Position numbers and translations under genes: made by a program
The notes under the pieces: model-generated
The model's database searches: none
Seen by the model: the letters and a program-made list of their open reading frames with translations, nothing else
Told to the model about the DNA's origin: nothing
Assembly (NCBI GenBank): GCA_964036195.1
Contig: OZ038456.1
Location: forward strand, 12,524,001-12,588,000
Direction: 5' to 3'
Source: Sphaerolaimus hirsutus
Taxonomy: Eukaryota; Nematoda; Chromadorea; Monhysterida; Sphaerolaimidae
DNA length: 64,000 bases
Shown: positions 1 through 64,000 of the stretch, piece by piece
Layout: each line of letters opens with the position of its first letter
Numbering within the stretch: the first letter of the stretch is position 1

Positions 1-460
1 GTTTGGAAAGGTCTATTTGTAATGAATGGATTGTTGTCAAATGACAATTTCCATTGCATTTAAATTCGTCATGTGGATTTTATTCAAGATTTTTTGGTAG
101 CTAGCCTTGTTTTTGTTCATTACAACCTGGAGAACGCGAATTAAGAAGTGAATGCGCGTACAATGGTGCTGTAGAAACATTTTTAGCACACGCATGGTGT
201 TGTAGGCACTTTTTTATCCTGGCGCCCTTGGCGCCTGGCGCCCTATTTTCCAAATGGCGCCATGGCGCCCTTGGCGCTTGGCGCCCTCTTTCCGTGGCGC
301 CCCTGGCGCCTGGCGCCCACTTTCTGTATGGCGCCATGACGCCCTTGGCGCCTGGCGCCCTTTTTCTGTGGCGCCCTTGGCGCTTGGCGCCCACTTTCCG
401 AATGGCGCCATGGCGCCCTTGGCGCCTGGCGCCATTTTTTCTGGCGCTTTTCCATCACTA
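1..460. mobile_element. GCGCC-rich hAT-like non-autonomous element (3' end intact)
   Basis: Positions about 220-460 are a dense array of GGCGCC/GGCGCTTGGCGCC units in both orientations, ending in CTTTTCCATCACTA at 460. The whole stretch from position 1 recurs at 47401-47842 with small indels, including the non-GCGCC left part, so the element is longer than the array. Related elements at 13923-14089, 35497-35692 and 63375-63652 have the same end and 8-bp target duplications. The left terminus lies outside the window or is not recognisable. Open frames across the array are repeat artefacts. Confidence 0.7.
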
Positions 461-635
461 GTCGCCATGCCTCCCCCCATTGATGCAGAGTAGAGGGATG
501 TTACAACTTAATATTCACAAAGTTTCAGCTCTATAACCCCACCATAGCCCGAGATATAGCTTCCGAAGTGAAATAAAAAAATGGGTGGCTTACTTGACCG
601 GGAAGGTGTTTAGTACAATAACACAACTAACACAG

Positions 636-3270
636 GTAAATGGAGTGCAGCAGTACTTTGGCTGTTGCGGCATTATCAATGATACCTATGAAAATCCATA
701 CGTGGTGAGTAAAGTCGGCAGACGTATCGCCCTACAAACATTTGCGTCAGTCTCTCCAGTGGAGAGTGCATGACGGCATTAGGAATTGTGACGCAATATT
801 TTAACGATTGGAATAGATCGGGTCACGTATGAAAACTTGGCCCTTATCCCAGTTACCACTTATTATACAAATGTATGTGAAAACTCAAAGTTAGCTAAAA
901 ATCGTTAAAATTTGCTTCGCTTTGCCAATTTCCACCTTCATTATCGCTATTTTTGTTTATATACATGGTTTTATAGCTATTGTGAGCATATTTTATTCAT
1001 ATTTATAGCGGATTTCGACATTTTGGCCGGCTGCCAAGTTCTCTTCTGTTGGAACAGAGCCAACGAATGAAAAAATAAAATAAAAACAAAAACGGTAGTT
1101 TGAACGGTAAAACGATAGTTTGAACGGTCAAATTCTTTCGCTTTCAACGAGCAACGTTGAAAATGTAGATAACTAGGGCGTGGCACGCACGCACGCGGCG
1201 AAATGTCCATTTTTCTTTTAATATGATTTTCTGTTTCAATTTCTAGCGTCCGCGTGGGACACAAGTTTCGTTGTTCGCTCTATTCACGAGCGAATTCTAA
1301 CTCTCCTGTTTTGTAGGATGAAATGTCCGCCGACTTTATCATTACTTATTTCCTAGCAATTATTCTATCAGATACCGCAAATCCTCGAATAAGACCCCAG
1401 GGGAGTCATTTTTTTCGTCGGAGTGTTATGAGAGGGCTATTCAAGGGAGTTTTTTAAAGGGGAATTATTTTTTCCTCACCTGGCCAACATGGTGGAGTGA
1501 CTCAGGGGGGTGTTATTCAAGGGGGGTCTTACTCAAGGATTTCGGGTATAAACCGTCCCAATCCGCACAGTACTGGAAGAGCAAATTTCGGTGGTATTCC
1601 ACCGACCTGAATACAGTGGTAATTCCATGGTCATGTTGCATGCAAATGAGTTACATGGTGAAGCCGGAAGACTACAAAAGAGAAAAGCCAAGTGAAATGT
1701 TGATGATGGTAGAGCACACTTGCAAACTCGGCACTTGGTATAATGCCAACTTTAAAAGTGAGTTCGCATTAACATTTTGCTGCTAGGATCACTGACATTT
1801 TGAATTAGGTATGCATGTATCCGAATGTTTTTGGCTTGGCGACCAGGGTTGGTTTTATAAAAATTATTTTTATATAAATTGTATAAAAATTGTATAAGAA
1901 CGTATTTCATTTTTATTTTATTCTTGTTTTATTTTATTTTATTCCAAACTTCAGAGAGTGCCTTTATCTGATTTATCTCAGCGGTTTCCCGTGTGCCATT
2001 GAACAAGTATCTTTAACAAGCAGACATCTACATGAGAAGCTGCGGGGAGGCGGTCACAAAATGGCTTCTTTACTGGCTCTTAATTCCACTTGCCGGCACT
2101 TCCCTAGCAATATGTTTGTTCATTTATTTGAGTGCCCAAATAAAGTACTGTCCCACTCTGAATAAATAAACAGTGTGCAAGTGCATCAGTTCATAGGGTG
2201 TCAACAAAATTTTTTTACGGAAAAAAAATCTCAGTGGCCGGAAAACGGAACGGAAAACGGAAAAAAATTTGCACTTAGCGGAAAACGAAAACGGAAACGG
2301 AAAAATGGGCCGGAAAAACGGAAACGGAAAAATGAAATAAGCGCGGAAACGGAAAAAAATGATGAAATTTGCCGGAAAATAGAAAAATTGCTGAAATTGT
2401 ACATGTTGTACATACTTACTTTTTCAATAAAACAATATCTATTTAAAGTATCTCATCTAAAAGAGAAATTGAGGTTCACTAACTGCCCAGTCTCAGCGCG
2501 CGCGCAACTCCAACCCCTGCCAGTCCGCTACCTTTAAAACACAAAACGATTTTTTTAGTTTTTTTTTATATAAATATTTTCATTCGATTTAGATACATAG
2601 AAATAGATCAGAAGCGGCACAAAACAGCTAAACTGTGAAATATGATAGGCACAGGTGTTGTTTTAGTGAAGTGAAACATATATACACTGGAAGAATAGCT
2701 AAAACACATTGTTGGCAAAATACTGGGGGAAAAACAGAAAATATAGCCGGAAAACGGAAAAAAAGCGGAAAAACTGAAAATTTAGCCGGAAAACGGAAAA
2801 TGAGCCGGAAAACCGGAAACGGAAACAAAAGTGGCCGGAAAACGGAACGGAAAACGGAAAAAAATTTCAGCAGCCGGAAAACGGAAACGGAAGACAGAAA
2901 TTTGACACCCTATCAGTGCATTATTTCTCTGTCTCTGCGAACTACCATATTTCCTCGAAATACCCCCTCAAAATGCGCACTGAAAAAACACCCCCTCTCC
3001 CTCTCGAAATAACCCCCTCGTTTAACCCCCCTAAAAATTTCCACTCTGAAATAATGAATGGAATTTGCAAATTGCCAAAAATAACACTTAGAGTTTAGTT
3101 GTTCAGTCTAAAATAAATGTTTTGCATGCACAGGCATTCTACTGATATCCACATCCATAATTGGCCACATTGTGCAGAAAAGGACGATTTCTGTGCTCAA
3201 AGACAAAGTAGGACTTTCAGATGAAAAAGTGCCCGACGATCAGGTGCCAAATCCGCAAATGGAGAGGTAA
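636..3270 (+). CDS. Tetraspanin, 3' half (large extracellular loop, TM4 and tail), copy 1
   Basis: I assign four exons: 636-704, 1571-1757, 2024-2113 and 3134-3270. All junctions are GT-AG and the phases agree (0, 0, 1, 1). The first encodes GVQQYFGCCG, the CCG signature that opens the tetraspanin large loop. The second supplies PWSCC and a further Cys in HTCKLG. The third has MRSCGEAV, the last loop Cys, then enters TM4, which continues into the fourth exon (AICILLISTSIIGHIV) before a basic tail beginning QKRT. Spacing from the last loop Cys to the tail matches classical tetraspanins such as CD9. TM1-TM3 and the start codon lie upstream of the window. Reading through without the third intron would stop at 2167-2169 and give a less typical TM4. 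The stop TAA at 3268-3270 lies inside an inverted-repeat element. Tetraspanins organise membrane microdomains; the subfamily is not clear. Confidence 0.8.
1375..1546. mobile_element. TA-flanked MITE, GAATAAGACCCC subfamily
   Basis: Left end CCGCAAATCCTCGAATAAGA and right end TCAAGGATTTCGGG form imperfect terminal inverted repeats (TIRs) flanked by TA. Interior units such as TTATTCAAGGGGGG repeat the terminal motif. It lies in the tetraspanin intron just before the exon at 1571. Confidence 0.65.
2194..2912. mobile_element. hAT-like MITE, TAGGGTGTCAA ends, AAACGG arrays (copy 1)
   Basis: The ends are TAGGGTGTCAAC and TTTGACACCCTA. The 8-bp target duplication is TCAGTTCA (2186-2193) and TCAGTGCA (2913-2920), one mismatch. 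Near both ends the sequence is packed with GGAAAACGGAAACGG in the same orientation. The element lies in the last tetraspanin intron. Copy 2 holds the same insertion at 17509-18589, so it predates the haplotype split. Confidence 0.88.
2941..3045. mobile_element. Truncated CCGTATT-type MITE (left end only)
   Basis: ACCATATTTCCTCGAAATAC followed by CCCCCTC-rich units resembles the left half of the TA MITE family. No matching right terminus is visible. It is also present in copy 2 near 18618-18725. Confidence 0.5.
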
Positions 3271-3648
3271 AATGACAACTTAAACTGAGCTGAGCAGTAA
3301 TTTGGGAAGTGACAAGTGAAGAGGCAAGTAAAAAAATCAAGTAAATAGACAATTTATAAGTGGAAGTCAATAATAAAAAAGGACAAATGACAATTGGCAA
3401 GTGAAAAAACAACGTTAAGAATAAATAATAAAAAAATTTAAAATGAAGAGAAACAATGAAATCAATCAGTGGTTCACTTTTTTTTAATTTCTGTTTACAA
3501 CTTGCTATGTTACTATTGACTTGTCATTAGTCTCTTGACTTGACACTTATTTATAAATTGACTTTTCTCTTAGCTACCTATTTACTTGCCTACTCAAATT
3601 AGTAATCAATTGTAAATTATCTTTTTACTTCTTCATTTGCGGAATTGA
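3244..3648. mobile_element. Inverted-repeat element (TCCGCAAATG ends) overlapping the tetraspanin stop
   Basis: The left arm reads AAATCCGCAAATGGAGAGGT and the right arm is its near complement ending TTCATTTGCGGAATTGAC. The arms have GACAAGTGAAG-type interiors facing CTTGACTTG-type sequence. Diverged relatives occur at about 28674-28940 and 13360-13520. The left arm contains the last tetraspanin codons and the stop. Copy 2 equivalent: about 18954-19358. Confidence 0.6.
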
Positions 3649-3999
3649 CCCCAGGAAACACTTCTGAAGCAGGTTCAGTAGATAACACTACAGAATTTCA
3701 AATTTTGTGATGGAATGTAAATCACTGTTCTTCAACAAAACATATATTTAAGGCCCCTTTTATCCCCCTTAATAACCCATCATTACTTGCCTTAGAATCA
3801 GTTTGCATTATTTTACAACCAGTAAATATAGAAACCAGATAAAACCGACTTTATGGGAGATCAAGGCTCAAGGATAGGCCTAGGCTTATTCGCTAGGTAG
3901 GATATGGCTTCAACTGTCACAATGATTTGATTGAGTTACATTTTAGGTCCCTCTTTTTCTTGGGTATGTGATTCTGTGAATACAGATAGTGAAACTGTT

Positions 4000-4247
4000 A
4001 TAGTCAGCGTACATGATACTCTGCCCTCGCACTGATTTATGTCTCGTGTTGGAAGCGTGCCAATGATTATTAAATCATGCGATTTCTGTAAAAAGATGAA
4101 AAAAGTCATCGATGTGAATATGTTAATGGATAACATTATAACAACAATCAATTTTATCATCTGTTTATGAAACTTGCACGCGTTAACCATCGTTGGCACA
4201 CTTCCAGCGGGAACCACGCGTGCAAGGTGTTAAGTAACCGGAGTATA
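4000..4247. mobile_element. TACTC-ended MITE, haplotype-A-specific
   Basis: Copy 2 reads straight through at 19708-19716, so this segment is an insertion in copy 1 or a loss in copy 2. The ends are TATAGTCAGCGTAC and GTAACCGGAGTATA. The same family, in opposite orientation, lies at 9549-9793 and 44543-44788 with ends TACTCCGG and TACTCGGC. The flanks suggest a TA or TATA target. Exact ends are uncertain by a few bases. Confidence 0.7.
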
Positions 4248-4837
4248 TAAATACATATAAATCAGTAAACACAGGCAAACTGTGAGGAACAATTATACCC
4301 GTGATTCAAATTCAAATTCCAATTTATTGCAGCTAAATATGCAGCTTCATACCCTCCCACCCTAAATTTGAAATTATAACTCTGATCCCGTGGTGAACTT
4401 TGTCTCATCTCAGACTTCCATACATTCATTCTCGTTCCTCCACAAGTGTCAGTTAGAAGAACTTCATTTTTTCCCATCCAACGGATCAATAAAATGCAGC
4501 TGCACACGGCAGAGCAGTGCACATTTCATGATGGAAAGACATAAATGTATGAAAAAAACTGTTTCGTCGAGAATTTTTGTGGGAAAATAATCATTTAACT
4601 AGCGTGGATTTCTGGATGTTTTTTCCTGAAAAAAAAAAGTTTTCATGAAAGGCGATTAGAAAGTTTGCTGTGTAATGAAAAAGTACACATTCTCCCATGT
4701 TCTCCCATACACATGTCATTTTTTTATTCTCATTCATTTTTCTTGCCACCATTAGTCACACTGCCGGACGCGAGGTGGCAACGCATAGCAGGGCAGCACC
4801 GCTGCACATGGCAGCGACCGGCACAGACGCATGCGGC

Positions 4838-5362
4838 CAGAGTTGTTAAAAGTACTGAACTTTTTAAAAAGTAAATGTAAACGTAAAGTATTTTTATTTT
4901 ACTCACACTTGAGCACAGAAAACGTAAAGTATTTTATTTTCACTTTTACGCTGCGTAAAAGGTGAGTAAATTACTTTTTTTCCAGAGAAAACGTAAAAAT
5001 GAGTATTTTATTCCAGAGAAAACGTAAAAGTGAATATTTTTCATCACAGATAACGTAGTAGTGAGTATTCGTCTCCCAAAAATAACGTAAAAATTAATGT
5101 GTTTTTCAATTTTTACTCTGAAATACATCAAAGATGTGTTTTCCTCTCCTGATAAGTATTTCTTTGGAAATTGCCCTATGTTTGTCATTTTCTGTCTAAC
5201 AAAATGACCATTTTCTGTCCCCTCGAAATACGTTTTCTGTACTCGCATACTTTCAAAAAGTATGGTATTTTTTCGGGAGGAAATGTAAATATATTTACGC
5301 AGTACGCGAGTATGCGTATTTATCGAGTAAACGGTAAACGTAAATACGTTTTAACAACTATG
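4838..5362. mobile_element. hAT-like MITE, CAGAGTTGTTAAAA ends (copy 1)
   Basis: The perfect 8-bp target duplication CATGCGGC lies at 4830-4837 and 5363-5370. The TIRs are CAGAGTTGTTAAAA and CATAGTTGTTAAAA. The interior is a degenerate array of ACGTAAA/AGTATTTT units. Copy 2 has the same insertion at 20284-20798 with a small deletion in the left TIR. Confidence 0.88.
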
Positions 5363-5399
5363 CATGCGGCGAAGCGAACACACGCGCATGCTCGCGGAC

Positions 5400-5560
5400 A
5401 CCACACTCGAGTATGAAAACCTACCGTAACCAATATGAATAATGAATCTAAAATTATGCAGTTTTTCATCGTAACTATTCCTTTTACCATGGAAAAATTA
5501 ATTGCGAAATTTATCGGAATTTTTTATTCATTGAATTATGGTAGGGTTCTGGGCAAAGTG
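5400..5560. mobile_element. CCTACC(A/G)TAA-ended MITE remnant
   Basis: Left motif GTATGAAAACCTACCGTAAC and right motif TTATGGTAGGGTTCT are inverted. A better copy lies at 57178-57366. In copy 2 this remnant is split by the 462-bp foldback at 20934-21395. Confidence 0.45.
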
Positions 5561-6013
5561 TGCGCTCCACTTGGTATGCTTCCGTTACGTAACGTTCCTC
5601 AAGCTGAAACCTGCTGTCGTGGAAGGGAAGGCGCATAGATTTTTCATAGGTGTTTTCGACCAGGTGTCAATCCCAGACTCTATACTCAGCGGACAGCACA
5701 CTAAGGCTAAGCGTTTTTCAAAATGAACCACTCCACATCAATTCATATAACAAAGAAAACAACATTCAACGCTTCTCGCGACTCCGCCTTTTTCTTTTTG
5801 AATTTTTTTTGAAAGTGCGTGCATAAGTCTCCTGCTGCCGCGTAATCGTCTAAGGCGTAAATAGTTTTGGACTCTTCGTTGCAGTCTGCCGAGTATACCA
5901 AATTTCATGTGAAAAAAATTTCTCACGCTACGTTTACACTTTAAATGGTACGTGATTGAAAGTTTGAATGTCACTTGACCAGTAAACTTTTACTCAAACG
6001 TTCGCTGAACATT

Positions 6014-6200
6014 CCCACTGTAAACCCACACACGCTAATTGACATCGACACCAAATGTCAACTGGTACCGATCCCGATTCAAAGCTTGCTGACGAGTGGA
6101 CGAACGACGTTCAAACGCAATCTTTGAATTGGGAACGGAACCAGTTGACATTTGGTGTCGATGTCAACTAGCGTGTGTGGGCCCTGTCCCACTTGGGATA
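6014..6200. repeat. Foldback repeat with about 45-bp arms
   Basis: The arm CACACACGCTAATTGACATC...ACCAAATGTCAACTGGTACC faces a near-perfect complement ending CAACTAGCGTGTGTGGG. Together they form a hairpin of about 180 bp. The copy 2 version is at about 21936-22110. I could not resolve a target duplication. Confidence 0.65.
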
Positions 6201-6422
6201 TGTGCGATGTGAGTTAAGGATTGCGTTAGGATGATGCAATTTGGCTTGGCTCTTGCTTATGTAGCTCTTTGTTCCATTCTATTTCATGCACTGTTGGCGC
6301 AATGTTTGTAGGAAGGAAGCTAATATAAAAATACCATTGAATGTTCAGTCGGTCAAATGAGTTGAGCTTATTTCGAAGACTCGATGCTGTTGGAAGCTAT
6401 CCGCATTCCGCATACTAAGATA

Positions 6423-6950
6423 CCGTATTTACTCGAATAATTCCCACAAGGAATGATCTTTTCGTCAGCCTTTTTTGAGGGTGGGCATTATTCAAGGGGG
6501 AATTATGTTTTCATCAAAATTTTCAGGTATGTTTCTATCAATTCATCTCATGAAATATGCTTTATTACAAAAATACAAAGGCAAAAAGCTATTAAAATTG
6601 TAAAAAAGTCATACGACATTGTCAAACGACTAAATAAATAATTGTCATAAATATATTACATATCGTTTGACAGATGCCAAAGGCCTGGCGCATTTTCCAC
6701 CACTGTCTTCATTCGTTTTTCGCCCTGTACACATTCCATTGCATTTTTGCACACCGGATGTGCATTCGCTGAATCATACCAGACACCAGACGCAGCTATT
6801 TGCTCGCACTGGCTGTAATCATTGTTTTTTTAAGGATATGGGCAGTATTTTTTCTTCCATTGATGGTGGGGATTATTCTGAGGAGGATTCTCACTCTTCT
6901 AACGGTGAGAATTATTCCAGGGGTATTTTTTTACTAAATACTCGGCAGAC
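6423..6950. mobile_element. TA MITE, GAATAATTCCC subfamily (copy 1)
   Basis: It starts at TA plus CCGTATTTACTCGAATAATT, and interior motifs GGCATTATTCAAGGGGGAAT repeat the end sequence. The right end near GAATTATTCCAGGGG is degenerate, so that boundary is approximate. In copy 2 the same element (from 22348) is interrupted by a second MITE at 22500-22948. Confidence 0.5.
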
Positions 6951-7438
6951 TTCACACTTAGTATGGAAACCTACCATAAAACCACCTGAATAATGAACCA
7001 AAATTATACAGTTTTTCGTCATAGTATTTCGCGTTTAATGTGCATTACGAAATTATGGTATGATTCTGTAATCAATTATGAAATTTATCACAATATTTTA
7101 TTCAGTAAATTATCGTAGGATTCTGTACATAATTTGCGGTCAGCAGAGTAGAAAAAAATATCCCTATAAATAGACAAGCCAATTTATATTAACTTGCACA
7201 TATTAACAAACTAATGCCATTGCACTTGAAGTAGCAATAACGTTGACCATTATAAAGTTATTAGAGATGTCTCCTTCTTTTGCTTGGGAACAAACATGTA
7301 TCAGTAACAAAATACTCTGTAGGCTTATAACACTTGTATTTTTTATTTGCACAGATTCTTCTAGATGCAACACTGAGCATAAAAAACAGTCCACATTAAT
7401 TTCATTCACCAGTCCAGTACTTTTTAATTTCACGCACC

Positions 7439-10400
7439 ATGGCCATGGAGGTCACTCATCTGCCGACCGGCCTATCTGCTATCAACTTGCCAGAAATGAC
7501 ACAGCAAAATGCTGGGTCCCTGTTGCACGACATCAGTGAGTATCAAAAAATACAAGTTTTTACGAGTTATGTGGAGACACATACAATTTCAAATATTAAT
7601 TAGCTATTATACTCTGTGGACAGCATCTGACTGACCTGCTGACTGATGTAAAGACCATAGGCAGCACTAAAATAATAAATAAAATTAGCTCAATAAAATT
7701 AGCTAAAATAGGCATATAACCATGTGTATAGATGAAAATAGTGATTATAAAGGTGAAAATTGTCAAAATAGTGCAAATTTTTAGCGATTTTGAGCTTTCA
7801 CTATCATTTGTACAATACACGCCAGTGAATGTCACAATGTGAGAGTGAATTTTCTGCTTGTGACACCAAAAATTCCGCTTGTGACATTCACAAGCACACA
7901 AGCACTAACGCCGCCTATGGTAAAGAATACCCGTGCCCAATACAACACAAAATTGATGTATTTTTGTAAACTCCTCACACACACCCCATCAACAAATTGA
8001 TCAATCAACAATCATAACATCAACCAAAAATAATCAAAATCGCAGGTGGTGGCGCAGCCGGCAGGGTACATGTGCCAGATTCAGACAGCACAAAGGTGTC
8101 CATAATTGGTCTCGGAACTGTTGGGGCCGCGTGTGCCTATGCATTGCTACAGCCAACTGGCCATGGCACCCCAACATGCACGGAAATGGCACTGGTCGAT
8201 TGTAACAAAGATAAATTGAAGGGGGAACTGATGGATCTTCAGCATGGGCTGGCTTTTGGAGCACACTGCAGGGTTCTCGCTGATACAGGTATGCTCTGTT
8301 TTAGTGTCAGTAAAAACTTTTAAAATCAATTTATTTAGACAGTTTAATAGGCAATTACCTCAAAATACCCCCCTTGAATTACCCTTTCGAAATACCCTCA
8401 GGTATGAGCCAGGCTGTCTGCTGGTTAAACGCATTGCTTGTGAGATGCATTTCACTAGCGGCCGGCCTGGTATGAGCAACCCATGTAAAAATACCACCTG
8501 TACTGTAAGAATATAACCTGTTTGGACACATTTATTACCAGATCTGGGCATGTAAAAGCCTATTCTTTACTAAGAACCTTCACAAAAATTTCTGGTAAAA
8601 TGATAACCCCCTCTAAATGCCCCGTCCCCAAATTACCCCCTTCAAATAAGTCTCATCCTCGAAATTAGCCCCTCAAAAGTTTCCGAAATAATCAAGCCCT
8701 TGGTGGAGTATTTCAAGGAAATACGATATTTACACATTAAGACATATTTAGGGTGTCAACTTTCTGTTTTCTGTTTTCCGTTTCCGCTTTCCGCAGGCAA
8801 ATTTTTTTCCGTTTCCGTTTCTGTTTTCCAGCTGCTAAATTTTTTTTCCGTTTCCGTTTCCGTTTTTTCGGCTCATTTTCCATTTTCCAGCTAAAATTTC
8901 AGTTTTTCCGCCTTTTTTCCATTTTCCGGCTCAATTGTCTGTTTTTCCAACTTTTTTTTCATTTTCTGGCTCAATTCTCTGTTTTCTGTTTCAGCCAAAC
9001 TGGTAAACATGCACGCAGGTTCTCAATTATGTGAATTGTTTATGTTTCTAGCAAGATTTCTGCAAATTTTTTGATTTCTGGATAAATTTCTGCAAATTTT
9101 TTTCCGTTTCCGGCAAAATTTCAGCAATTTTTTTCCGTTTCCGGCATAATTTCAGCAATTTTTTCCGTTTCCGTTTCCGTTTTCCGGCAGGTGCAAGATT
9201 TTTTCCGTTTCCGTTTCCGTTTTCCGGCAAGTGCAAAAAATTTTCCATTTCCGTTTCCGTTTTCCGCCAAAAAGTTTTTGTTGACACCCTAGACATATTG
9301 ACTTTAGTTTAGTCTCTGCCATTGACAATTTATTATTAGGTAAATACATGAACAAAGTTCCTATTATTATGTAACGATATATGTATTATTTCTTTGCAGA
9401 TTACGCAGTTACAGCTCACAGCAATGTGTGCATCATCACAGCCGGGGCAAGGCGCCGTGATGTGAATCAATCCAGGTTAGAAAAATACGCGTGACGACTA
9501 AAAAACAACACTACACTCGCAAGAGGAGTTTGCTTCCGAAACTCGATATACTCCGGTTACTTTACACCTTGCACGCGTGGTTCCCGCTGGAAGTGTGCCA
9601 ACGATGGTTAACGCGTGCGAGTTTCATAAAAAGATGATAAAATTGATTGTTGTTATAATGTTATTCATTAACATATTCACATCAATGACTTTTTTCATCT
9701 TTTTACAGAAATCGCATGATTTAATAATCATTGGCACGCTTCCAACACGAGACATAAATCAGTGAGAGGGCAGAGTATCATGTACGCTGACTATAACTCA
9801 ATGTTTTTCAGTTTTGTGAAAACTGCATTTGAAACTTTGGGAGTGGCCTGAGCGGGTACACTTTGAGTGACAACCCTTTGAGTACTTTTTGAAAAGCCAA
9901 CGAATTTCTCTACATTTTGCCTATTTACAATCCTCTGGCTGGCAAATATGGCTAGAAAGTGGGGTCCATTTTACTGTTATTACAGCAACAAATTTAACTA
10001 GTTAAATTTTATATCGAGTTTCGGATGCAAACTTCATTTTTGTATGGGGATTTAGCTATTTCCCTATAAATTTATAACGAGTTTCGCATGATTAGTTTTT
10101 TCAGTGGAGATATCGAGGTTCGAATTAAAAATATCAGATATTTATGGAGTTATCGAGTTTCGAGTGAAAATTCACCATTTTGATGGTGGAGATATCGAGT
10201 TTCGGATGAAATTTTACATTTTTTCAAAAATCGGTGTTTCTGTATCTCAGGAATGGTATTAATTGAGCTGATTTTTTCCCTATCATATACAAATATGTAC
10301 GCTTATATGAGATCCACACCTAACTCAAATTTTTTCACTTTGGTCATTATCGAGTTACGGAAATATCCTAAATTGCCACGTTCCGCACTCACAATTAAAC

Positions 10401-13400
10401 ACGCAATACTCAGGTCAGAACTGATCCAAACCAACGTGGCCGCATTCAAGGAAATCATCCCCAACATTCTCAAGCACTCCAAAAATCCCATCATCCTAGT
10501 GGTGTCCAATCCAGTTGACCCACTCACATATGTAGCGTGGAAATTGTCTGGGCTGCCGGCGGGCCAAGTTATGGGCTCTGGCACTAATCTAGACTCTGCT
10601 CGTTTTCGATTCGCTTTATCGCAGCGATTGGGAATCGCGCCGGATTCCGTGCACGCTTGGATCGTGGGCGAGCACGGAGAAAAAAGTGGTGTGTTTGTGG
10701 GTGGTTCCTCGCAGAGTTGTTAAAAGTACTGAACTTTTTTCAAAGTATACGTCAACGTAAAGTATTTATTTTTTACTCACCCCTTGAGTACAGAAAACGT
10801 TAAGTAAATTTTTTTACTTTTACTCATGAGTAAACGTGAGTTAACATACTTTTCCCCACAGAAAACGTAAATGTGGGTACTTTTGAAAAATGTCGCCAAA
10901 ATTTTCGAGAAATGTCGCTCAGAATCACTCATTTTCATAACTTTTTGTCTATTTTACCCACTTTTTGACTATATATTTGGTACTATACCCATTTTCGACT
11001 AGTTTCCCATATTTTAAGCACATTTTCTCCCGTTACTCCCTTTGCTTTTAAAAACCTATAAAAAAAGGTTTTAAAATACGTTTTCTGTACTCAAGTACTT
11101 TCAAAAAGTATACGTAAAAGCGAGTAAATACCAGAACTTTTTTCAGAGGAAACGTAAACGTATTTACTCTGTACTCGAGTATACATATTTATCGAGTAAA
11201 TGTAAATACGTTTTAACAACTATGGTTCCTCGTTTCAAGTACCGTATATACTAGAATAAAGCCCCCGGGTGTTAATATTTTTTAGAAGTTTTGAGGGGGG
11301 TTATTCAAGGGGGATGTTATTCAGCTAAAATTTGTGTTATCTCCATCCATATCATTCAAATATACATTGTGGATACACATGTAAATTAACCAGAGGGCGG
11401 GGGACTTATTCAAGAAGGGATTATTCGATGGGGTACTCAATTGGGGAGTTATTTTATTCTCACCGGCCAACGGGAGGAGTTATTCAAGGGGATGTTATTC
11501 AAGGGGGTCTTATACAAGGATATTTAGTTATTAAACTGAAGTGTACTTTCATAATGATAATTTCTGCCACGAACATTCATTTCAATATAAGGCGCCAAAT
11601 TCTTTAGCTATAAATCGACACTACTCTCGCAGTGGCTGTGTGGTCGGGTGCCAATATCGCCGGTGTTCCACTGAAACAGCTACATCCAACGGTGGGCACT
11701 GAACAAGATGAACAACAGTGGGACAAAGTGCACACTGGAGTTATTCGGTGGTAGGCAGTTTTGAGGGTTCCAAATTCATTGATGAATCAAAAAATTAGAA
11801 TCTCCATCAAAAAAGTCTCACAAAAATGTATCATGTGAACAATATGTCCAGATTTGGAAACCATAAAAACATTTTTCCAACTACCGTATTTCCTCGAAAT
11901 ACCCCCCTCCCTTGAATTAACCCCCTTCCCCCTCGGAATACCGCAGGTGTTTTTGAGCTGAGGAAAAAATAACCCCCCTCGAAATACCCCCATCTTGACT
12001 GATATACATCATGTATACAATGTACATTATGTATTTATTGAGGTCAAATCTCATCGCACCTATATACGTAAAGTAATTTGTATAGCTATCTACATTTGTA
12101 TGTTTTAATACGTCCCGTTTGGTGACGTTTATTACCAGTTTTGGGTATGAAAAAGCCCATACTTTACGACGATATTTATGAAAATTTCTGGATACCGTAT
12201 TTCCTCGAAATACCCCCCGGGGGGTGATTGTTTCATAGTGGTCCCGAGAGGGGGGGGGGTTAAACGAGGGGGGGGGGTATTTCGAGGGGGGGGGGTTATT
12301 GTTTCACAAGAAAAATTTTCAAATCCCAGTACGAAATTGTCGTCTGAAACGTACGCAGACGTCAAAAAATACAACAAAAACCGCCATTTATAAGGTTCTG
12401 TAGACTAATATTAGTATGTAGACAGTATAAACACTGTTCTAACGTGATTACGACATTGTTTTTACCTGTGTTCTGCACTACGCAGAACACAAACTGCAGT
12501 ATTTGTCATGTACGTTCCCTTTACACTCAATTTGGGGGGGGGGGTATTTCGAGGGGGGGGGTGATTGTTTCATAGTGGTCCCGAGAGGGGGGGGGTCAAA
12601 CGAGGGGGGGGGGGGGTATTTCGAGGGGGGGGGGTATTTCGAGGAAATACGGTAAATAATAATCTGGATAAAAAACCTCTCTCGAATAACACCCCACCCT
12701 CGAAATACCCCCCACAAAATTTCCACTCTGAATAAAAAAAAATCCTAGGGGTATTTCGAGGAAATACGGTATTCATCAGCACGACAGGATAACCACATAA
12801 GCACATTTCAGTGTCAACGAAGTGATCTCATTGAAAGGCAGCACTTCCTGGGCAATAAGCCTGTCCGTGGCTGATATAGTGAATGCGATTTTGCACAATG
12901 GACACACTGTGCATGCTGTCACTACCAATGCCAAGGTATGCGCTTGAATGAGTTATTTTTTAGAGTAATAGACTACTGTGCAGACTAGTAGATACTTTCA
13001 CCCATAGAGAAATGGGAGGCTGGGGGTTCCACCACACTTTTGTTTCTTTGAATTTTGTTATGCATTACTCAATTTTGATGCTGTTTGAGTATGTTGGGGT
13101 TTGGGGTTGGGGCTACAACCAAAAAAAAACTTTCCTCTCAATAACTCGCCCCCCCCCCACTCCCGAGATGAGGGGACACTTAAAAACGCATGCATCTTGC
13201 ACGGCAAATCTGATTGAAGCTCAGTAACTCTGCCATTTCTGGGCGAATTTGTACCAGTCCACACTTCAAATCATGGGGCAACCTCTAGAGTTCACTTTTG
13301 AGGTAGGGTTAAACTTAATGATGTCTAAATTTGTTATGCTGATGTGACCCGAGGCCTGTCTCGCAAATTGACAGATGCTTTATTACTCTTGACGCTTGAC

Positions 13401-13790
13401 TTGACTCTTGACATTTCTTTTGACTTTTAACTTGATTCTTCACTTTGTCACTTGCGGAACCAGTGAACAAAGTGAAGAGTCTACCTAGTTGAAAGTCAAG
13501 AGTCGAGTCATGTCACTGTCTCCTGGTGACTCAACATGAAAACCTGTTTTTTAACATGTTACCATATACTTTAGACAAACTTCATTCGACCCACGCTCGC
13601 GCTTTCAATATCTACACAATTCCAGAATCTCCACGGCATTACAACTGACACATTCCTATCGTTGCCGTGCGTTCTGGGCAGGAACGGTATCGAATCTGTA
13701 GTGATGCAAAATCTCAGCTTCGATGAAAAATTGGATTTGACCAAAAGTGCGCATGTGCTGAAAAATGTACAAGATAAAACTGCGCTGTGA
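7439..13790 (+). CDS. LDH-like: L-lactate dehydrogenase-like, complete, copy 1 (7 exons)
   Basis: Exons are 7439-7535, 8046-8288, 9400-9475, 10414-10688, 11633-11747, 12812-12935 and 13626-13790. All boundaries are GT-AG, and together they give 1095 nt, or 364 residues. The start ATG is in ACCATGG context. In order: an N-terminal extension of about 25 residues, the nucleotide-binding GLGTVG, VDCNKDK with the NAD-ribose Asp, [20 protein letters not shown] (substrate loop with catalytic Arg109), [25 protein letters not shown] (Asp168, Arg171), VGEHG (catalytic His195), [22 protein letters not shown] and [10 protein letters not shown]. The enzyme interconverts 2-oxo and 2-hydroxy acids with NAD(H) in the cytosol. 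The loop position normally Gln102 in LDH is Arg here, with one extra loop residue; malate dehydrogenases carry Arg there, so substrate preference is open. An AATAAA lies at 14210-14215. The introns are full of MITEs. Confidence 0.92.
8355..8730. mobile_element. Degenerate CCGTATT-type MITE in LDH intron 2 (copy 1)
   Basis: ATTACCTCAAAATACCCCCC at the left faces GTATTTCAAGGAAATACGAT at the right, with CCCCCTCTAAATGCCCC-type units between. The ends have decayed from the CCGTATTTCC consensus. It is shared with copy 2 (about 25886-26263), so it is an old insertion. Confidence 0.55.
8749..9291. mobile_element. hAT-like MITE, TAGGGTGTCAA ends, haplotype-A-specific
   Basis: Copy 2 has the empty site (around 26271-26286). 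The perfect 8-bp target duplication GACATATT lies at 8741-8748 and 9292-9299. The ends are TAGGGTGTCAAC and GTTGACACCCTA. The interior is full of CCGTTTCCGTTTTCCGG, the complement of the arrays at 2194-2912. It lies in LDH intron 2. Confidence 0.92.
9549..9793. mobile_element. TACTC-ended MITE in LDH intron 3, haplotype-A-specific
   Basis: The site is empty in copy 2 at about 28000-28012. The insert begins TACTCCGGTTACTT, ends at GTACGCTGACTATA and is flanked by ATA/TA. It is the same family as 4000-4247 and 44543-44788. The short frame across it is shared by all three copies because they are the same repeat. Confidence 0.75.
10010..10220. repeat. Degenerate tandem repeat with ATCGAGTTTCGGATG units
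   Basis: Several diverged units of roughly 40-70 bp each contain an ATATCGAGTTTCGGATG-like core followed by TTCATTTTT- or ATTTTTCACC-type sequence. It sits in LDH intron 3. In copy 2 a hAT-like element is inserted into one of these units (28332-29164). Confidence 0.6.
10712..11224. mobile_element. hAT-like MITE, CAGAGTTG ends, LDH intron 4 (copy 1)
   Basis: The perfect 8-bp target duplication GTTCCTCG lies at 10704-10711 and 11225-11232. The TIRs are CAGAGTTGTTAAAA and CATAGTTGTTAAAA. It inserted 16 bp downstream of the exon 4 splice donor. It is shared with copy 2 (29765-30282). Confidence 0.9.
11242..11527. mobile_element. TA MITE, GAATAAAGCCCC subfamily (copy 1)
   Basis: The left end is TA plus CCGTATATACTAGAATAAAG. 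Interior units are GGGGTTATTCAAGGGGGATG and similar. The right end near ACAAGGATATTTAG is decayed. It lies in LDH intron 4, 17 bp after the preceding hAT-like MITE. Confidence 0.6.
11884..12769. mobile_element. TA MITE, CCGTATTTCCTCGAAATACC subfamily, hosting a nested MITE
   Basis: The ends are CCGTATTTCCTCGAAATACC and GGTATTTCGAGGAAATACGG, flanked by TA. Copy 2 has the uninterrupted 427-bp version at 30943-31369. The extra 460 bp here is a second MITE of the same family plus its TA duplication (12195-12652). It lies in LDH intron 5. Confidence 0.88.
12195..12652. mobile_element. TA MITE nested in a related MITE, haplotype-A-specific
   Basis: It is absent from the equivalent site in copy 2 (31253-31255). 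The ends are CCGTATTTCCTCGAAATACC and its complement, with a TA duplication at 12193-12194 and 12653-12654. The interior alternates TATTTCGAGG with G runs of up to about a dozen, plus a stretch reading CATAGTGGTCCCGAGAGG. Close relatives are at 22500-22948 and 41142-41592 (inverted). Confidence 0.92.
13360..13520. repeat. Inverted repeat of GACTCTTGAC-type arms
   Basis: TTGACTTGACTCTTGACATT and, on the other arm, GAAAGTCAAGAGTCGAGTCA are inverted around TCACTTGCGGAACC. It resembles a decayed member of the element at 3244-3648. In copy 2 a retrotransposon tail lies at its right edge. Confidence 0.5.
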
Positions 13791-13922
13791 TGTGATCTTG
13801 ACAAAAACCATGATCTCTAGACTCTAGGATAGGCGTCAATTTTGTGTGTGTGTTTTTGCGGGTAAATTTGAACATTTGTTATTTTTTGGGCTGATGACGT
13901 GTCCGTGTCGTTGTGTGTTCAA

Positions 13923-14089
13923 TAGCGATGGAAAAGCGCCATGGCACTGGCGCCATGGCGCTTTTGGCACTCGGCCTGGCGCCAGAAACAAAAAGCCTGG
14001 CGCTGGCGCTTGCCGCTAGCGCCAAAGCAAAAATCGCGAGGGCGCTTCTGGCGCTTGGTGCCAAAATCCTGGCGCTTTTTCCATCGCTA
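13923..14089. mobile_element. GCGCC hAT-like mini-element (copy 1)
   Basis: The perfect 8-bp target duplication GTGTTCAA lies at 13915-13922 and 14090-14097. The ends are TAGCGATGGAAAAGCGCC and GGCGCTTTTTCCATCGCTA. The 167 bp between are GGCGC/GCGCC repeats. Copy 2 has it at 35497-35692, about 29 bp longer. Confidence 0.9.
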
Positions 14090-14530
14090 GTGTTCAATTT
14101 TTTCAAACGAAAGATTTACATAGGTCATTCCGTCTAGAAATATTCGTGCATTTGTTCCACTCGAGTTATATTGAAAAATATGTACCCCGAGATAATCATA
14201 CAGACAATCAATAAAATTGATGAAAAGTTATTTCATTGAAATGCAGCATATAAGAAGCCAGAATCCATCAATCAAACGGCTTATTTTTCAAGAGATAAAT
14301 TTTTCTAAAATATCAGTGTCCAGGTAATGTCTACAACTCTACAAGGAAGAATATCTAGCTAGGTGCATGCATTTTTGTAGTGGGTGGAACAGTCATGTCT
14401 TTCAGTATCGCGTTTTAAACTTTCGGTTTGCAGTTTCCGTATCCTATTAACTGTAGCTTGTTCAGATAGTACATGAATAGAAGGTCGTTAAAATAATGCG
14501 TAAAGTTACACCGTGAATGGAAGTACAAAA

Positions 14531-14700
14531 CAACAGTGTTGCAAAAACGTATTGATGTTTACCCGAAATACCCGGGTATTTTGGTATTATCCTTACGTTT
14601 ATGTTTACGTTTTAGGAAAATACCATTACATTTGCAAATGTTTTGCAGCAAGTTCTCAAGGCAGAGTTGTTAAAATAATGGTATTTTTTAGAAAGTGTAA
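14531..14700. mobile_element. Partial CAGAGTTG-family hAT-like element
   Basis: CAGTGTTGCAAAAACGTATT at the left and GGCAGAGTTGTTAAAATA at the right enclose CCCGGGTATTTTGGTATTAT and ACGTTTATGTTTACGTTTT. The termini do not pair cleanly and no target duplication is visible, so it is probably a rearranged copy. Copy 2 lacks about 178 bp just to the right (14682-14857). Confidence 0.45.
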
Positions 14701-14814
14701 GATAGCTAAATACACCTTCCAAATGTTAAGATTTTCTACTAAAGCATATTTAGGTATTTTTCAAATAACAACAAAAGCATAAAAAAGCGTATCACATCAA
14801 AAAATGTGCTCATG

Positions 14815-15085
14815 AAGTGCACTGAAAAGGTCTGAAGTGCCCCTTGTGATCACACTTCAGAGCCTGATCACACCTGATCACCGGGCACTTCACTGCCTGT
14901 GATCACACTTCAGAGCCTGATCACGCCTGATCACCGTTGGAATGCACTTCACCGACACTTTGTTCATTATGTTTACTAAATTGGGATTTGTTTGCTAAAT
15001 TGATTACAGAAATAAAAAATTTGAAATTCGTGAAGTGTGTTGAAGTGCCTGCAAGGGTCTGCGTGAAGACACTTCACCGCAGATA
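14815..15085. repeat. GATCACACTTCAGAGCCTGATCAC repeat region
   Basis: The TGATCACACTTCAGAGCCTG unit occurs twice, with further GAAGTG/CACTTC motifs up to ACACTTCACCGCAG. A similar GAAGTG-rich region is at 54180-54700. The type of element is unclear. Confidence 0.5.
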
Positions 15086-15441
15086 ACGACAGATCACTAG
15101 CACAGTTTTTGCTGTGTATGATGTAAATACCTCTGAACCTGTAAACAATCTATACGTGCCACCACTTAAAAGAATTTTTTTCTTATATAAAAGATGCCTG
15201 GTTGCTAATTGGAAATTATTTGTGCATTTATACAACTTATTCCACCGACTGCACACTGGCTGTAGTTGTACATGACTATATTTGTTTACCCTGTTGACTA
15301 TAGTTTTCAAAGGTTCCTTGCGCTGCATATAAAGCTGATGTTGGTGAAGTTTTTCAGTTCCTACCATAGCCAGCCCATTACAACACAGAACAGCAGTAAC
15401 AATTTTTATTTTTTTTAAACAAAAACCGTGATTTGATTGCA

Positions 15442-16626
15442 CTAAGATTGAAACATAGAAATGACAAAATCTCTGAAAACGTGAGAACATTCAGCAAAAG
15501 TGTAGCAATTAAAACTCTGTCGAATATAAGTCAGCAATTGACACCCTAAACTTCCAACGACAATAACCCTTGCCTGGATCACAATGACATTCTGTACACT
15601 GTCTGGCATTCTACACCATGTATGCTTAATAATGAAACATGTAAAACATAAAGAAACAATTAAAATGCAGCATTTGATACCACAAAACATGATCACACAC
15701 AATGCAGCAAAAAGTGCAGCTACAATTGGAGATGACATAAAATTTTCTACCTTCACATGCACCTTTGAAACTCTTAAATAGAGCAAAGAAATGGAGTAGA
15801 TGCTAAGCGCGATTAAAAAAGCTAAGAAGCATGTCAGTGAACAAAATTGACAGATTAGTGTCATGCACATGGCTGTGATGCTGACAATTGCATTTAGGTT
15901 TGAGGGATGGCTGCCAGATGGTTTTTGTTGTGGATCGTCCAATTCCTGTGGATTGGTGATTTTTGATCAGATAAGAAAGTGAGGATCAGAAAATACCATG
16001 TATGCTAAAATAAGACCTCCCCTTGAATAACATCCCCACTTGAATAACTCCCCCTATCAGCAGGTGACGAAAAAAAAACTCTCCCCTCCCCCTTGGATAA
16101 GATCCCCTTTGGATAGAATAAATCCCCCTCCAAAGGATCTTACAAAATGTGGTACCATGTGGTCTTATTTGAGGATATACAGTACATATAAAAGCCCAAA
16201 TTCCCAATTCCCATATTCAATGTGCAACATATTAGTTGCAAATCAAATGTAAATTCCTAAAACTCACAGCTTTCCAACCAACCTCTAAAAATTCAAAAGT
16301 TACCCAGGAATCATTGGGCTCATTGACAGCCAATTTCATATTGTATCTGGAACATATGGGCCCAAAAATGCTTGCTAGACGTTGACTGTGACTTTTTGAT
16401 GTTGTATTTGATGTTGGCATACTTTCATCAACACTGTCAGGTATTTCTTCCACATCTGATAAATTACTCGTTCCACAATTTTCATCTTTGGCTGGATCTT
16501 CACAATTTAGAATCAATTTGTCTCCTTTCCCAGCTTTATCTTCAGCTATCATTTGTTCAATTTTCTTTTTTGTTCTGTCCACCATTTCTGATGGGAATAG
16601 GTAGGATAAATTTAGCACTGTGGAAT
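15442..16626 (-). CDS. Unidentified multi-pass membrane protein, two exons, copy 1
   Basis: The upstream exon is 16268-16626 and the downstream exon runs from 15945 to at least 15568, open to a stop at 15442. The junction GCT|GTGAGT ... CACAG|GAA keeps phase 0. The first exon encodes a hydrophilic, acidic segment (LSYLFPSEMVDRTKKKIEQ, then Asp/Glu/Ser-rich, then WVTFEFLEVGWKA). The second has DDPQQKPSGSHPSN and then three or four hydrophobic stretches rich in Cys. The gene is partial at its 5' end because the first exon begins in mid-codon; earlier exons would lie at higher coordinates. The exon could instead end at a donor near 15568. I do not recognise the family. Copy 2 keeps the same frame with a few substitutions, which supports coding. 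Confidence 0.7.
16004..16190. mobile_element. GAATAA-type TA MITE in the intron of the membrane-protein gene (copy 1)
   Basis: ACCATGTATGCTAAAATAAG faces CTTATTTGAGGATATACAGT. Interior units CCTTGAATAACATCCCC and GGATAAGATCCCC match the family. It lies between the two exons and is present in both copies (copy 2 about 37424-37612). Confidence 0.6.
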
Positions 16627-16950
16627 CTGCAGGACAAAAAAAAACAGGTTTTAACATGTTTCCTTCTTTGAATGACAAGGGATTCAATTCAACTTCAAAA
16701 AGGAGATCACATATTCATCACTTGAGTCCTAATTGAATATTTCGGGCATGAATCCCCCCAGATATTTATGTTAGCAATGTAGTTCTCACATCTCACAACT
16801 TATCTTCACATCAAAAAAATTACATCAACAAAAGAGTGAATTTTCCCGGAACCCCCCCCCCCCCATTTAAAACCACCTTCAAAATCAGGATTCATTTGCA
16901 AGAAAACCGCAGTGGCGGCCCTCCGATCGGCGGAACCAGCGGCCGCTTGT

Positions 16951-17150
16951 NNNNNNNNNNNNNNNNNNNNNNNNNNNNNNNNNNNNNNNNNNNNNNNNNN
17001 NNNNNNNNNNNNNNNNNNNNNNNNNNNNNNNNNNNNNNNNNNNNNNNNNNNNNNNNNNNNNNNNNNNNNNNNNNNNNNNNNNNNNNNNNNNNNNNNNNNN
17101 NNNNNNNNNNNNNNNNNNNNNNNNNNNNNNNNNNNNNNNNNNNNNNNNNN
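16951..17150. other. Assembly gap of 200 N
   Basis: Exactly 200 undetermined bases separate the two copies of the duplicated block. The round length suggests a placeholder gap of unknown true size. Confidence 0.99.
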
Positions 17151-17338
17151 TTGGCGACCAGGGTTGGTTTTATAAAAATTATTTTTATATAAATTGTATA
17201 AAAATTGTATAAGAACGTATTTCATTTTTATTTTATTCTTGTTTTATTTTATTTTATTCCAAACTTCAGAGAGTGCCTTTATCTGATTTATCTCAGCGGT
17301 TTCCCGTGTGCCATTGAACAAGTATCTTTAACAAGCAG

Positions 17339-18998
17339 ACATCTACATGAGAAGCTGCGGGGAGGCGGTCACAAAATGGCTTCTTTACTGGCTCTTAATT
17401 CCACTTGCCGGCACTTCCCTAGCAATATGTTTGTTCATTTATTTGAGTGCCCAAATAAAGTACTGTCCCACTCTGAATAAATAAACAGTGTGCAAGTGCA
17501 TCAGTTCATAGGGTGTCAACAAAATTTTTTTACGGAAAACGGAAACGGAAACGGAAAAAAAATCTCAGCGGCCGGAAAACGGAACGGAAAACGGAAAAAA
17601 ATTTGCACTTAGCGGAAAACGAAAACGGAAACGGAAAAATGGGCCGGAAAAACGGAAACGGAAAAATGAAATAAGCGCGGAAACGGAAAAAAAAATGATG
17701 AAATTTCAAATTTGCCGGAAAATAGAAAAATTGCTGAAATTGTACATGTTGTACATACTTACTTTTTCAATAAAACAATATCTATTTAAAGTATCTCATC
17801 TAAAAGAGAAATTGAGGTTCACTAACTGCCCAGTCTCAGCGCGCGCGCAACTCCAACCCCTGCCAGTCCGCTACCTTTAAAACACAAAACGATTTTTTTA
17901 GTTTTTTTTATATAAATATTTTCATTCGATTTAGATACATAGAAATAGATCAGAAGCGGCACAAAACAGCTAAACTGTGAAATATGATAGGCACAGGTGT
18001 TGTTTTAGTGAAGTGAAACATACCGTATTTGCTTGAATAATCCCCCTGGGGGATTATTATTTCGTCAGACTTTTTTGAGGGGGGAACTATTCAAGGGGGG
18101 GAACTATTCGAGGGGGGGAATTATTGTTTCGTCAAAATTTTCAAGCATGTTTCTATCAACACATTTAATGAAAAATGCTTTATTAACACAAGAACGTGCC
18201 ATTTTTGTTAATATTGGGTACAAACAATTGATCAAATCTTTTAAGGGGGGAATTATTCGAGGGGGGGAATTATTATTTCCTCACTCGTCTTACACGGGGG
18301 ATTATTCGAGGGGGGGAATTATTCAAGGGGGGGGAATTATTCAAGCAAATACGGTATATACACTGGAAGAATAGCTAAAACACATTGTTGGCAAAATACT
18401 GGGGGAAAAACAGAAAATATAGCCGGAAAACGGAAAAAAAAGCGGAAAAACTGAAAATTTAGCCGGAAAACGGAAAATGAGCCGGAAAACCGGAAACGGA
18501 AACAAAAGTGGCCAGAAAATGGAACGGAAAACGGAAAAAAATTTCAGCAGCCGGAAAACGGAAACGGAAGACAGAAATTTGACACCCTATCAGTGCATTA
18601 TTTCTCTGTCTCTGCGAACTACCACATTTCCTCGAAATACCCCCTCAAAATGCGCACTGAAAAAACACCCCCTCTCCCTCTCGAAATAACCCCCTCGTTT
18701 AACCCCCCTAAAAATTTCCACTCTGAAATAATGAATGGAATTTGCAAATTGCCAAAAATAACACTTAGGCGCTGCACACACTTTGATAGAAACAAACCGT
18801 GAGTTTAGTTGTTCAGTCTAAAATAAATGTTTTGCATGCACAGGCATTCTACTGATATCCACATCCATAATTGGCCACATTGTGCAGAAAAGGACGATTT
18901 CTGTGCTCAAAGACAAAGTAGGACTTTCAGATGAAAAAGTGCCCGACGATCAGGTGCCAAATCCGCAAATGGAGAGGTATAATGACAACTTAAACTGA
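17339..18998 (+). CDS. Tetraspanin last two exons, copy 2
   Basis: Exons 17339-17428 and 18844-18998 match 2024-2113 and 3134-3270 of copy 1. They encode the last loop Cys, TM4 and the cytosolic tail. The preceding exons fall in the gap. The codon that is the TAA stop in copy 1 (3268-3270) is TAT here (18978-18980). The frame runs six codons further, through YNDNLN, to a TGA at 18996-18998. The intron hosts a hAT-like element with a nested MITE. If the haplotype reading is right, this is the other allele of the gene at 636-3270. Confidence 0.75.
17509..18589. mobile_element. hAT-like MITE, TAGGGTGTCAA ends (copy 2), hosting a nested MITE
   Basis: The target duplication is TCAGTTCA (17501-17508) and TCAGTGCA (18590-18597), as in copy 1. 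The AAACGG arrays differ slightly in repeat number from 2194-2912. A 332-bp TA MITE is inserted at 18023-18354. Confidence 0.88.
18023..18354. mobile_element. TA MITE, CCGTATTTGCTTGAATAATC subfamily, haplotype-B-specific
   Basis: The empty site in copy 1 (2679-2682) shows a clean TA duplication (18021-18022, 18355-18356). The TIRs are CCGTATTTGCTTGAATAATC and its complement. The interior repeats GAATTATTCGAGGGGGGG several times. Length is 332 bp. Confidence 0.93.
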
Positions 18999-19358
18999 GC
19001 TGAGCAGTAATTTGGGAAGTGACAAGTGAAGAGGCAAGTAAAAAAATCAAGTAAATAGACAATTTATAAGTGGAAGTCAATAATAAAAAAGGACAAATGA
19101 CAATTGGCAAGTGAAAAAACAACGTTAAGAATAAATAAAATAAAAATTTAAAATGAAGAGAAACAATGAAATCAATCAGTGGTTCACTTTTTTTTAATTT
19201 CTGTTTACAACTTGCTATGTTACTATTGACTTGTCATTAGTCTCTTGACTTGACACTTATTTATAAATTGACTTTTCTCTTAGCTACCTATTTACTTGCC
19301 TACTCAAATTAGTAATCAATTGTAAGTTATCTTTTTACTTCTTCATTTGCGGAATTGA
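18954..19358. mobile_element. Inverted-repeat element (TCCGCAAATG ends), copy 2
   Basis: This is the same element as 3244-3648. A single A-to-T difference in the left arm removes the tetraspanin stop codon present in copy 1. Confidence 0.55.
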
Positions 19359-20283
19359 CCCCAGGAAACACTTCTGAAGCAGGTTCAGTAGATAACACTA
19401 CAGAATTTCAAATTTTGTGATGGAATGTAAATCACTGTTCTTCAACAAAACATATATTTAAGGCCCCTTTTATCCCCCTTAATAACCCATCATTACTTGC
19501 CTTAGAATCAGTTTGCATTATTTTACAACCAGTAAATATAGAAACCAGATAAAACCGACTTTCTGGTGGATCAAGGCTCAAGGATATGGCTAGGTTTATT
19601 CGCTAGGTAGGATATGGCTTCAACCGTCACAGTGATTTGATTGAGTTACATTTTAGGTCCCTCTTTTTCTTGGTTATGTGATTCTGTGAATACAGATAGT
19701 GAAACTGTTATAAATACATCAGTAAACACAGGCAAACTGTGAGGAACAATTATACCCGTGATTCAAATTCAAATTCAAATTTATTGCAGTTAAATATGCA
19801 GCTTCATTCCCTCCCACCCTAAATTTTAAATTATAACTCTGATCCCGTGGTGAACTTTGTCTCATCTCCGACTTCCATACATTCATTCTCGTTCCTCCAC
19901 AAGTGTCAATTAGAAGAACTTCATTTTTTTCCATCCGACGGATCAATAAAATGCAGCTGCACACGGCAGAGCAGTGCACATCTCATGATGGAAAGACATA
20001 AATGTATGAAAAAAACTGTTTCGTCGAGAATTTTTGTGGGAAAATAATCATTTAACTAGCGTGGATTTCAGGACGTTTTTTTCTGAAAAAAGGCGTTTTC
20101 ATGAAATGCGATTAGAAAGTTTGCTGTGTAATGAAAAAGCATACATTCTCCCATGTTCTCCCATACACATGTCATTTTTTTATTCTCATTCATTTTTCTT
20201 GCCACCATTAGTCACACTGCCGGACGCGAGGTGGCAACGCATAGCAGCGCAGCACCGCTGCACATGGCACAGACGCATGCGGC

Positions 20284-20798
20284 CAGAGTACTGAACTTTT
20301 TAAAAAGTAAACGTAAACGTAAAGTATTTTTATTTTACTCACACTTGAGCACAGAAAACGTAAAGTATTTTATTTTCACTTTTACGCTGCGTAAAAGGTG
20401 AGTAAATTACTTTTTTTCAAGAGAAAACGTAAAAATGAGTATTTTATTCCAGAGAAAACGTAAAAGTGGGTATTTTTTATCACAGATAACGTAGTAGTGA
20501 GTATTTGTCTCCCAAAAATAACGTAAAAATTGGTGTGTTTTTCAATTTTTGCTCTGGAATACATCAAAGATGTGTTTTCCTCTCCTGATAAGTATTTCTT
20601 TGAAAATTGCCCTATGTTTGTCACTTTCTGTCTAACAAAATTACCATTTTCTGTCCCCTCGAAATACGTTTTCTGTACTCGCATACTTTCAAAAAGTATG
20701 GTATTTTTTCGGGAGGAAATGTAAATATATTCACGCAGTACGCGAGTATGCGTATTTATCGAGTAAACGGTAAACGTAAATACGTTTTAACAACTATG
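20284..20798. mobile_element. hAT-like MITE, CAGAGTTG family (copy 2), damaged left TIR
   Basis: The flanking 8-bp duplication CATGCGGC is intact (20276-20283, 20799-20806). The left end reads CAGAGTACTGAAC, having lost GTTGTTAAAAGT relative to copy 1. It is otherwise collinear with 4838-5362. Confidence 0.85.
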
Positions 20799-20933
20799 CA
20801 TGCGGCGAACACACGCGCATGCTCGCGGACACCACACTCGAGTATGAAAACCTACCGTAACCAATATGAATAATGAACCTAAAATTATGCAGTTTTTCAT
20901 CGTAACTATTCCTTTTACCATGGAAAAATTAAT

Positions 20934-21395
20934 GGCTATTTACACAGGTCCCGGCCGGGGACCGGGACCCGGCAAAAAATGATTTTTTTCAAAAATGAAT
21001 AATTGGTGTGTATGGGTTGTTTGCATGTTAATTAGGTGAATTATCACGAAATTAGCATGCACAAAATTTTTGCGAGACGGTGACATGCGCTGATGCAAAT
21101 TTTTTTTGGGGGATGTATAGTTTTTTTCGATTTGTCTCAAATGTGGCATGTGTGTACTCCTTCGTTTACTGAGTACACACATGCCAAAATTCAGACAAAT
21201 CGAAAAAAACTATACACCCCCAAAAAAAATTTGCATCAGCGCATGTCACCGTCTCACAAAAATTTTGTGCATGCTAATTTGGTGATAATTCACCTAATTA
21301 ACATGCAAACAACCCATACACGCCAATTATTCATTTTTGAAAAAAATTATTTTTTGCCGGGTCTCGGTCCCCGGCCGGGACCTGTGTAAATAGCC
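20934..21395. mobile_element. 462-bp foldback element with 9-bp target duplication, haplotype-B-specific
   Basis: The element is a nearly perfect palindrome: each half gives almost the same translation on opposite strands. The ends are GGCTATTTACACAGGTCCCG and its complement. The 9-bp direct repeat AAAATTAAT lies at 20925-20933 and 21396-21404. Copy 1 has the single-copy empty site (around 5494-5502). A 9-bp duplication is usual for Mutator-like elements, so MULE-type mobilisation is a reasonable inference. A 48-bp solo version is at 50277-50324. Confidence 0.93.
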
Positions 21396-21935
21396 AAAAT
21401 TAATTGCGAAATTTATCGGAATTTTTTATTCATTGAATTATGGTAGGGTTCTGGGCAAAGTGTGCGCTCCACTCGGTATGCTTCCGTTACGTAACGTTCC
21501 TCAAGCTGAAACCTGCTGTCGTGGAAAGGAAGGCGCATAGATTTTTCATAGGTGTTTTCGACCAGGTGTCAATCCCAGACTATCTATACTCAGCGGACAG
21601 CACGCTAAGGCTAAGCGTTTTCAAAATGAACCACTCCACATCATTTCATATAACAAAGAAAACACGTTTCAGGAGAAAACAACATTCAACACATCTCGCG
21701 ACTCCGCCTTTTTCTTTTTGAATTTTTTTTGAAAGTGCGTGCATAAGTCTCCCGCTGCCGCGTAATCGTCTAAGGCGTAAGTAATTTTGGACTCTTACGT
21801 TGCGGTCTGCCGAGTATACCAAATTTCGAGTGAAAAAAATTCTCACGCTACGTTTACACTTTAAATGGTACGTGATTGAAAGTTTGAATGTCACTTGACC
21901 AGTAAACTTTTACTCAAACGTTCGCTGAAAATTCC

Positions 21936-22110
21936 CACTGTGGGCCCACACACGCTAGTTGACATCGACACCAAATGTCAACTGGTACCGGTCCCGATTC
22001 AAAGCTTGCTGACGAGTGGACGAACGACGTTCAAACGCAATCTATGAATCAGGAACGGAACCAGTTGACATTTGTGTCGATGTCAACTAGCGTGTGTGGG
22101 GCCTGTCCCA
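21936..22110. repeat. Foldback repeat with about 45-bp arms (copy 2)
   Basis: Counterpart of 6014-6200. The arms CACACACGCTAGTTGACATC and GATGTCAACTAGCGTGTGTG are inverted, with small differences between haplotypes. Confidence 0.65.
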
Positions 22111-22347
22111 CTTGGGATATGTGCGATGTGAGTTAAGTATTGCGTTAGGATGATGCAATTTGGCTTGGCTCTTGCTTATGTAGCTCTTTGTTCCATTCTA
22201 TTTCATGCATGTTGGCGCACTGTTTGTGGGGAGGCCGGAGGAAGCTAATATAAAAATACCATTGAATGTTCAGTCGGTCAAATGAGTTGAGCTTATTTCG
22301 AAGACTCGATGCTGTTGGAAGCTATCCGCATTCCGCGTTCTAAGATA

Positions 22348-23315
22348 CCGCATTTACTCGAATAATTCCCACAAGGAATGATCTTTTCGTCAGACATTTT
22401 TTAGAGGGGGACTATTAGAGGGTGGGGGATTATTCAAGGGGGAATTATGTTTTCATCAGAATTTTCAGTTATGTTTCTATCAATTCATCTCATGATATAC
22501 CGTATTTCCTCGAAATACCCCCCGGGGGGTGATTGTTTCATAGTGGTCCCGAGAGGGGGGGGGTTAAACGAGGGGGGGGGTATTTCGAGGGGGGGGGGTC
22601 ATTGTTTCACAAGAAAATTTTTGAAAACCAAGTACGAAATAGTCGTCTGAAACGTACGCAGACGTCGAAAAATGCAACAAAAACCGCCATTTATAAGGTT
22701 CTGTAGACTAATATTAGTATGTAGATGGTATGTACACTGTTCTAACGTGACACCGACATTGTTTTAACGTGTGTTCTGCACTACGGAGAACACAAACTGC
22801 AGTATTTGTCATGTACGTTCCCTTTACACTCAATTTGGGGGGGGGTATTTCGAGGGGGGGGGTGATTGTTTCATAGTGGTCCCGAGAGGGGGGGGGTCAA
22901 ACGAGGGGGGGGGTATTTCGAGGGGGGGGGTATTTCGAGGAAATACGGTATGCTTTATTACAAAAATACAAAGGCAAAAAGCCAATAAAATTTGTAAAAA
23001 AGTCATACGACATTGTCAAACGATATGTAATAAATATATGATATGATGCCAAAGGCCTGGCGCATTTTCCACCACTGTCTACATTCGTTTTTCGCCCTGT
23101 ACACATTCCATTGCATTTTTTCACACCGGATGTGCATTCACTGAATCATACCAGACACCAGACGCAGCTATTTGCTTGCACTGGCTTAATCATTGTTTTT
23201 TAAGGATATGGGCAGTATTTTTTCTTCCATTGGTAGTGGGGATAATTCTGAGCGGGATTCTCACTCTTCTAACAGTGAGAATTATCCCAGGGGTATTTTT
23301 TGAGTAAATACTCGG
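22348..23315. mobile_element. GAATAATTCCC-type MITE (copy 2) hosting a nested MITE
   Basis: Counterpart of 6423-6950. It starts TA plus CCGCATTTACTCGAATAATT. A 449-bp MITE of another subfamily sits inside at 22500-22948. The right boundary is approximate. Confidence 0.5.
22500..22948. mobile_element. TA MITE, CCGTATTTCCTCGAAATACC subfamily, haplotype-B-specific
   Basis: It is absent from copy 1 near 6553. TA flanks at 22498-22499 and 22949-22950 bracket perfect TIRs. The interior, with CATAGTGGTCCCGAGAGG and long G runs, matches 12195-12652 closely. The same MITE has therefore inserted at different loci in the two haplotypes. Confidence 0.92.
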
Positions 23316-23811
23316 CAGACTTCACATAGTATGGAAACCTAACACAAAACCGCATGAATAATGAGCAAAAATTATACAGTTTTTCGTGATAGTATTTCGT
23401 GTTTACTTATCTGGATTATGATGTTATGGTATCACTCTGTAATCAATTATGAAATAGCTCACAAGATTTTATTCAGTAAATTATGGTATGATTCTGTACA
23501 TACTTTGCGGTCCGCCAAATCTAACAAAAATATCCCTATAAGTAGACAATCCAGTTTATATTAATTTGCACACATTAACAAACTAACGCCATTGCGCTCG
23601 AAGTAGCAATAACGTTGACCATTATAAAGTTATTAGAGATGTCTCCTTCTTTTGCTTGGGAACAAACATGTATCAGTAACAAAATACTCTGTAGGCTTAT
23701 AACACTTGTATTTTTTATTTGCACAGATTCTTCTAGATGCAACACTGAGCTGAAAAAAACAGTCCACATTAATTTCATTCACCAGTCCAGTACTTTTTAA
23801 TTTCACGCACC

Positions 23812-26800
23812 ATGGCCATGGAGGTCACTCATCTGCCGACCGGCCTATCTGCTATCAACTTGCCAGAAATGACACAGCAAAATGCTGGGTCCCTGTTGCA
23901 CGACATCAGTGAGTATCAAAAAATACAAGTTTTTACGAGTTATGTGGAGACTAACGATGGCAAACCCTCTGAAAAAAAAGTATTTAAATTTTTAAGTGTT
24001 TTTTCCAAAATGAATTTTCGAATTTTTCCTCAAATGAATTTTCGAATTTCGAATTTAATTTTCGAATTTTCGAATTTTCGAATCTTTTTGGGCAATTTTC
24101 TAATTTTTTGGGGTAATTTTCGAATTTTTTTACATACTTTTTGAATTTTTTGGAAAAATATTGAATTAGGAGCTTTTTGAAGCTGTTAAGTAGTTATGTT
24201 GAAATAGTTCTGGGTGCTCGGTGCATTACTGTGCATTCTTCAATGTAACCGGGTCTACCGATAGCTGGAATTGTGGGTGGGTGTTATGGGGGGTCCACCA
24301 GACTTTTGTGTCATTCCATTCTGTTGTACATTTGCTGATTATGTAATTGCAAAAATTTTATGCAATTTGACCCTGTATTTATGTGATTTTTATCTATATA
24401 TTTACCATTTATCCTTGAATAAGTCCCCTCAAAAATCACTGACAAAAAATACCCCCCAGAAAAATTTATTTTACATGTTGAAATACTGGGTCAACTTGGC
24501 ATAATGAATTTTTACATCACTAATCCAACCTCAAAAATGGAATCTACAGGTTGTGCAGATCATTTTAAGTATTTCACAGTCCAAATCGGCCAAGAAATGG
24601 CCGAGTTATCAAGCTTCAATGTCAACTAGCCAGATCGGTCATGTAAAGTCAACACCTTTTTATCGACCCCCCTTCTTGGGATTGGGGAACGATTCAAGGA
24701 AACAAAACAATTTGGTTCATGTGTAACAGAATGGGGTGACAGAAAGTCTGGTGGACACACCCTCTAAAATGCCTTCCCCGATTTCAGCCATGGGTCTGCC
24801 ACAGATGCCATTTCAATGTTCATTGACGTTTTTTTTTGTTTCGATAGACTTTTTCTGATGCACCGCGTATCAATTATCGATCGATTTAGCACATCAAATC
24901 TAAGAATGTGTTTGATATCCTTGAATTCCCTGAAAAATTCGAAAACTATTTTCGAATTTATGAATTTTCGAATTTTTTCAAAAAAAAAAATCGATTTTTA
25001 AGTGTTTTTTCCAGTGGTGGAATAAAAATTCGAAAATTCTGAAAAAATTCGAAAATTCGAAAATATTTTCGAATTTTCGAATCTTTTTTTGCCATCGTTA
25101 GTGGAGACACATACAATTTCAAATATTAATTAGCTATTATACTCTGTGGACAGCATCTGACTGACCTGCTGACTGATGTAAAGACCATAGGCAGCACTAA
25201 AATAATAAATAAAATTAGCTCAATAAAATTAGCTAAAAATAGGCATATAACCATGTGTATAGATGAAAATAGTGATTATAAAGGTGAAAATTGTCAAAAT
25301 AGTGCAAATTTTTAGCGATTTTGAGCTTTCACTATCATTTGTACAATACACGCCAGTGAATGTCACAATGTGAGAGTGAATTTTCTGCTTGTGACACCAA
25401 AAATTCCGCTTGTGACATTCACAAGCACACAAGCACTAACGCCGCCTATGGTAAAGAAGCCCTGTGCCCAATACAACACAAAATTGATGTATTTTTGTAA
25501 ACTCCTCACACACACCCCATCAACAAATTGATCAATCAACAATCATAACATCAACCAAAAATAATCAAAATCGCAGGTAGTGGCGCAGCCGGCAGGGTGC
25601 ATGTGCCAGATTCAGACAGCACAAAGGTGTCCATAATTGGTCTCGGCACTGTTGGGGCCGCGTGTGCCTATGCATTGCTACAGCCAACTGGCCATGGCAC
25701 CCCAACATGCACGGAAATGGCACTGGTCGATTGTAACAAAGATAAATTGAAGGGGGAACTGATGGATCTTCAGCATGGGCTGGCTTTTGGAGCACACTGC
25801 AGGGTTCTCGCTGATACAGGTATGCTCTGTTTTAGTGTCAGTAAAAACTTTTAAAATCGATTTATTTAGACAGTTTAATAGGCAATTACCTCAAAATACC
25901 CCCCTTGAATTACCCTTTCGAAATACCCTCAGGTATGAGCCAGGCTGTCTGCTGGTTAAACGCATTGCTTGTGAGATGCATTTCACTAGCGGCCGGCCTG
26001 GTATGAGCAACCCATGTAAAAATACCACCTGTACTGTAAAATATAACCTGTTTGGACACATTTATTACCAGATCTGGGCATGTAAAAGCCTATTCTTTAC
26101 TAAGAACCTTCACAAAAATTTCTGGTAAAATGATAACCCCCTCTAAATGCCCCGTCCCCGAATTACCCCCTTCAAATAAGTCTCATCCTCGAAATTAGCC
26201 CCTCAAAAGTTGCTGGCGAAATAATCAACCCCTTGGTGGAGTATTTCAAGGAAATACGATATTTACACATAAAGACATATCGACTTTAGTTTAGTCTCTG
26301 CCATTGACAATTTATTTTTAGGTAAATACACGAACAAAGTTCCTATTATTAGGTAACAATATATGAGGCGTCCAATTCTAAAAGTCGACAAGTCCAAAAT
26401 AAGAAAATTTTGAGTTAGGCCCGGAAACGTTATCTGGGGCTACTTCTACACATTTTTCATCATTTTCCATACATTTTTTGACCTCACATGCCCATATGGC
26501 AAAGTGCCAAATACGACATTTTTGGGGAAAAATGCAAAAAGTTTGGGCAAGAAGTCACTAACGATGGCAAACCTCCCAGAAAAAAGTATTCAAATTTTTA
26601 AGTGTTTTTTCTAAAATGAATTTTCGAATTTTCGAATTTTTTCCCAAATTAATTTTCGAATTTCGAATTTAATTTTCGAATTTTTGAATTTTCAAATCTT
26701 TTTTGGCAATTTTCGAATTTTTTTAGAAAAACATTGAATTTGAAGCTTAAAACATGGTATTTGGACTGTTTTCATGTTTCGAGCCCCTTTTAGCCTTAAT

Positions 26801-29800
26801 TTCACTATAAGTGAAGCATGACATGACAATTTCACTTCACTTTAACATGACAAATGGTAGAAACATTTATGTGGATCAGTTAGCACCATTTTCACTGGGG
26901 CAGAATGCTTTCCAAAAAACGTTTGTGCAACTGCCCCTCGGAAGACCCGCAAGCGATTTTTTTGATGGACCGGCGTCTGTATCCGCGGAAGTAGAGCGCC
27001 GCGGTTCTAATTGTTTGGGCGGCCCCCTGCATTCCTAAATAGATGTCATAAATATATGGAGTCCGCCGCTGCCGCTGCGGATGCCATTTCAATGTTTTTT
27101 AATGTTTTTTTTCGTTACATTAGACTATTTCAGACCCACCGCATATCAATTGTTGCTTTATTCAGTACGCTGAACTTAAGATAGCTTTTTGTCACCTTGA
27201 ATTCCCTGAAAAATTCGAAAACTATTTTCGAATTTTTGAATTTTCGAATTTTCGAATTTTTTAAAAAATAAATCGATTTTTAAGTGTTTTTTCCAGGGGT
27301 GGAATAAAAATTCGAAAATTATGAAAAAATTCGAAAATTCGAAAATATTTTCGAATTTTCGAATATTTTTTTGCCATCGTTAGAAGTCACCAAGTCCACC
27401 TGGTTTTGGGCTAAAAGGCGACAAGTCCATCCTCCGCTTCCTTTTTTTATGGGAAAAAACGCAAGAAATGTGATAAGTCCACTATGGAAACCGATTTCTA
27501 AAAGCCGACAAGTCCATACTTTTCCCATAAGGCAGCCTCGGCTTCCCTGGGAACAAAAATGTTCTCGCGTGCAGGAAGGCGACAAGTCCATTTCCCTCCC
27601 CGAAACAGTTTTGCTCTGACCGAATGGAATTTTATGGACACCCCATTTTTCACATATACGTTGAGGGTAGGGGCTGAAAATTTGACACTTTATTGTCAAC
27701 ATATGGAACTTTATGAAAAGCATGAGAGAGCCAAATTGGACATGCACCACGGGCCTGGAATTGGATCGGGAACTTAAAATGCGATTTACTCAAAATCACA
27801 TTTTGTGGACTTGTCGACTTTTAGAATTAGACGCCTCATATGTATTATTTCTTTGCAGATTACGCAGTTACAGCTCACAGCAAAGTGTGCATCATCACAG
27901 CCGGGGCAAGGCGCCGTGATGTGAATCAATCCAGGTTAGAAAAATACGCGTGACGACTAAAAAAAACACTACACTCGCAACAGGAGTTTGCTTCCGAAAC
28001 TCGATAACTCAATGTTTTTCAGTTTTGTGAAAACTGCATTTGAAACTTTGAGAGTGGCCTGAGCGGGTACACTTTGAGTGACAACCCTTTGAGTACTTTT
28101 TGAAAAGCCAACGAATTTCTCTACATTTTCCCTATTTACAATCCTCTGGTTGGCAAATATGGCTAGAAAGTGGGGTCCATTTTACTGTTATTACAGCACA
28201 AATTTAACTAGCTAAATTTTATATCGAGTTTCGGATGCAAACTTCATTTTTGTATGGAGATTTAGCTATTTCCCTTTAAATTTTTAACGAGTTTTGGATG
28301 ATTAGTTTTTTCAATGGAGATATCGAGTTTCCAGAGTTGTACAAATACTGGTATTTTTGGAAAACGTAAACGTAAACGTAAATACCTTTTCCAAATCAAA
28401 AGTATAAATACTAAAACGTAAGGTATTTTCAAAATACCGGGGAAAACGTAAAATAAAACGTAAACGTAAAAATTACATCAAGTGCTTATGCTATCAGAGA
28501 ATACAAAAACACAATGTTTTTTACAACATTATGGATGTTCATATGATCTCCATCAACATTTTCTGCTTAAATACCTGTATTTTATATATATTTAGAATAA
28601 TGGGATCGGGATATTGAATTGGGATTTGAGTTGACATTTTGCATCATTGTCAACTACTGGGTGTATGGCCATAAGGTGCCAATTCCGTAACAGGAGAAGT
28701 AAAAAAAATTATGAGTGAGAAGTATGGCAAGTTGAATGGCAGGTAAAAATTTAAAGAAAAGTAAATTTTTAAGTTAAATGGGGAGGTAAAAGACAAATGG
28801 TCAGTCATGAGAAAACACTAAAAATGTTTTGACTGTTTATTCGCATTGCAGTTCTCCCTCACAAAAATACTTTCCTTCAACTTTTTACTTTTCACTTGCA
28901 AATTGGTGTTTGAGTTCTCCAATTGCGGAATTCAAACTCTTCAACATTAGAACATGTTGAACTCATCATAATACACTACATTTGTCAAACAATATGGTTC
29001 TGTGTAGAATATTTTTTTACGTTTTCTCTGGTACCCGGGTAATTGTGCCAGGAAAACGTAACAAAACGTAACGGTATTTTTGGAAAGCGTAAACGTAAAC
29101 GTAAGTATAAATACCCGAATAACCGGGTATTTCGGGTAAACGTAAATACGTTTTCGCAACTCTGCGAGTTTCGAGTTAAAAATATCAGATATTTATGGAG
29201 TTATCGAGTTTCGATTGAAAATTCACCATTTTGATGGTGGAGTTATCGAGTTTCGGATGAACTTTTACATTTTTTTAAAAATCGGTGTCTCTGTATCTCG
29301 TGAATGGTGTTATATATTGAGCTGATTGTTTTCCTATCATATACAGATATGTACGCTTATATAAGATCCACACCTAACTCAATTTTTTCACTTTGGTCAT
29401 TATCGAGTTACGGAAATATCCTAAATTGCCACGTTCCGCACTCACAATTAAACACGCAATACTCAGGTCAGAGCTGATCCAAACCAACGTGGCCGCATTC
29501 AAGGAAATCATCCCCAACATTCTCAAGCACTCCAAAAATCCCATCATCCTAGTGGTGTCCAATCCAGTTGACCCACTCACATATGTAGCGTGGAAATTGT
29601 CTGGGCTGCCGGCGGGCCAAGTTATGGGCTCTGGCACTAATCTAGACTCTGCTCGTTTTCGATTCGCTTTATCGCAGCGATTGGGAATCGCGCCGGATTC
29701 CGTGCACGCTTGGATCGTGGGCGAGCACGGAGAAAAAAGTGGTGTGTTTGTGGGTGGTTCCTCGCAGAGTTGTTAAAAGTACTGAACTTTTTTCAAAGTA

Positions 29801-32800
29801 TACGTCAACGTAAAGTATTTATTTTTTACTCACCCCTTGAGTACAGAAAACGTTAAGTAAATTTTTTTACTTTTACTCATGAGTAAACGTGAGTTAACTT
29901 AACATACTTTTCCCCACAGAAAACGTAAATGTGGGTACTTTTGAAAAATGTCGCCAAAATTTTCGAGAAATGTCGCTCAGAATCACTCATTTTCATAACT
30001 TTTTGTCTATTTTACCCACTTTTTGACTATATATTTGGTACTATACCCATTTTCGACTAGTTTCCCATATTTTAAGCACATTTTCTCCCGTTACTCCCTT
30101 TGCTTTTAAAAACCTATAAAAAAAGGTTTTAAAATACGTTTTCTGTACTCAAGTACTTTCAAAAAGTATACGTAAAAGCGAGTAAATACCAGAACTTTTT
30201 TCAGAGGAAACGTAAACGTATTTACTCTGTACTCGAGTATACATATTTATCGAGTAAATGTAAATACGTTTTAACAACTATGGTTCCTCGTTTCAAGTAC
30301 CGTATATACTAGAATAAAGCCCCCGGGTGTTAATATTTTTTAGAAGTTTTGAGGGGGGTTATTCAAGGGGGATGTTATTCAGCTAAAATTTGTGTTATCT
30401 CCATCCATATCATTCAAATATACATTGTGGATACACATGTAAATTAACCAGAGGGCGGGGGACTTATTCAAGTAGGGATTATTCGATGGGGTATTCAATT
30501 GGGGAGTTATTTTATTCTCACCGGCCAACGGGAGGAGTTATTCAAGGGGGGTGTTATTCAAGAGGGTCTTATACAAGGATATTTAGTTATTAAACTGAAG
30601 TGTACTTTCATCATGATAATTTCTGTCACGAACATTCATTTTAATATAAGGCGCCAAATTCTTTAGCTAGAAATCGACACTACTCTCGCAGTGGCAGTGT
30701 GGTCGGGTGCCAATATCGCCGGTGTTCCACTGAAACAGCTACATCCAACGGTGGGCACTGAACAAGATGAACAACAGTGGGACAAAGTGCACACTGGAGT
30801 TATTCGGTGGTAGGCAGTTTTGAGGGTTCCAAATTCATTGATGAATCAAAAAATTAGAATCTCCATCAAAAAAGTCTCACAAAAATGTATCATGTGAACA
30901 ATATGTCCAGATTTGGAAACCATAAAAACATTTTTCCAACTACCGTATTTCCTCGAAATACCCCCCTCCCTTGAATTAACCCCCTTCCCCCTCGGAATAC
31001 CGCAGGTGTTTTTGAGCTGAGGAAAAAATAACCCCCCTCGAAATACCCCCATCTTGACTGATATACATCATGTATACAATGTACATTATGTATTTATTGA
31101 GGTCAAATCTCATCGCACCTATATACGTAAAGTAATTTGTATAGCTATCTACATTTGTATGTTTTAATACGTCCCGTTTGGTGACGTTTATTACCAGTTT
31201 TGGGTATGAAAAAGCCCATACTTTACGACGATATTTATGAAAATTTCTGGATAAATAATAATCTGGATAAAAAAACCTCTCTCGAATAACACCCCACCCT
31301 CGAAATACCCCCCACCAAATTTCCACTCTGAATAAAAAAAAATCCTAGGGGTATTTCGAGGAAATACGGTATTCATCAGCACGACAGGATAACCACATAA
31401 GCACATTTCAGTGTCAACGAAGTGATCTCATTGAAAGGCAGCACTTCCTGGGCAATAAGCCTGTCCGTGGCTGATATAGTGAATGCGATTTTGCACAATG
31501 GACACACTGTGCATGCTGTCACTACCAATGCCAAGGTATGCGCTTGAATGAGTTATTTTTTAGAGTGATAGACTACTGTGCAGACTAGTAGATACTTTTC
31601 ACCCATAGAGAAATGGGAGGCTGGGGGTTCCACCACACTTTTGTTTCTTTGAATTTTGTTATGCATTACTCAATTTTGATGCTGTTTGAGTATGTTGGGG
31701 TTTGGGGTTGGGGCTACAACCAAAAAAAAACTTTTCCTCTCAATAACTCCCCCCCACTCCCGAGATGAGGGGGCACTTAAAAACACATGCATCTTGCACG
31801 GCAAATCTGATTGAAGCTCAGTAACTCTGCCATTTCTGGGCGAATTTGTACCAGTCCACACTTCAAATCATGGGGCAACCTCTAGAGTTCACTTTTGATG
31901 TAGGGTTAAACTTAATGATGTCTAAATTTGTTATGCTGATGTGACCCGAGGCCTGTCTCGCAAATTGACAGATGCTTTATTACTCTTGACGCTTGACTTG
32001 ACTCTTGACATTTCTTTTCACTTTTAACTTGATTCTTCACTTTGTCACTTGCGGAACCAGTGAACAAAGTGAAGAGTCTACCTAGTTGAAAGTCAAGAGT
32101 CGAGTCATGTCACTGTCGAGTCATGTCCCTTATACACTGAATGCACTAGCTTGTCAAATTTCCATAAATTGCTCATGTTTATTGCGGTTTATATTTTGGC
32201 TCATATTTAGTAGTGCGTTTATCATCTCACTTACGGTATGTAATGTAAAGGTGCTATTATTGTACGTGTGTTAGCCATGGGACGCTAGGATGGCTTATGT
32301 TGCGGTCCTACGGCCAACGATGGGTAAGTTCTCCAAAAAAAAACACTTTCTGTGTTTTGAGTTTTTCAAAAATGAATACCTGTGTTTTGAGTTTTTTTCT
32401 TGAAAAAAACTTGAGTAACTCTGTTTTTATTTCTGTGTTTTTTGTAAAAACTTGAGTTTTTTGAGTTTTTTCTAAAAAAACTCGAGTTTTTTTCCAAAAA
32501 ATTCAAGTTTTCCCCCCTAAAATTTTTATTTACAGCATTTCGATCTGGAAACAGTGGTTTTCTTATAAAATATTGGTTTTGCACATGTTTTAACCACACA
32601 TAACATTTGTGTATTCATTCAAGTGTCAAAAAAGTCCTTTAAAATGTCCACAATGAGGACATCAACATCACAACACCAGCAACAAAATGCCCAGAAATGA
32701 CAATTTACACAGTTATGAGTTTCCGTGTTTCTGTGTCTCCAAAATTCTTCTGATGTGCACTGTATGGAAGACTACGGAATTGATTTGAACTACAACTATC

Positions 32801-33949
32801 ATATTACCTCAAAATACCCCCATGGGCATTATTATTTCGTCAGAAAGTTTTGTAAGGATCATAGAAAATAGTAGGCATTTACATACCCAAAACAGGTTAT
32901 AAATGCGTACAAACAGGATATATTTGAAATAAACATGTAGTCAGCTACACAACCTAGTACAGTCTATGTGTAGCTGCGATGCAAATTAGCAGTAATAAAT
33001 ACATCATGTACATTGGATACATGATGTACATCATCCCAGAGGGGAGTATTTCAAGGGAGGGTGGGCTTATTATTTCACCAGTCCATTTTGAGGGGAGTTA
33101 ATTCAAGGGGCTGTTTATTCAAGGTAATAAGGTATACTTAAATGTCGAAACTTAAATTGTCAAATCCACCATGAGATGTGCATGCCATCTTTAATTTCTT
33201 TTTTGTACCATTATAAAATATGAATACATCATGTACATATTTACATACTATAGGTAGATGCTTATCTTATCTTGTTTAGTATAACTGAATTAATGTGCAT
33301 TCAACCACTTCGCTGAAAAAAAACTCAAAAAACTTTTCTGTGTTTCCGTGTTTCTGTGTTTCTGTGTTCTCCAAAAAAAAACTCATTTGAGTTTTGAGTT
33401 TTTCAAAATTTATGAGTTTCCGTGTTTCTGTGTAAAACAAAAACACAGAAACTCAATGAGTTTCTGTGTTCAATTTCTGTGTTTTTTCCATCGTTGCCTA
33501 CGGCGTCACAAGATGGCCGCCATGTATTGATTCTGTGCTTATCTTTCTTTATTCGTACCTTAAAGTTCCGCGCGTTTCACTTATTCGTTTTATTCGTTGC
33601 GTTACTTTTGACTGTTACTCTGTACCCTTTTGCCTCGCGAAGACTGAGTGGTATAAACTTTGAATTGAATTGAATTGTCTCCTGGTGACTCAACATGAAA
33701 ACCTGTTTTTTAACATGTTACCATATACTTTAGACAAACTTCATTCGACCCACGCTCGCGCTTTCAATATCTACACAATTTCAGAATCTCCACGGCATTA
33801 CAACTGACACATTCCTATCGTTGCCGTGCGTTCTGGGCAGGAACGGTATCGAATCTGTGGTGATGCAAAATCTCAGCTTCGATGAAAAGTTGGATTTGAC
33901 CAAAAGTGCGCATGTGCTGAAAAATGTACAAGATAAAACTGCGCTGTGA
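23812..33949 (+). CDS. LDH-like: L-lactate dehydrogenase-like, complete, copy 2 (7 exons)
   Basis: Exons are 23812-23908, 25577-25819, 27859-27934, 29467-29741, 30692-30806, 31412-31535 and 33785-33949. Each has the same length and splice phase as in copy 1, totalling 1095 nt. I count about eight coding differences from copy 1. Two change residues: Gly to Ser two residues into exon 2, and Asn to Lys in TAHS(N/K)VCII. The rest are synonymous. Catalytic residues (Asp168, Arg171, His195, Arg109 in LDH numbering) and the unusual Arg at the Gln102 position are the same. The introns are about 3.8 kb longer in total because of extra transposons. Under the haplotype reading this is the second allele, not a paralogue. 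Confidence 0.92.
23952..25100. mobile_element. hAT-like element, TAACGATGGCAAA ends, LDH intron 1, haplotype-B-specific
   Basis: The 8-bp target duplication GTGGAGAC lies at 23944-23951 and 25101-25108; copy 1 has the empty site near 7571-7578. The ends are TAACGATGGCAAA and TTTGCCATCGTTA. The subterminal zones are arrays of AATTTTCGAATTTTCG. The centre (about 24180-24800) is AT-rich, unique-looking and has no transposase I can recognise. Confidence 0.93.
25886..26263. mobile_element. Degenerate CCGTATT-type MITE in LDH intron 2 (copy 2)
   Basis: Counterpart of 8355-8730 with the same decayed ends. It is nearly identical between haplotypes. Confidence 0.55.
26365..27837. mobile_element. GAGGCGTC-ended element with 4-bp target duplication, haplotype-B-specific
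   Basis: The TIRs are GAGGCGTCCAATTCTAAAAG and its near complement. The flanking ATAT (26361-26364, 27838-27841) fits a 4-bp duplication against the empty site in copy 1 near 9377-9382. Inside, the terminal motif TCTAAAAGYCGACAAGTCCA recurs several times. A hAT-like element is nested at 26559-27382. A second family member at 58833-59871 is flanked by AATT. Confidence 0.88.
26559..27382. mobile_element. hAT-like element, TAACGATGGCAAA ends, nested
   Basis: The perfect 8-bp target duplication GAAGTCAC lies at 26551-26558 and 27383-27390. It shares ends and AATTTTCGAATTTTCG arrays with 23952-25100 but has a different, shorter centre (824 bp). Confidence 0.92.
28332..29164. mobile_element. hAT-like MITE, CAGAGTTG ends, LDH intron 3, haplotype-B-specific
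   Basis: The 8-bp duplication CGAGTTTC lies at 28324-28331 and 29165-29172. It is absent from copy 1 near 10115. The ends are CAGAGTTGTACAAATAC and TTTTCGCAACTCTG, with ACGTAAACGTAAA arrays. Its middle contains a decayed inverted repeat (about 28674-28940) with TTCCGTAACAGGAGAAGTA and CCAATTGCGGAATT ends, related to 3244-3648. Confidence 0.9.
29765..30282. mobile_element. hAT-like MITE, CAGAGTTG ends, LDH intron 4 (copy 2)
   Basis: Counterpart of 10712-11224. The target duplication GTTCCTCG lies at 29757-29764 and 30283-30290. Confidence 0.9.
30300..30586. mobile_element. TA MITE, GAATAAAGCCCC subfamily (copy 2)
   Basis: Counterpart of 11242-11527, with the same left end CCGTATATACTAGAATAAAG and decayed right end. 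Confidence 0.6.
30943..31369. mobile_element. TA MITE, CCGTATTTCCTCGAAATACC subfamily, uninterrupted
   Basis: This 427-bp element has matching ends and TA flanks. It is the un-nested counterpart of 11884-12769 and shows the pre-insertion state of that host element. Confidence 0.9.
32315..33496. mobile_element. hAT-like element, CAACGATGG ends, nested in the retrotransposon fragment
   Basis: The perfect 8-bp target duplication CCTACGGC lies at 32307-32314 and 33497-33504. The ends are CAACGATGG and CCATCGTTG. The subterminal arrays are GTTTTGAGTTTTT and TTTCTGTGTTTCTGTG. A decayed TA MITE lies inside at about 32808-33135. Confidence 0.9.
32808..33135. mobile_element. Decayed TA MITE, third nesting level
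   Basis: ATTACCTCAAAATACCCCCA at the left and TATTCAAGGTAATAAGGTAT at the right, with GGGAGTATTTCAAGGGAGG units, mark a worn CCGTATTACC-type element inside 32315-33496. Confidence 0.6.
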
Positions 33950-33994
33950 TGTGATCTTGACAAAAACCATGATCTCTAGACTCTAGGATAGGTC

Positions 33995-35400
33995 ACCCCC
34001 GTTGACTTGGGTCCGGACACGTTTAAATTTCCAAAAAATGGGCATCCCGAGAAACTTGGGCGGCACTAGAAAGTAGCCAAAGCATTTGCCTCAAACGCCC
34101 TGGGACACCCCGCGCCTAGAACCCCCGTGGGCCGTGTAAACAGCCCAAATATTTTTTTATACAAAAATGACCTGATGACTTGGGTTTGGACACGTTCTAT
34201 ATATCGCCCCTATTCTGTCATTCAAGGCCGGATTTCAGCCTCGAAGACAGAATATAGTTCTGGCAAGCTGCCAAAGGCCATTGTTTCCAAAAAAATCAGA
34301 TTTGGATAGACTTTTATCAACTCATGCTGTCCAGTGAGTTTTTGGTCATTTTTCTCAGGGTTTTTTCGTAAAATGAGTTTACAGAGCGACTCTCCACTTC
34401 TATGCCATCACCCATGCCCCCACAAACCAGAACGACCTTGAAAAAGTGCAATGAAGACCTGTACAGTCAGGGGTTAATCACTGATGTGAATTGCTCAAGA
34501 ACAGTTGCTGTTCTGGGCAAGTGATTATGGATGTTCAGCGGTGTGTAGGCTGCTGGGAACAACATGTCACATTAGAAGAGGATGTGACGGATTTTTTTTA
34601 CACACCCATGCTGAAGGAACAGTATCAAAAAACTTGAGAAACAAAAGAGCAAAAATTTCAGGGATGAAAAAACGGTAAAGTGGTAGTAAAAAGGAAATTA
34701 AAATGCGCTAATTTTTTGCACTTTTGTTTCGCGATTTTTTTGGAGTATTCCTTCAGCATGGGTGTGTAAAAAAAATCCGTCACATCCTCTTCTAATGTGA
34801 CATGTTGTTCCCAGCAGCCTACACACTGCTGAACATCCATAATCACTTGCCCAGAACAGCAACTGTTCTTGAGCGATCCACATCAGTGATTACCCCTGAC
34901 TGTGCAGTGCATGTCCTCATTGCACTTTTTCAGCGTTGTTCTGGTTTGTGGGGGCATGGGTGATGGCTTAGAAGTTGAGAGTCGCTCTGTAAACTGATTT
35001 TACAGAAAAAAAACTGAGAAAAACGACCAAAAACTCACTGGACAGCGTGAGTTGATAAAAGTCTATCCAAATCTGATTTTTTTCGAAACACATGGCCTTT
35101 GGCAGCTTGCCAGGACTTTATTCTGTTGTGAAGGCTGAAATCCAGCCTTGAAATACAGAATAGGGGCGATATATAGAACGTGTCCGAACCCAAGTCAGCA
35201 GGTCATTTCTATATAAAAAAATATGTGGGCCTTTTACACGGCCCGCAGGGGATCTAGGCGAGGGGTGTACCAGGGAGTTTTTAGGCAAATGTCTGGGCTA
35301 CTTTTTAGTACTGCCCAAGTTTCCCGGGATGCCCGCGATCGGGCACAAAAATCAATTTTATCGGAAATTCAAGAGTGTCCGGACCCAAGTCAACGGAGGT
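33995..35400. mobile_element. 1.4-kb foldback element after the LDH stop, haplotype-B-specific
   Basis: The left arm from ACCCCCGTTGACTTGGGTCC and the right arm ending GGACCCAAGTCAACGGAGGT are complementary over roughly 650 bp each, with a spacer of roughly 100 bp. Internal landmarks such as GGCTGCTGGGAACAACATGT recur inverted. Copy 1 has no insert at the matching site (about 13830). The flanks share TAGGT, but a clean target duplication is not resolved. The arms have visible mismatches, so the palindrome is not newly made. No long ORF. Confidence 0.88.
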
Positions 35401-35496
35401 TTAGGTGTCAATTTTTTGTGAGTGTTTTTTTCCGGGTAAATTTGAACATTTGTTATTTTTTGGGCTGATGATGTGTCCGTGTCGCTGTGTGTTCAA

Positions 35497-35692
35497 TAGC
35501 GATGGAAAAGCGCCATGGCACTGGCGCCTAGCGCTAGCGCCAAAAGGGAAAAGCGCCATGGCGCTTTTGGCACTCGGCCTGGCGCCAGAAACAAAAAGCC
35601 TGGCGCTGGCGCTTGCCGCTAGCCCCAAAGCAAAAATCGCGAGGGCGCTTCTGGCGCTTGGTGCCAAAATCCTGGCGCTTTTTCCATCGCTA
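35497..35692. mobile_element. GCGCC hAT-like mini-element (copy 2)
   Basis: Same insertion as 13923-14089. The flanks are GTGTTCAA (35489-35496) and GTGTGCAA (35693-35700). It carries about 29 bp more of GCGC repeat than copy 1. Confidence 0.88.
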
Positions 35693-36284
35693 GTGTGCAA
35701 TTTTTTTCTGAAAGCTTTACATAGGTCATTCCGTCTAGAAATATTCGTGCATTTGTTCCACTCGAGTTATCTTGAATAATATGTACCCCGAGATAATCAT
35801 ACAGACAATCAATAAAATTGATGAAAAGTTATTTCATTGAAATGCAGCATATAAGAAGCCAGAATCCCATCAATCAAACGGCTTATTTTTCAAGAGATAA
35901 ATTATTCTAAAATATCAGTGTCCAGGTAATGTCTACAACTCTAGAAGAAAGAATATCTAGCTAGGTGCATGCATTTTTGTAGTGGGTGGAACAGTCATGT
36001 CTTTCAGTATCGCGTTTTAACATTTCGGTTGGCAGTTTCCGTATCCTATTCCTATTAACTGTATGTAGTCAGATAGTACATGAATAGAAGGTCGTTAAAA
36101 TAATGCGCAAAGTTACACCGTGAATGGAAGTACAAAACAACAGTGTTGCAAAAACGTATTTATGTTTACCCGAAATACCCGGGTATTTTGTTATTATCCT
36201 TACGTTTATGTTTACGTTTTAGGAAAATACCATTACATTTGCAAATGTTTTGCAGCACGTTCTCAAGGCAGAGTTGTTAAAATA

Positions 36285-36525
36285 CTGGTATCAGCCTGAT
36301 CACACATGATCACCAGGCACTTCACTGCCTGTGATCACACTTCAGAGACTGATCACGCCTGATCACCGTTGGAATGCACTTCACCGACACTTTGTTCAGT
36401 ATGTTTACTAAATTGGGATTTGTTTACTAAATTGATTACAGAAAAAAAAATTGAAATTATTGAAGTGTGTTAAAGTGCCTGCAAGAGTCTGCGTGAAGAC
36501 ACTTCACCGCAGATCACGGTAGATC
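36285..36525. repeat. GATCAC/CACTTC repeat region (copy 2)
   Basis: Counterpart of 14815-15085. It starts inside the repeat because of a deletion relative to copy 1 (or an insertion in copy 1 at 14682-14857). Confidence 0.5.
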
Positions 36526-36869
36526 ACTAGCACAGTTTTTGCTGTGTATGATGTAAATACCTCTGAACCTGTAAACAATCTATACGTGCCACCACTTAAA
36601 AGAATTTTGTTCTTATATAAAAGATGCCTGGTTGGTAATTGGAAATTATGTGTGCATTTATACAAGTTATCCCACCGACTGCACACTGGCTGTAGTTGTA
36701 CATGACTCTATTTGTTTATCCTGTTGACTATAGTTTTCAAAGGTTCCTTGCGCTGCATATAAAGCTGATGTTGGTGAAGTTTTTCAGTTCCTACCATAGC
36801 CAGCCCATTCCAACACAGAACAGCAGTAACAATTTTTATTTTTTTAACAGAAACCGTGATTTGATTGCA

Positions 36870-38055
36870 CTAAGACTGAAACATAGAAATGACAAAATCT
36901 CTGAAAACGTGAGAACATTCAGCAAAAGTGTAGCAATTAAAACTCTGTCGAATATACGTCAGCAATTGACACCCTAAACTTCCAACGACAATAACCCTTG
37001 CTTGGATCACAATGACATTCTGTACACTGTCTGGCATTCTACGCCATGTATGCTTAATAATGAAACATGTAAAACCTAAAGAAACAATTAAAATGCAGCA
37101 TTTGATACCACAAAACATGATCACACACAATGCAGCAAAAAGTGCAGCTACAATTGGAGATGACATAAAATTTTCTACCTTCACATGCACCTTTGAAACT
37201 CTTAAATAGAGCAAAGAAATGGAGTAGATGCTAAGCGCGATTAAAAAAGCTAAAAAGCATGTCAGTGAACAAAATTGACAGATTAGCGTCATGCACATGG
37301 CTGTGATGCTGACAATTGCATTTAGGTTTGAGGGATGGCTGCCAGATGGTTTTTGTTGTGGATCGTCCAATTCCTGTGGATTGGTGATTTTTGATCAGAT
37401 AAGAAAGTGAGGATCAGAAAATACCATGTATGCTAAGATAAGACCTCCCCTTGAATAACATCCCCACTTGGATAACTCCCTCCTATCAGCAGGTGAGGAA
37501 AAAAAACTCTCCCCTCCCCCTTGGATAAGATCCCCTTGGATACAATAACTCCCCCTCCAAAGGATCTTACAAAATAATAAGTACCATGTGGTCTTATTTG
37601 AGAATATACAGTACATATAAAAGCCCAAATTCCCAATTCCCATATTCAATGTGCAACATATTAGTTGCAAATCAAATGTAAATTGATAAAACTCACAGCT
37701 TTCCAACCAACCTCTAAAAATTCAAAAGTTACCCAGGAATCATTGGGCTCATTGACAGCCAATTTCATATTGTATCTGGAACATATGGGCCCAAAAATGC
37801 TTGCTAGACGTTGACTGTGACTTTTTGATGTTGTATTTGATGTTGGCATACTTTCATCAACACTGTCAGGTATTTCTTCCACATCTGATAAATTACTCGT
37901 TCCACAATTTTCATCTTTGGCTGGATCTTCACAATTTAGAATCAATTTGTCTCCTTTCCCAGCTTTATCTTCAGCTATCATTTGTTCAATTTTCTTTTTT
38001 GTTCTGTCCACCATTTCTGATGGGAATAGGTAGGATAAATTTAGCACTGTGGAAT
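36870..38055 (-). CDS. Unidentified multi-pass membrane protein, two exons, copy 2
   Basis: The upstream exon is 37697-38055 (359 nt) and the downstream exon runs from 37373 to at least 36996, open to a stop at 36870. Exon lengths and phases equal those of copy 1. Substitutions include Cys to Gly and Cys to Arg in the last hydrophobic segment. The hydrophilic first exon is unchanged until its end. Further 5' exons should lie at positions above 38055; I could not identify one. A GC-rich patch at about 38336-38460 could be the promoter or first exon, but this is a guess. Confidence 0.7.
37424..37612. mobile_element. GAATAA-type TA MITE in the membrane-protein intron (copy 2)
   Basis: Counterpart of 16004-16190, with small indels. 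Confidence 0.6.
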
Positions 38056-38490
38056 CTGCAGGACAAAAATACAGGTTTTAACGTGTTTCCTTCTTTGAAT
38101 GACAAGGGATTCAATTCAACTTCATAAGGAGATCACATATTTATCACTTGAGTCCTAATTGAATATTTCGGGCATGAATCCCCCCAGATATTTAAGTTAG
38201 CAATGTAGTTCTCACATCTCACAACTTATCTTCACATCAAAAAAATTACATCAACAAAAGAGCGAATTTTCCCGGAACCCCCCCCCCCCCATTTAAAACC
38301 ACCTTCAAAATCAGGATTCATTTGCAAGAACACCGCAGTGGCAGCCCTCCGATCGGCGGAACCAGCGGCCGCCTGTTCCGATAAAGCCTGATGCTCGCTG
38401 GTTTTCGCCGCGTCCGCATGGCGACGGCGCCAAGCTCTGTGTTCCGATATTTTTATCGTTTTTTTATTGTGATGGAGCGGTATTTTTAGC

Positions 38491-38822
38491 CCCGGGGGCA
38501 CTCCCGGACCCTGTAAAATGTAAAAGACCCTGTAAAATGTCATGTGTCATGTAAAAAAAACCCTGTAGAGTGCCATGAGTATACAAATTTCATCTCATCG
38601 TGATCAAATATTATGTTTTTGTATCCAAATGTTACTTTTGACATAAGATTTGGATACACATGACATTTTACAGGACCTTTTACATCACATTTCACACTCT
38701 ACAGGGTCTTTTACATGACACGTGACATTTTACAGGGTCTTTTACTGGTTACATCACACATGTCATTTTACAGGGTGCTTTACACTTATTAGGGTCTTTT
38801 ACAGAGTCTGGGGATGGCACCT
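38491..38822. mobile_element. MITE with TGTAAAATG repeats
   Basis: GGGGGCACTCCCGGACCCTG at the left and AGAGTCTGGGGATGGCACCT at the right are imperfect inverted ends. Between them, ACCCTGTAAAATG and its complement CATTTTACAGGGT are repeated many times. The family recurs at 40657-40850. Confidence 0.65.
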
Positions 38823-39051
38823 GAATTGTGAATGTGGGGCACTTTGAAGCCTCTTTTATTATTCGTTGTGTAGTTTTTAACGAAACGCCGATCTTTTTGG
38901 AGACATTTCCTGCATGTGTCATGCGTTATCACTTGTTGAGACGAAGTTTCAACGATGGCTGATTGTGTAATGGTTGATAGGAACTGATAGACCTAGTCGT
39001 GTGAAGTGATTCAATTCTCAATGTGATTTTGTCCATCACCGTACTGCAGTC

Positions 39052-39829
39052 CAGAGTTGTGAAAATACCGGTATTTTTGGAAAGTGTAAGTGTAAGTGTC
39101 AATACACTTTCCAAATTTTGAGTATGGATACTGTAAGCGTAAGGTATTTTTCAAATACCTAGGAAAGTGTAAAAAAAGTGTAAGTGTAAAAAGTTTTTTA
39201 GAAAGAGCTATCACTGTTGAGCATCAGAAAACACCACTGTTTTCACCTTTAGATCAATTTATTTATCATTTTCATGCATTATTTCACATTTTACTGCTGT
39301 ATGAACAGCTGTATGAAACATTTCAGACTGTAACAAATTTAGTGGTATGAAGTTGCGTAATAATGGCACCTTTTCAGTGTTGATATTTTACTGATTAAGC
39401 TATGTGATACACACTGTTTAAATACCAGAATGGACATACAGCAATAATGTCAATGCAAAAGTCAGTGTCCAGCAGGTGAAATTGATCTTGTTCTCTTTAC
39501 AAAGTATGATGAAACTGTAGAATACCATGAGTACTGATCAAATGTTGGAGCTGGTGCACGTTTGTACATTTGCCATATTTTCTACATTCAATGCATAACT
39601 GCATGTGTGCACTTTGCAGTTATTTTTTGTACATGACCCTGTTTTATGCTTCCTCAAATGCTTAAAACCGGGTATTGCTGTATCCGGGTATGCTGTATCC
39701 GGGTATTTTGCCCAGGAAAGTGTAAAAAAAGTGTACGGGTATTTTATGAAAGTGTAAGTGTAAGGGTAAATATTAATACCCATTTACCCGGGTATTTTGG
39801 GTAAGTGTAAATACACTTTCGCAACTCTG
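39052..39829. mobile_element. hAT-like MITE, CAGAGTTG ends
   Basis: The perfect 8-bp target duplication CTGCAGTC lies at 39044-39051 and 39830-39837. The ends are CAGAGTTGTGAAAATACCGG and TTTCGCAACTCTG. The arrays here are AGTGTAAGTGTAA instead of the ACGTAAACGTAAA of sister copies, a subfamily variant. Confidence 0.92.
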
Positions 39830-39844
39830 CTGCAGTCACATTGT

Positions 39845-40173
39845 TAGAGTGTTGCGCTGAAAATGTCCATCGCGCCACACTTACGCGGCAATGGCACCAA
39901 ACCTACGAGCACCACAAAGCCCCCACAAAAAGCCCAACATTTCAGCCTTCCTGGCGTGCAGGTGCGCCGCCCGTCTGTGCTCCACCGCCTGTTTTCTCAA
40001 TTGGCGCCAATCGCTGTCCCCCGTGGCGCTGGAGCCCAGGCTGCGAAGAAACACTTCAAAGATGGGGATTGTAGTGAATGGTGCGAGAGCGCCAATGGCG
40101 TTTTGCGTTTGGCGCTTGGTCTTTTTTGCTGTGGCGCTATTGGCGCTTGACGCTATTTTTCCTTGGCGCCAGG
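39845..40173. mobile_element. GCGCC-type element, interrupted
   Basis: Scattered GGCGCC, GGCGCT and GGCGCAA motifs continue up to TTGGCGCCAGG at 40173. A second element (40174-40433) interrupts the sequence, after which CGCCAGGAACAAAACGCCTG resumes. The termini are not certain. Confidence 0.5.
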
Positions 40174-40433
40174 TAGGGTTGGGAACCCGACCCGATCCGA
40201 CCCGACCCGACCCGACCCGACCCGACCCGACCCGACCCGACCCGACCCGACCCGACCCGACCCGACCCGACCCGACCCGACCCGACCCGATCCGACCCGA
40301 ACACGATACCCGACCTCAATACCCGAACCCGAACCCGAACCCGACACCCGCAAAACTTTTGGAACCAATACCCGACCTGTAATTTTTAGGACCTGATACC
40401 CGATCACCAAAAATTTCTAAATTCACAACCCTA
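40174..40433. mobile_element. hAT-like MITE, TAGGGTTG ends, with a (CCCGA)n array
   Basis: The ends are TAGGGTTGGGAACCCGA and AATTCACAACCCTA. The flanks GCGCCAGG (40166-40173) and TCGCCAGG (40434-40441) form an 8-bp duplication with one mismatch. Between lie about twenty tandem CCCGA units (about 40186-40300), then diverged ACCCGA units to about 40400. Open frames over it are repeat translations. Confidence 0.82.
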
Positions 40434-40656
40434 TCGCCAGGAACAAAACGCCTGGGTTGAATAACGAGTAATGATGTCATATGGATTAAATACAGGCAAT
40501 GTCAATTCGTTGAATGGGATCATTCCATCATTCATAAATATGTGGCAAGTTTCCAAAATCCCGCTCACCTATTCTCGTACATAACATTGCCAAGTCCGGA
40601 CAAAGATTCGAAAAAGCCAGTGTAAGATGGTTGATGCGAAAGGCTTCGTCTGCCCT

Positions 40657-40850
40657 GGGGGCAGTCCCAGACCCTGTAAAATGCCCTGTAAAATGTCAAA
40701 TGTCAAATGTCATGCAAAGTATCTAAAGTCATGTAAAATTCCCGGTAAAATGGCAAACGTGTTTTACATATCTTTTAACACGTTGCATGAAATTTGACAT
40801 TTTACAGGGTATTTTACATGGCATTTTACAGGGTATTGGACTGGCACCTG
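40657..40850. mobile_element. MITE with TGTAAAATG repeats, short copy
   Basis: GGGGGCAGTCCCAGACCCTG faces ACAGGGTATTGGACTGGCAC. Internal ATGTCAAATGTCATG and TTTACAGGGTATTTTACATG units match 38491-38822. Confidence 0.65.
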
Positions 40851-41141
40851 ATGATGCGTCGTTGCCATATCGTCGGGCGTTACGCAGTCTCTTGATTGTG
40901 ATTTTCGAACGATGGACATTTTTCAAAGTTTGATTAGATAGATATCTTTGTTGTTTACTAGTGTTGCTAATACATTGAAAAATTAGAGAGGAAAATTTTT
41001 TAATTGATGCTGAGCGGATTACGGGTGCGGTGAAAATTGGCACGCATAGGAAATTGTAAAGGTAATTGTCTGTGATGCTAAAATATAATATGTATTAAGT
41101 GGATTATGATTATTTTAGGAAGATATAAGTTAAAAGATATA

Positions 41142-41592
41142 CCGTATTTCCTCGAAATACCCCCCCCCCTCGAAATACCCCCCCCCTCGAAATACCCCCC
41201 CCCTCGTTTGACCCCCCCTCTCGAGACCACTATGAAACAATCACCCCCCCCCCCTCGAAATACCCCCCCCAAATTGAGTGTAAAGAGAACGTACATGACA
41301 AATACGGCAGTTTGTGTTCTACGTAGTGCAGAACACACGTTAAAACAATGTCGGAATCACGTTAGAACAGTGTACATACCATCTACATACTAATATTATT
41401 CTACAGAACCTTATAAATGGCGGTTTTTGTTGCATTTTTCGGCGTCTGCGTACGTTTCAGACGACAATTTCGTACTTGGTTTTCAAAAATTTTCTTGTGA
41501 AATAATAACCCCCCCCCCTCGTTTAACCCCCCCCCCCTCTCGGGACCACTATGAAACAATCACCCCCCGGGGGGTATTTCGAGGAAATACGG
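41142..41592. mobile_element. TA MITE, CCGTATTTCCTCGAAATACC subfamily, inverted orientation
   Basis: The ends CCGTATTTCCTCGAAATACC and complement are flanked by TA (41140-41141, 41593-41594). The interior carries C runs and CTCTCGAGACCACTATG, the complement of the 12195-12652 and 22500-22948 interiors. Confidence 0.92.
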
Positions 41593-41760
41593 TAAGATAA
41601 GTTCAAGTTCAAAGATAACACCAGAAAAAAATGCACCTGACTTGACTTGATTTTCATGACTTGAAGGTTAATTTGTCAAATTCAATTGATTCGACTTGTC
41701 AACTCAATAGATGTTTCGGAAGCCGTGAAAAACTCAAGAAAAAAATCGTGTTTTGAGCTA

Positions 41761-42198
41761 CCGTATTTCCTCGAAATACCCCCCCCCCTCGAAATACCCC
41801 CCCCCATCGAAATACCCCCCCCCCTCAAATGGACACTATGAACTCATAAACCCCCCTCGAAATACCCCCCCCCAAATAAATATAGTGTATAGAGGACGTA
41901 AATGACAAAAGCTACAATTTAATCCGGGAAACGCAGAATAAACGTTAAAAACAATGATTGTGTTATGTTGGAACAGGGTTTATAACGTCTAGGTACATAT
42001 ATAAGTCTATAGAGTCTTATAGATGGGCGTTTTTGTTGCAGGTTTCAACGTCTGTGCACGTTACAAACAACAATTTAGTACTGGGATTTCAAAAAATTTC
42101 TGGCGAAATAATAAACCCCCCTCGAATTACCCCCCCCCCCCCTCGAAATTCTCACTCTGAAAAAATAACCTCTCTGGGGGTATTTCGAGGAGATACGG
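41761..42198. mobile_element. TA MITE, CCGTATTTCCTCGAAATACC subfamily, diverged
   Basis: The left end is perfect after TA. The right end reads TTTCGAGGAGATACGG followed by CA, so the target duplication is worn. It is less C-rich in the centre than 41142-41592. Confidence 0.85.
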
Positions 42199-42227
42199 CA
42201 GGTACATTATATTGCGCTCTGGTCATT

Positions 42228-43800
42228 TTCTAGGTCAGACTTCCAGACTATGACAACCTGATTCATCATCCCAATTCATGACAAATAAGTGGGCTGTCTA
42301 AATCTCATTTGAAGAAACTCGTGAGTCTACAAATGCAGACATTTCGGCTTGCTCTTAAAGCACCAATGTGGATCAGTAGCAGAATACTTGCCATCGAAGG
42401 GGATCTTACTACTGTTAAGGGAGCTTATAATAAGCTCATTATTAGCCACAGTAAGTACCTGAGAGGGGTGTCTGTCAGTAAAACGACTGCGGAAGCTGCG
42501 GCTATCTGGCAGACGTTACGAAATGGTCAAAAACGCCAGAATAGTCCTGTAGGGCGTGAAGTGAAAATTCAAAAGGAATGGGATCTTAATCCTCTACTAA
42601 GTAAAAAGGGACTAAAACTCACTTGTAAAGAAAAATCCTGGGATGATAAAAGCCTGGGAGAAGTACATGTGTCTAGGGTGCGTGGGGAACGGTACAGTGG
42701 CTTGGGTGTGATGCCTATCAATCCAAAATCATTGTACCGTAATGAATTGGCCTGGTTATGGTTTAGACATGGCCTACTGCAAGAAACCATTCAATTCACT
42801 TTGGGGGTTGGCAGAAGAAGTAGGACGCTTGTGAATTGCATATTCTGTAAAAGAAATGGAATACACATGTGGCTGACAGTGCCACATATCCTGTTTGGGT
42901 GCCCCTCCCTACACCTGATTGGGTGGCGGGAGGGATTACTTAAAGCACTGCCGGGGGTGTGCTGTGAAGGGGAATGTGCTGAGAAAATAAAGGCAGCAAG
43001 TCAGGTCGACAGATCAGATATAATCCGTTCACCGAACCTATGCCAAACAGTAAGAGTAACGCTATCTAAGGAAGTGTATGCTCTTGATAAAGGGCTGTGT
43101 AACATGTACACAGGCCTGGTACAGAGGTAATACTTGCAAATCGAGTTGGACATGATTTAGATGTTAATTTACATTGTTTGCAGGTATTTCTTGCACTTTA
43201 TGCACACCTTTTCAACATTTATCAAAAGCACTTCCGGAACAAAATACATTGTATCTGTAAATTAGAACCTGGATATGGTAGACGGCTGCAAGAGAGTTAT
43301 TGGAGCGGTCTATCATGTTCTACAGTGTTCTATGGTACGTAAATTACTGGTACAATATGAATGAGAATCCAATCATATTAGTGTGTGCAACACTATAATG
43401 AGCTTTGGTTTAGCAGGGTGCACCCTGGCTTCCGAAGTGCGTTTATTTGGATTGGGACTGTAAGTAGTAAATTTTCTTTAAGTTTCCTTCTGTGCTCTAA
43501 TTATCGTATGGTGCTTCAACATGCGTTCCAAAAGTTTTTATACTTCATTCACTTTTTGGTATTTCGCTTGTCACATTTCACTTGTCACATTTACACTACG
43601 ATCTGCCTTGTATCCCTATTTCTAAACCGGTACTTTCGTCTATATGCATTGTTTTTTTTACCTCGCGAAATCTGTTCCCGCATGTGTATTTACCTGGCGT
43701 GATTTTCTTTTATTCTGTTAGATAGTTATTTTGGTATGTACCCTTGACGCCCGTCGCCAATTGTGGTAATAACTTGAAATGAAATGAAATGAAATGAAAT
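42228..43800 (+). mobile_element. 5'-truncated non-LTR retrotransposon with GAAAT tail
   Basis: A 273-codon frame (42309-43130) starts in what looks like the end of the reverse-transcriptase domain (LQMQTFRLALKAPMW...ILAIEGDL). It ends with a Cys/His motif, NCIFCKRNGIHMW...HILFGCP, typical of the C terminus of LINE ORF2 proteins. The 3' UTR closes with four GAAAT repeats at about 43777-43800, a tail style seen in CR1/L2-type elements. Catalytic RT motifs and endonuclease are absent, so it is dead on arrival. The frame itself has no stop, so the insertion is fairly recent. Confidence 0.78.
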
Positions 43801-43920
43801 ATATTCACAAGGAACAAAATTAAACAACATAGGTAAAACATTATTTTGGGTATTTCCACATGACTACATTTTTACATAAAGCATACGTGTACCCATTTTC
43901 AGTATATCGCTGGGCTGCAT

Positions 43921-44427
43921 CAGAGTCGATAAAATACTAGTATATTTGGAATGTGTAAGTATAAATACACATTTTAAATTTCAGTGCTGCTTGAATACGT
44001 TTACGTTTCCTTCCAAAAAAATACTAGTAGTCACTTCTCGCATATTTTTTTAAAGTTTTTACAGGATGTTTTTTTCAGATAGGCTTTCATATAGGCCTTT
44101 TCAAGGCATAAAGGGAAAAAGAGAGAAATACTAAAAATAGGTAAAAAATATCCAAATAGCTAAAAAATGGGCAAAACACATTAAGTAGTGAATTTGAGGG
44201 TGAAAAGTATGAGAATTTGTCATTTTGAGTGGAAATCGGGGCAAAATTTCTGAAAATACCAACTTTTACATTTTCTGGGGGCAAAAGTAATTTACTCACG
44301 TTTACTCATGTCATGAGTAAAAGTATAAACAATTTACTTTACATAATCTGTACTCAGCGGTGAGTAAAAATAAATACTTTACGTTTACGTTTAATTACAA
44401 AAAAGTTCAGTACTTTCAACAACTCTG
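43921..44427. mobile_element. hAT-like MITE, CAGAGTTG family, worn
   Basis: The ends are CAGAGTCGATAAAATACTAG and CTTTCAACAACTCTG. The interior holds ACGTTTACG and TTTACTCACGTTTACTCATG units. The flanking 8-mers GGCTGCAT and GTGCAAAG do not match convincingly. Confidence 0.7.
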
Positions 44428-44542
44428 GTGCAAAGTGAATGTTAAATAAATTCATGTAAATACATTTTCTCTGCGATTAATCATAAAAGGGTAAGCGGAT
44501 GTGCGCTAAAAAGTGCGAGCAAAAGAACAAAAAAACACTCTA

Positions 44543-44788
44543 TACTCCGGTTACTTTACACCTTGCACGCGTGGTTCCCGCTGGAAGTGCGCCAATGATG
44601 GTTAACGCGTGCAAGTTTCATAAAAAGATGACAAAAATGATTGTTGTTATACTGTTATTCATAAATATATTCACATCGATGAATTTTTGTCATCTTTTTA
44701 CGGCAATCGCATGATTTAATAATCATTGGCACGCTTCCAACACGAGACATAAATCCGTGCGAGGGCAGAGTATCATGTACGCCGAGTA
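44543..44788. mobile_element. TACTC-ended MITE
   Basis: The ends TACTCCGGTTACTT and GTACGCCGAGTA are inverted, with TA at the flanks. The body is nearly the same as 9549-9793 and the inverse of 4000-4247. This copy preserves the right TIR best. Confidence 0.75.
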
Positions 44789-45034
44789 TAGTCGGTTTGA
44801 CTGGGCCACTGAGAATTTTTGACTGTTGGATATGGGAAAAATCATGCAATTGATCAACAATACGCCGAAATTATCTGATTGTTTGGGTCAGTTACATTAA
44901 ATTCTCGATAGTATCCCCATGCTCGAATAAATCCCCACTGCAATGGACGGGAAATGTGCTGCGTTGACTAAAAGCAGTCAATCATACCAGACAAGACAGA
45001 ACAAGAAAATCTAAATAATTATGTCTCGACTAGT

Positions 45035-45350
45035 CTAGTGATGTTTAAAGCGTCATTTTTTCGGCGCCGCTTTGCCGCATCTAGACCGATAAAAGCGCCA
45101 TGACGTTTGACCGATAAAAAGCTCCATGGCGCTTGGTGCTCTTTTTTCTGCCATGTCCATAAAAGCGTCTGGCCCTTGGCGTTTGGGGTTAGCAGCAGCA
45201 CCATGGTGAAAAGCGCCATGGCGCCCTTGTCTCTTGGCGCTTGGCGCCGTTCCGTTACGTTCTTGCGCCTATCCTTTGGCGCTTTGCGTCAGACCTATAG
45301 AAAACGCCATGGCGCTATTGGTTTGCGGCGCTAAAGCCCTGGCGCCACTA
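45035..45350. mobile_element. GCGCC hAT-like element
   Basis: It starts near CTAGTGATGTTTAAAGCGTC and ends near CTGGCGCCACTAG. The interior has many GGCGCC, GCGCCATGGCGC and GGCGCTT units. The target duplication is not resolved. Confidence 0.6.
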
Positions 45351-45485
45351 GAAAACATTCACACCACTACGTAGTCTGGAGTTTGGACTGATTATTCATC
45401 GAACACAAATGCAGTGCGTGTGTGCAACGACAGAATTACAGGATAGCATGTTACCTTACCTGTAGCGACAGCATAACATAACATA

Positions 45486-45730
45486 CCGTATTTCCTCGAA
45501 TTAGCCCCCTCGAAATACCCACTTCGAAATACCCCCAGGTCTAGACGAGCTGAGGAAAAAATACCTCCCCCCTCGAAATACCCCCAGTCTGCAATGATGT
45601 ACATCACGTATGCAATGTATTTACCTTCATGATGTATTTATTGGGACCACTTCGCATTGCAGCTATACAGAGTAGTTTGTATTTTCAGTCTGAAAAAAAA
45701 CCCTGGGGGTATTTCGAGGATATACGATAT
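45486..45730. mobile_element. TA MITE, CCGTATTTCC subfamily, short and worn
   Basis: The left end is TA plus CCGTATTTCCTCGAATTAGC. The right end is TTTCGAGGATATACGAT. Interior units CCTCGAAATACCC are present. Confidence 0.7.
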
Positions 45731-45836
45731 TTGTTCCCATTTATTTGCGTAAATATGATAGTAGTTTTGACCCGTAGACAATTTTCAGACTTTCTTGTCC
45801 ATATAACATCGTTCGTACAATCAATTGATTGAAAAA

Positions 45837-46567
45837 ATGGAAGAAAAAATGTCCACAGAAGAATTATTCAAAAGATTTAGGTACGTTGTGTTCACCAAAT
45901 AATTATACCCTATATCATTCGAAATATGACAAAAATCTATGATACAAAAATAAAACATATCTATAAAAAATCTATAAAAAAGTATGATAAACGATGAAAT
46001 ATAAGCACTACGTCTCTCCAACCAAAACGACGTAAAAACCGCGGCAAAAAAGTTCAATGACATATTCCATTGCGACAAATAGTGCAGTAAAGTAAGGGCT
46101 CGGTCTGCTTCTACGTAGCACACATTCATTCACTTTCGCATGCACCTATTTACTACCCAAGCGAAGCTTCCAACTAATACCATGAACGGTATGTCATGGG
46201 AATGACCTACTGAAATGATGGCAGAATGTAACGGACCGGTAATGAATTTGCCTATTCGAAATTTAACGGGTTTATTTCTTTGAAATTGAACTGTACGAGA
46301 TTCAATTTGTAGAAATATTTGAGAATTTGCATGTGACAAATATTTGAGTCGGTAACTGCTTCCTATAACCTGATTTTATTATCTAACATTGCATTTCATT
46401 TAAAAAAATCATTTTGTTTCAGTGCCCAGCTTACCACTGAAGCTCTTTTAATCTCAAATGTTTTTCACAAATTCACAGCTTGCATGTTGCACCAGCTGCA
46501 CTTTACTAATACTATTGGAAAAATTTGCTTTGATGACATTTACTGTAAAAAAAATATGTGGAGATAG
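45837..46567 (+). CDS. Possible small two-exon gene, function unknown
   Basis: Candidate exon 1 is 45837-45880 (MEEKMSTEELFKRF, ending AG|GTACGT). Candidate exon 2 is 46423-46567, after TTTTGTTTCAG, and continues in phase (SAQLTTEALLISNVF...) to a TAG at 46565-46567. That gives 62 residues. Alternatively exon 2 could end at a donor in TTTACT|GTAAAA and the gene continue. The support is only a good donor, a good pyrimidine-rich acceptor and matching phase. No family is recognised. Confidence 0.35.
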
Positions 46568-46592
46568 AATAGTAACAAGTGTCTTTAATATA

Positions 46593-47022
46593 CCGTATTA
46601 CCTCGAATTACCCCCCCCCCTTGAATTAACCCCCCCCCCCCCTCGAAATACCCCCCCTAAAATTCGGCTGAGGAAATAATAAACCCCCCCTCGAAATACC
46701 CCCCCCTAAATTGAGTGTAAAGAGACGTACATGACAAATACCGCAGTTTGTGATCTGTACACTGCATAACACACGTTAAGAGTGATGATCAAGTGACGTT
46801 AGGGAAGGTCTTTTGTGTATATACAGTTACATATCCCTATAAACACATATACATCGACGTAATTGTTCGATTTTTCAACGTCTGCGTATGGGGAATTTCC
46901 GAAAATTTCTGGCGAAATAATAAACTCCCCCTCGAATAAACCCCCCCCCACTCGAATTATCCCCCCCTGAAATTTTGCTGGCGAAATAATAAACCCCCTG
47001 GGGGTATTTCGAGGTAATACGG
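46593..47022. mobile_element. TA MITE, CCGTATTACCTCGAATTACC subfamily
   Basis: The ends are CCGTATTACCTCGAATTACC and GTATTTCGAGGTAATACGG, with TA on both sides. Interior repeats read TTGAATTAACCCCC and CTCGAATTATCCCCC, changed in step with the terminal sequence. Relatives are at 48897-49299, 55643-56067 and 56285-56674. Confidence 0.9.
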
Positions 47023-47089
47023 TATGGAAATAAAAAGGCAAACAATGCTATGTTTTCAACCATTTTGATCGAATAATGGATCAAACTTT

Positions 47090-47175
47090 GATCGCCCTTG
47101 GCGCTTGGCGCCCTTTTTCCGTGGCGCCCTTGGCGCCTGGCGCCCTGCTTTAGAAGAGCGCCAAAAAGGCGCCAG
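47090..47175. repeat. Short GCGCC cluster
   Basis: About 85 bp of CCCTTGGCGCTTGGCGCC and GGCGCCTGGCGCCCTG units, possibly the left end of the element whose right part is 47401-47842. Confidence 0.5.
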
Positions 47176-47400
47176 CAGGGTTTCACGGTGAGTGCTGTGT
47201 AAACGAAAAAAAATGAAAAACGCATCCGTGGATGATCTAAATTCGCCAGAAAAATGGACGGAGTGGTGTGAGTGGGTGGAAATCTTTCATCCAACAGTTC
47301 ATCAGATCTGTCTGACGGATCAGAAGACAATAATGATGGACCGTCTAACTTCCAAAATCATAAATAAACGGATTTAAATCGTTGCAATTAGGAAACATTG

Positions 47401-47842
47401 TTTGGAAAGGTCTATTTGTAATGAATGGATTGTTGTCAAATGACAATTTGTCATATGAATTTTATTAGAACTAATTTTGTTGCTAGCCTTGTTTTTGTTC
47501 ATTACATCCTGGAGAACGCGAATTAAGAAGTGAATGCGCGTACAATGGTGCTGTAGAAACGTTTTTAGCACACGCATGGTGTTGAAGGCACTTTTTTATT
47601 CTGGCGCCCTTGGCGCCTGGCGCCCTATTTTCCAAATGGCGCCATGGCGCCCTTGGCGCTTGGCGCCCTTTTTCCGTGGCGCCCCTAGCGCCTGGCGCCC
47701 ACTTTCTGAATGGCGCCATGGCGCCCTTGGCGCCTGGCGCCCTTTTTCTGTGGCGCCCTTGGCGCTTGGCGCCCACTTTCCAAATGGCGCCATGGCGCCC
47801 TTGGCGCCTGGCGCCATTTTTTCTGGCGCTTTTCCATCACTA
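47401..47842. mobile_element. GCGCC-rich hAT-like element, second copy of 1-460
   Basis: It matches 1-460 from its first base (GTTTGGAAAGGTC), through the GCGCC array, to the end CTTTTCCATCACTA. The flanking sequence afterwards differs. The left boundary could lie upstream, near 47090. Confidence 0.75.
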
Positions 47843-48404
47843 CTCTGCACCTTGTTCTTGCATTTTCAACACAAAAGTACAAAGAATCGTTTTTACAGGG
47901 TTTTTTTCTAGTGGTGGAATAAAAATTCAAAAAGTTAATCAAATTCGATAGTTTGAAAACCGTATCAAATTTTGTAACGTTCGTTTGCCATCGTTAAATG
48001 CACCCATAAATATTTATGTTCCAGGCACAGATTATAAATTAACGACCATCACTAAAAACATAATGTGTAGCGATAAACAGCGGAATTAACAGTGAACGCT
48101 GGGGCGTTTATCAATTTACATATGCGAACAAAAAAGATAAAACAAGCAGAAATCTTCATGGAATTATGGTTTATGATTTATGGCGCTTTATCATGGTTTG
48201 CTGTTTTACTAAAGCTAACGTCAAGGGTTTCAGTGGAGCTCACAGTTCGTGTTTGCAAATCGATTCATACACAAACTTTGTACATGACTAGAGATGGCGC
48301 TAGGCTAACGCCATTTTATGGCGGACGTGCAATGGCGCCGTTTTTCCGTGCATGACGCCCTTTCAAACTGGTGCCAGAGCGGTAGCTGGCGAAGTCGTAG
48401 CCTA

Positions 48405-48783
48405 CCGTATTTCCTCTAAATACCCCCAGGGGGGTCTTTTTTTCAGAGTGCAAATTTTGAGGTGGTATATCCAGGGGGCTTATTCGAGGAGGTTTTTTTC
48501 CCCAGAAATTTTCGAGGTGGATCGTAATAAAGATTGGGTTTTACATACCCAAAACTGGTAATAAACGTAATAAAACATAATGCATTTAGACGTATCAACG
48601 TAGATGGCTACAGAAACTAGTCTGTGTGTAGCTGCGATGCATATAGGCAGCAATTAATACAATGTGTACATTGCATAAATACATGATGAAACTTATTCTA
48701 GACGGGGGTGGGGGGTTATTTTTCCTCAGCTCGAAAAGACCTGGGTGTATATCGAGGGGGGTTGATTCAAGGGGGGTATTTAC
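48405..48783. mobile_element. TA MITE inside a GCGCC-type element
   Basis: The left end is TA plus CCGTATTTCCTCTAAATACC. The interior has GGGCTTATTCGAGGAGG and GATTCAAGGGGGGTATT. The right end is worn. GCGCC motifs on both sides (48293-48380 and 48783-48830, ending CTTTTCCATCACTA) suggest it was inserted in a GCGCC element. Confidence 0.65.
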
Positions 48784-48896
48784 AGCGCCACTAACTTGTC
48801 AGATCTTTAAAGCGCCATGACGCCACTTTCCATGATGCTTTTCCATCACTACCCAAGACTACAAGATCACAATCTGCCTCAGTAAATAAATACATA

Positions 48897-49299
48897 CCGT
48901 ATTACCTCGAATTAACCCCCCCCCCCTTGAATTAACCCCCCCTCGAATTAACCGCCCCCTCAAAATGGGCTGGGGAAATAATAAACCCCCCTTCGAAATA
49001 CCCCCCAAATACAGTGTAAACGGCATGTACACAACAAATACCACAGTGTGTGAACTGCATTATGCACAAGTTAAAACCGATGACTGAGTGACGTTAGGGA
49101 AGGATTTATGTGCATATACAGCTGTATATGCACATAAACACTCATACGTCTCTGACAATGTTGTATTTTTCTACGTCTGAGTATGGGGAATTTCGTAAAA
49201 TTTCTGTCGAAATAATAGACCCCCCCCCTCGAATTAACCCCCCTCAAAATTTGCTGGCGAAATAATAAACCCCCATGGGGGTATTTCGAGGTAATACGG
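48897..49299. mobile_element. TA MITE, CCGTATTACCTCGAATTAAC subfamily
   Basis: Complete ends with TA flanks (48895-48896, 49300-49301). Interior units are CTTGAATTAACCCCCC and TCAAAATTTGCTGGCGAAAT. Confidence 0.9.
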
Positions 49300-49347
49300 T
49301 AAATACACATGTACAATATATTTATTTATATTTACAGTTTTTCTCTG

Positions 49348-49649
49348 AAATCTCACCTCGAATTAAACCCCCTCGAATTAAACCCGTCGAACTTGAACTG
49401 GGTATGTACTACGTAAATACATTATGTGAGCTGATTTATTGAGTAGTAAATAAATAATCGGTTTTTACGAGTTAAGTACTCGTATTTTAGTGATGATAAC
49501 CTTCACATCTGGGTATAAAAATTCAAAAAATAGGTCATCAACTTTCAAAACAAAACATGGTGAAAAAAGCCCCCCTCGAATAAGCCCCCCACAAAAACAT
49601 TTGCTGGCGAACTTATAACCCCCAGGGGTGATACTACGAGGAAATACGG
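49348..49649. mobile_element. TA MITE, worn left end
   Basis: The right end ACGAGGAAATACGG plus TA is clear. The left part CACCTCGAATTAAACCCCCT lacks the CCGTATT terminus. Confidence 0.6.
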
Positions 49650-49814
49650 TATGTATGTATGTACGTGTACAGTAACAGGCCATAAAGATGCATGTAAGCC
49701 GCGTTAACACGCAAAGGCAATTCCAGTAGACTGCAGCAGTGCATTTCATTCCAATTAGCACTGCGCAATGTTTAAGCTGGGCAAACGGTGAATACTGTAT
49801 ATTTATCATCAACC

Positions 49815-49950
49815 ACCGTATTACCTCCAAATGTAATATATCTTCAAAAAGAGGTACCCGCAAATATGAATCCTCTATTTTGGCCTTTATGAACGTTACG
49901 CAATATAAAAAATGGCACCCCTTCAATAAGAGGTATACCTCCAAAAAGTG
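49815..49950. mobile_element. CCGTATTACCTCCAAATGTA element, left part
   Basis: It begins with the family terminus but continues with AAAAAGAGGTACCCGC- and AATAAGAGGTATACCTCC-type units. It is closer to the element at 59098-59542 than to the C-rich MITEs. No right terminus is visible. Confidence 0.45.
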
Positions 49951-50276
49951 TCACAATTGGCAGCGTGCCAGAAACACGTCAAATCGTAAAAATAGTGAAC
50001 AAACACGTAGGAATGGGCAAAATATCTTGGAGATACGGCTCAAAGATCCAACTATCTGAATCGAATTGAATTGAACACGGTGAAAATGGTCCCGAAGGGC
50101 CCCAGACAACTCTGTGTCAACTTGTATTAGGCCCGGTTCACCATTTTGTTTCATTTCAGTTTGATAAAATAAATTGAGTCGTTCACTGTTGGTTGGATGT
50201 TTGCAAAATCTGGAGAACACTACAGTGTGCATCACTCTAACAAGAGGTTCCTTCTAATTGTGGGCGCAGAAAAAAG

Positions 50277-50324
50277 GGCTATTTACACAGGTCCCGGCCG
50301 GGGACCGGGACCTGTGTAAATAGC
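50277..50324. mobile_element. 48-bp solo palindrome of the foldback family
   Basis: GGCTATTTACACAGGTCCCG joins almost directly to its complement CCGGGACCTGTGTAAATAGC. It is the 462-bp foldback of 20934-21395 with only the termini left. No target duplication is evident. Confidence 0.85.
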
Positions 50325-51726
50325 GAAATAAGTGACGAAATAAATATTGGGTACCTAAATACCTACCTAGATACAATACGCGTACTATTCGATGAAATAT
50401 AGTATTCATTATTAAATAGTGGAAACTTGAGAGGAATACCAGTTTCTAGGGGTTAGCATGTGTTAGTCGAATGTACTTCGAGAAGATATCGGAAATTAAT
50501 AAAAATGAAATACAAAAAAATGGAAACGTGAAGAGTGGAAAAAATAGACGCACTAGAGTTCTCACTATAAATACAGTTTACTGAAACAAAGTTCTGAAGC
50601 TTTCTATTTTCATGTAAATGTCTGCGACGCAATTCTGAAGGCGCCAAATCAAAATTCAAAGACACCTCATTAAGATACAGACACACCAGCTCTAACCAGG
50701 ATCCGCTACTCATGTAGGCCAGTTGAAGAAAACTATTGCTTGCATGGTGCTCATTCGCGCTGAGCAGTAACTTGAAAATGTTCTCTACAACATTAAGTGC
50801 ACAGTTTGAGATGAAATTCTAAATCAATTTCAATTTTCAGTTTGGAAATCAACTTTGAGATCGAGCCATTTTCCCATTTGTTTTTTCTACTTCAAAGATT
50901 TCTGACGTCTTCACATATATAAATTTGATTGTACTACGCATACAGCACGGTCTACTCTATAAGCGTACAGATTTATGTCTTACGCGCCAACGCGATACTT
51001 ACATACGCACTTTCGCAAAAAAAAATATTTGAGAAAAAGGCGGAGTCGCGTACAAGCAACAATTTTGATGCCTTTACAAACATTTTTCTATTTTGGAACA
51101 ATTTTCATTTTAAGTATGATGTCATTGCGCACGTTTGTGCAGCACAATATTTAAATGTAACTATGTAAAAATTATCAGCTTTTATAGCTGTACAGTAGAA
51201 TTTATCTACTACACACATGCCATATGATTAATGTTTAAAAGTACTTTTAAGCAAATACTTAACAAACTTAAACTCTTGAAAATAAGGAGATTAGAATTTA
51301 CATGTGTTTATCCACCCACTCTTGGAAGTTATGGACATATGTAAAGCCAAAACCAGGCGTATTTATCTTACAAGTACAACTTACTTACGCAATGCCTTTT
51401 CCTTATGATGTATATAATAAAGTAGAAAAACAAAATAGGTACTTAGAAATGCAAAAATCTATCAACAAAATGTACCCACAGTTGGGCAATGTACTCTCCA
51501 CACTGTGCAATTAGCGTTCTTAAAATCTGTAGGAGATTTATATTTAAAACATATAATATTTAAGATTCAGGTATTTTAAATTTTTCAACGATTTTCCAGA
51601 GAGAATTTTATTTTAAAAAAAAATATGTTTTTCTGTGAGAATGAAAATATAAAAAATTACAGTCACCTTACAAATATATTTATTGTATTGGAGGAACCTC
51701 CATTGTGATTTTCTATACTAGGGGAA
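50325..51726. other. AT-rich region without a recognised gene
   Basis: Short frames occur (for example 51302-51514 on the + strand), but none shows splice support, family similarity or a repeat structure. Confidence 0.5.
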
Positions 51727-51734
51727 CTGCCAAG

Positions 51735-52535
51735 CAGAGTTGTTAAAAGTACTGAACTTTTTTAAAAGTAAACATAAACATAAAGTATTTTTCTTTTACT
51801 CACCCCTGTCTACAGAAAATGTAAAGTATTTTTAAAATACTTTTACACTGCGTAAAACATGAGTAAAATACCTTTTTCAGAGAAAACGTTAAAACGAGGG
51901 TTTTTTCTGGGGAAAACAAAAAATGAGTATTTTTTCTCACAGAAAACGTAAAAGTTAGTATTTTTCACACAAAAAGACAGTATTTTTTGAATTTTTACTC
52001 TGATAGACAAAAATACCGTATTTCCACAAAATACCCCCCCCCCCTTCAAAATACCCACCCTCAAAATGGGCACTATGAATTTGTGGTCTGGGAAATGCAT
52101 AACAGACATTCAAAACACTTACTGTGTTACGTTAGAACATTGTTTATACCATCTACATCCTTATATAAGGCTGTAAAAACTTATAAATGGTGGTTATTGT
52201 TGCATTTTTCACTTGTTTCTCTCAAAATTCTCACTCTGAAAAAATAAACCCCATGGGGGTATTTCGATGAAATATGGTATGTGTATTTAATAAGTGTTTA
52301 AATTGAATTTTGAAATAAGTATTTCTTAGGAAAATGTCTTATGTTTTTCACTTTCTGTTTGGCAAAATGACAATTTCTGTCCCCTAAAAATATGTTTTCT
52401 GTACTCGCGTAATTTCAAAAAGTATGCCAGTAAGTCAGTACCGGTATTTTTTTCACGATGAAACGTAAACGTATTTATGCAGTACTCGAGTATCCCTAAA
52501 TATCGAGTAAACGGAAATACGTTTTAACAACTATG
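51735..52535. mobile_element. hAT-like MITE, CAGAGTTG ends, hosting a TA MITE
   Basis: The perfect 8-bp duplication CTGCCAAG lies at 51727-51734 and 52536-52543. The TIRs are CAGAGTTGTTAAAA and CATAGTTGTTAAAA. A TA MITE is nested at 52016-52277. Confidence 0.92.
52016..52277. mobile_element. TA MITE nested in a hAT-like element
   Basis: TA plus CCGTATTTCCACAAAATACC at the left faces GTATTTCGATGAAATATGG plus TA at the right. Interior CTTCAAAATACCC units follow the altered terminal sequence. Confidence 0.85.
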
Positions 52536-52543
52536 CTGCCAAG

Positions 52544-52712
52544 TATTAGTGTGCAGAATTCTACCATAATTTAACGAACCAAATTTTGTGATAAATTTTG
52601 TTATTAACAATTTCAAAATAAAACTGAAATATGATGATGAAAAAATGTACAATTTTTGTTCAATATTCAGATGGGTTATGGTAGGTTTCCATATTAGGGT
52701 CAGCCAGTATTA
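52544..52712. mobile_element. CCTACCATAA-ended MITE
   Basis: GAATTCTACCATAATTTAAC faces GGGTTATGGTAGGTTTCCAT around an AT-rich centre very similar to that of 57178-57366. Confidence 0.55.
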
Positions 52713-54180
52713 GTTTTGTACGCACCCTTGAAAAATTGAATCTAACATGACTGGGAGTGAATATTACACCAAAACTTTTCGTTAGAGCTATTTTTTGATA
52801 TTTTATTTTATTATATTATCTCAAAATCAACGATTTTTGGAATGCTATGTGCAGCAGAGAAAGCACCCTTATCACAGAGGCATTCCACTTAAGCCAAAGA
52901 TAACTGATGTGCGATTCTAAAGCAACAGACAGAACATGTACAAGTACAATTCTATTTTAGCGCCCACATCCCATGATAAGATGACAAAAATATGCATTTA
53001 AAACACAGAAATTCCTTGTTTCTCTGTGTTTTTGTTCCACACAAAATAAAACTTAGAATATGGATGTTGTTTTCATTGGGACTGACCACAGTCACTACCA
53101 ATACTCAATGTGATCACTTTGTTCACAAACACGGGGCAAAAAAATAAAAAGCAATGAACATTTTATGATAAAAATATTATATGCATTTGTTTTGTTTAGC
53201 TTGTGTATCTGCACCCTACACTCAGCCAATGGCAAATGCACCCAAAATGACTTGTCTTAGTTAAAAATGTGTGAGCATGCACTTTCAGAAAATAGGAAAA
53301 TATTTTTTTTTAAGACAGTATGCTCAGGTACAACAACATTTCACGCATGAAATCTTTTTAATGCTTTTTTAACAATGACGTCATGATAGACTGTTTCATA
53401 TAGAAGAATACATAGCAACATATCATACAGTCTGCAGTGTATACTGGCATAATGTTATTCAAACTCAGCAGACATATTTAAAAGGAGTCAGTGATTCAGT
53501 AGTTAGTTACATATGGCATGTGTCTTAAATATGAATTTAAACAGACTGATTCCATTTGTTTTACAATACATATTATTCAATCTGACCTTCTACGTTAGAA
53601 TGAAACAAATTGGTAGACATAACATTATAGAAAGTTGGATTGTAAGATTAACTTAACCAAAACAGTACATATGAATGGTCCACATCGAAGTTACTGTGTG
53701 TTTTGTACAAACAAGTTTGTACTGAGTGAAAGACACAAGATTTCAATCTGCATCACCAGTAACAGTGAAATGCAATAAATTAAGTCAACACATGTATCAA
53801 CTAGTGTGTGGGCCATCATTAGCAACCGTTTGCAGTTTGAATCAGTCATTATCGGTGATGCGAATGGAAATCCTGCCTATCTCACTCTCATTGATACAAA
53901 ACACACAGTAACTTGGACATGTGTGAAGACATGTGTGCACTCGTACAAACATTCCTTAGACCATTGACATCCATAATGTCTGCCGAGTTTACCTACTGTG
54001 CCTGGAAATGGGTATGGCATTCCATAACTGGTCTCCCATAACTGCATGATCTCAAAAGTTGAAACAGGCTAAATATATTAGGAATATTCATCTCATTGTT
54101 TTTATTCATGCATATACTTGCCATTAACATTATACATGTTGGAGGAAAGCAACTAACACCGCCAAAAATTAATGTGTATT
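52713..54180. other. AT-rich region without a recognised gene or element
   Basis: No convincing exon, inverted repeat or tandem array was found here. Confidence 0.5.
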
Positions 54181-54700
54181 TACAGTGTGTTTGAAAGGGC
54201 AGGTGGTATGCATCTAGAATGGCACACTTTCACATAGTTCCACAGTCACATTGATGAAGTGTCTTCCACACACTTCACCTATCATCTTCATTCACAACAA
54301 AAAAATATCTGTGAAGCATGTGGAAGCAGCCTGGGTGCACGTGAAGCATATGCTTCCAGACACTTCAAAAGCATCTTGAATATCTCAGTGAAGTGCCTTT
54401 CACATGCTTCAGCTAGCTTGACAGTTCACTTCATGTGCATCCAAAATGTGGAAGACTGTTCACAGTGCTGGTGCTACCACATGATTCACCTAAATATGTA
54501 TACATTTGTGTGGGAGCACTATATTAAGAAGCGTGAAGTGCATTCACTCAAATTTTCATGATGTGTGTGCAAGTGTAAGCAGTAGTAAGTATTTAACTAC
54601 TTACTACTGTCAGCATGTTTGGTGAAGTGTCGGGGAGTGTCAGTGTGAACACACTTCGTGACGCTTCACTGTGCATCCACACACCCACTCTTATGTGATT
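54180..54700. repeat. GAAGTG/CACTTC-rich repeat region
   Basis: Motifs such as GTGAAGTGTCTTCCACACAC, GTGAAGCATGTGGAAGC and CACTTCAAAAGCATCTTG recur in both orientations, with roughly inverted outer ends. It resembles 14815-15085. The 100-codon frame across it is probably not coding. Confidence 0.5.
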
Positions 54701-55642
54701 TGCTTTTCACAGCACTCCAGCTTTTATAATAAAACACAGGTGTGGTGCCACCGTGTTCATTGGTAAGCCAATTCTGGGTGAATGATTTTTAATCCCACCT
54801 AAGATAATACATTTTTCAATACAAGTGCAGATTAAATGCTGAAAACACAGAAAACCATTTCAGCGACTAAAATTTAACATCTCTAAAAAACTGAAGTCTC
54901 TAGAGTCCAACATCTCTAAAAAAAATTCCGGATTTTTTTGATGACTGTGTGACTGCATTTTTCCATGGACGTAGGCAAGACTGGTTGTGAGCAATTCCCA
55001 GACCAGACTAATATATGTCTCATAAAACATTTCCTTCCAGATGTGACTGCAATTGTGCACTTTTTGTGTTCATGGCACAATTGTTTTGGGAATTAAACAT
55101 GTGGCAAAAGTAATCGAATTCCACTTGGTTGATAAAAATTTATTTGCAAACACAACGACAAATATGCTTGCATCAGAGGATTTGCATAGTATTGGATTCC
55201 TGTATTCTGTTTGAATAAGAACATTGTTTATGACAGCTAAGAGAATAGATGGACCGCACTGTTTTTCTGGGCGATAAAGTTATAATCACTCCATGTTGTC
55301 GTCAATTTTGTTATCCAGAGAATACACCCCAAAAATACCCAGTTGGAGAAAAAAAAACAATGAATGAACATTCTGCAATGTGTTATCATTTGTAGTAATT
55401 ATTGTTGGCCACATGTTGGCTGGCAGCCATTAAATGAACTTCTAAATCAACACTTTGGACACTTTAAACATCCTTGCAATTGATTTTTGGCACATTTGAC
55501 AAATTCCACTTGGATTTCATCAGCGGCTGCCATTTTGTTTTCAGGTGTGACAAAATACCAAAACCAGCTGCCAGTCTAAATATTAGAGTAATTTCTATAT
55601 TGCAGATATGCCATCTCAATATCAAAAGAAATATTGTATTTA
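54701..55642. other. AT-rich region without a recognised gene
   Basis: Only short frames and no repeat structure are visible. Confidence 0.5.
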
Positions 55643-56067
55643 CCGTATTACCTCGAATTAACCCCCCCCCTTGAATTAACCCCCCCCTCGAAATACCCCC
55701 CCTAAATTTCGGCTGAGGAAATAATAAACCCCCCCCTCGAAATACCCCCCCTAAAATTGAATGTAACGTGAACGTACATGACGAATACCGCAGTTTGTGA
55801 TCTGTACAATGCAGAACACACGTTAAAACTGATGATAAAGTGACGTCAGGGAAGGGTTTTTGTGTATGTACAGTTATATATGCCTATAAACACATATACA
55901 TCTATGTAATTGTTCAATTTTTCTACGTCTGCGTATGGGGAATTTCCGAAAATTTCTGGCGAAACAATAGACCCCCCCCTCGAATAAACCCCCCCCTCGA
56001 ATTGTCCCCCCCTCAAATTTTGCTGGCGAAATAATAAACCCCCTGGGGGTATTTCGAGGTAATACGG
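55643..56067. mobile_element. TA MITE, CCGTATTACCTCGAATTAAC subfamily
   Basis: Complete ends and TA flanks (55641-55642, 56068-56069). The interior is nearly the same as 46593-47022, including ACGTACATGACGAATACCGC and the TATACATCTATGTAATTGTT centre. Confidence 0.92.
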
Positions 56068-56284
56068 TATGTATAAATACATACTTTCTTGGGTTGCGGG
56101 CCGCTACTAGCCTACAAGCGCATTCAAAATTCATTTTTGTTGGTTCTTTATAGCCAAATCAACATATAATTTTGGTCATTTTTTTCTCATTACATCCACC
56201 ATAGAACTTCCCAGTGTCGTTACGTTCTCCAGTTTCACCACCCTCGCTTCCAAGTTGTTCAAGAAAAGGGTATTAGACTTACTA

Positions 56285-56674
56285 CAGTATTACCTCGCAT
56301 TAACCCCCCCTTTGAATTAACCCCCCCCCCTCGAAATAACCCCTACAAATTGGCTGAGGAAATAATAACCCCCCCCTCGAAATACCCCCTAAAATTGAGT
56401 GTAAAGAGAACGTACAAGACAAATACCGCAGTTTGTGATCTGTACAATGCAGAACACACGTTAAAACTGATGATTGAGTGACGTTATGGAAGGGTTTGTG
56501 TATATATAGTTATTTATGCCTTTAAACACATATACATCTATGTAATTGTTTGATTTTCCTACGTCTGAGTATGGGGAATTTCCAAAATAAATCGACCCCC
56601 CTCGAATTAACCCCCCTCAAATTTTGCTGGCGAAATAATAAACCCCCTGCCTTGGGTATTTCGAGGTAATACGG
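56285..56674. mobile_element. TA MITE, CCGTATTACC subfamily, left end C(C/A)GTATT variant
   Basis: The left end reads CAGTATTACCTCGCATTAAC and the right end GTATTTCGAGGTAATACGG, with TA flanks. Same interior as 55643-56067. Confidence 0.88.
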
Positions 56675-56871
56675 TAAGCAGATTAGGCTGCTATACGACG
56701 GTACTTGCAAGGAATCAAATATTTGAATCCAGTTGCTTACGTTTCGCAATTTAATGACGTTATTGTCAGGTGAATTTTATGTAGGGAGTTGTTTGGTTGT
56801 GTGCCAGCTTGCCACTCATTTATCAGGGTTTTACAATGCCGCCACAATGACTTTTAGTACATTTAGTACAT

Positions 56872-57786
56872 TTAGTGTAGGGGGACAACACATACTACAC
56901 TAAATGGATCACCAAAATCTTTTCTCGATATCATACTCAAATCAGTAACTTCAAAGTCAATCACTGTTTCATTCCCTTTCCACTTATTTTTGAATTGCTC
57001 AACATATGTATCTACAAATTTGTCAGAACTTTGTAATTGTGAAAATTGACCCAAACTCAAATGTGGTTGGAATTTGTCAAATGCCTGCGCTGCTTTGACA
57101 TCAGACAGAATGTTGCATAACCCGTGATGCACTCTTCTGCAATGTTGGTGGAAGCAATTTGGTTTGAGTTAAGTGTATACTGGGTAGACAGCACACCTAC
57201 TATGAAAACCTACCATAATTTAATGAATAAAGCCTTGTGATAAATTTTGTAATTAATTATTCCACAGTAAAAACGAAATATTATAATGAAAAACTGTAAA
57301 AAATTTGGTTCATTATTCAGATGGGTTATGGTAGGTTTTCATACTAAGTCTGATGTCCGCCGAGTATTCAAAAATTATGTTTCAGTTTAGTTCAAAATTC
57401 AGTTTTCTCACTGCATCTGCTCTGTGGCATCGTGCTCAGGTAATAGAACCATGGTACAATTTTTGTCACCGTGCCTGAACTGTGAAAAGCTTGTGTGGTT
57501 GAATTTTATCCTGATGGGGTCACACGATCCAGTAAATCCTGACAGCCTCTCCTTTGTCCTGAAGGCAACAGTACTATCAGATGTTAAAGAAATTATATGT
57601 AAAAAAAAACAGAATTCCTCACACTTGAAGATTATCATCCTTATCAGCATAAAATGGATACAATATATTGATGTGAGGCATCCATCTGTGGAACTGTTTA
57701 TCATGAATTTCCCTGATAGCTTGAATTTCCTTTTGTTGTTCTATAGGTGGAATTATACACAAAGCACTTTTATATGATATCTCCAT
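56872..57786 (-). CDS. 2H phosphoesterase (2'-5' RNA ligase superfamily, LENG9-like), complete, 3 exons
   Basis: Exons in transcript order are 57786-57623, 57558-57412 and 57136-56872. GT-AG junctions with phases 2 and 2 give 576 nt and 191 residues. The start is the ATG at 57784-57786 (MEISYKSALCIIPP). The two 2H motifs are PHINILYPF near residue 38 and PHLSLGQF near residue 129, separated by the usual central segment (IKFNHTSFSQFRHGDKNCTMVLLP). This fold hydrolyses or transfers 2',3'-cyclic phosphate and related RNA ends. The wording around motif 1 (IPP...IREIHDKQFHRWMPHINILYPF) resembles LENG9 and fungal or protist homologues. In motif 1 the H-x-T/S position is Asn. The first in-frame ATG is used, but an upstream exon could exist because an acceptor-like TTTCATACAG lies at 57818-57809. 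A MITE fills the second intron. Confidence 0.85.
57178..57366. mobile_element. CCTACCATAA-ended MITE in the 2H phosphoesterase intron
   Basis: The inner TIRs TATGAAAACCTACCATAA and TTATGGTAGGTTTTCATA are perfect. Outer TACTGGGTAGAC and GTCCGCCGAGTA extend them imperfectly. TA-like flanks. Relatives lie at 5400-5560, 6941-7130 and 52544-52712. Confidence 0.7.
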
Positions 57787-58369
57787 TTCACCAAGCTTCT
57801 GTATGAAATATATTGAATTTTTCATTGGATTTAGAAATTCAATGTTTTTTATGGTTGACAAGTATAATCCTGTTTGGATATTCATGAAAATGTTAAGACA
57901 TTTGTATAATCTGTAAAACAAAGCTAGATGTTATTTCACTTTATTGCACTCAATTTTCTTATAATCAAGCACCAGCACAAATAAATGCTATCAAAATGCA
58001 AATATTTATAATTTTCACATTCTCTGAAACATGTAACATGAAATAACCATCATCTAATAGCCAATCTTCTATCATTTTAAATAGAAATTACCCACGTAGG
58101 GATGTGAGACACTTACTGCTGAAAGACACCAAAAGTTTTATCAATTCACACAGTGATAATTTTGATGAGCAAAACATGAGGTGGAAAAAAATTGGATTGT
58201 AACCACCTTACATTGTATTTTTATCTTGCTCATGTTATTGGCCTCATTTGTATGCAGTGTACATCAGACTTGCCACGCTTTGCCAGACCGATCCCTTGGG
58301 GAACACAGTCACTGGAGTTTGCATGTAAAATGACACAAGCTTGGCCTCATTCAGAATAATTTATCACAA

Positions 58370-58759
58370 CTACAAACAAATGCAAAACAAAAAGATCACA
58401 GTTAAACAATACTGCAGAACAGAACTGGCACTTAGCCAAACTGTATGTACACCACCACTATTAACACCATTCAGCCCACTGACACTTTTGCCATCAGAAT
58501 CATTGGGCAACTTATTGTACCTATCCGGGTCTGGTCTCAAGTGCCCTGGCAATGATTTACTGGCTGAACTTGTGTTCGCATTGCACAAACTCGTGTCGCA
58601 CAGCCATTGTTCAACTCCAAGCACATTTCTATAGACAGTCTTTCTCTGGTCAGGGTCACTACTGGTGACGCAGCCCTTGGTGTATCTGTATTGTCTGCCA
58701 GGTAGAGTGGGGTCCCTGGTCTTCATGATAATGCATGTGCTCCCTGTGCAGGTTTGGTC
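58370..58759 (-). CDS. Ly6/uPAR-domain protein, terminal exon with GPI-type tail
   Basis: After an acceptor CCCCCCACAG the exon opens with DQTCTGSTCIIMKTRDP. It continues with GRQYRYTKGC, LGVEQWLCDTSLCN (the CN that closes an Ly6 fold) and a Ser/Gly/Asn linker. It ends in a hydrophobic stretch (VWLSASSVLQYCLTVIFLFC) at the stop, 58370-58372. That order suggests a secreted, GPI-anchored surface protein. The first Ly6 Cys pair and the signal peptide must be on upstream exons I cannot place. The exon is in phase 0. It could therefore be the last exon of the gene at 60651-62996 if that gene splices after NVR near 60822 instead of using its own tail. Confidence 0.72.
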   Translation of the reverse strand, partial: DQTCTGSTCIIMKTRDPTLPGRQYRYTKGCVTSSDPDQRKTVYRNVLGVEQWLCDTSLCNANTSSASKSLPGHLRPDPDRYNKLPNDSDGKSVSGLNGVNSGGVHTVWLSASSVLQYCLTVIFLFCICL

Positions 58760-58832
58760 CTGTGGGGGGTTGGTGATTGTGTTTTGATTGGATTTGATTT
58801 GATGCAATAAATGAAATAGATGAAATAAAATT

Positions 58833-59871
58833 GAGGCATCCAGTTTTAAAAGTCAATAAGCCATAATATTAAAATCTTGAGTTAGGCGCGGAAACGTCAG
58901 CTGGGGCTTTTCCTGCATAATTTTCCATCAATTTTTCACTGCATGGGGAAAATGCAACAAACTTGGGCAAGAAGTCGACAAGTCCACTTAGTTTGGGCTA
59001 AAAGTCTGCAACTCCATCCTCCAACTCCCTTTTTGTTGGAAAAAAAGCAAAACAATGTTATACGTCCACTATGGACACAGATTTCTAAAAGTTGATACCG
59101 TATTACCTCTAATATAAGGTATACCTTATATTGTTTTCGTCAGATTTTTAGAGCCAAAAGTTATACCTTATATTAGAGGGTACCTTATATTAGAGGGTAC
59201 CTTCAATTTTGTTCGCCAGATTTTCGTCTGGTCAACAATTCAAAGTTTCTCTTAGAGTGAATGGTGCTGTCGGTAAACTGACACACTTTTCAGCGGCGGA
59301 ATTCGACGAAGAGTCATCGCAGTGCCCTTCGGCGCCATTTTCATCATTTTCTGCCATGTTTAGCAACCATTTTTATTATTTTGCATGTTTTGGCACGCAG
59401 CCAGCTGTGCCTTATTAGAGGTATGCCTTATATTAGAGGGTACCTCATATTTATTTCGTCGCGTTCAAAATAGCCTTAAGTTATACCTTATATTAGAGGG
59501 TACCTTATATTAGAGGGATGCCTTATATTGGAGGTAATACGGTAAGTCCATAAATTGCCTATAAGGCAGCCTCGGCCTCCCCGGGAACAAAAATGTTCTC
59601 GCGTGCAAGAAGTTGACAAGTCCATTTCCCTCACCAAAACAGTTTTGCTCTGACCAAATGGAATTTTATGGACACACCATTTTTCACATATAGGTTGAGG
59701 GTAGGGGCAGAAAATTTGACACTTAATTGTCAACATATGGAACTTTATGGAAAGCATGAGAGAGCCAAATTGGACACGCGCCACGGGCCTGGAACTGTGT
59801 CTGAAACTTAAAATGCGATTTACTCAAAATCTCATTTTGTGGTCTTGCTGACTTTTAGATTTAGAGGCCTC
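58833..59871. mobile_element. GAGGC-ended element with 4-bp target duplication, hosting a nested MITE
   Basis: The ends are GAGGCATCCAGTTTTAAAAG and CTTTTAGATTTAGAGGCCTC. The AATT flanks lie at 58829-58832 and 59872-59875. Internal AAGTCGACAAGTCCACTTAG-like motifs recur. It is the same family as 26365-27837, with collinear segments on both sides of the nested insert. Confidence 0.85.
59098..59542. mobile_element. TA MITE, CCGTATTACCTCTAATATAA subfamily
   Basis: The ends are CCGTATTACCTCTAATATAA and TTATATTGGAGGTAATACGG, with TA flanks (59096-59097, 59543-59544). The interior repeats ACCTTATATTAGAGGGT at least five times, exactly following its own TIR. It interrupts the GAGGC-ended element. 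Confidence 0.92.
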
Positions 59872-60103
59872 AATTGGATTTCAGAATAGGTAGTTCGTGT
59901 TTGATAATGCAGGCACAGACATAATTATTTGTGCATAGACAGAGCACGGAACGTTTTTAATGACACTGTTTTAAAAACAACTGTTTCAGTTTAAAAAGAA
60001 ATTTCTATAGAAAGGTCGTTTGTGAATCACCAAATGAATTTTTTGAGTCACGGAATGGAAACTTCTACATAAAAAAGCGACGAAATCAAGGAAAAGCCCT
60101 GAC

Positions 60104-60619
60104 TAGGGTGTCAAATTTCCGTTTTCCGTTTCCGTTTTCCGCAGGCAAATTTTTTCTGTTTTCCGTTTCGTTTTCCGGCTGCTGAAAATTTTTTTCCGTT
60201 TTCTGGCAACTTTTTTTCCGTTTCCGTTTTTCCAGCTCATTTTACGTATCCGGCTAAATTTTCAGTTTTTCCGCCTTTTTTCCGTTTTCTGCCTCAATTT
60301 TCCATTTTTCTGCCTAATTTATCTTTTTTTCTGGCTCAACTTTCTGTTTTCTGATCAGCCAAACTGGTAAAAATTCATGCAGATTGTCAATGATGTAAAA
60401 AAATTTCTGTTTCCAGCAAAATTACTGCAAATTTTTTCCACTTCCAGCAAAATTTCAGCAAATTTTATCCATTTTCCGGCAAAATTTCAGCAAGTCTTTC
60501 TATTTCCATGCAAATTTGATTTTTCCGTTTCCGTTTTTCTGGCCTCTTTTTCCGTTTTCCGGCCGCTGAAATTATTTTTCCATTTCCGTTTTCCGTAAAA
60601 AAATTTATTTGACACCCTA
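60104..60619. mobile_element. hAT-like MITE, TAGGGTGTCAA ends
   Basis: The perfect 8-bp duplication GCCCTGAC lies at 60096-60103 and 60620-60627. The ends are TAGGGTGTCAAAT and ATTTGACACCCTA. The arrays are CCGTTTTCCGTTTCCG and CAGCAAAATTTCAGCAAA. Confidence 0.93.
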
Positions 60620-60650
60620 GCCCTGACATAGTTTGTATGCGAAATGCATG

Positions 60651-62996
60651 CTAAAACATCATACAATATAACCAGTGTATCAGTACCGACCATTTCAACC
60701 ACCCCACCCAAAAAACTCCAAAACCAACTGCAATAGGTTCATCAGTCAACAAATTATATGCCATGTGGCACGTTACACTCATTTCCATGCCCATTTTCCG
60801 ACTCTCAGCTACTCTGACGTTATGGGAGGGCAGTTTAAATGGCTGATCCACGTTGCACATGTCTCCGGAGCACATGCAGCCCAGGGTGGTGTCGTTTCCC
60901 TTGGCCTGGAATATGTAGGTTGTGTCTTAGTGTTTTTTATTCAGTTTTAGAGCTTTTCCAACCTTGATAGGGTTACCGTATTCCCTCGAAATGGCCCCAG
61001 GGAGATAATTTCAATCACAATTTTTTACAGGATCAGAAATCAAGTGCGGGCGCCATTCGAGTGAGGTGTGCCTTATTAGTTATGACGAGTGGCGTAATTC
61101 GAATTTTTGTTTGTTGCTAGGCAAGGCAGCAAATAGCGGCATGATTCTGCATGACCAGAAATCAATAATATTCCAGAACGAGTTGGCAAACCTCCAAAAA
61201 TATATGAACTGACGCTTCACACCAAGCTAATGCACTTAGGTAGTTAAGCGTGAGCTACTCTATCACTTTACTCACACTGTTCTAACACTTGGTTTCCTCG
61301 TTCCCTAGGTACTTCTTTCCGTATGACGGTTTGTTACAAAAAAAAAACTTATTGTGCAAAAGAAATCTGCTGAACTCAGTCTTCTCATACAATGTCATAC
61401 AATTGGACCTTGATATTGATTTTTAGACAAATCCATCAAATCCAGATTTAGACAGATTTTTAAACATAGAAAATCCATCCAGTGAGTTGCATGAGAAAAT
61501 AATAACGACCACTGAATAATGAAAAAATATAACCTACCAAAAGTAATGAACCCGACATATCTATCGAAAAGTTCGCAATCTGTAGAACCCCTAAAAAAGG
61601 ACTTCCAAACACCCCCAGCCAACCTGTAACAAATAACACGCTCCTCCCACAACCCCTGGACCCGGCCATATTGTAGCTATTTGAACATCGAATGCAAACT
61701 GAGGCAATTGTGAACAATCTGCTGAAGTTTGCGTTTCCCTGACACCAGCAAAGTTTGTTACCTCGCTCGCTGTATAGAAGCACGCATTGCCTGCCAGGTG
61801 CAGTGTTGCGTGAGTTATTGGATAAGGTAAAATAAGCGAAGTGGGATTGAGGTTTATAATTCCGCACGAAAGTGATTTAAACTCGATTTGCTCGAAAAGG
61901 GTATGCTACGCATAAATACATCGAGAGATTTAGTGTGTGTGAATAAAACGATATTCGAGCAAATGCCTATTTATAATGAATTTCAATCATAAAATCGAGA
62001 AAATGTTTATTAGCAGTTGTTCCTAACATTGCGGATAGAATTTCCATGCAAAATTTGCTTTAAAAAAACTATCAGAATGTTGCATGGCAATCTCCAAATT
62101 TTTCGTTTTTTATTTTTTTTGTCACTTGCATTATGCATTAAAATTGAGCAAAAATATACGTTACTTTTTATTTTGGTTTACATTTGACACACTTTACAGG
62201 GTACGGGACTGGTCCAGCCCTAGGCAGATCCAATATTCAAATGTGGAAATTACTCACACAAAAAAAGCGAATATTATCGTATCCACAAACCCCCCACAAA
62301 CAGAAATACCCCCCAGCTAACTTTCACACGTGGGCACCGCCGCCTTGCTATCAGGCGGGGCCAAATAGGGTGCCCTCAAAAAATTGGCACACTTGAATTT
62401 GGGCAGGTGTATTTCTGGCAGTCTTGGCACGTTAACTGGATTGTTGCAGTCTGGCTGGTTGCAAAGACAGAGTGTAGCACCAGCTACGTTTGTGCGACAG
62501 CCCAAGGGGGTGGACTGGGGTAGACCTGCCGGGGGGGGGGTTGCGGTTATTGAATGTGGTTGTTGGCAAAATTTCTGCAATTTTTTCTGTTTCCAGCAAA
62601 AGTTCTACAATTTTTGCCATTTCAGCACATTTTTCTCTGTTTCCATGCAAATTTCATTTTTTCCATTTTCCGTTTTCCGACATGAATTTTTGATCATTTT
62701 CCGGCAACTGCAAAATTGTATCGTTTCCGTTTTGTGCCCTTTTTCCGTCATTCATTTTGAAGTGCAAAAAAATTTCCATTTCTGTTTTCCAATAAGTGCA
62801 AACCAAATTTCCATTTCCGGTATCCGTAAAAAATTGGTTGACACCCTAAAACAGTCGGATAAAAATGCCCGAACCAACCGCTAATGCAGCCCTGTATCTG
62901 ATTTTTATCTTTGTCCGACCACAAAGCGCACAAATCGCCGCTGCACCGAGCACCACAATCTGCTGACTTTGACGATTTGCAATCCCAACATCGCAC
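60651..62996 (-). CDS. Tandem Ly6/uPAR-domain surface protein, four exons, 5' partial
   Basis: Model in transcript order: 62996-62879, 62525-62322, 61790-61762 and 60905-60651, with matching phases (1, 1, 0). The first exon encodes VRCWDCKSS...CGARCSGDLC...QGCISG. The second completes domain 1 with PLGCRTN...LCLCNQPDCNNP and starts domain 2 (LPKFKCANF...PTCE). A 29-base micro-exon gives SNACFYTASE. The last exon gives GNDTTLGCMCSGDMCNVD and then a hydrophobic C-terminus to the stop at 60651-60653. CxC near the start and CN at the end are the hallmarks of the three-finger Ly6 fold. A GPI anchor is likely, but the tail contains Lys and His and may be intron read-through. The signal-peptide exon is not seen. 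The micro-exon and the join to the last exon are the weakest parts; domain 2 seems short of one Cys pair. Confidence 0.6.
60974..61100. mobile_element. CCGTATT-type MITE fragment, left end
   Basis: TTACCGTATTCCCTCGAAAT followed by GGCCCCAGGGAGAT matches the left terminus. No right end follows. It lies within the last intron of the Ly6 model. Confidence 0.45.
62560..62848. mobile_element. TAGGGTGTCAA-family element, one end only, in an Ly6 intron
   Basis: CCGTTTCCGTTTT- and CAGCAAAAGTTC-type arrays run up to the terminus GGTTGACACCCTA. The left terminus is missing. It fills the intron between the two exons of Ly6 domain 1. Confidence 0.75.
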
Positions 62997-63374
62997 CTGT
63001 GTTTAGGGTGAAAAGTTAAATAGGTAGGTATTTTATGCGTATTTTTTGCGGGTGTTCTTTTGTTGGGATAGATCAATGGCTTTTATGTCGTTGAGTAGAT
63101 GTATTTGAAATTCTTGTCTACAAAACTTGACACATTTCTCAAACCGGGTAGCGAAAAGATTAATGTTTGCAAATTCTGGCACCTCTTCTAGCCCTATGTG
63201 ATTGTGACTCCTCAGCCGGTGTTTATGATTCTAGAAAACGTTTGTTTTCGTTGTAAAAAAAATTGGCACGCCGAATATTAATTTCGCATCTAAAAAAACA
63301 AGAGTTCTATGTCCCAAATTTATACACAATTTTCCCCCAAAACGCGCCTAAAATGTTAATCATCTATCAGGTAC

Positions 63375-63652
63375 AAGTGATGGTAAAGGCGCCAGGACTT
63401 AGGCGCCAAGCGCCAAAAGTGCCATGGCGCTTTTTCGAACCCCTTTGGGGATAACGCCAAGCGCCAGCGCCAGGTGTTTTATTCCCTTCCTGGCGCCGCA
63501 CGAAGATAGCAACAAGCCCCAACAGCGCCATGGCGCTTTCCCTAACTCCAGCGCCAAGCGCCAATGACGCCAGAGCAAAATGGCGCCAAGCGCCAGAAGT
63601 GCCATGGTGCTTTTTGCATTGGCGCCAGCGCCATGGCGCTTTTCCATCACTA
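63375..63652. mobile_element. GCGCC hAT-like element, complete
   Basis: The ends are AAGTGATGGTAAAGGCGCC and GGCGCTTTTCCATCACTA. The 8-bp duplication with one mismatch is TCAGGTAC (63367-63374) and TCAGGGAC (63653-63660). The interior is GGCGCCAAGCGCC repeats in both orientations. Confidence 0.85.
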
Positions 63653-63660
63653 TCAGGGAC

Positions 63661-64000
63661 ACGGACCAAAAACGCGGACCAAGCGGAATAATCCGCGAAA
63701 ACGACAATACATCAAAACATTTCGCGAATTTTCAAAAACAAACCTTTGCTGGATTACCTACATCGTCAGATGCCCAGCTATTATCATTATAATGATAACT
63801 CTCAATGGCTGATGAAATGTATGATAGAATTGTGATGAAAAATAGCTGTAGAAATATGCGACAGAATGCAAAATTTCTTAGCAACATTGTCAAACTTTGA
63901 CCTGAAAATGTTGTTTTTAATTTGACAATAAATTGACGTAGCCGAATAGGAGTCTCAAAGCGGAATATGCGGGCCGCCGAATATGCTTCGGTTGACGCTT
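63661..64000. other. Window end, no feature recognised
   Basis: AT-rich sequence with only short frames. No terminus or exon was recognised. Confidence 0.5.

What the first reader, a model, noticed from the sequence alone, without database searches (positions are those of the whole stretch)
11884..59542. TA MITEs whose internal repeats change in step with their own terminal repeats
All members share CCGTATT at the tip and a TA target, but the next bases differ by subfamily: CTCGAAATACC (12195, 22500, 41142), CTCGAATTAAC (46593, 48897, 55643), CTTGAATAATC (18023), CTCTAATATAA (59098). In each element the interior carries many copies of that same subfamily-specific motif. Terminal and internal repeats therefore seem to evolve together, as if the internal motif is a transposase-binding repeat homogenised with the tip, or elements grow by duplicating their ends. 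I know of no standard MITE family described this way.
Basis: partly seen in the sequence, partly recalled or inferred. Interest (0 to 1): 0.75.

Follow-up and report, generated by a model that had tools for sequence, protein, structure and literature searches.

The report
Jumping DNA with matched end codes
Many thousands of short jumping DNA pieces in this genome share one 7-letter tip, and in several subfamilies the letters just behind the tip recur in repeats inside the same piece, probably because each repeat is a docking site for the enzyme that moves it.

Summary
The elements are real TA-inserting MITEs. Three named copies (12195, 22500, 18023) have clean empty sites in the window's own tandem duplication, with a TA duplication. 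One 18-base tip occurs 25,681 times genome-wide, its reversed control 0. The in-step claim is partly right. Subfamilies a, c and d carry their own tip word inside. Over eight subfamilies (nine representatives) the tip arm fits its own inverted copy better than under any other assignment (1 of 362,880), though single copies are noisy. It fails for subfamily b: 7 of 7 complete copies carry b-type words at one end and a-type at the other, and 6 of 7 hold exact a-words inside. Elements 30943 and 45486 also mix. New anatomy: one end is a head-to-tail array of 15-17 bp units, the other a tip unit facing its own inverted copy. A genome-wide test of one base pair gave no sign of copy-level homogenisation (1 double change, 0.26 expected). 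Best reading: a fixed outer core (CCGTATT) plus reiterated, lineage-specific transposase-binding units, on the principle of CACTA subterminal repeats and Galileo, in a TA-inserting MITE. No autonomous partner was found; the Tc1-like and Harbinger-like loci read have other ends where these could be seen.

The parts
22500..22948 (+). Subfamily a element, palindrome (H) end left, array (A) end right; unit CTCGAAATACCCCC
   Evidence: TA on both sides; empty site at 6556-6557 in the duplicated segment; units
12195..12652 (+). Subfamily a element nested inside an older a-tipped element
   Evidence: Empty site at 31252-31253
41142..41592 (-). Subfamily a element, array end left
18023..18354 (+). Subfamily c element; unit CTYGAATAAT(T)CCC; 11-bp end palindrome AATAATCCCCC-T-GGGGGATTATT
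   Evidence: Empty site at 2679-2680; stem
59098..59542 (+). Subfamily d element; unit CTCTAATATAAGG; 11-bp end palindrome AATATAAGGTA-TACCTTATATT
46593..47022 (-). Subfamily b element, mosaic: array end CTCGAATTAC, palindrome end CTCGAAATAC
48897..49299 (-). Subfamily b element; array end CTCGAATTAAC, palindrome end CTCGAAATAC
55643..56067 (-). Subfamily b element, mosaic
56285..56674 (-). Subfamily b element with one mutated tip (CAGTATT)
11884..12769 (-). a-tipped element with mixed interior, interrupted by 12195-12652
   Evidence: Uninterrupted duplicate at 30943-31369
30943..31369 (-). Duplicate of the above without the nested insertion; interior holds CTTGAATTAAC although both tips are CTCGAAATAC
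48405..49649 (.). Probable degenerate outer element (tips CTCTAAATAC and CTCGTAGTATC) that contains 48897-49299
52016..52277 (-). Shorter a-like element with mutated tips
45486..45508 (+). b-like tip (CTCGAATTAG) followed by a-type units; far end of the element not fixed
6423..6485 (+). c-type palindrome end without an exact partner
6556..6557 (.). Empty TA site corresponding to 22500-22948
31252..31253 (.). Empty TA site corresponding to 12195-12652
2679..2680 (.). Empty TA site corresponding to 18023-18354

Best explanation
These are non-autonomous cut-and-paste elements that insert at TA. The end is modular: a fixed outer core (CCGTATT, presumably for cleavage and joining) followed by one copy of a 15-17 bp unit that is most likely the binding site of the transposase. 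More copies of the unit lie inside: a head-to-tail array at one end (A end), and at the other end (H end) a tip unit facing an inverted copy. Subfamilies differ in the inner letters of the unit (the 'specifier'), which therefore change at tip, inverted copy and array together; the likely cause is that each lineage must keep its sites readable by its own transposase, helped by occasional duplication or template switching between units in the amplifying lineage rather than by steady repair of each copy. Shown: TA insertion, modular anatomy, correlation between subfamilies, mosaic exceptions, no copy-level compensation at one tested base pair. Inferred: that the unit is a transposase-binding site, that the specifier shift follows the transposase, and that the partner is a Tc1/mariner-type or other TA-inserting transposase.
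For: Empty sites with TA duplication. Asymmetric anatomy with internal units pointing as the A tip does. Tip word found in its own interior more than in others: H-tip word, permutations reaching the observed total 48, 8 and 2 of 5040 at 0, 1 and 2 mismatches; A-tip word 120, 5 and 56 of 5040 (one element for each of 7 subfamilies). Tip arm against inverted arm: own assignment alone reaches its score in 362,880 permutations of 9 representatives (8 subfamilies) and in 5040 of 7, and in 40,320 with means over 23 copies of 8 subfamilies. Alike stretch after the variable arm in b, c, d and f. Precedent for reiterated binding sites in other superfamilies (passages).
Against: No transposase with these ends was found: of ten Tc1-like loci read (L035-L044) nine have inverted repeats of their own of other sequence and one could not be delimited; the ten DDE_Tnp_4 loci read end elsewhere; DDE_1 gave 0, which the tool says does not show absence. 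Subfamily b and elements 30943, 45486, L038 and L043 mix units of two types. Copy by copy the inverted arm is often no better than a foreign one: own strictly best in 4 of 23, at least equal in 14 of 23, below the foreign mean in 2 of 23. Of 91 one-mismatch tips only 5 have a stem of 6 or more, no more than random stretches. Subfamily e shows no clear internal array. No binding was measured.
Confidence: 0.55

Rival explanations
1. Founder effect only: each subfamily arose when one tip was duplicated inward a few times; units match because they are copies of one tip, without any binding role.
For: Arrays are head-to-tail and the A tip is simply the first unit of the array; no copy-level homogenisation was seen.
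Against: The H end lies about 300-450 bp away in opposite orientation and matches too in a, c and d; the stretch behind the variable arm is alike in b, c, d and f although their units differ, which points to change within a pre-existing layout.
Confidence: 0.25
2. Mutational homogenisation: slippage, unequal exchange and palindrome template switching continually copy one unit onto the others within each element.
For: Direct arrays and near-palindromes are substrates on which such processes act (general knowledge, not tested here); mosaic elements show that units of two types can come together.
Against: At the tested base pair 36 left, 26 right and only 1 double variant among 3,677 copies; single copies with a mutated tip and an unchanged inverted arm occur, e.g. 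L013:9116, L009:9228.
Confidence: 0.12
3. The end palindrome is kept for a hairpin or cruciform needed in transposition or for silencing by small RNA, and the array is a by-product.
For: Tip arm and inverted arm covary over subfamilies; 30 of 84 exact tips have a stem of 6 or more against 354 of 4000 random stretches of the same loci.
Against: Direct copies in the array carry the same specifier, which a hairpin does not need; A ends have no such hairpin (stems of 1-5).
Confidence: 0.08

Closest known systems
CACTA (En/Spm, Tgm) elements with subterminal repeats
   Same: Conserved short tip, reiterated family-specific motif behind it in direct and inverted copies that can form stem-loops, different numbers at the two ends, divergence of the motif within one species (passages of PMC2613891).
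   Different: There a 3-bp target duplication, CACTA tip, and a motif apart from the 13-bp terminal repeat that a separate protein binds; here TA, CCGTATT, and the motif is itself the inner part of the terminal repeat.
Galileo (P superfamily, Drosophila)
   Same: Tandem repeats in the ends that hold secondary transposase-binding sites; chimeric copies between subfamilies (passages of PMC3573991).
   Different: Long TIRs, 7-bp target duplication, about 210-bp repeat unit; here 15-17 bp units and TA.
Tetris foldback element (Drosophila virilis)
   Same: Internal tandem repeats that share a stretch with the outer part of the TIR (passages of PMC4079207).
   Different: About 220-bp units, foldback ends, feeds satellite arrays.
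Tc1/mariner-type MITEs (TA target)
   Same: TA target duplication and small size.
   Different: The Tc1-like inverted repeats seen in this genome are other sequences; no partner shown.

Membership tests
MITE (non-autonomous inverted-repeat DNA transposon) | Short, terminal inverted repeats, target-site duplication, high copy number | tested here: met
   22 of the 25 pairs are 262-486 bp; TA duplication with 3 empty sites; 25,681 exact 18-base tips genome-wide
MITE (non-autonomous inverted-repeat DNA transposon) | No transposase gene inside | tested here: inconclusive
   Most pairs are under 500 bp, too short for a transposase; the ORFs inside window elements look like translated repeats, but none of them was given to the Pfam scan
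Tc1/mariner superfamily (IS630) | TA target-site duplication | tested here: met
Tc1/mariner superfamily (IS630) | A DDE/D transposase of this superfamily with the same ends | tested here: inconclusive
   DDE_3 23 matches, ten loci read, none ended by CCGTATT where delimited (9 of 10); mariner 4 and HTH_Tnp_Tc5 1 match, not read; DDE_1 0, no proof of absence by the tool's own caution. Not filed as a member
CACTA (CMC) | CACTA-type tip and 3-bp target duplication | tested here: not met
   Tip CCGTATT, TA duplication
CACTA (CMC) | Reiterated family-specific subterminal motif | tested here: met
Galileo / P superfamily | 7-8 bp target duplication and THAP transposase | tested here: not met
   TA duplication only; THAP not searched
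PIF/Harbinger | DDE_Tnp_4 transposase with these ends | tested here: inconclusive
   163 matches (150 of 306 candidates scored); the ten loci read end elsewhere; a second DDE_Tnp_4 type (L045) was read without fixing its ends
ISL2EU | HTH_Tnp_4 transposase with these ends | not tested
   Search for PF13613 was unanswered four times

The most novel reading that the evidence does not exclude
One transposon lineage with a re-writable address: a constant outer core plus a specifier that is repeated at every binding site and rewritten in all sites together, so that many distinct families (about eight specifiers seen here) live side by side in one genome, with mosaics such as subfamily b as the intermediates.
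Probability: 0.35. Interest if true: 0.65.

Novelty: new variant of a known kind. Interest (0 to 1): 0.45.

Why it matters
How a transposon changes the sequence its transposase recognises, when every copy must still be recognised, is an open question. Here one genome holds many thousands of copies in several specifier classes with an alike framework and apparent intermediates, so the order in which sites change could be read directly. It also warns that tip-based and repeat-based classification of such MITEs can disagree.

Tried and rejected
Autonomous partner. DDE_1: 0 matches, with the tool's caution that nothing rang anywhere. DDE_Tnp_4: 163 matches, 150 of 306 candidates scored; of the ten loci read (L025-L034) one holds an exact TA+CCGTATT (L027:3379), outside the aligned block, and the blocks end at about L028:3313-3322, short of a tip-like site. 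DDE_3: 23 matches; of ten loci read nine have inverted repeats of 57-493 bp of other sequence (e.g. TAAACCCACGTTTACTTGG, TAAACTGCCGGCAG), one (L035) none found. L042 looked for a moment like a partner, because a-type units flank its Tc1-like gene; read closely, the Tc1-like element has its own ends (TACAGGACCGATCACTCAC) and sits inside an a-like MITE. HTH_Tnp_Tc5 1 and mariner 4 matches were not read for lack of letters.

Literature. By sequence words (20 of 46,050 listed, 20 of 32 listed) I saw nothing that looked like this family; by topic words (20 of 36 listed, 10 of 131) no title shown names it. That it is undescribed rests on these listings only; Repbase and Dfam were not available. Other collections: TACCGTATTTNCTCGAATAA gave 0 in viral contigs and 1 in genome contigs, in a haloarchaeal record, not followed. 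A likeness to Tigger/pogo ends and to tips of other marine animals was recalled from memory and tested by nothing here. The species was not identified.

Weak points of my own tests. In one search the f element was taken 7 bp too long at one end, so its A-tip word is wrong there. Representatives were chosen by me as readable copies, c twice in the nine; one search adds copies and is weaker per copy, with a-b comparisons left out of 'others'. Loci L002 and L008 (overlapping L001 and L007) were dropped. The unit parser also picks up loose matches such as CTCAATTT and misses units of e, f and g.

Full report
Place. The window is G000:C9:12524001-12588000 of a 348.5 Mb assembly in 762 contigs. Size and content suggest a eukaryote, probably an animal; the species was not identified.

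The elements are real. CCGTATT occurs 30 times in the window, 5.97 expected, 28 of 30 after TA. The window holds a tandem duplication (about 1836-16950 against 17151-38376, aligned blocks 91-99% identical). It gives three empty sites: 22500-22948 is absent at 6556-6557, 12195-12652 at 31252-31253, 18023-18354 at 2679-2680; each time the aligned halves overlap by exactly TA. Most simply, subfamilies a and c moved after the duplication. Genome-wide the 18-mer CCGTATTTCCTCGAAATA occurs 12,763 + 12,918 times (reversed control 0 + 0), and TACCGTATTNNNNNHAAT, which excludes CTCGAA tips, 5,206 + 5,078 times (control 29 + 22). In 16 stretches of 10 kb taken at fixed positions on four contigs (L009-L024), 37 exact TA+CCGTATT tips were found, which scales to about 80,000.

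Anatomy. Elements are asymmetric. At the A end the tip is the first of several head-to-tail units, e.g. CTCGAAATACCCCCC. At the H end the tip unit is followed at once by an inverted copy, e.g. GAATAATCCCCC-T-GGGGGATTATT (c) or TAATATAAGGTA-TACCTTATATT (d), then by a stretch that is alike in b, c and d (TTTCGCCAG or TTTCGTCAG, an A/T-rich stretch, GAG) and, in its first part, in f (TTTCGTCAAC); a has TTTCAGAGTG or TTTCATAGTG there. Apart from loose parser matches, internal units point as the A tip does; only the H tip opposes them. Of 84 exact tips examined, 30 have a stem of at least 6 bp against 354 of 4000 random stretches of the same loci; of 91 tips with one mismatch only 5 do.

Are tip and interior in step? 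With one element for each of 7 subfamilies the H-tip word recurs in its own interior more than under permuted labels (48, 8 and 2 of 5040 at 0, 1 and 2 mismatches); the A-tip word gives 120, 5 and 56 of 5040. For the inverted arm of the H end no other assignment reaches the own one in 5040 (7 subfamilies) or 362,880 permutations (9 representatives of 8 subfamilies), nor in 40,320 when means over 23 copies are used; but single copies are noisy: own strictly best in 4 of 23, at least equal in 14 of 23, below the foreign mean in 2 of 23. So the relation is one between lineages, blurred in single copies.

Exceptions. Subfamily b is a mosaic: 7 of 7 complete copies have b-type words at the A end and a-type at the H end, and 6 of 7 hold exact a-words inside (not 48897). 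Element 30943-31369 has a-tips with a b-type unit inside, 45486 a b-like tip with a-type units, and L038 and L043 have a-like tips with CTCGAATTAC inside. A strict rule is therefore false.

Homogenisation. For one base pair in the palindrome of a/b H ends the four genome-wide counts are: unchanged 3,614, left changed 36, right changed 26, both 1. Independence predicts 0.26. This is one pair and one kind of change, but it gives no sign of repair of one arm from the other in individual copies.

Partner. Transposases were sought by Pfam family in the own genome: DDE_1 0 (no proof of absence), DDE_3 23, Transposase_1 4, HTH_Tnp_Tc5 1. Of the ten DDE_3 loci read, nine have inverted repeats of their own; in one of them, L042, the Tc1-like element lies inside an a-like MITE but has its own ends. 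The listed DDE_Tnp_4 matches are mainly of one high-copy type, of which ten loci were read; it ends elsewhere. HTH_Tnp_4 could not be tested. The partner remains unknown; it may be rare, lost or of another superfamily.

Interpretation. The simplest model is a two-part end: fixed core plus a lineage-specific binding unit, reiterated for avidity. CACTA elements and Galileo work on that principle, and the CACTA paper notes divergence of the motif within one species and raises co-evolution with the binding protein (passages read). What is different here is that the unit is itself the inner part of the terminal repeat, that the element inserts at TA and is of MITE size, and that about eight specifiers coexist, several on an alike framework. 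The binding role is inference; a pure founder effect is the main rival.

Noticed in passing
1836-16950 and 17151-38376: Tandem segmental duplication with aligned blocks 91-99% identical, including an exon-like stretch of lactate dehydrogenase (10184-10723 and 29378-29776; Pfam Ldh_1_N E 1.5e-13); useful for dating insertions.
   Followed up: partly
L025-L034: High-copy DDE_Tnp_4 (Harbinger-type) transposon, 163 matches in the genome; the other nine loci are 89-99% identical to L028: recent burst.
   Followed up: partly
L036-L044: Low-copy Tc1-like transposons of several types with inverted repeats of 57-493 bp and interrupted reading frames; the one in L042 is inserted in an a-like MITE.
   Followed up: partly
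L003:580 (strand -) and L003:843-1326: Subfamily e tips (CTCCAATCAAAGC) without a clear internal array; at L003:580 the tip is followed by an inverted copy.
   Followed up: partly
39861-40382: Open frame with a PDPTR repeat, a short minisatellite.
   Followed up: no
58370-58852, strand -: Open frame that matches Pfam DUF7622 (E 2e-10).
   Followed up: no
about 16950-17150: Run of unknown residues in the translations (gap or withheld bases) at the junction of the duplication.
   Followed up: no
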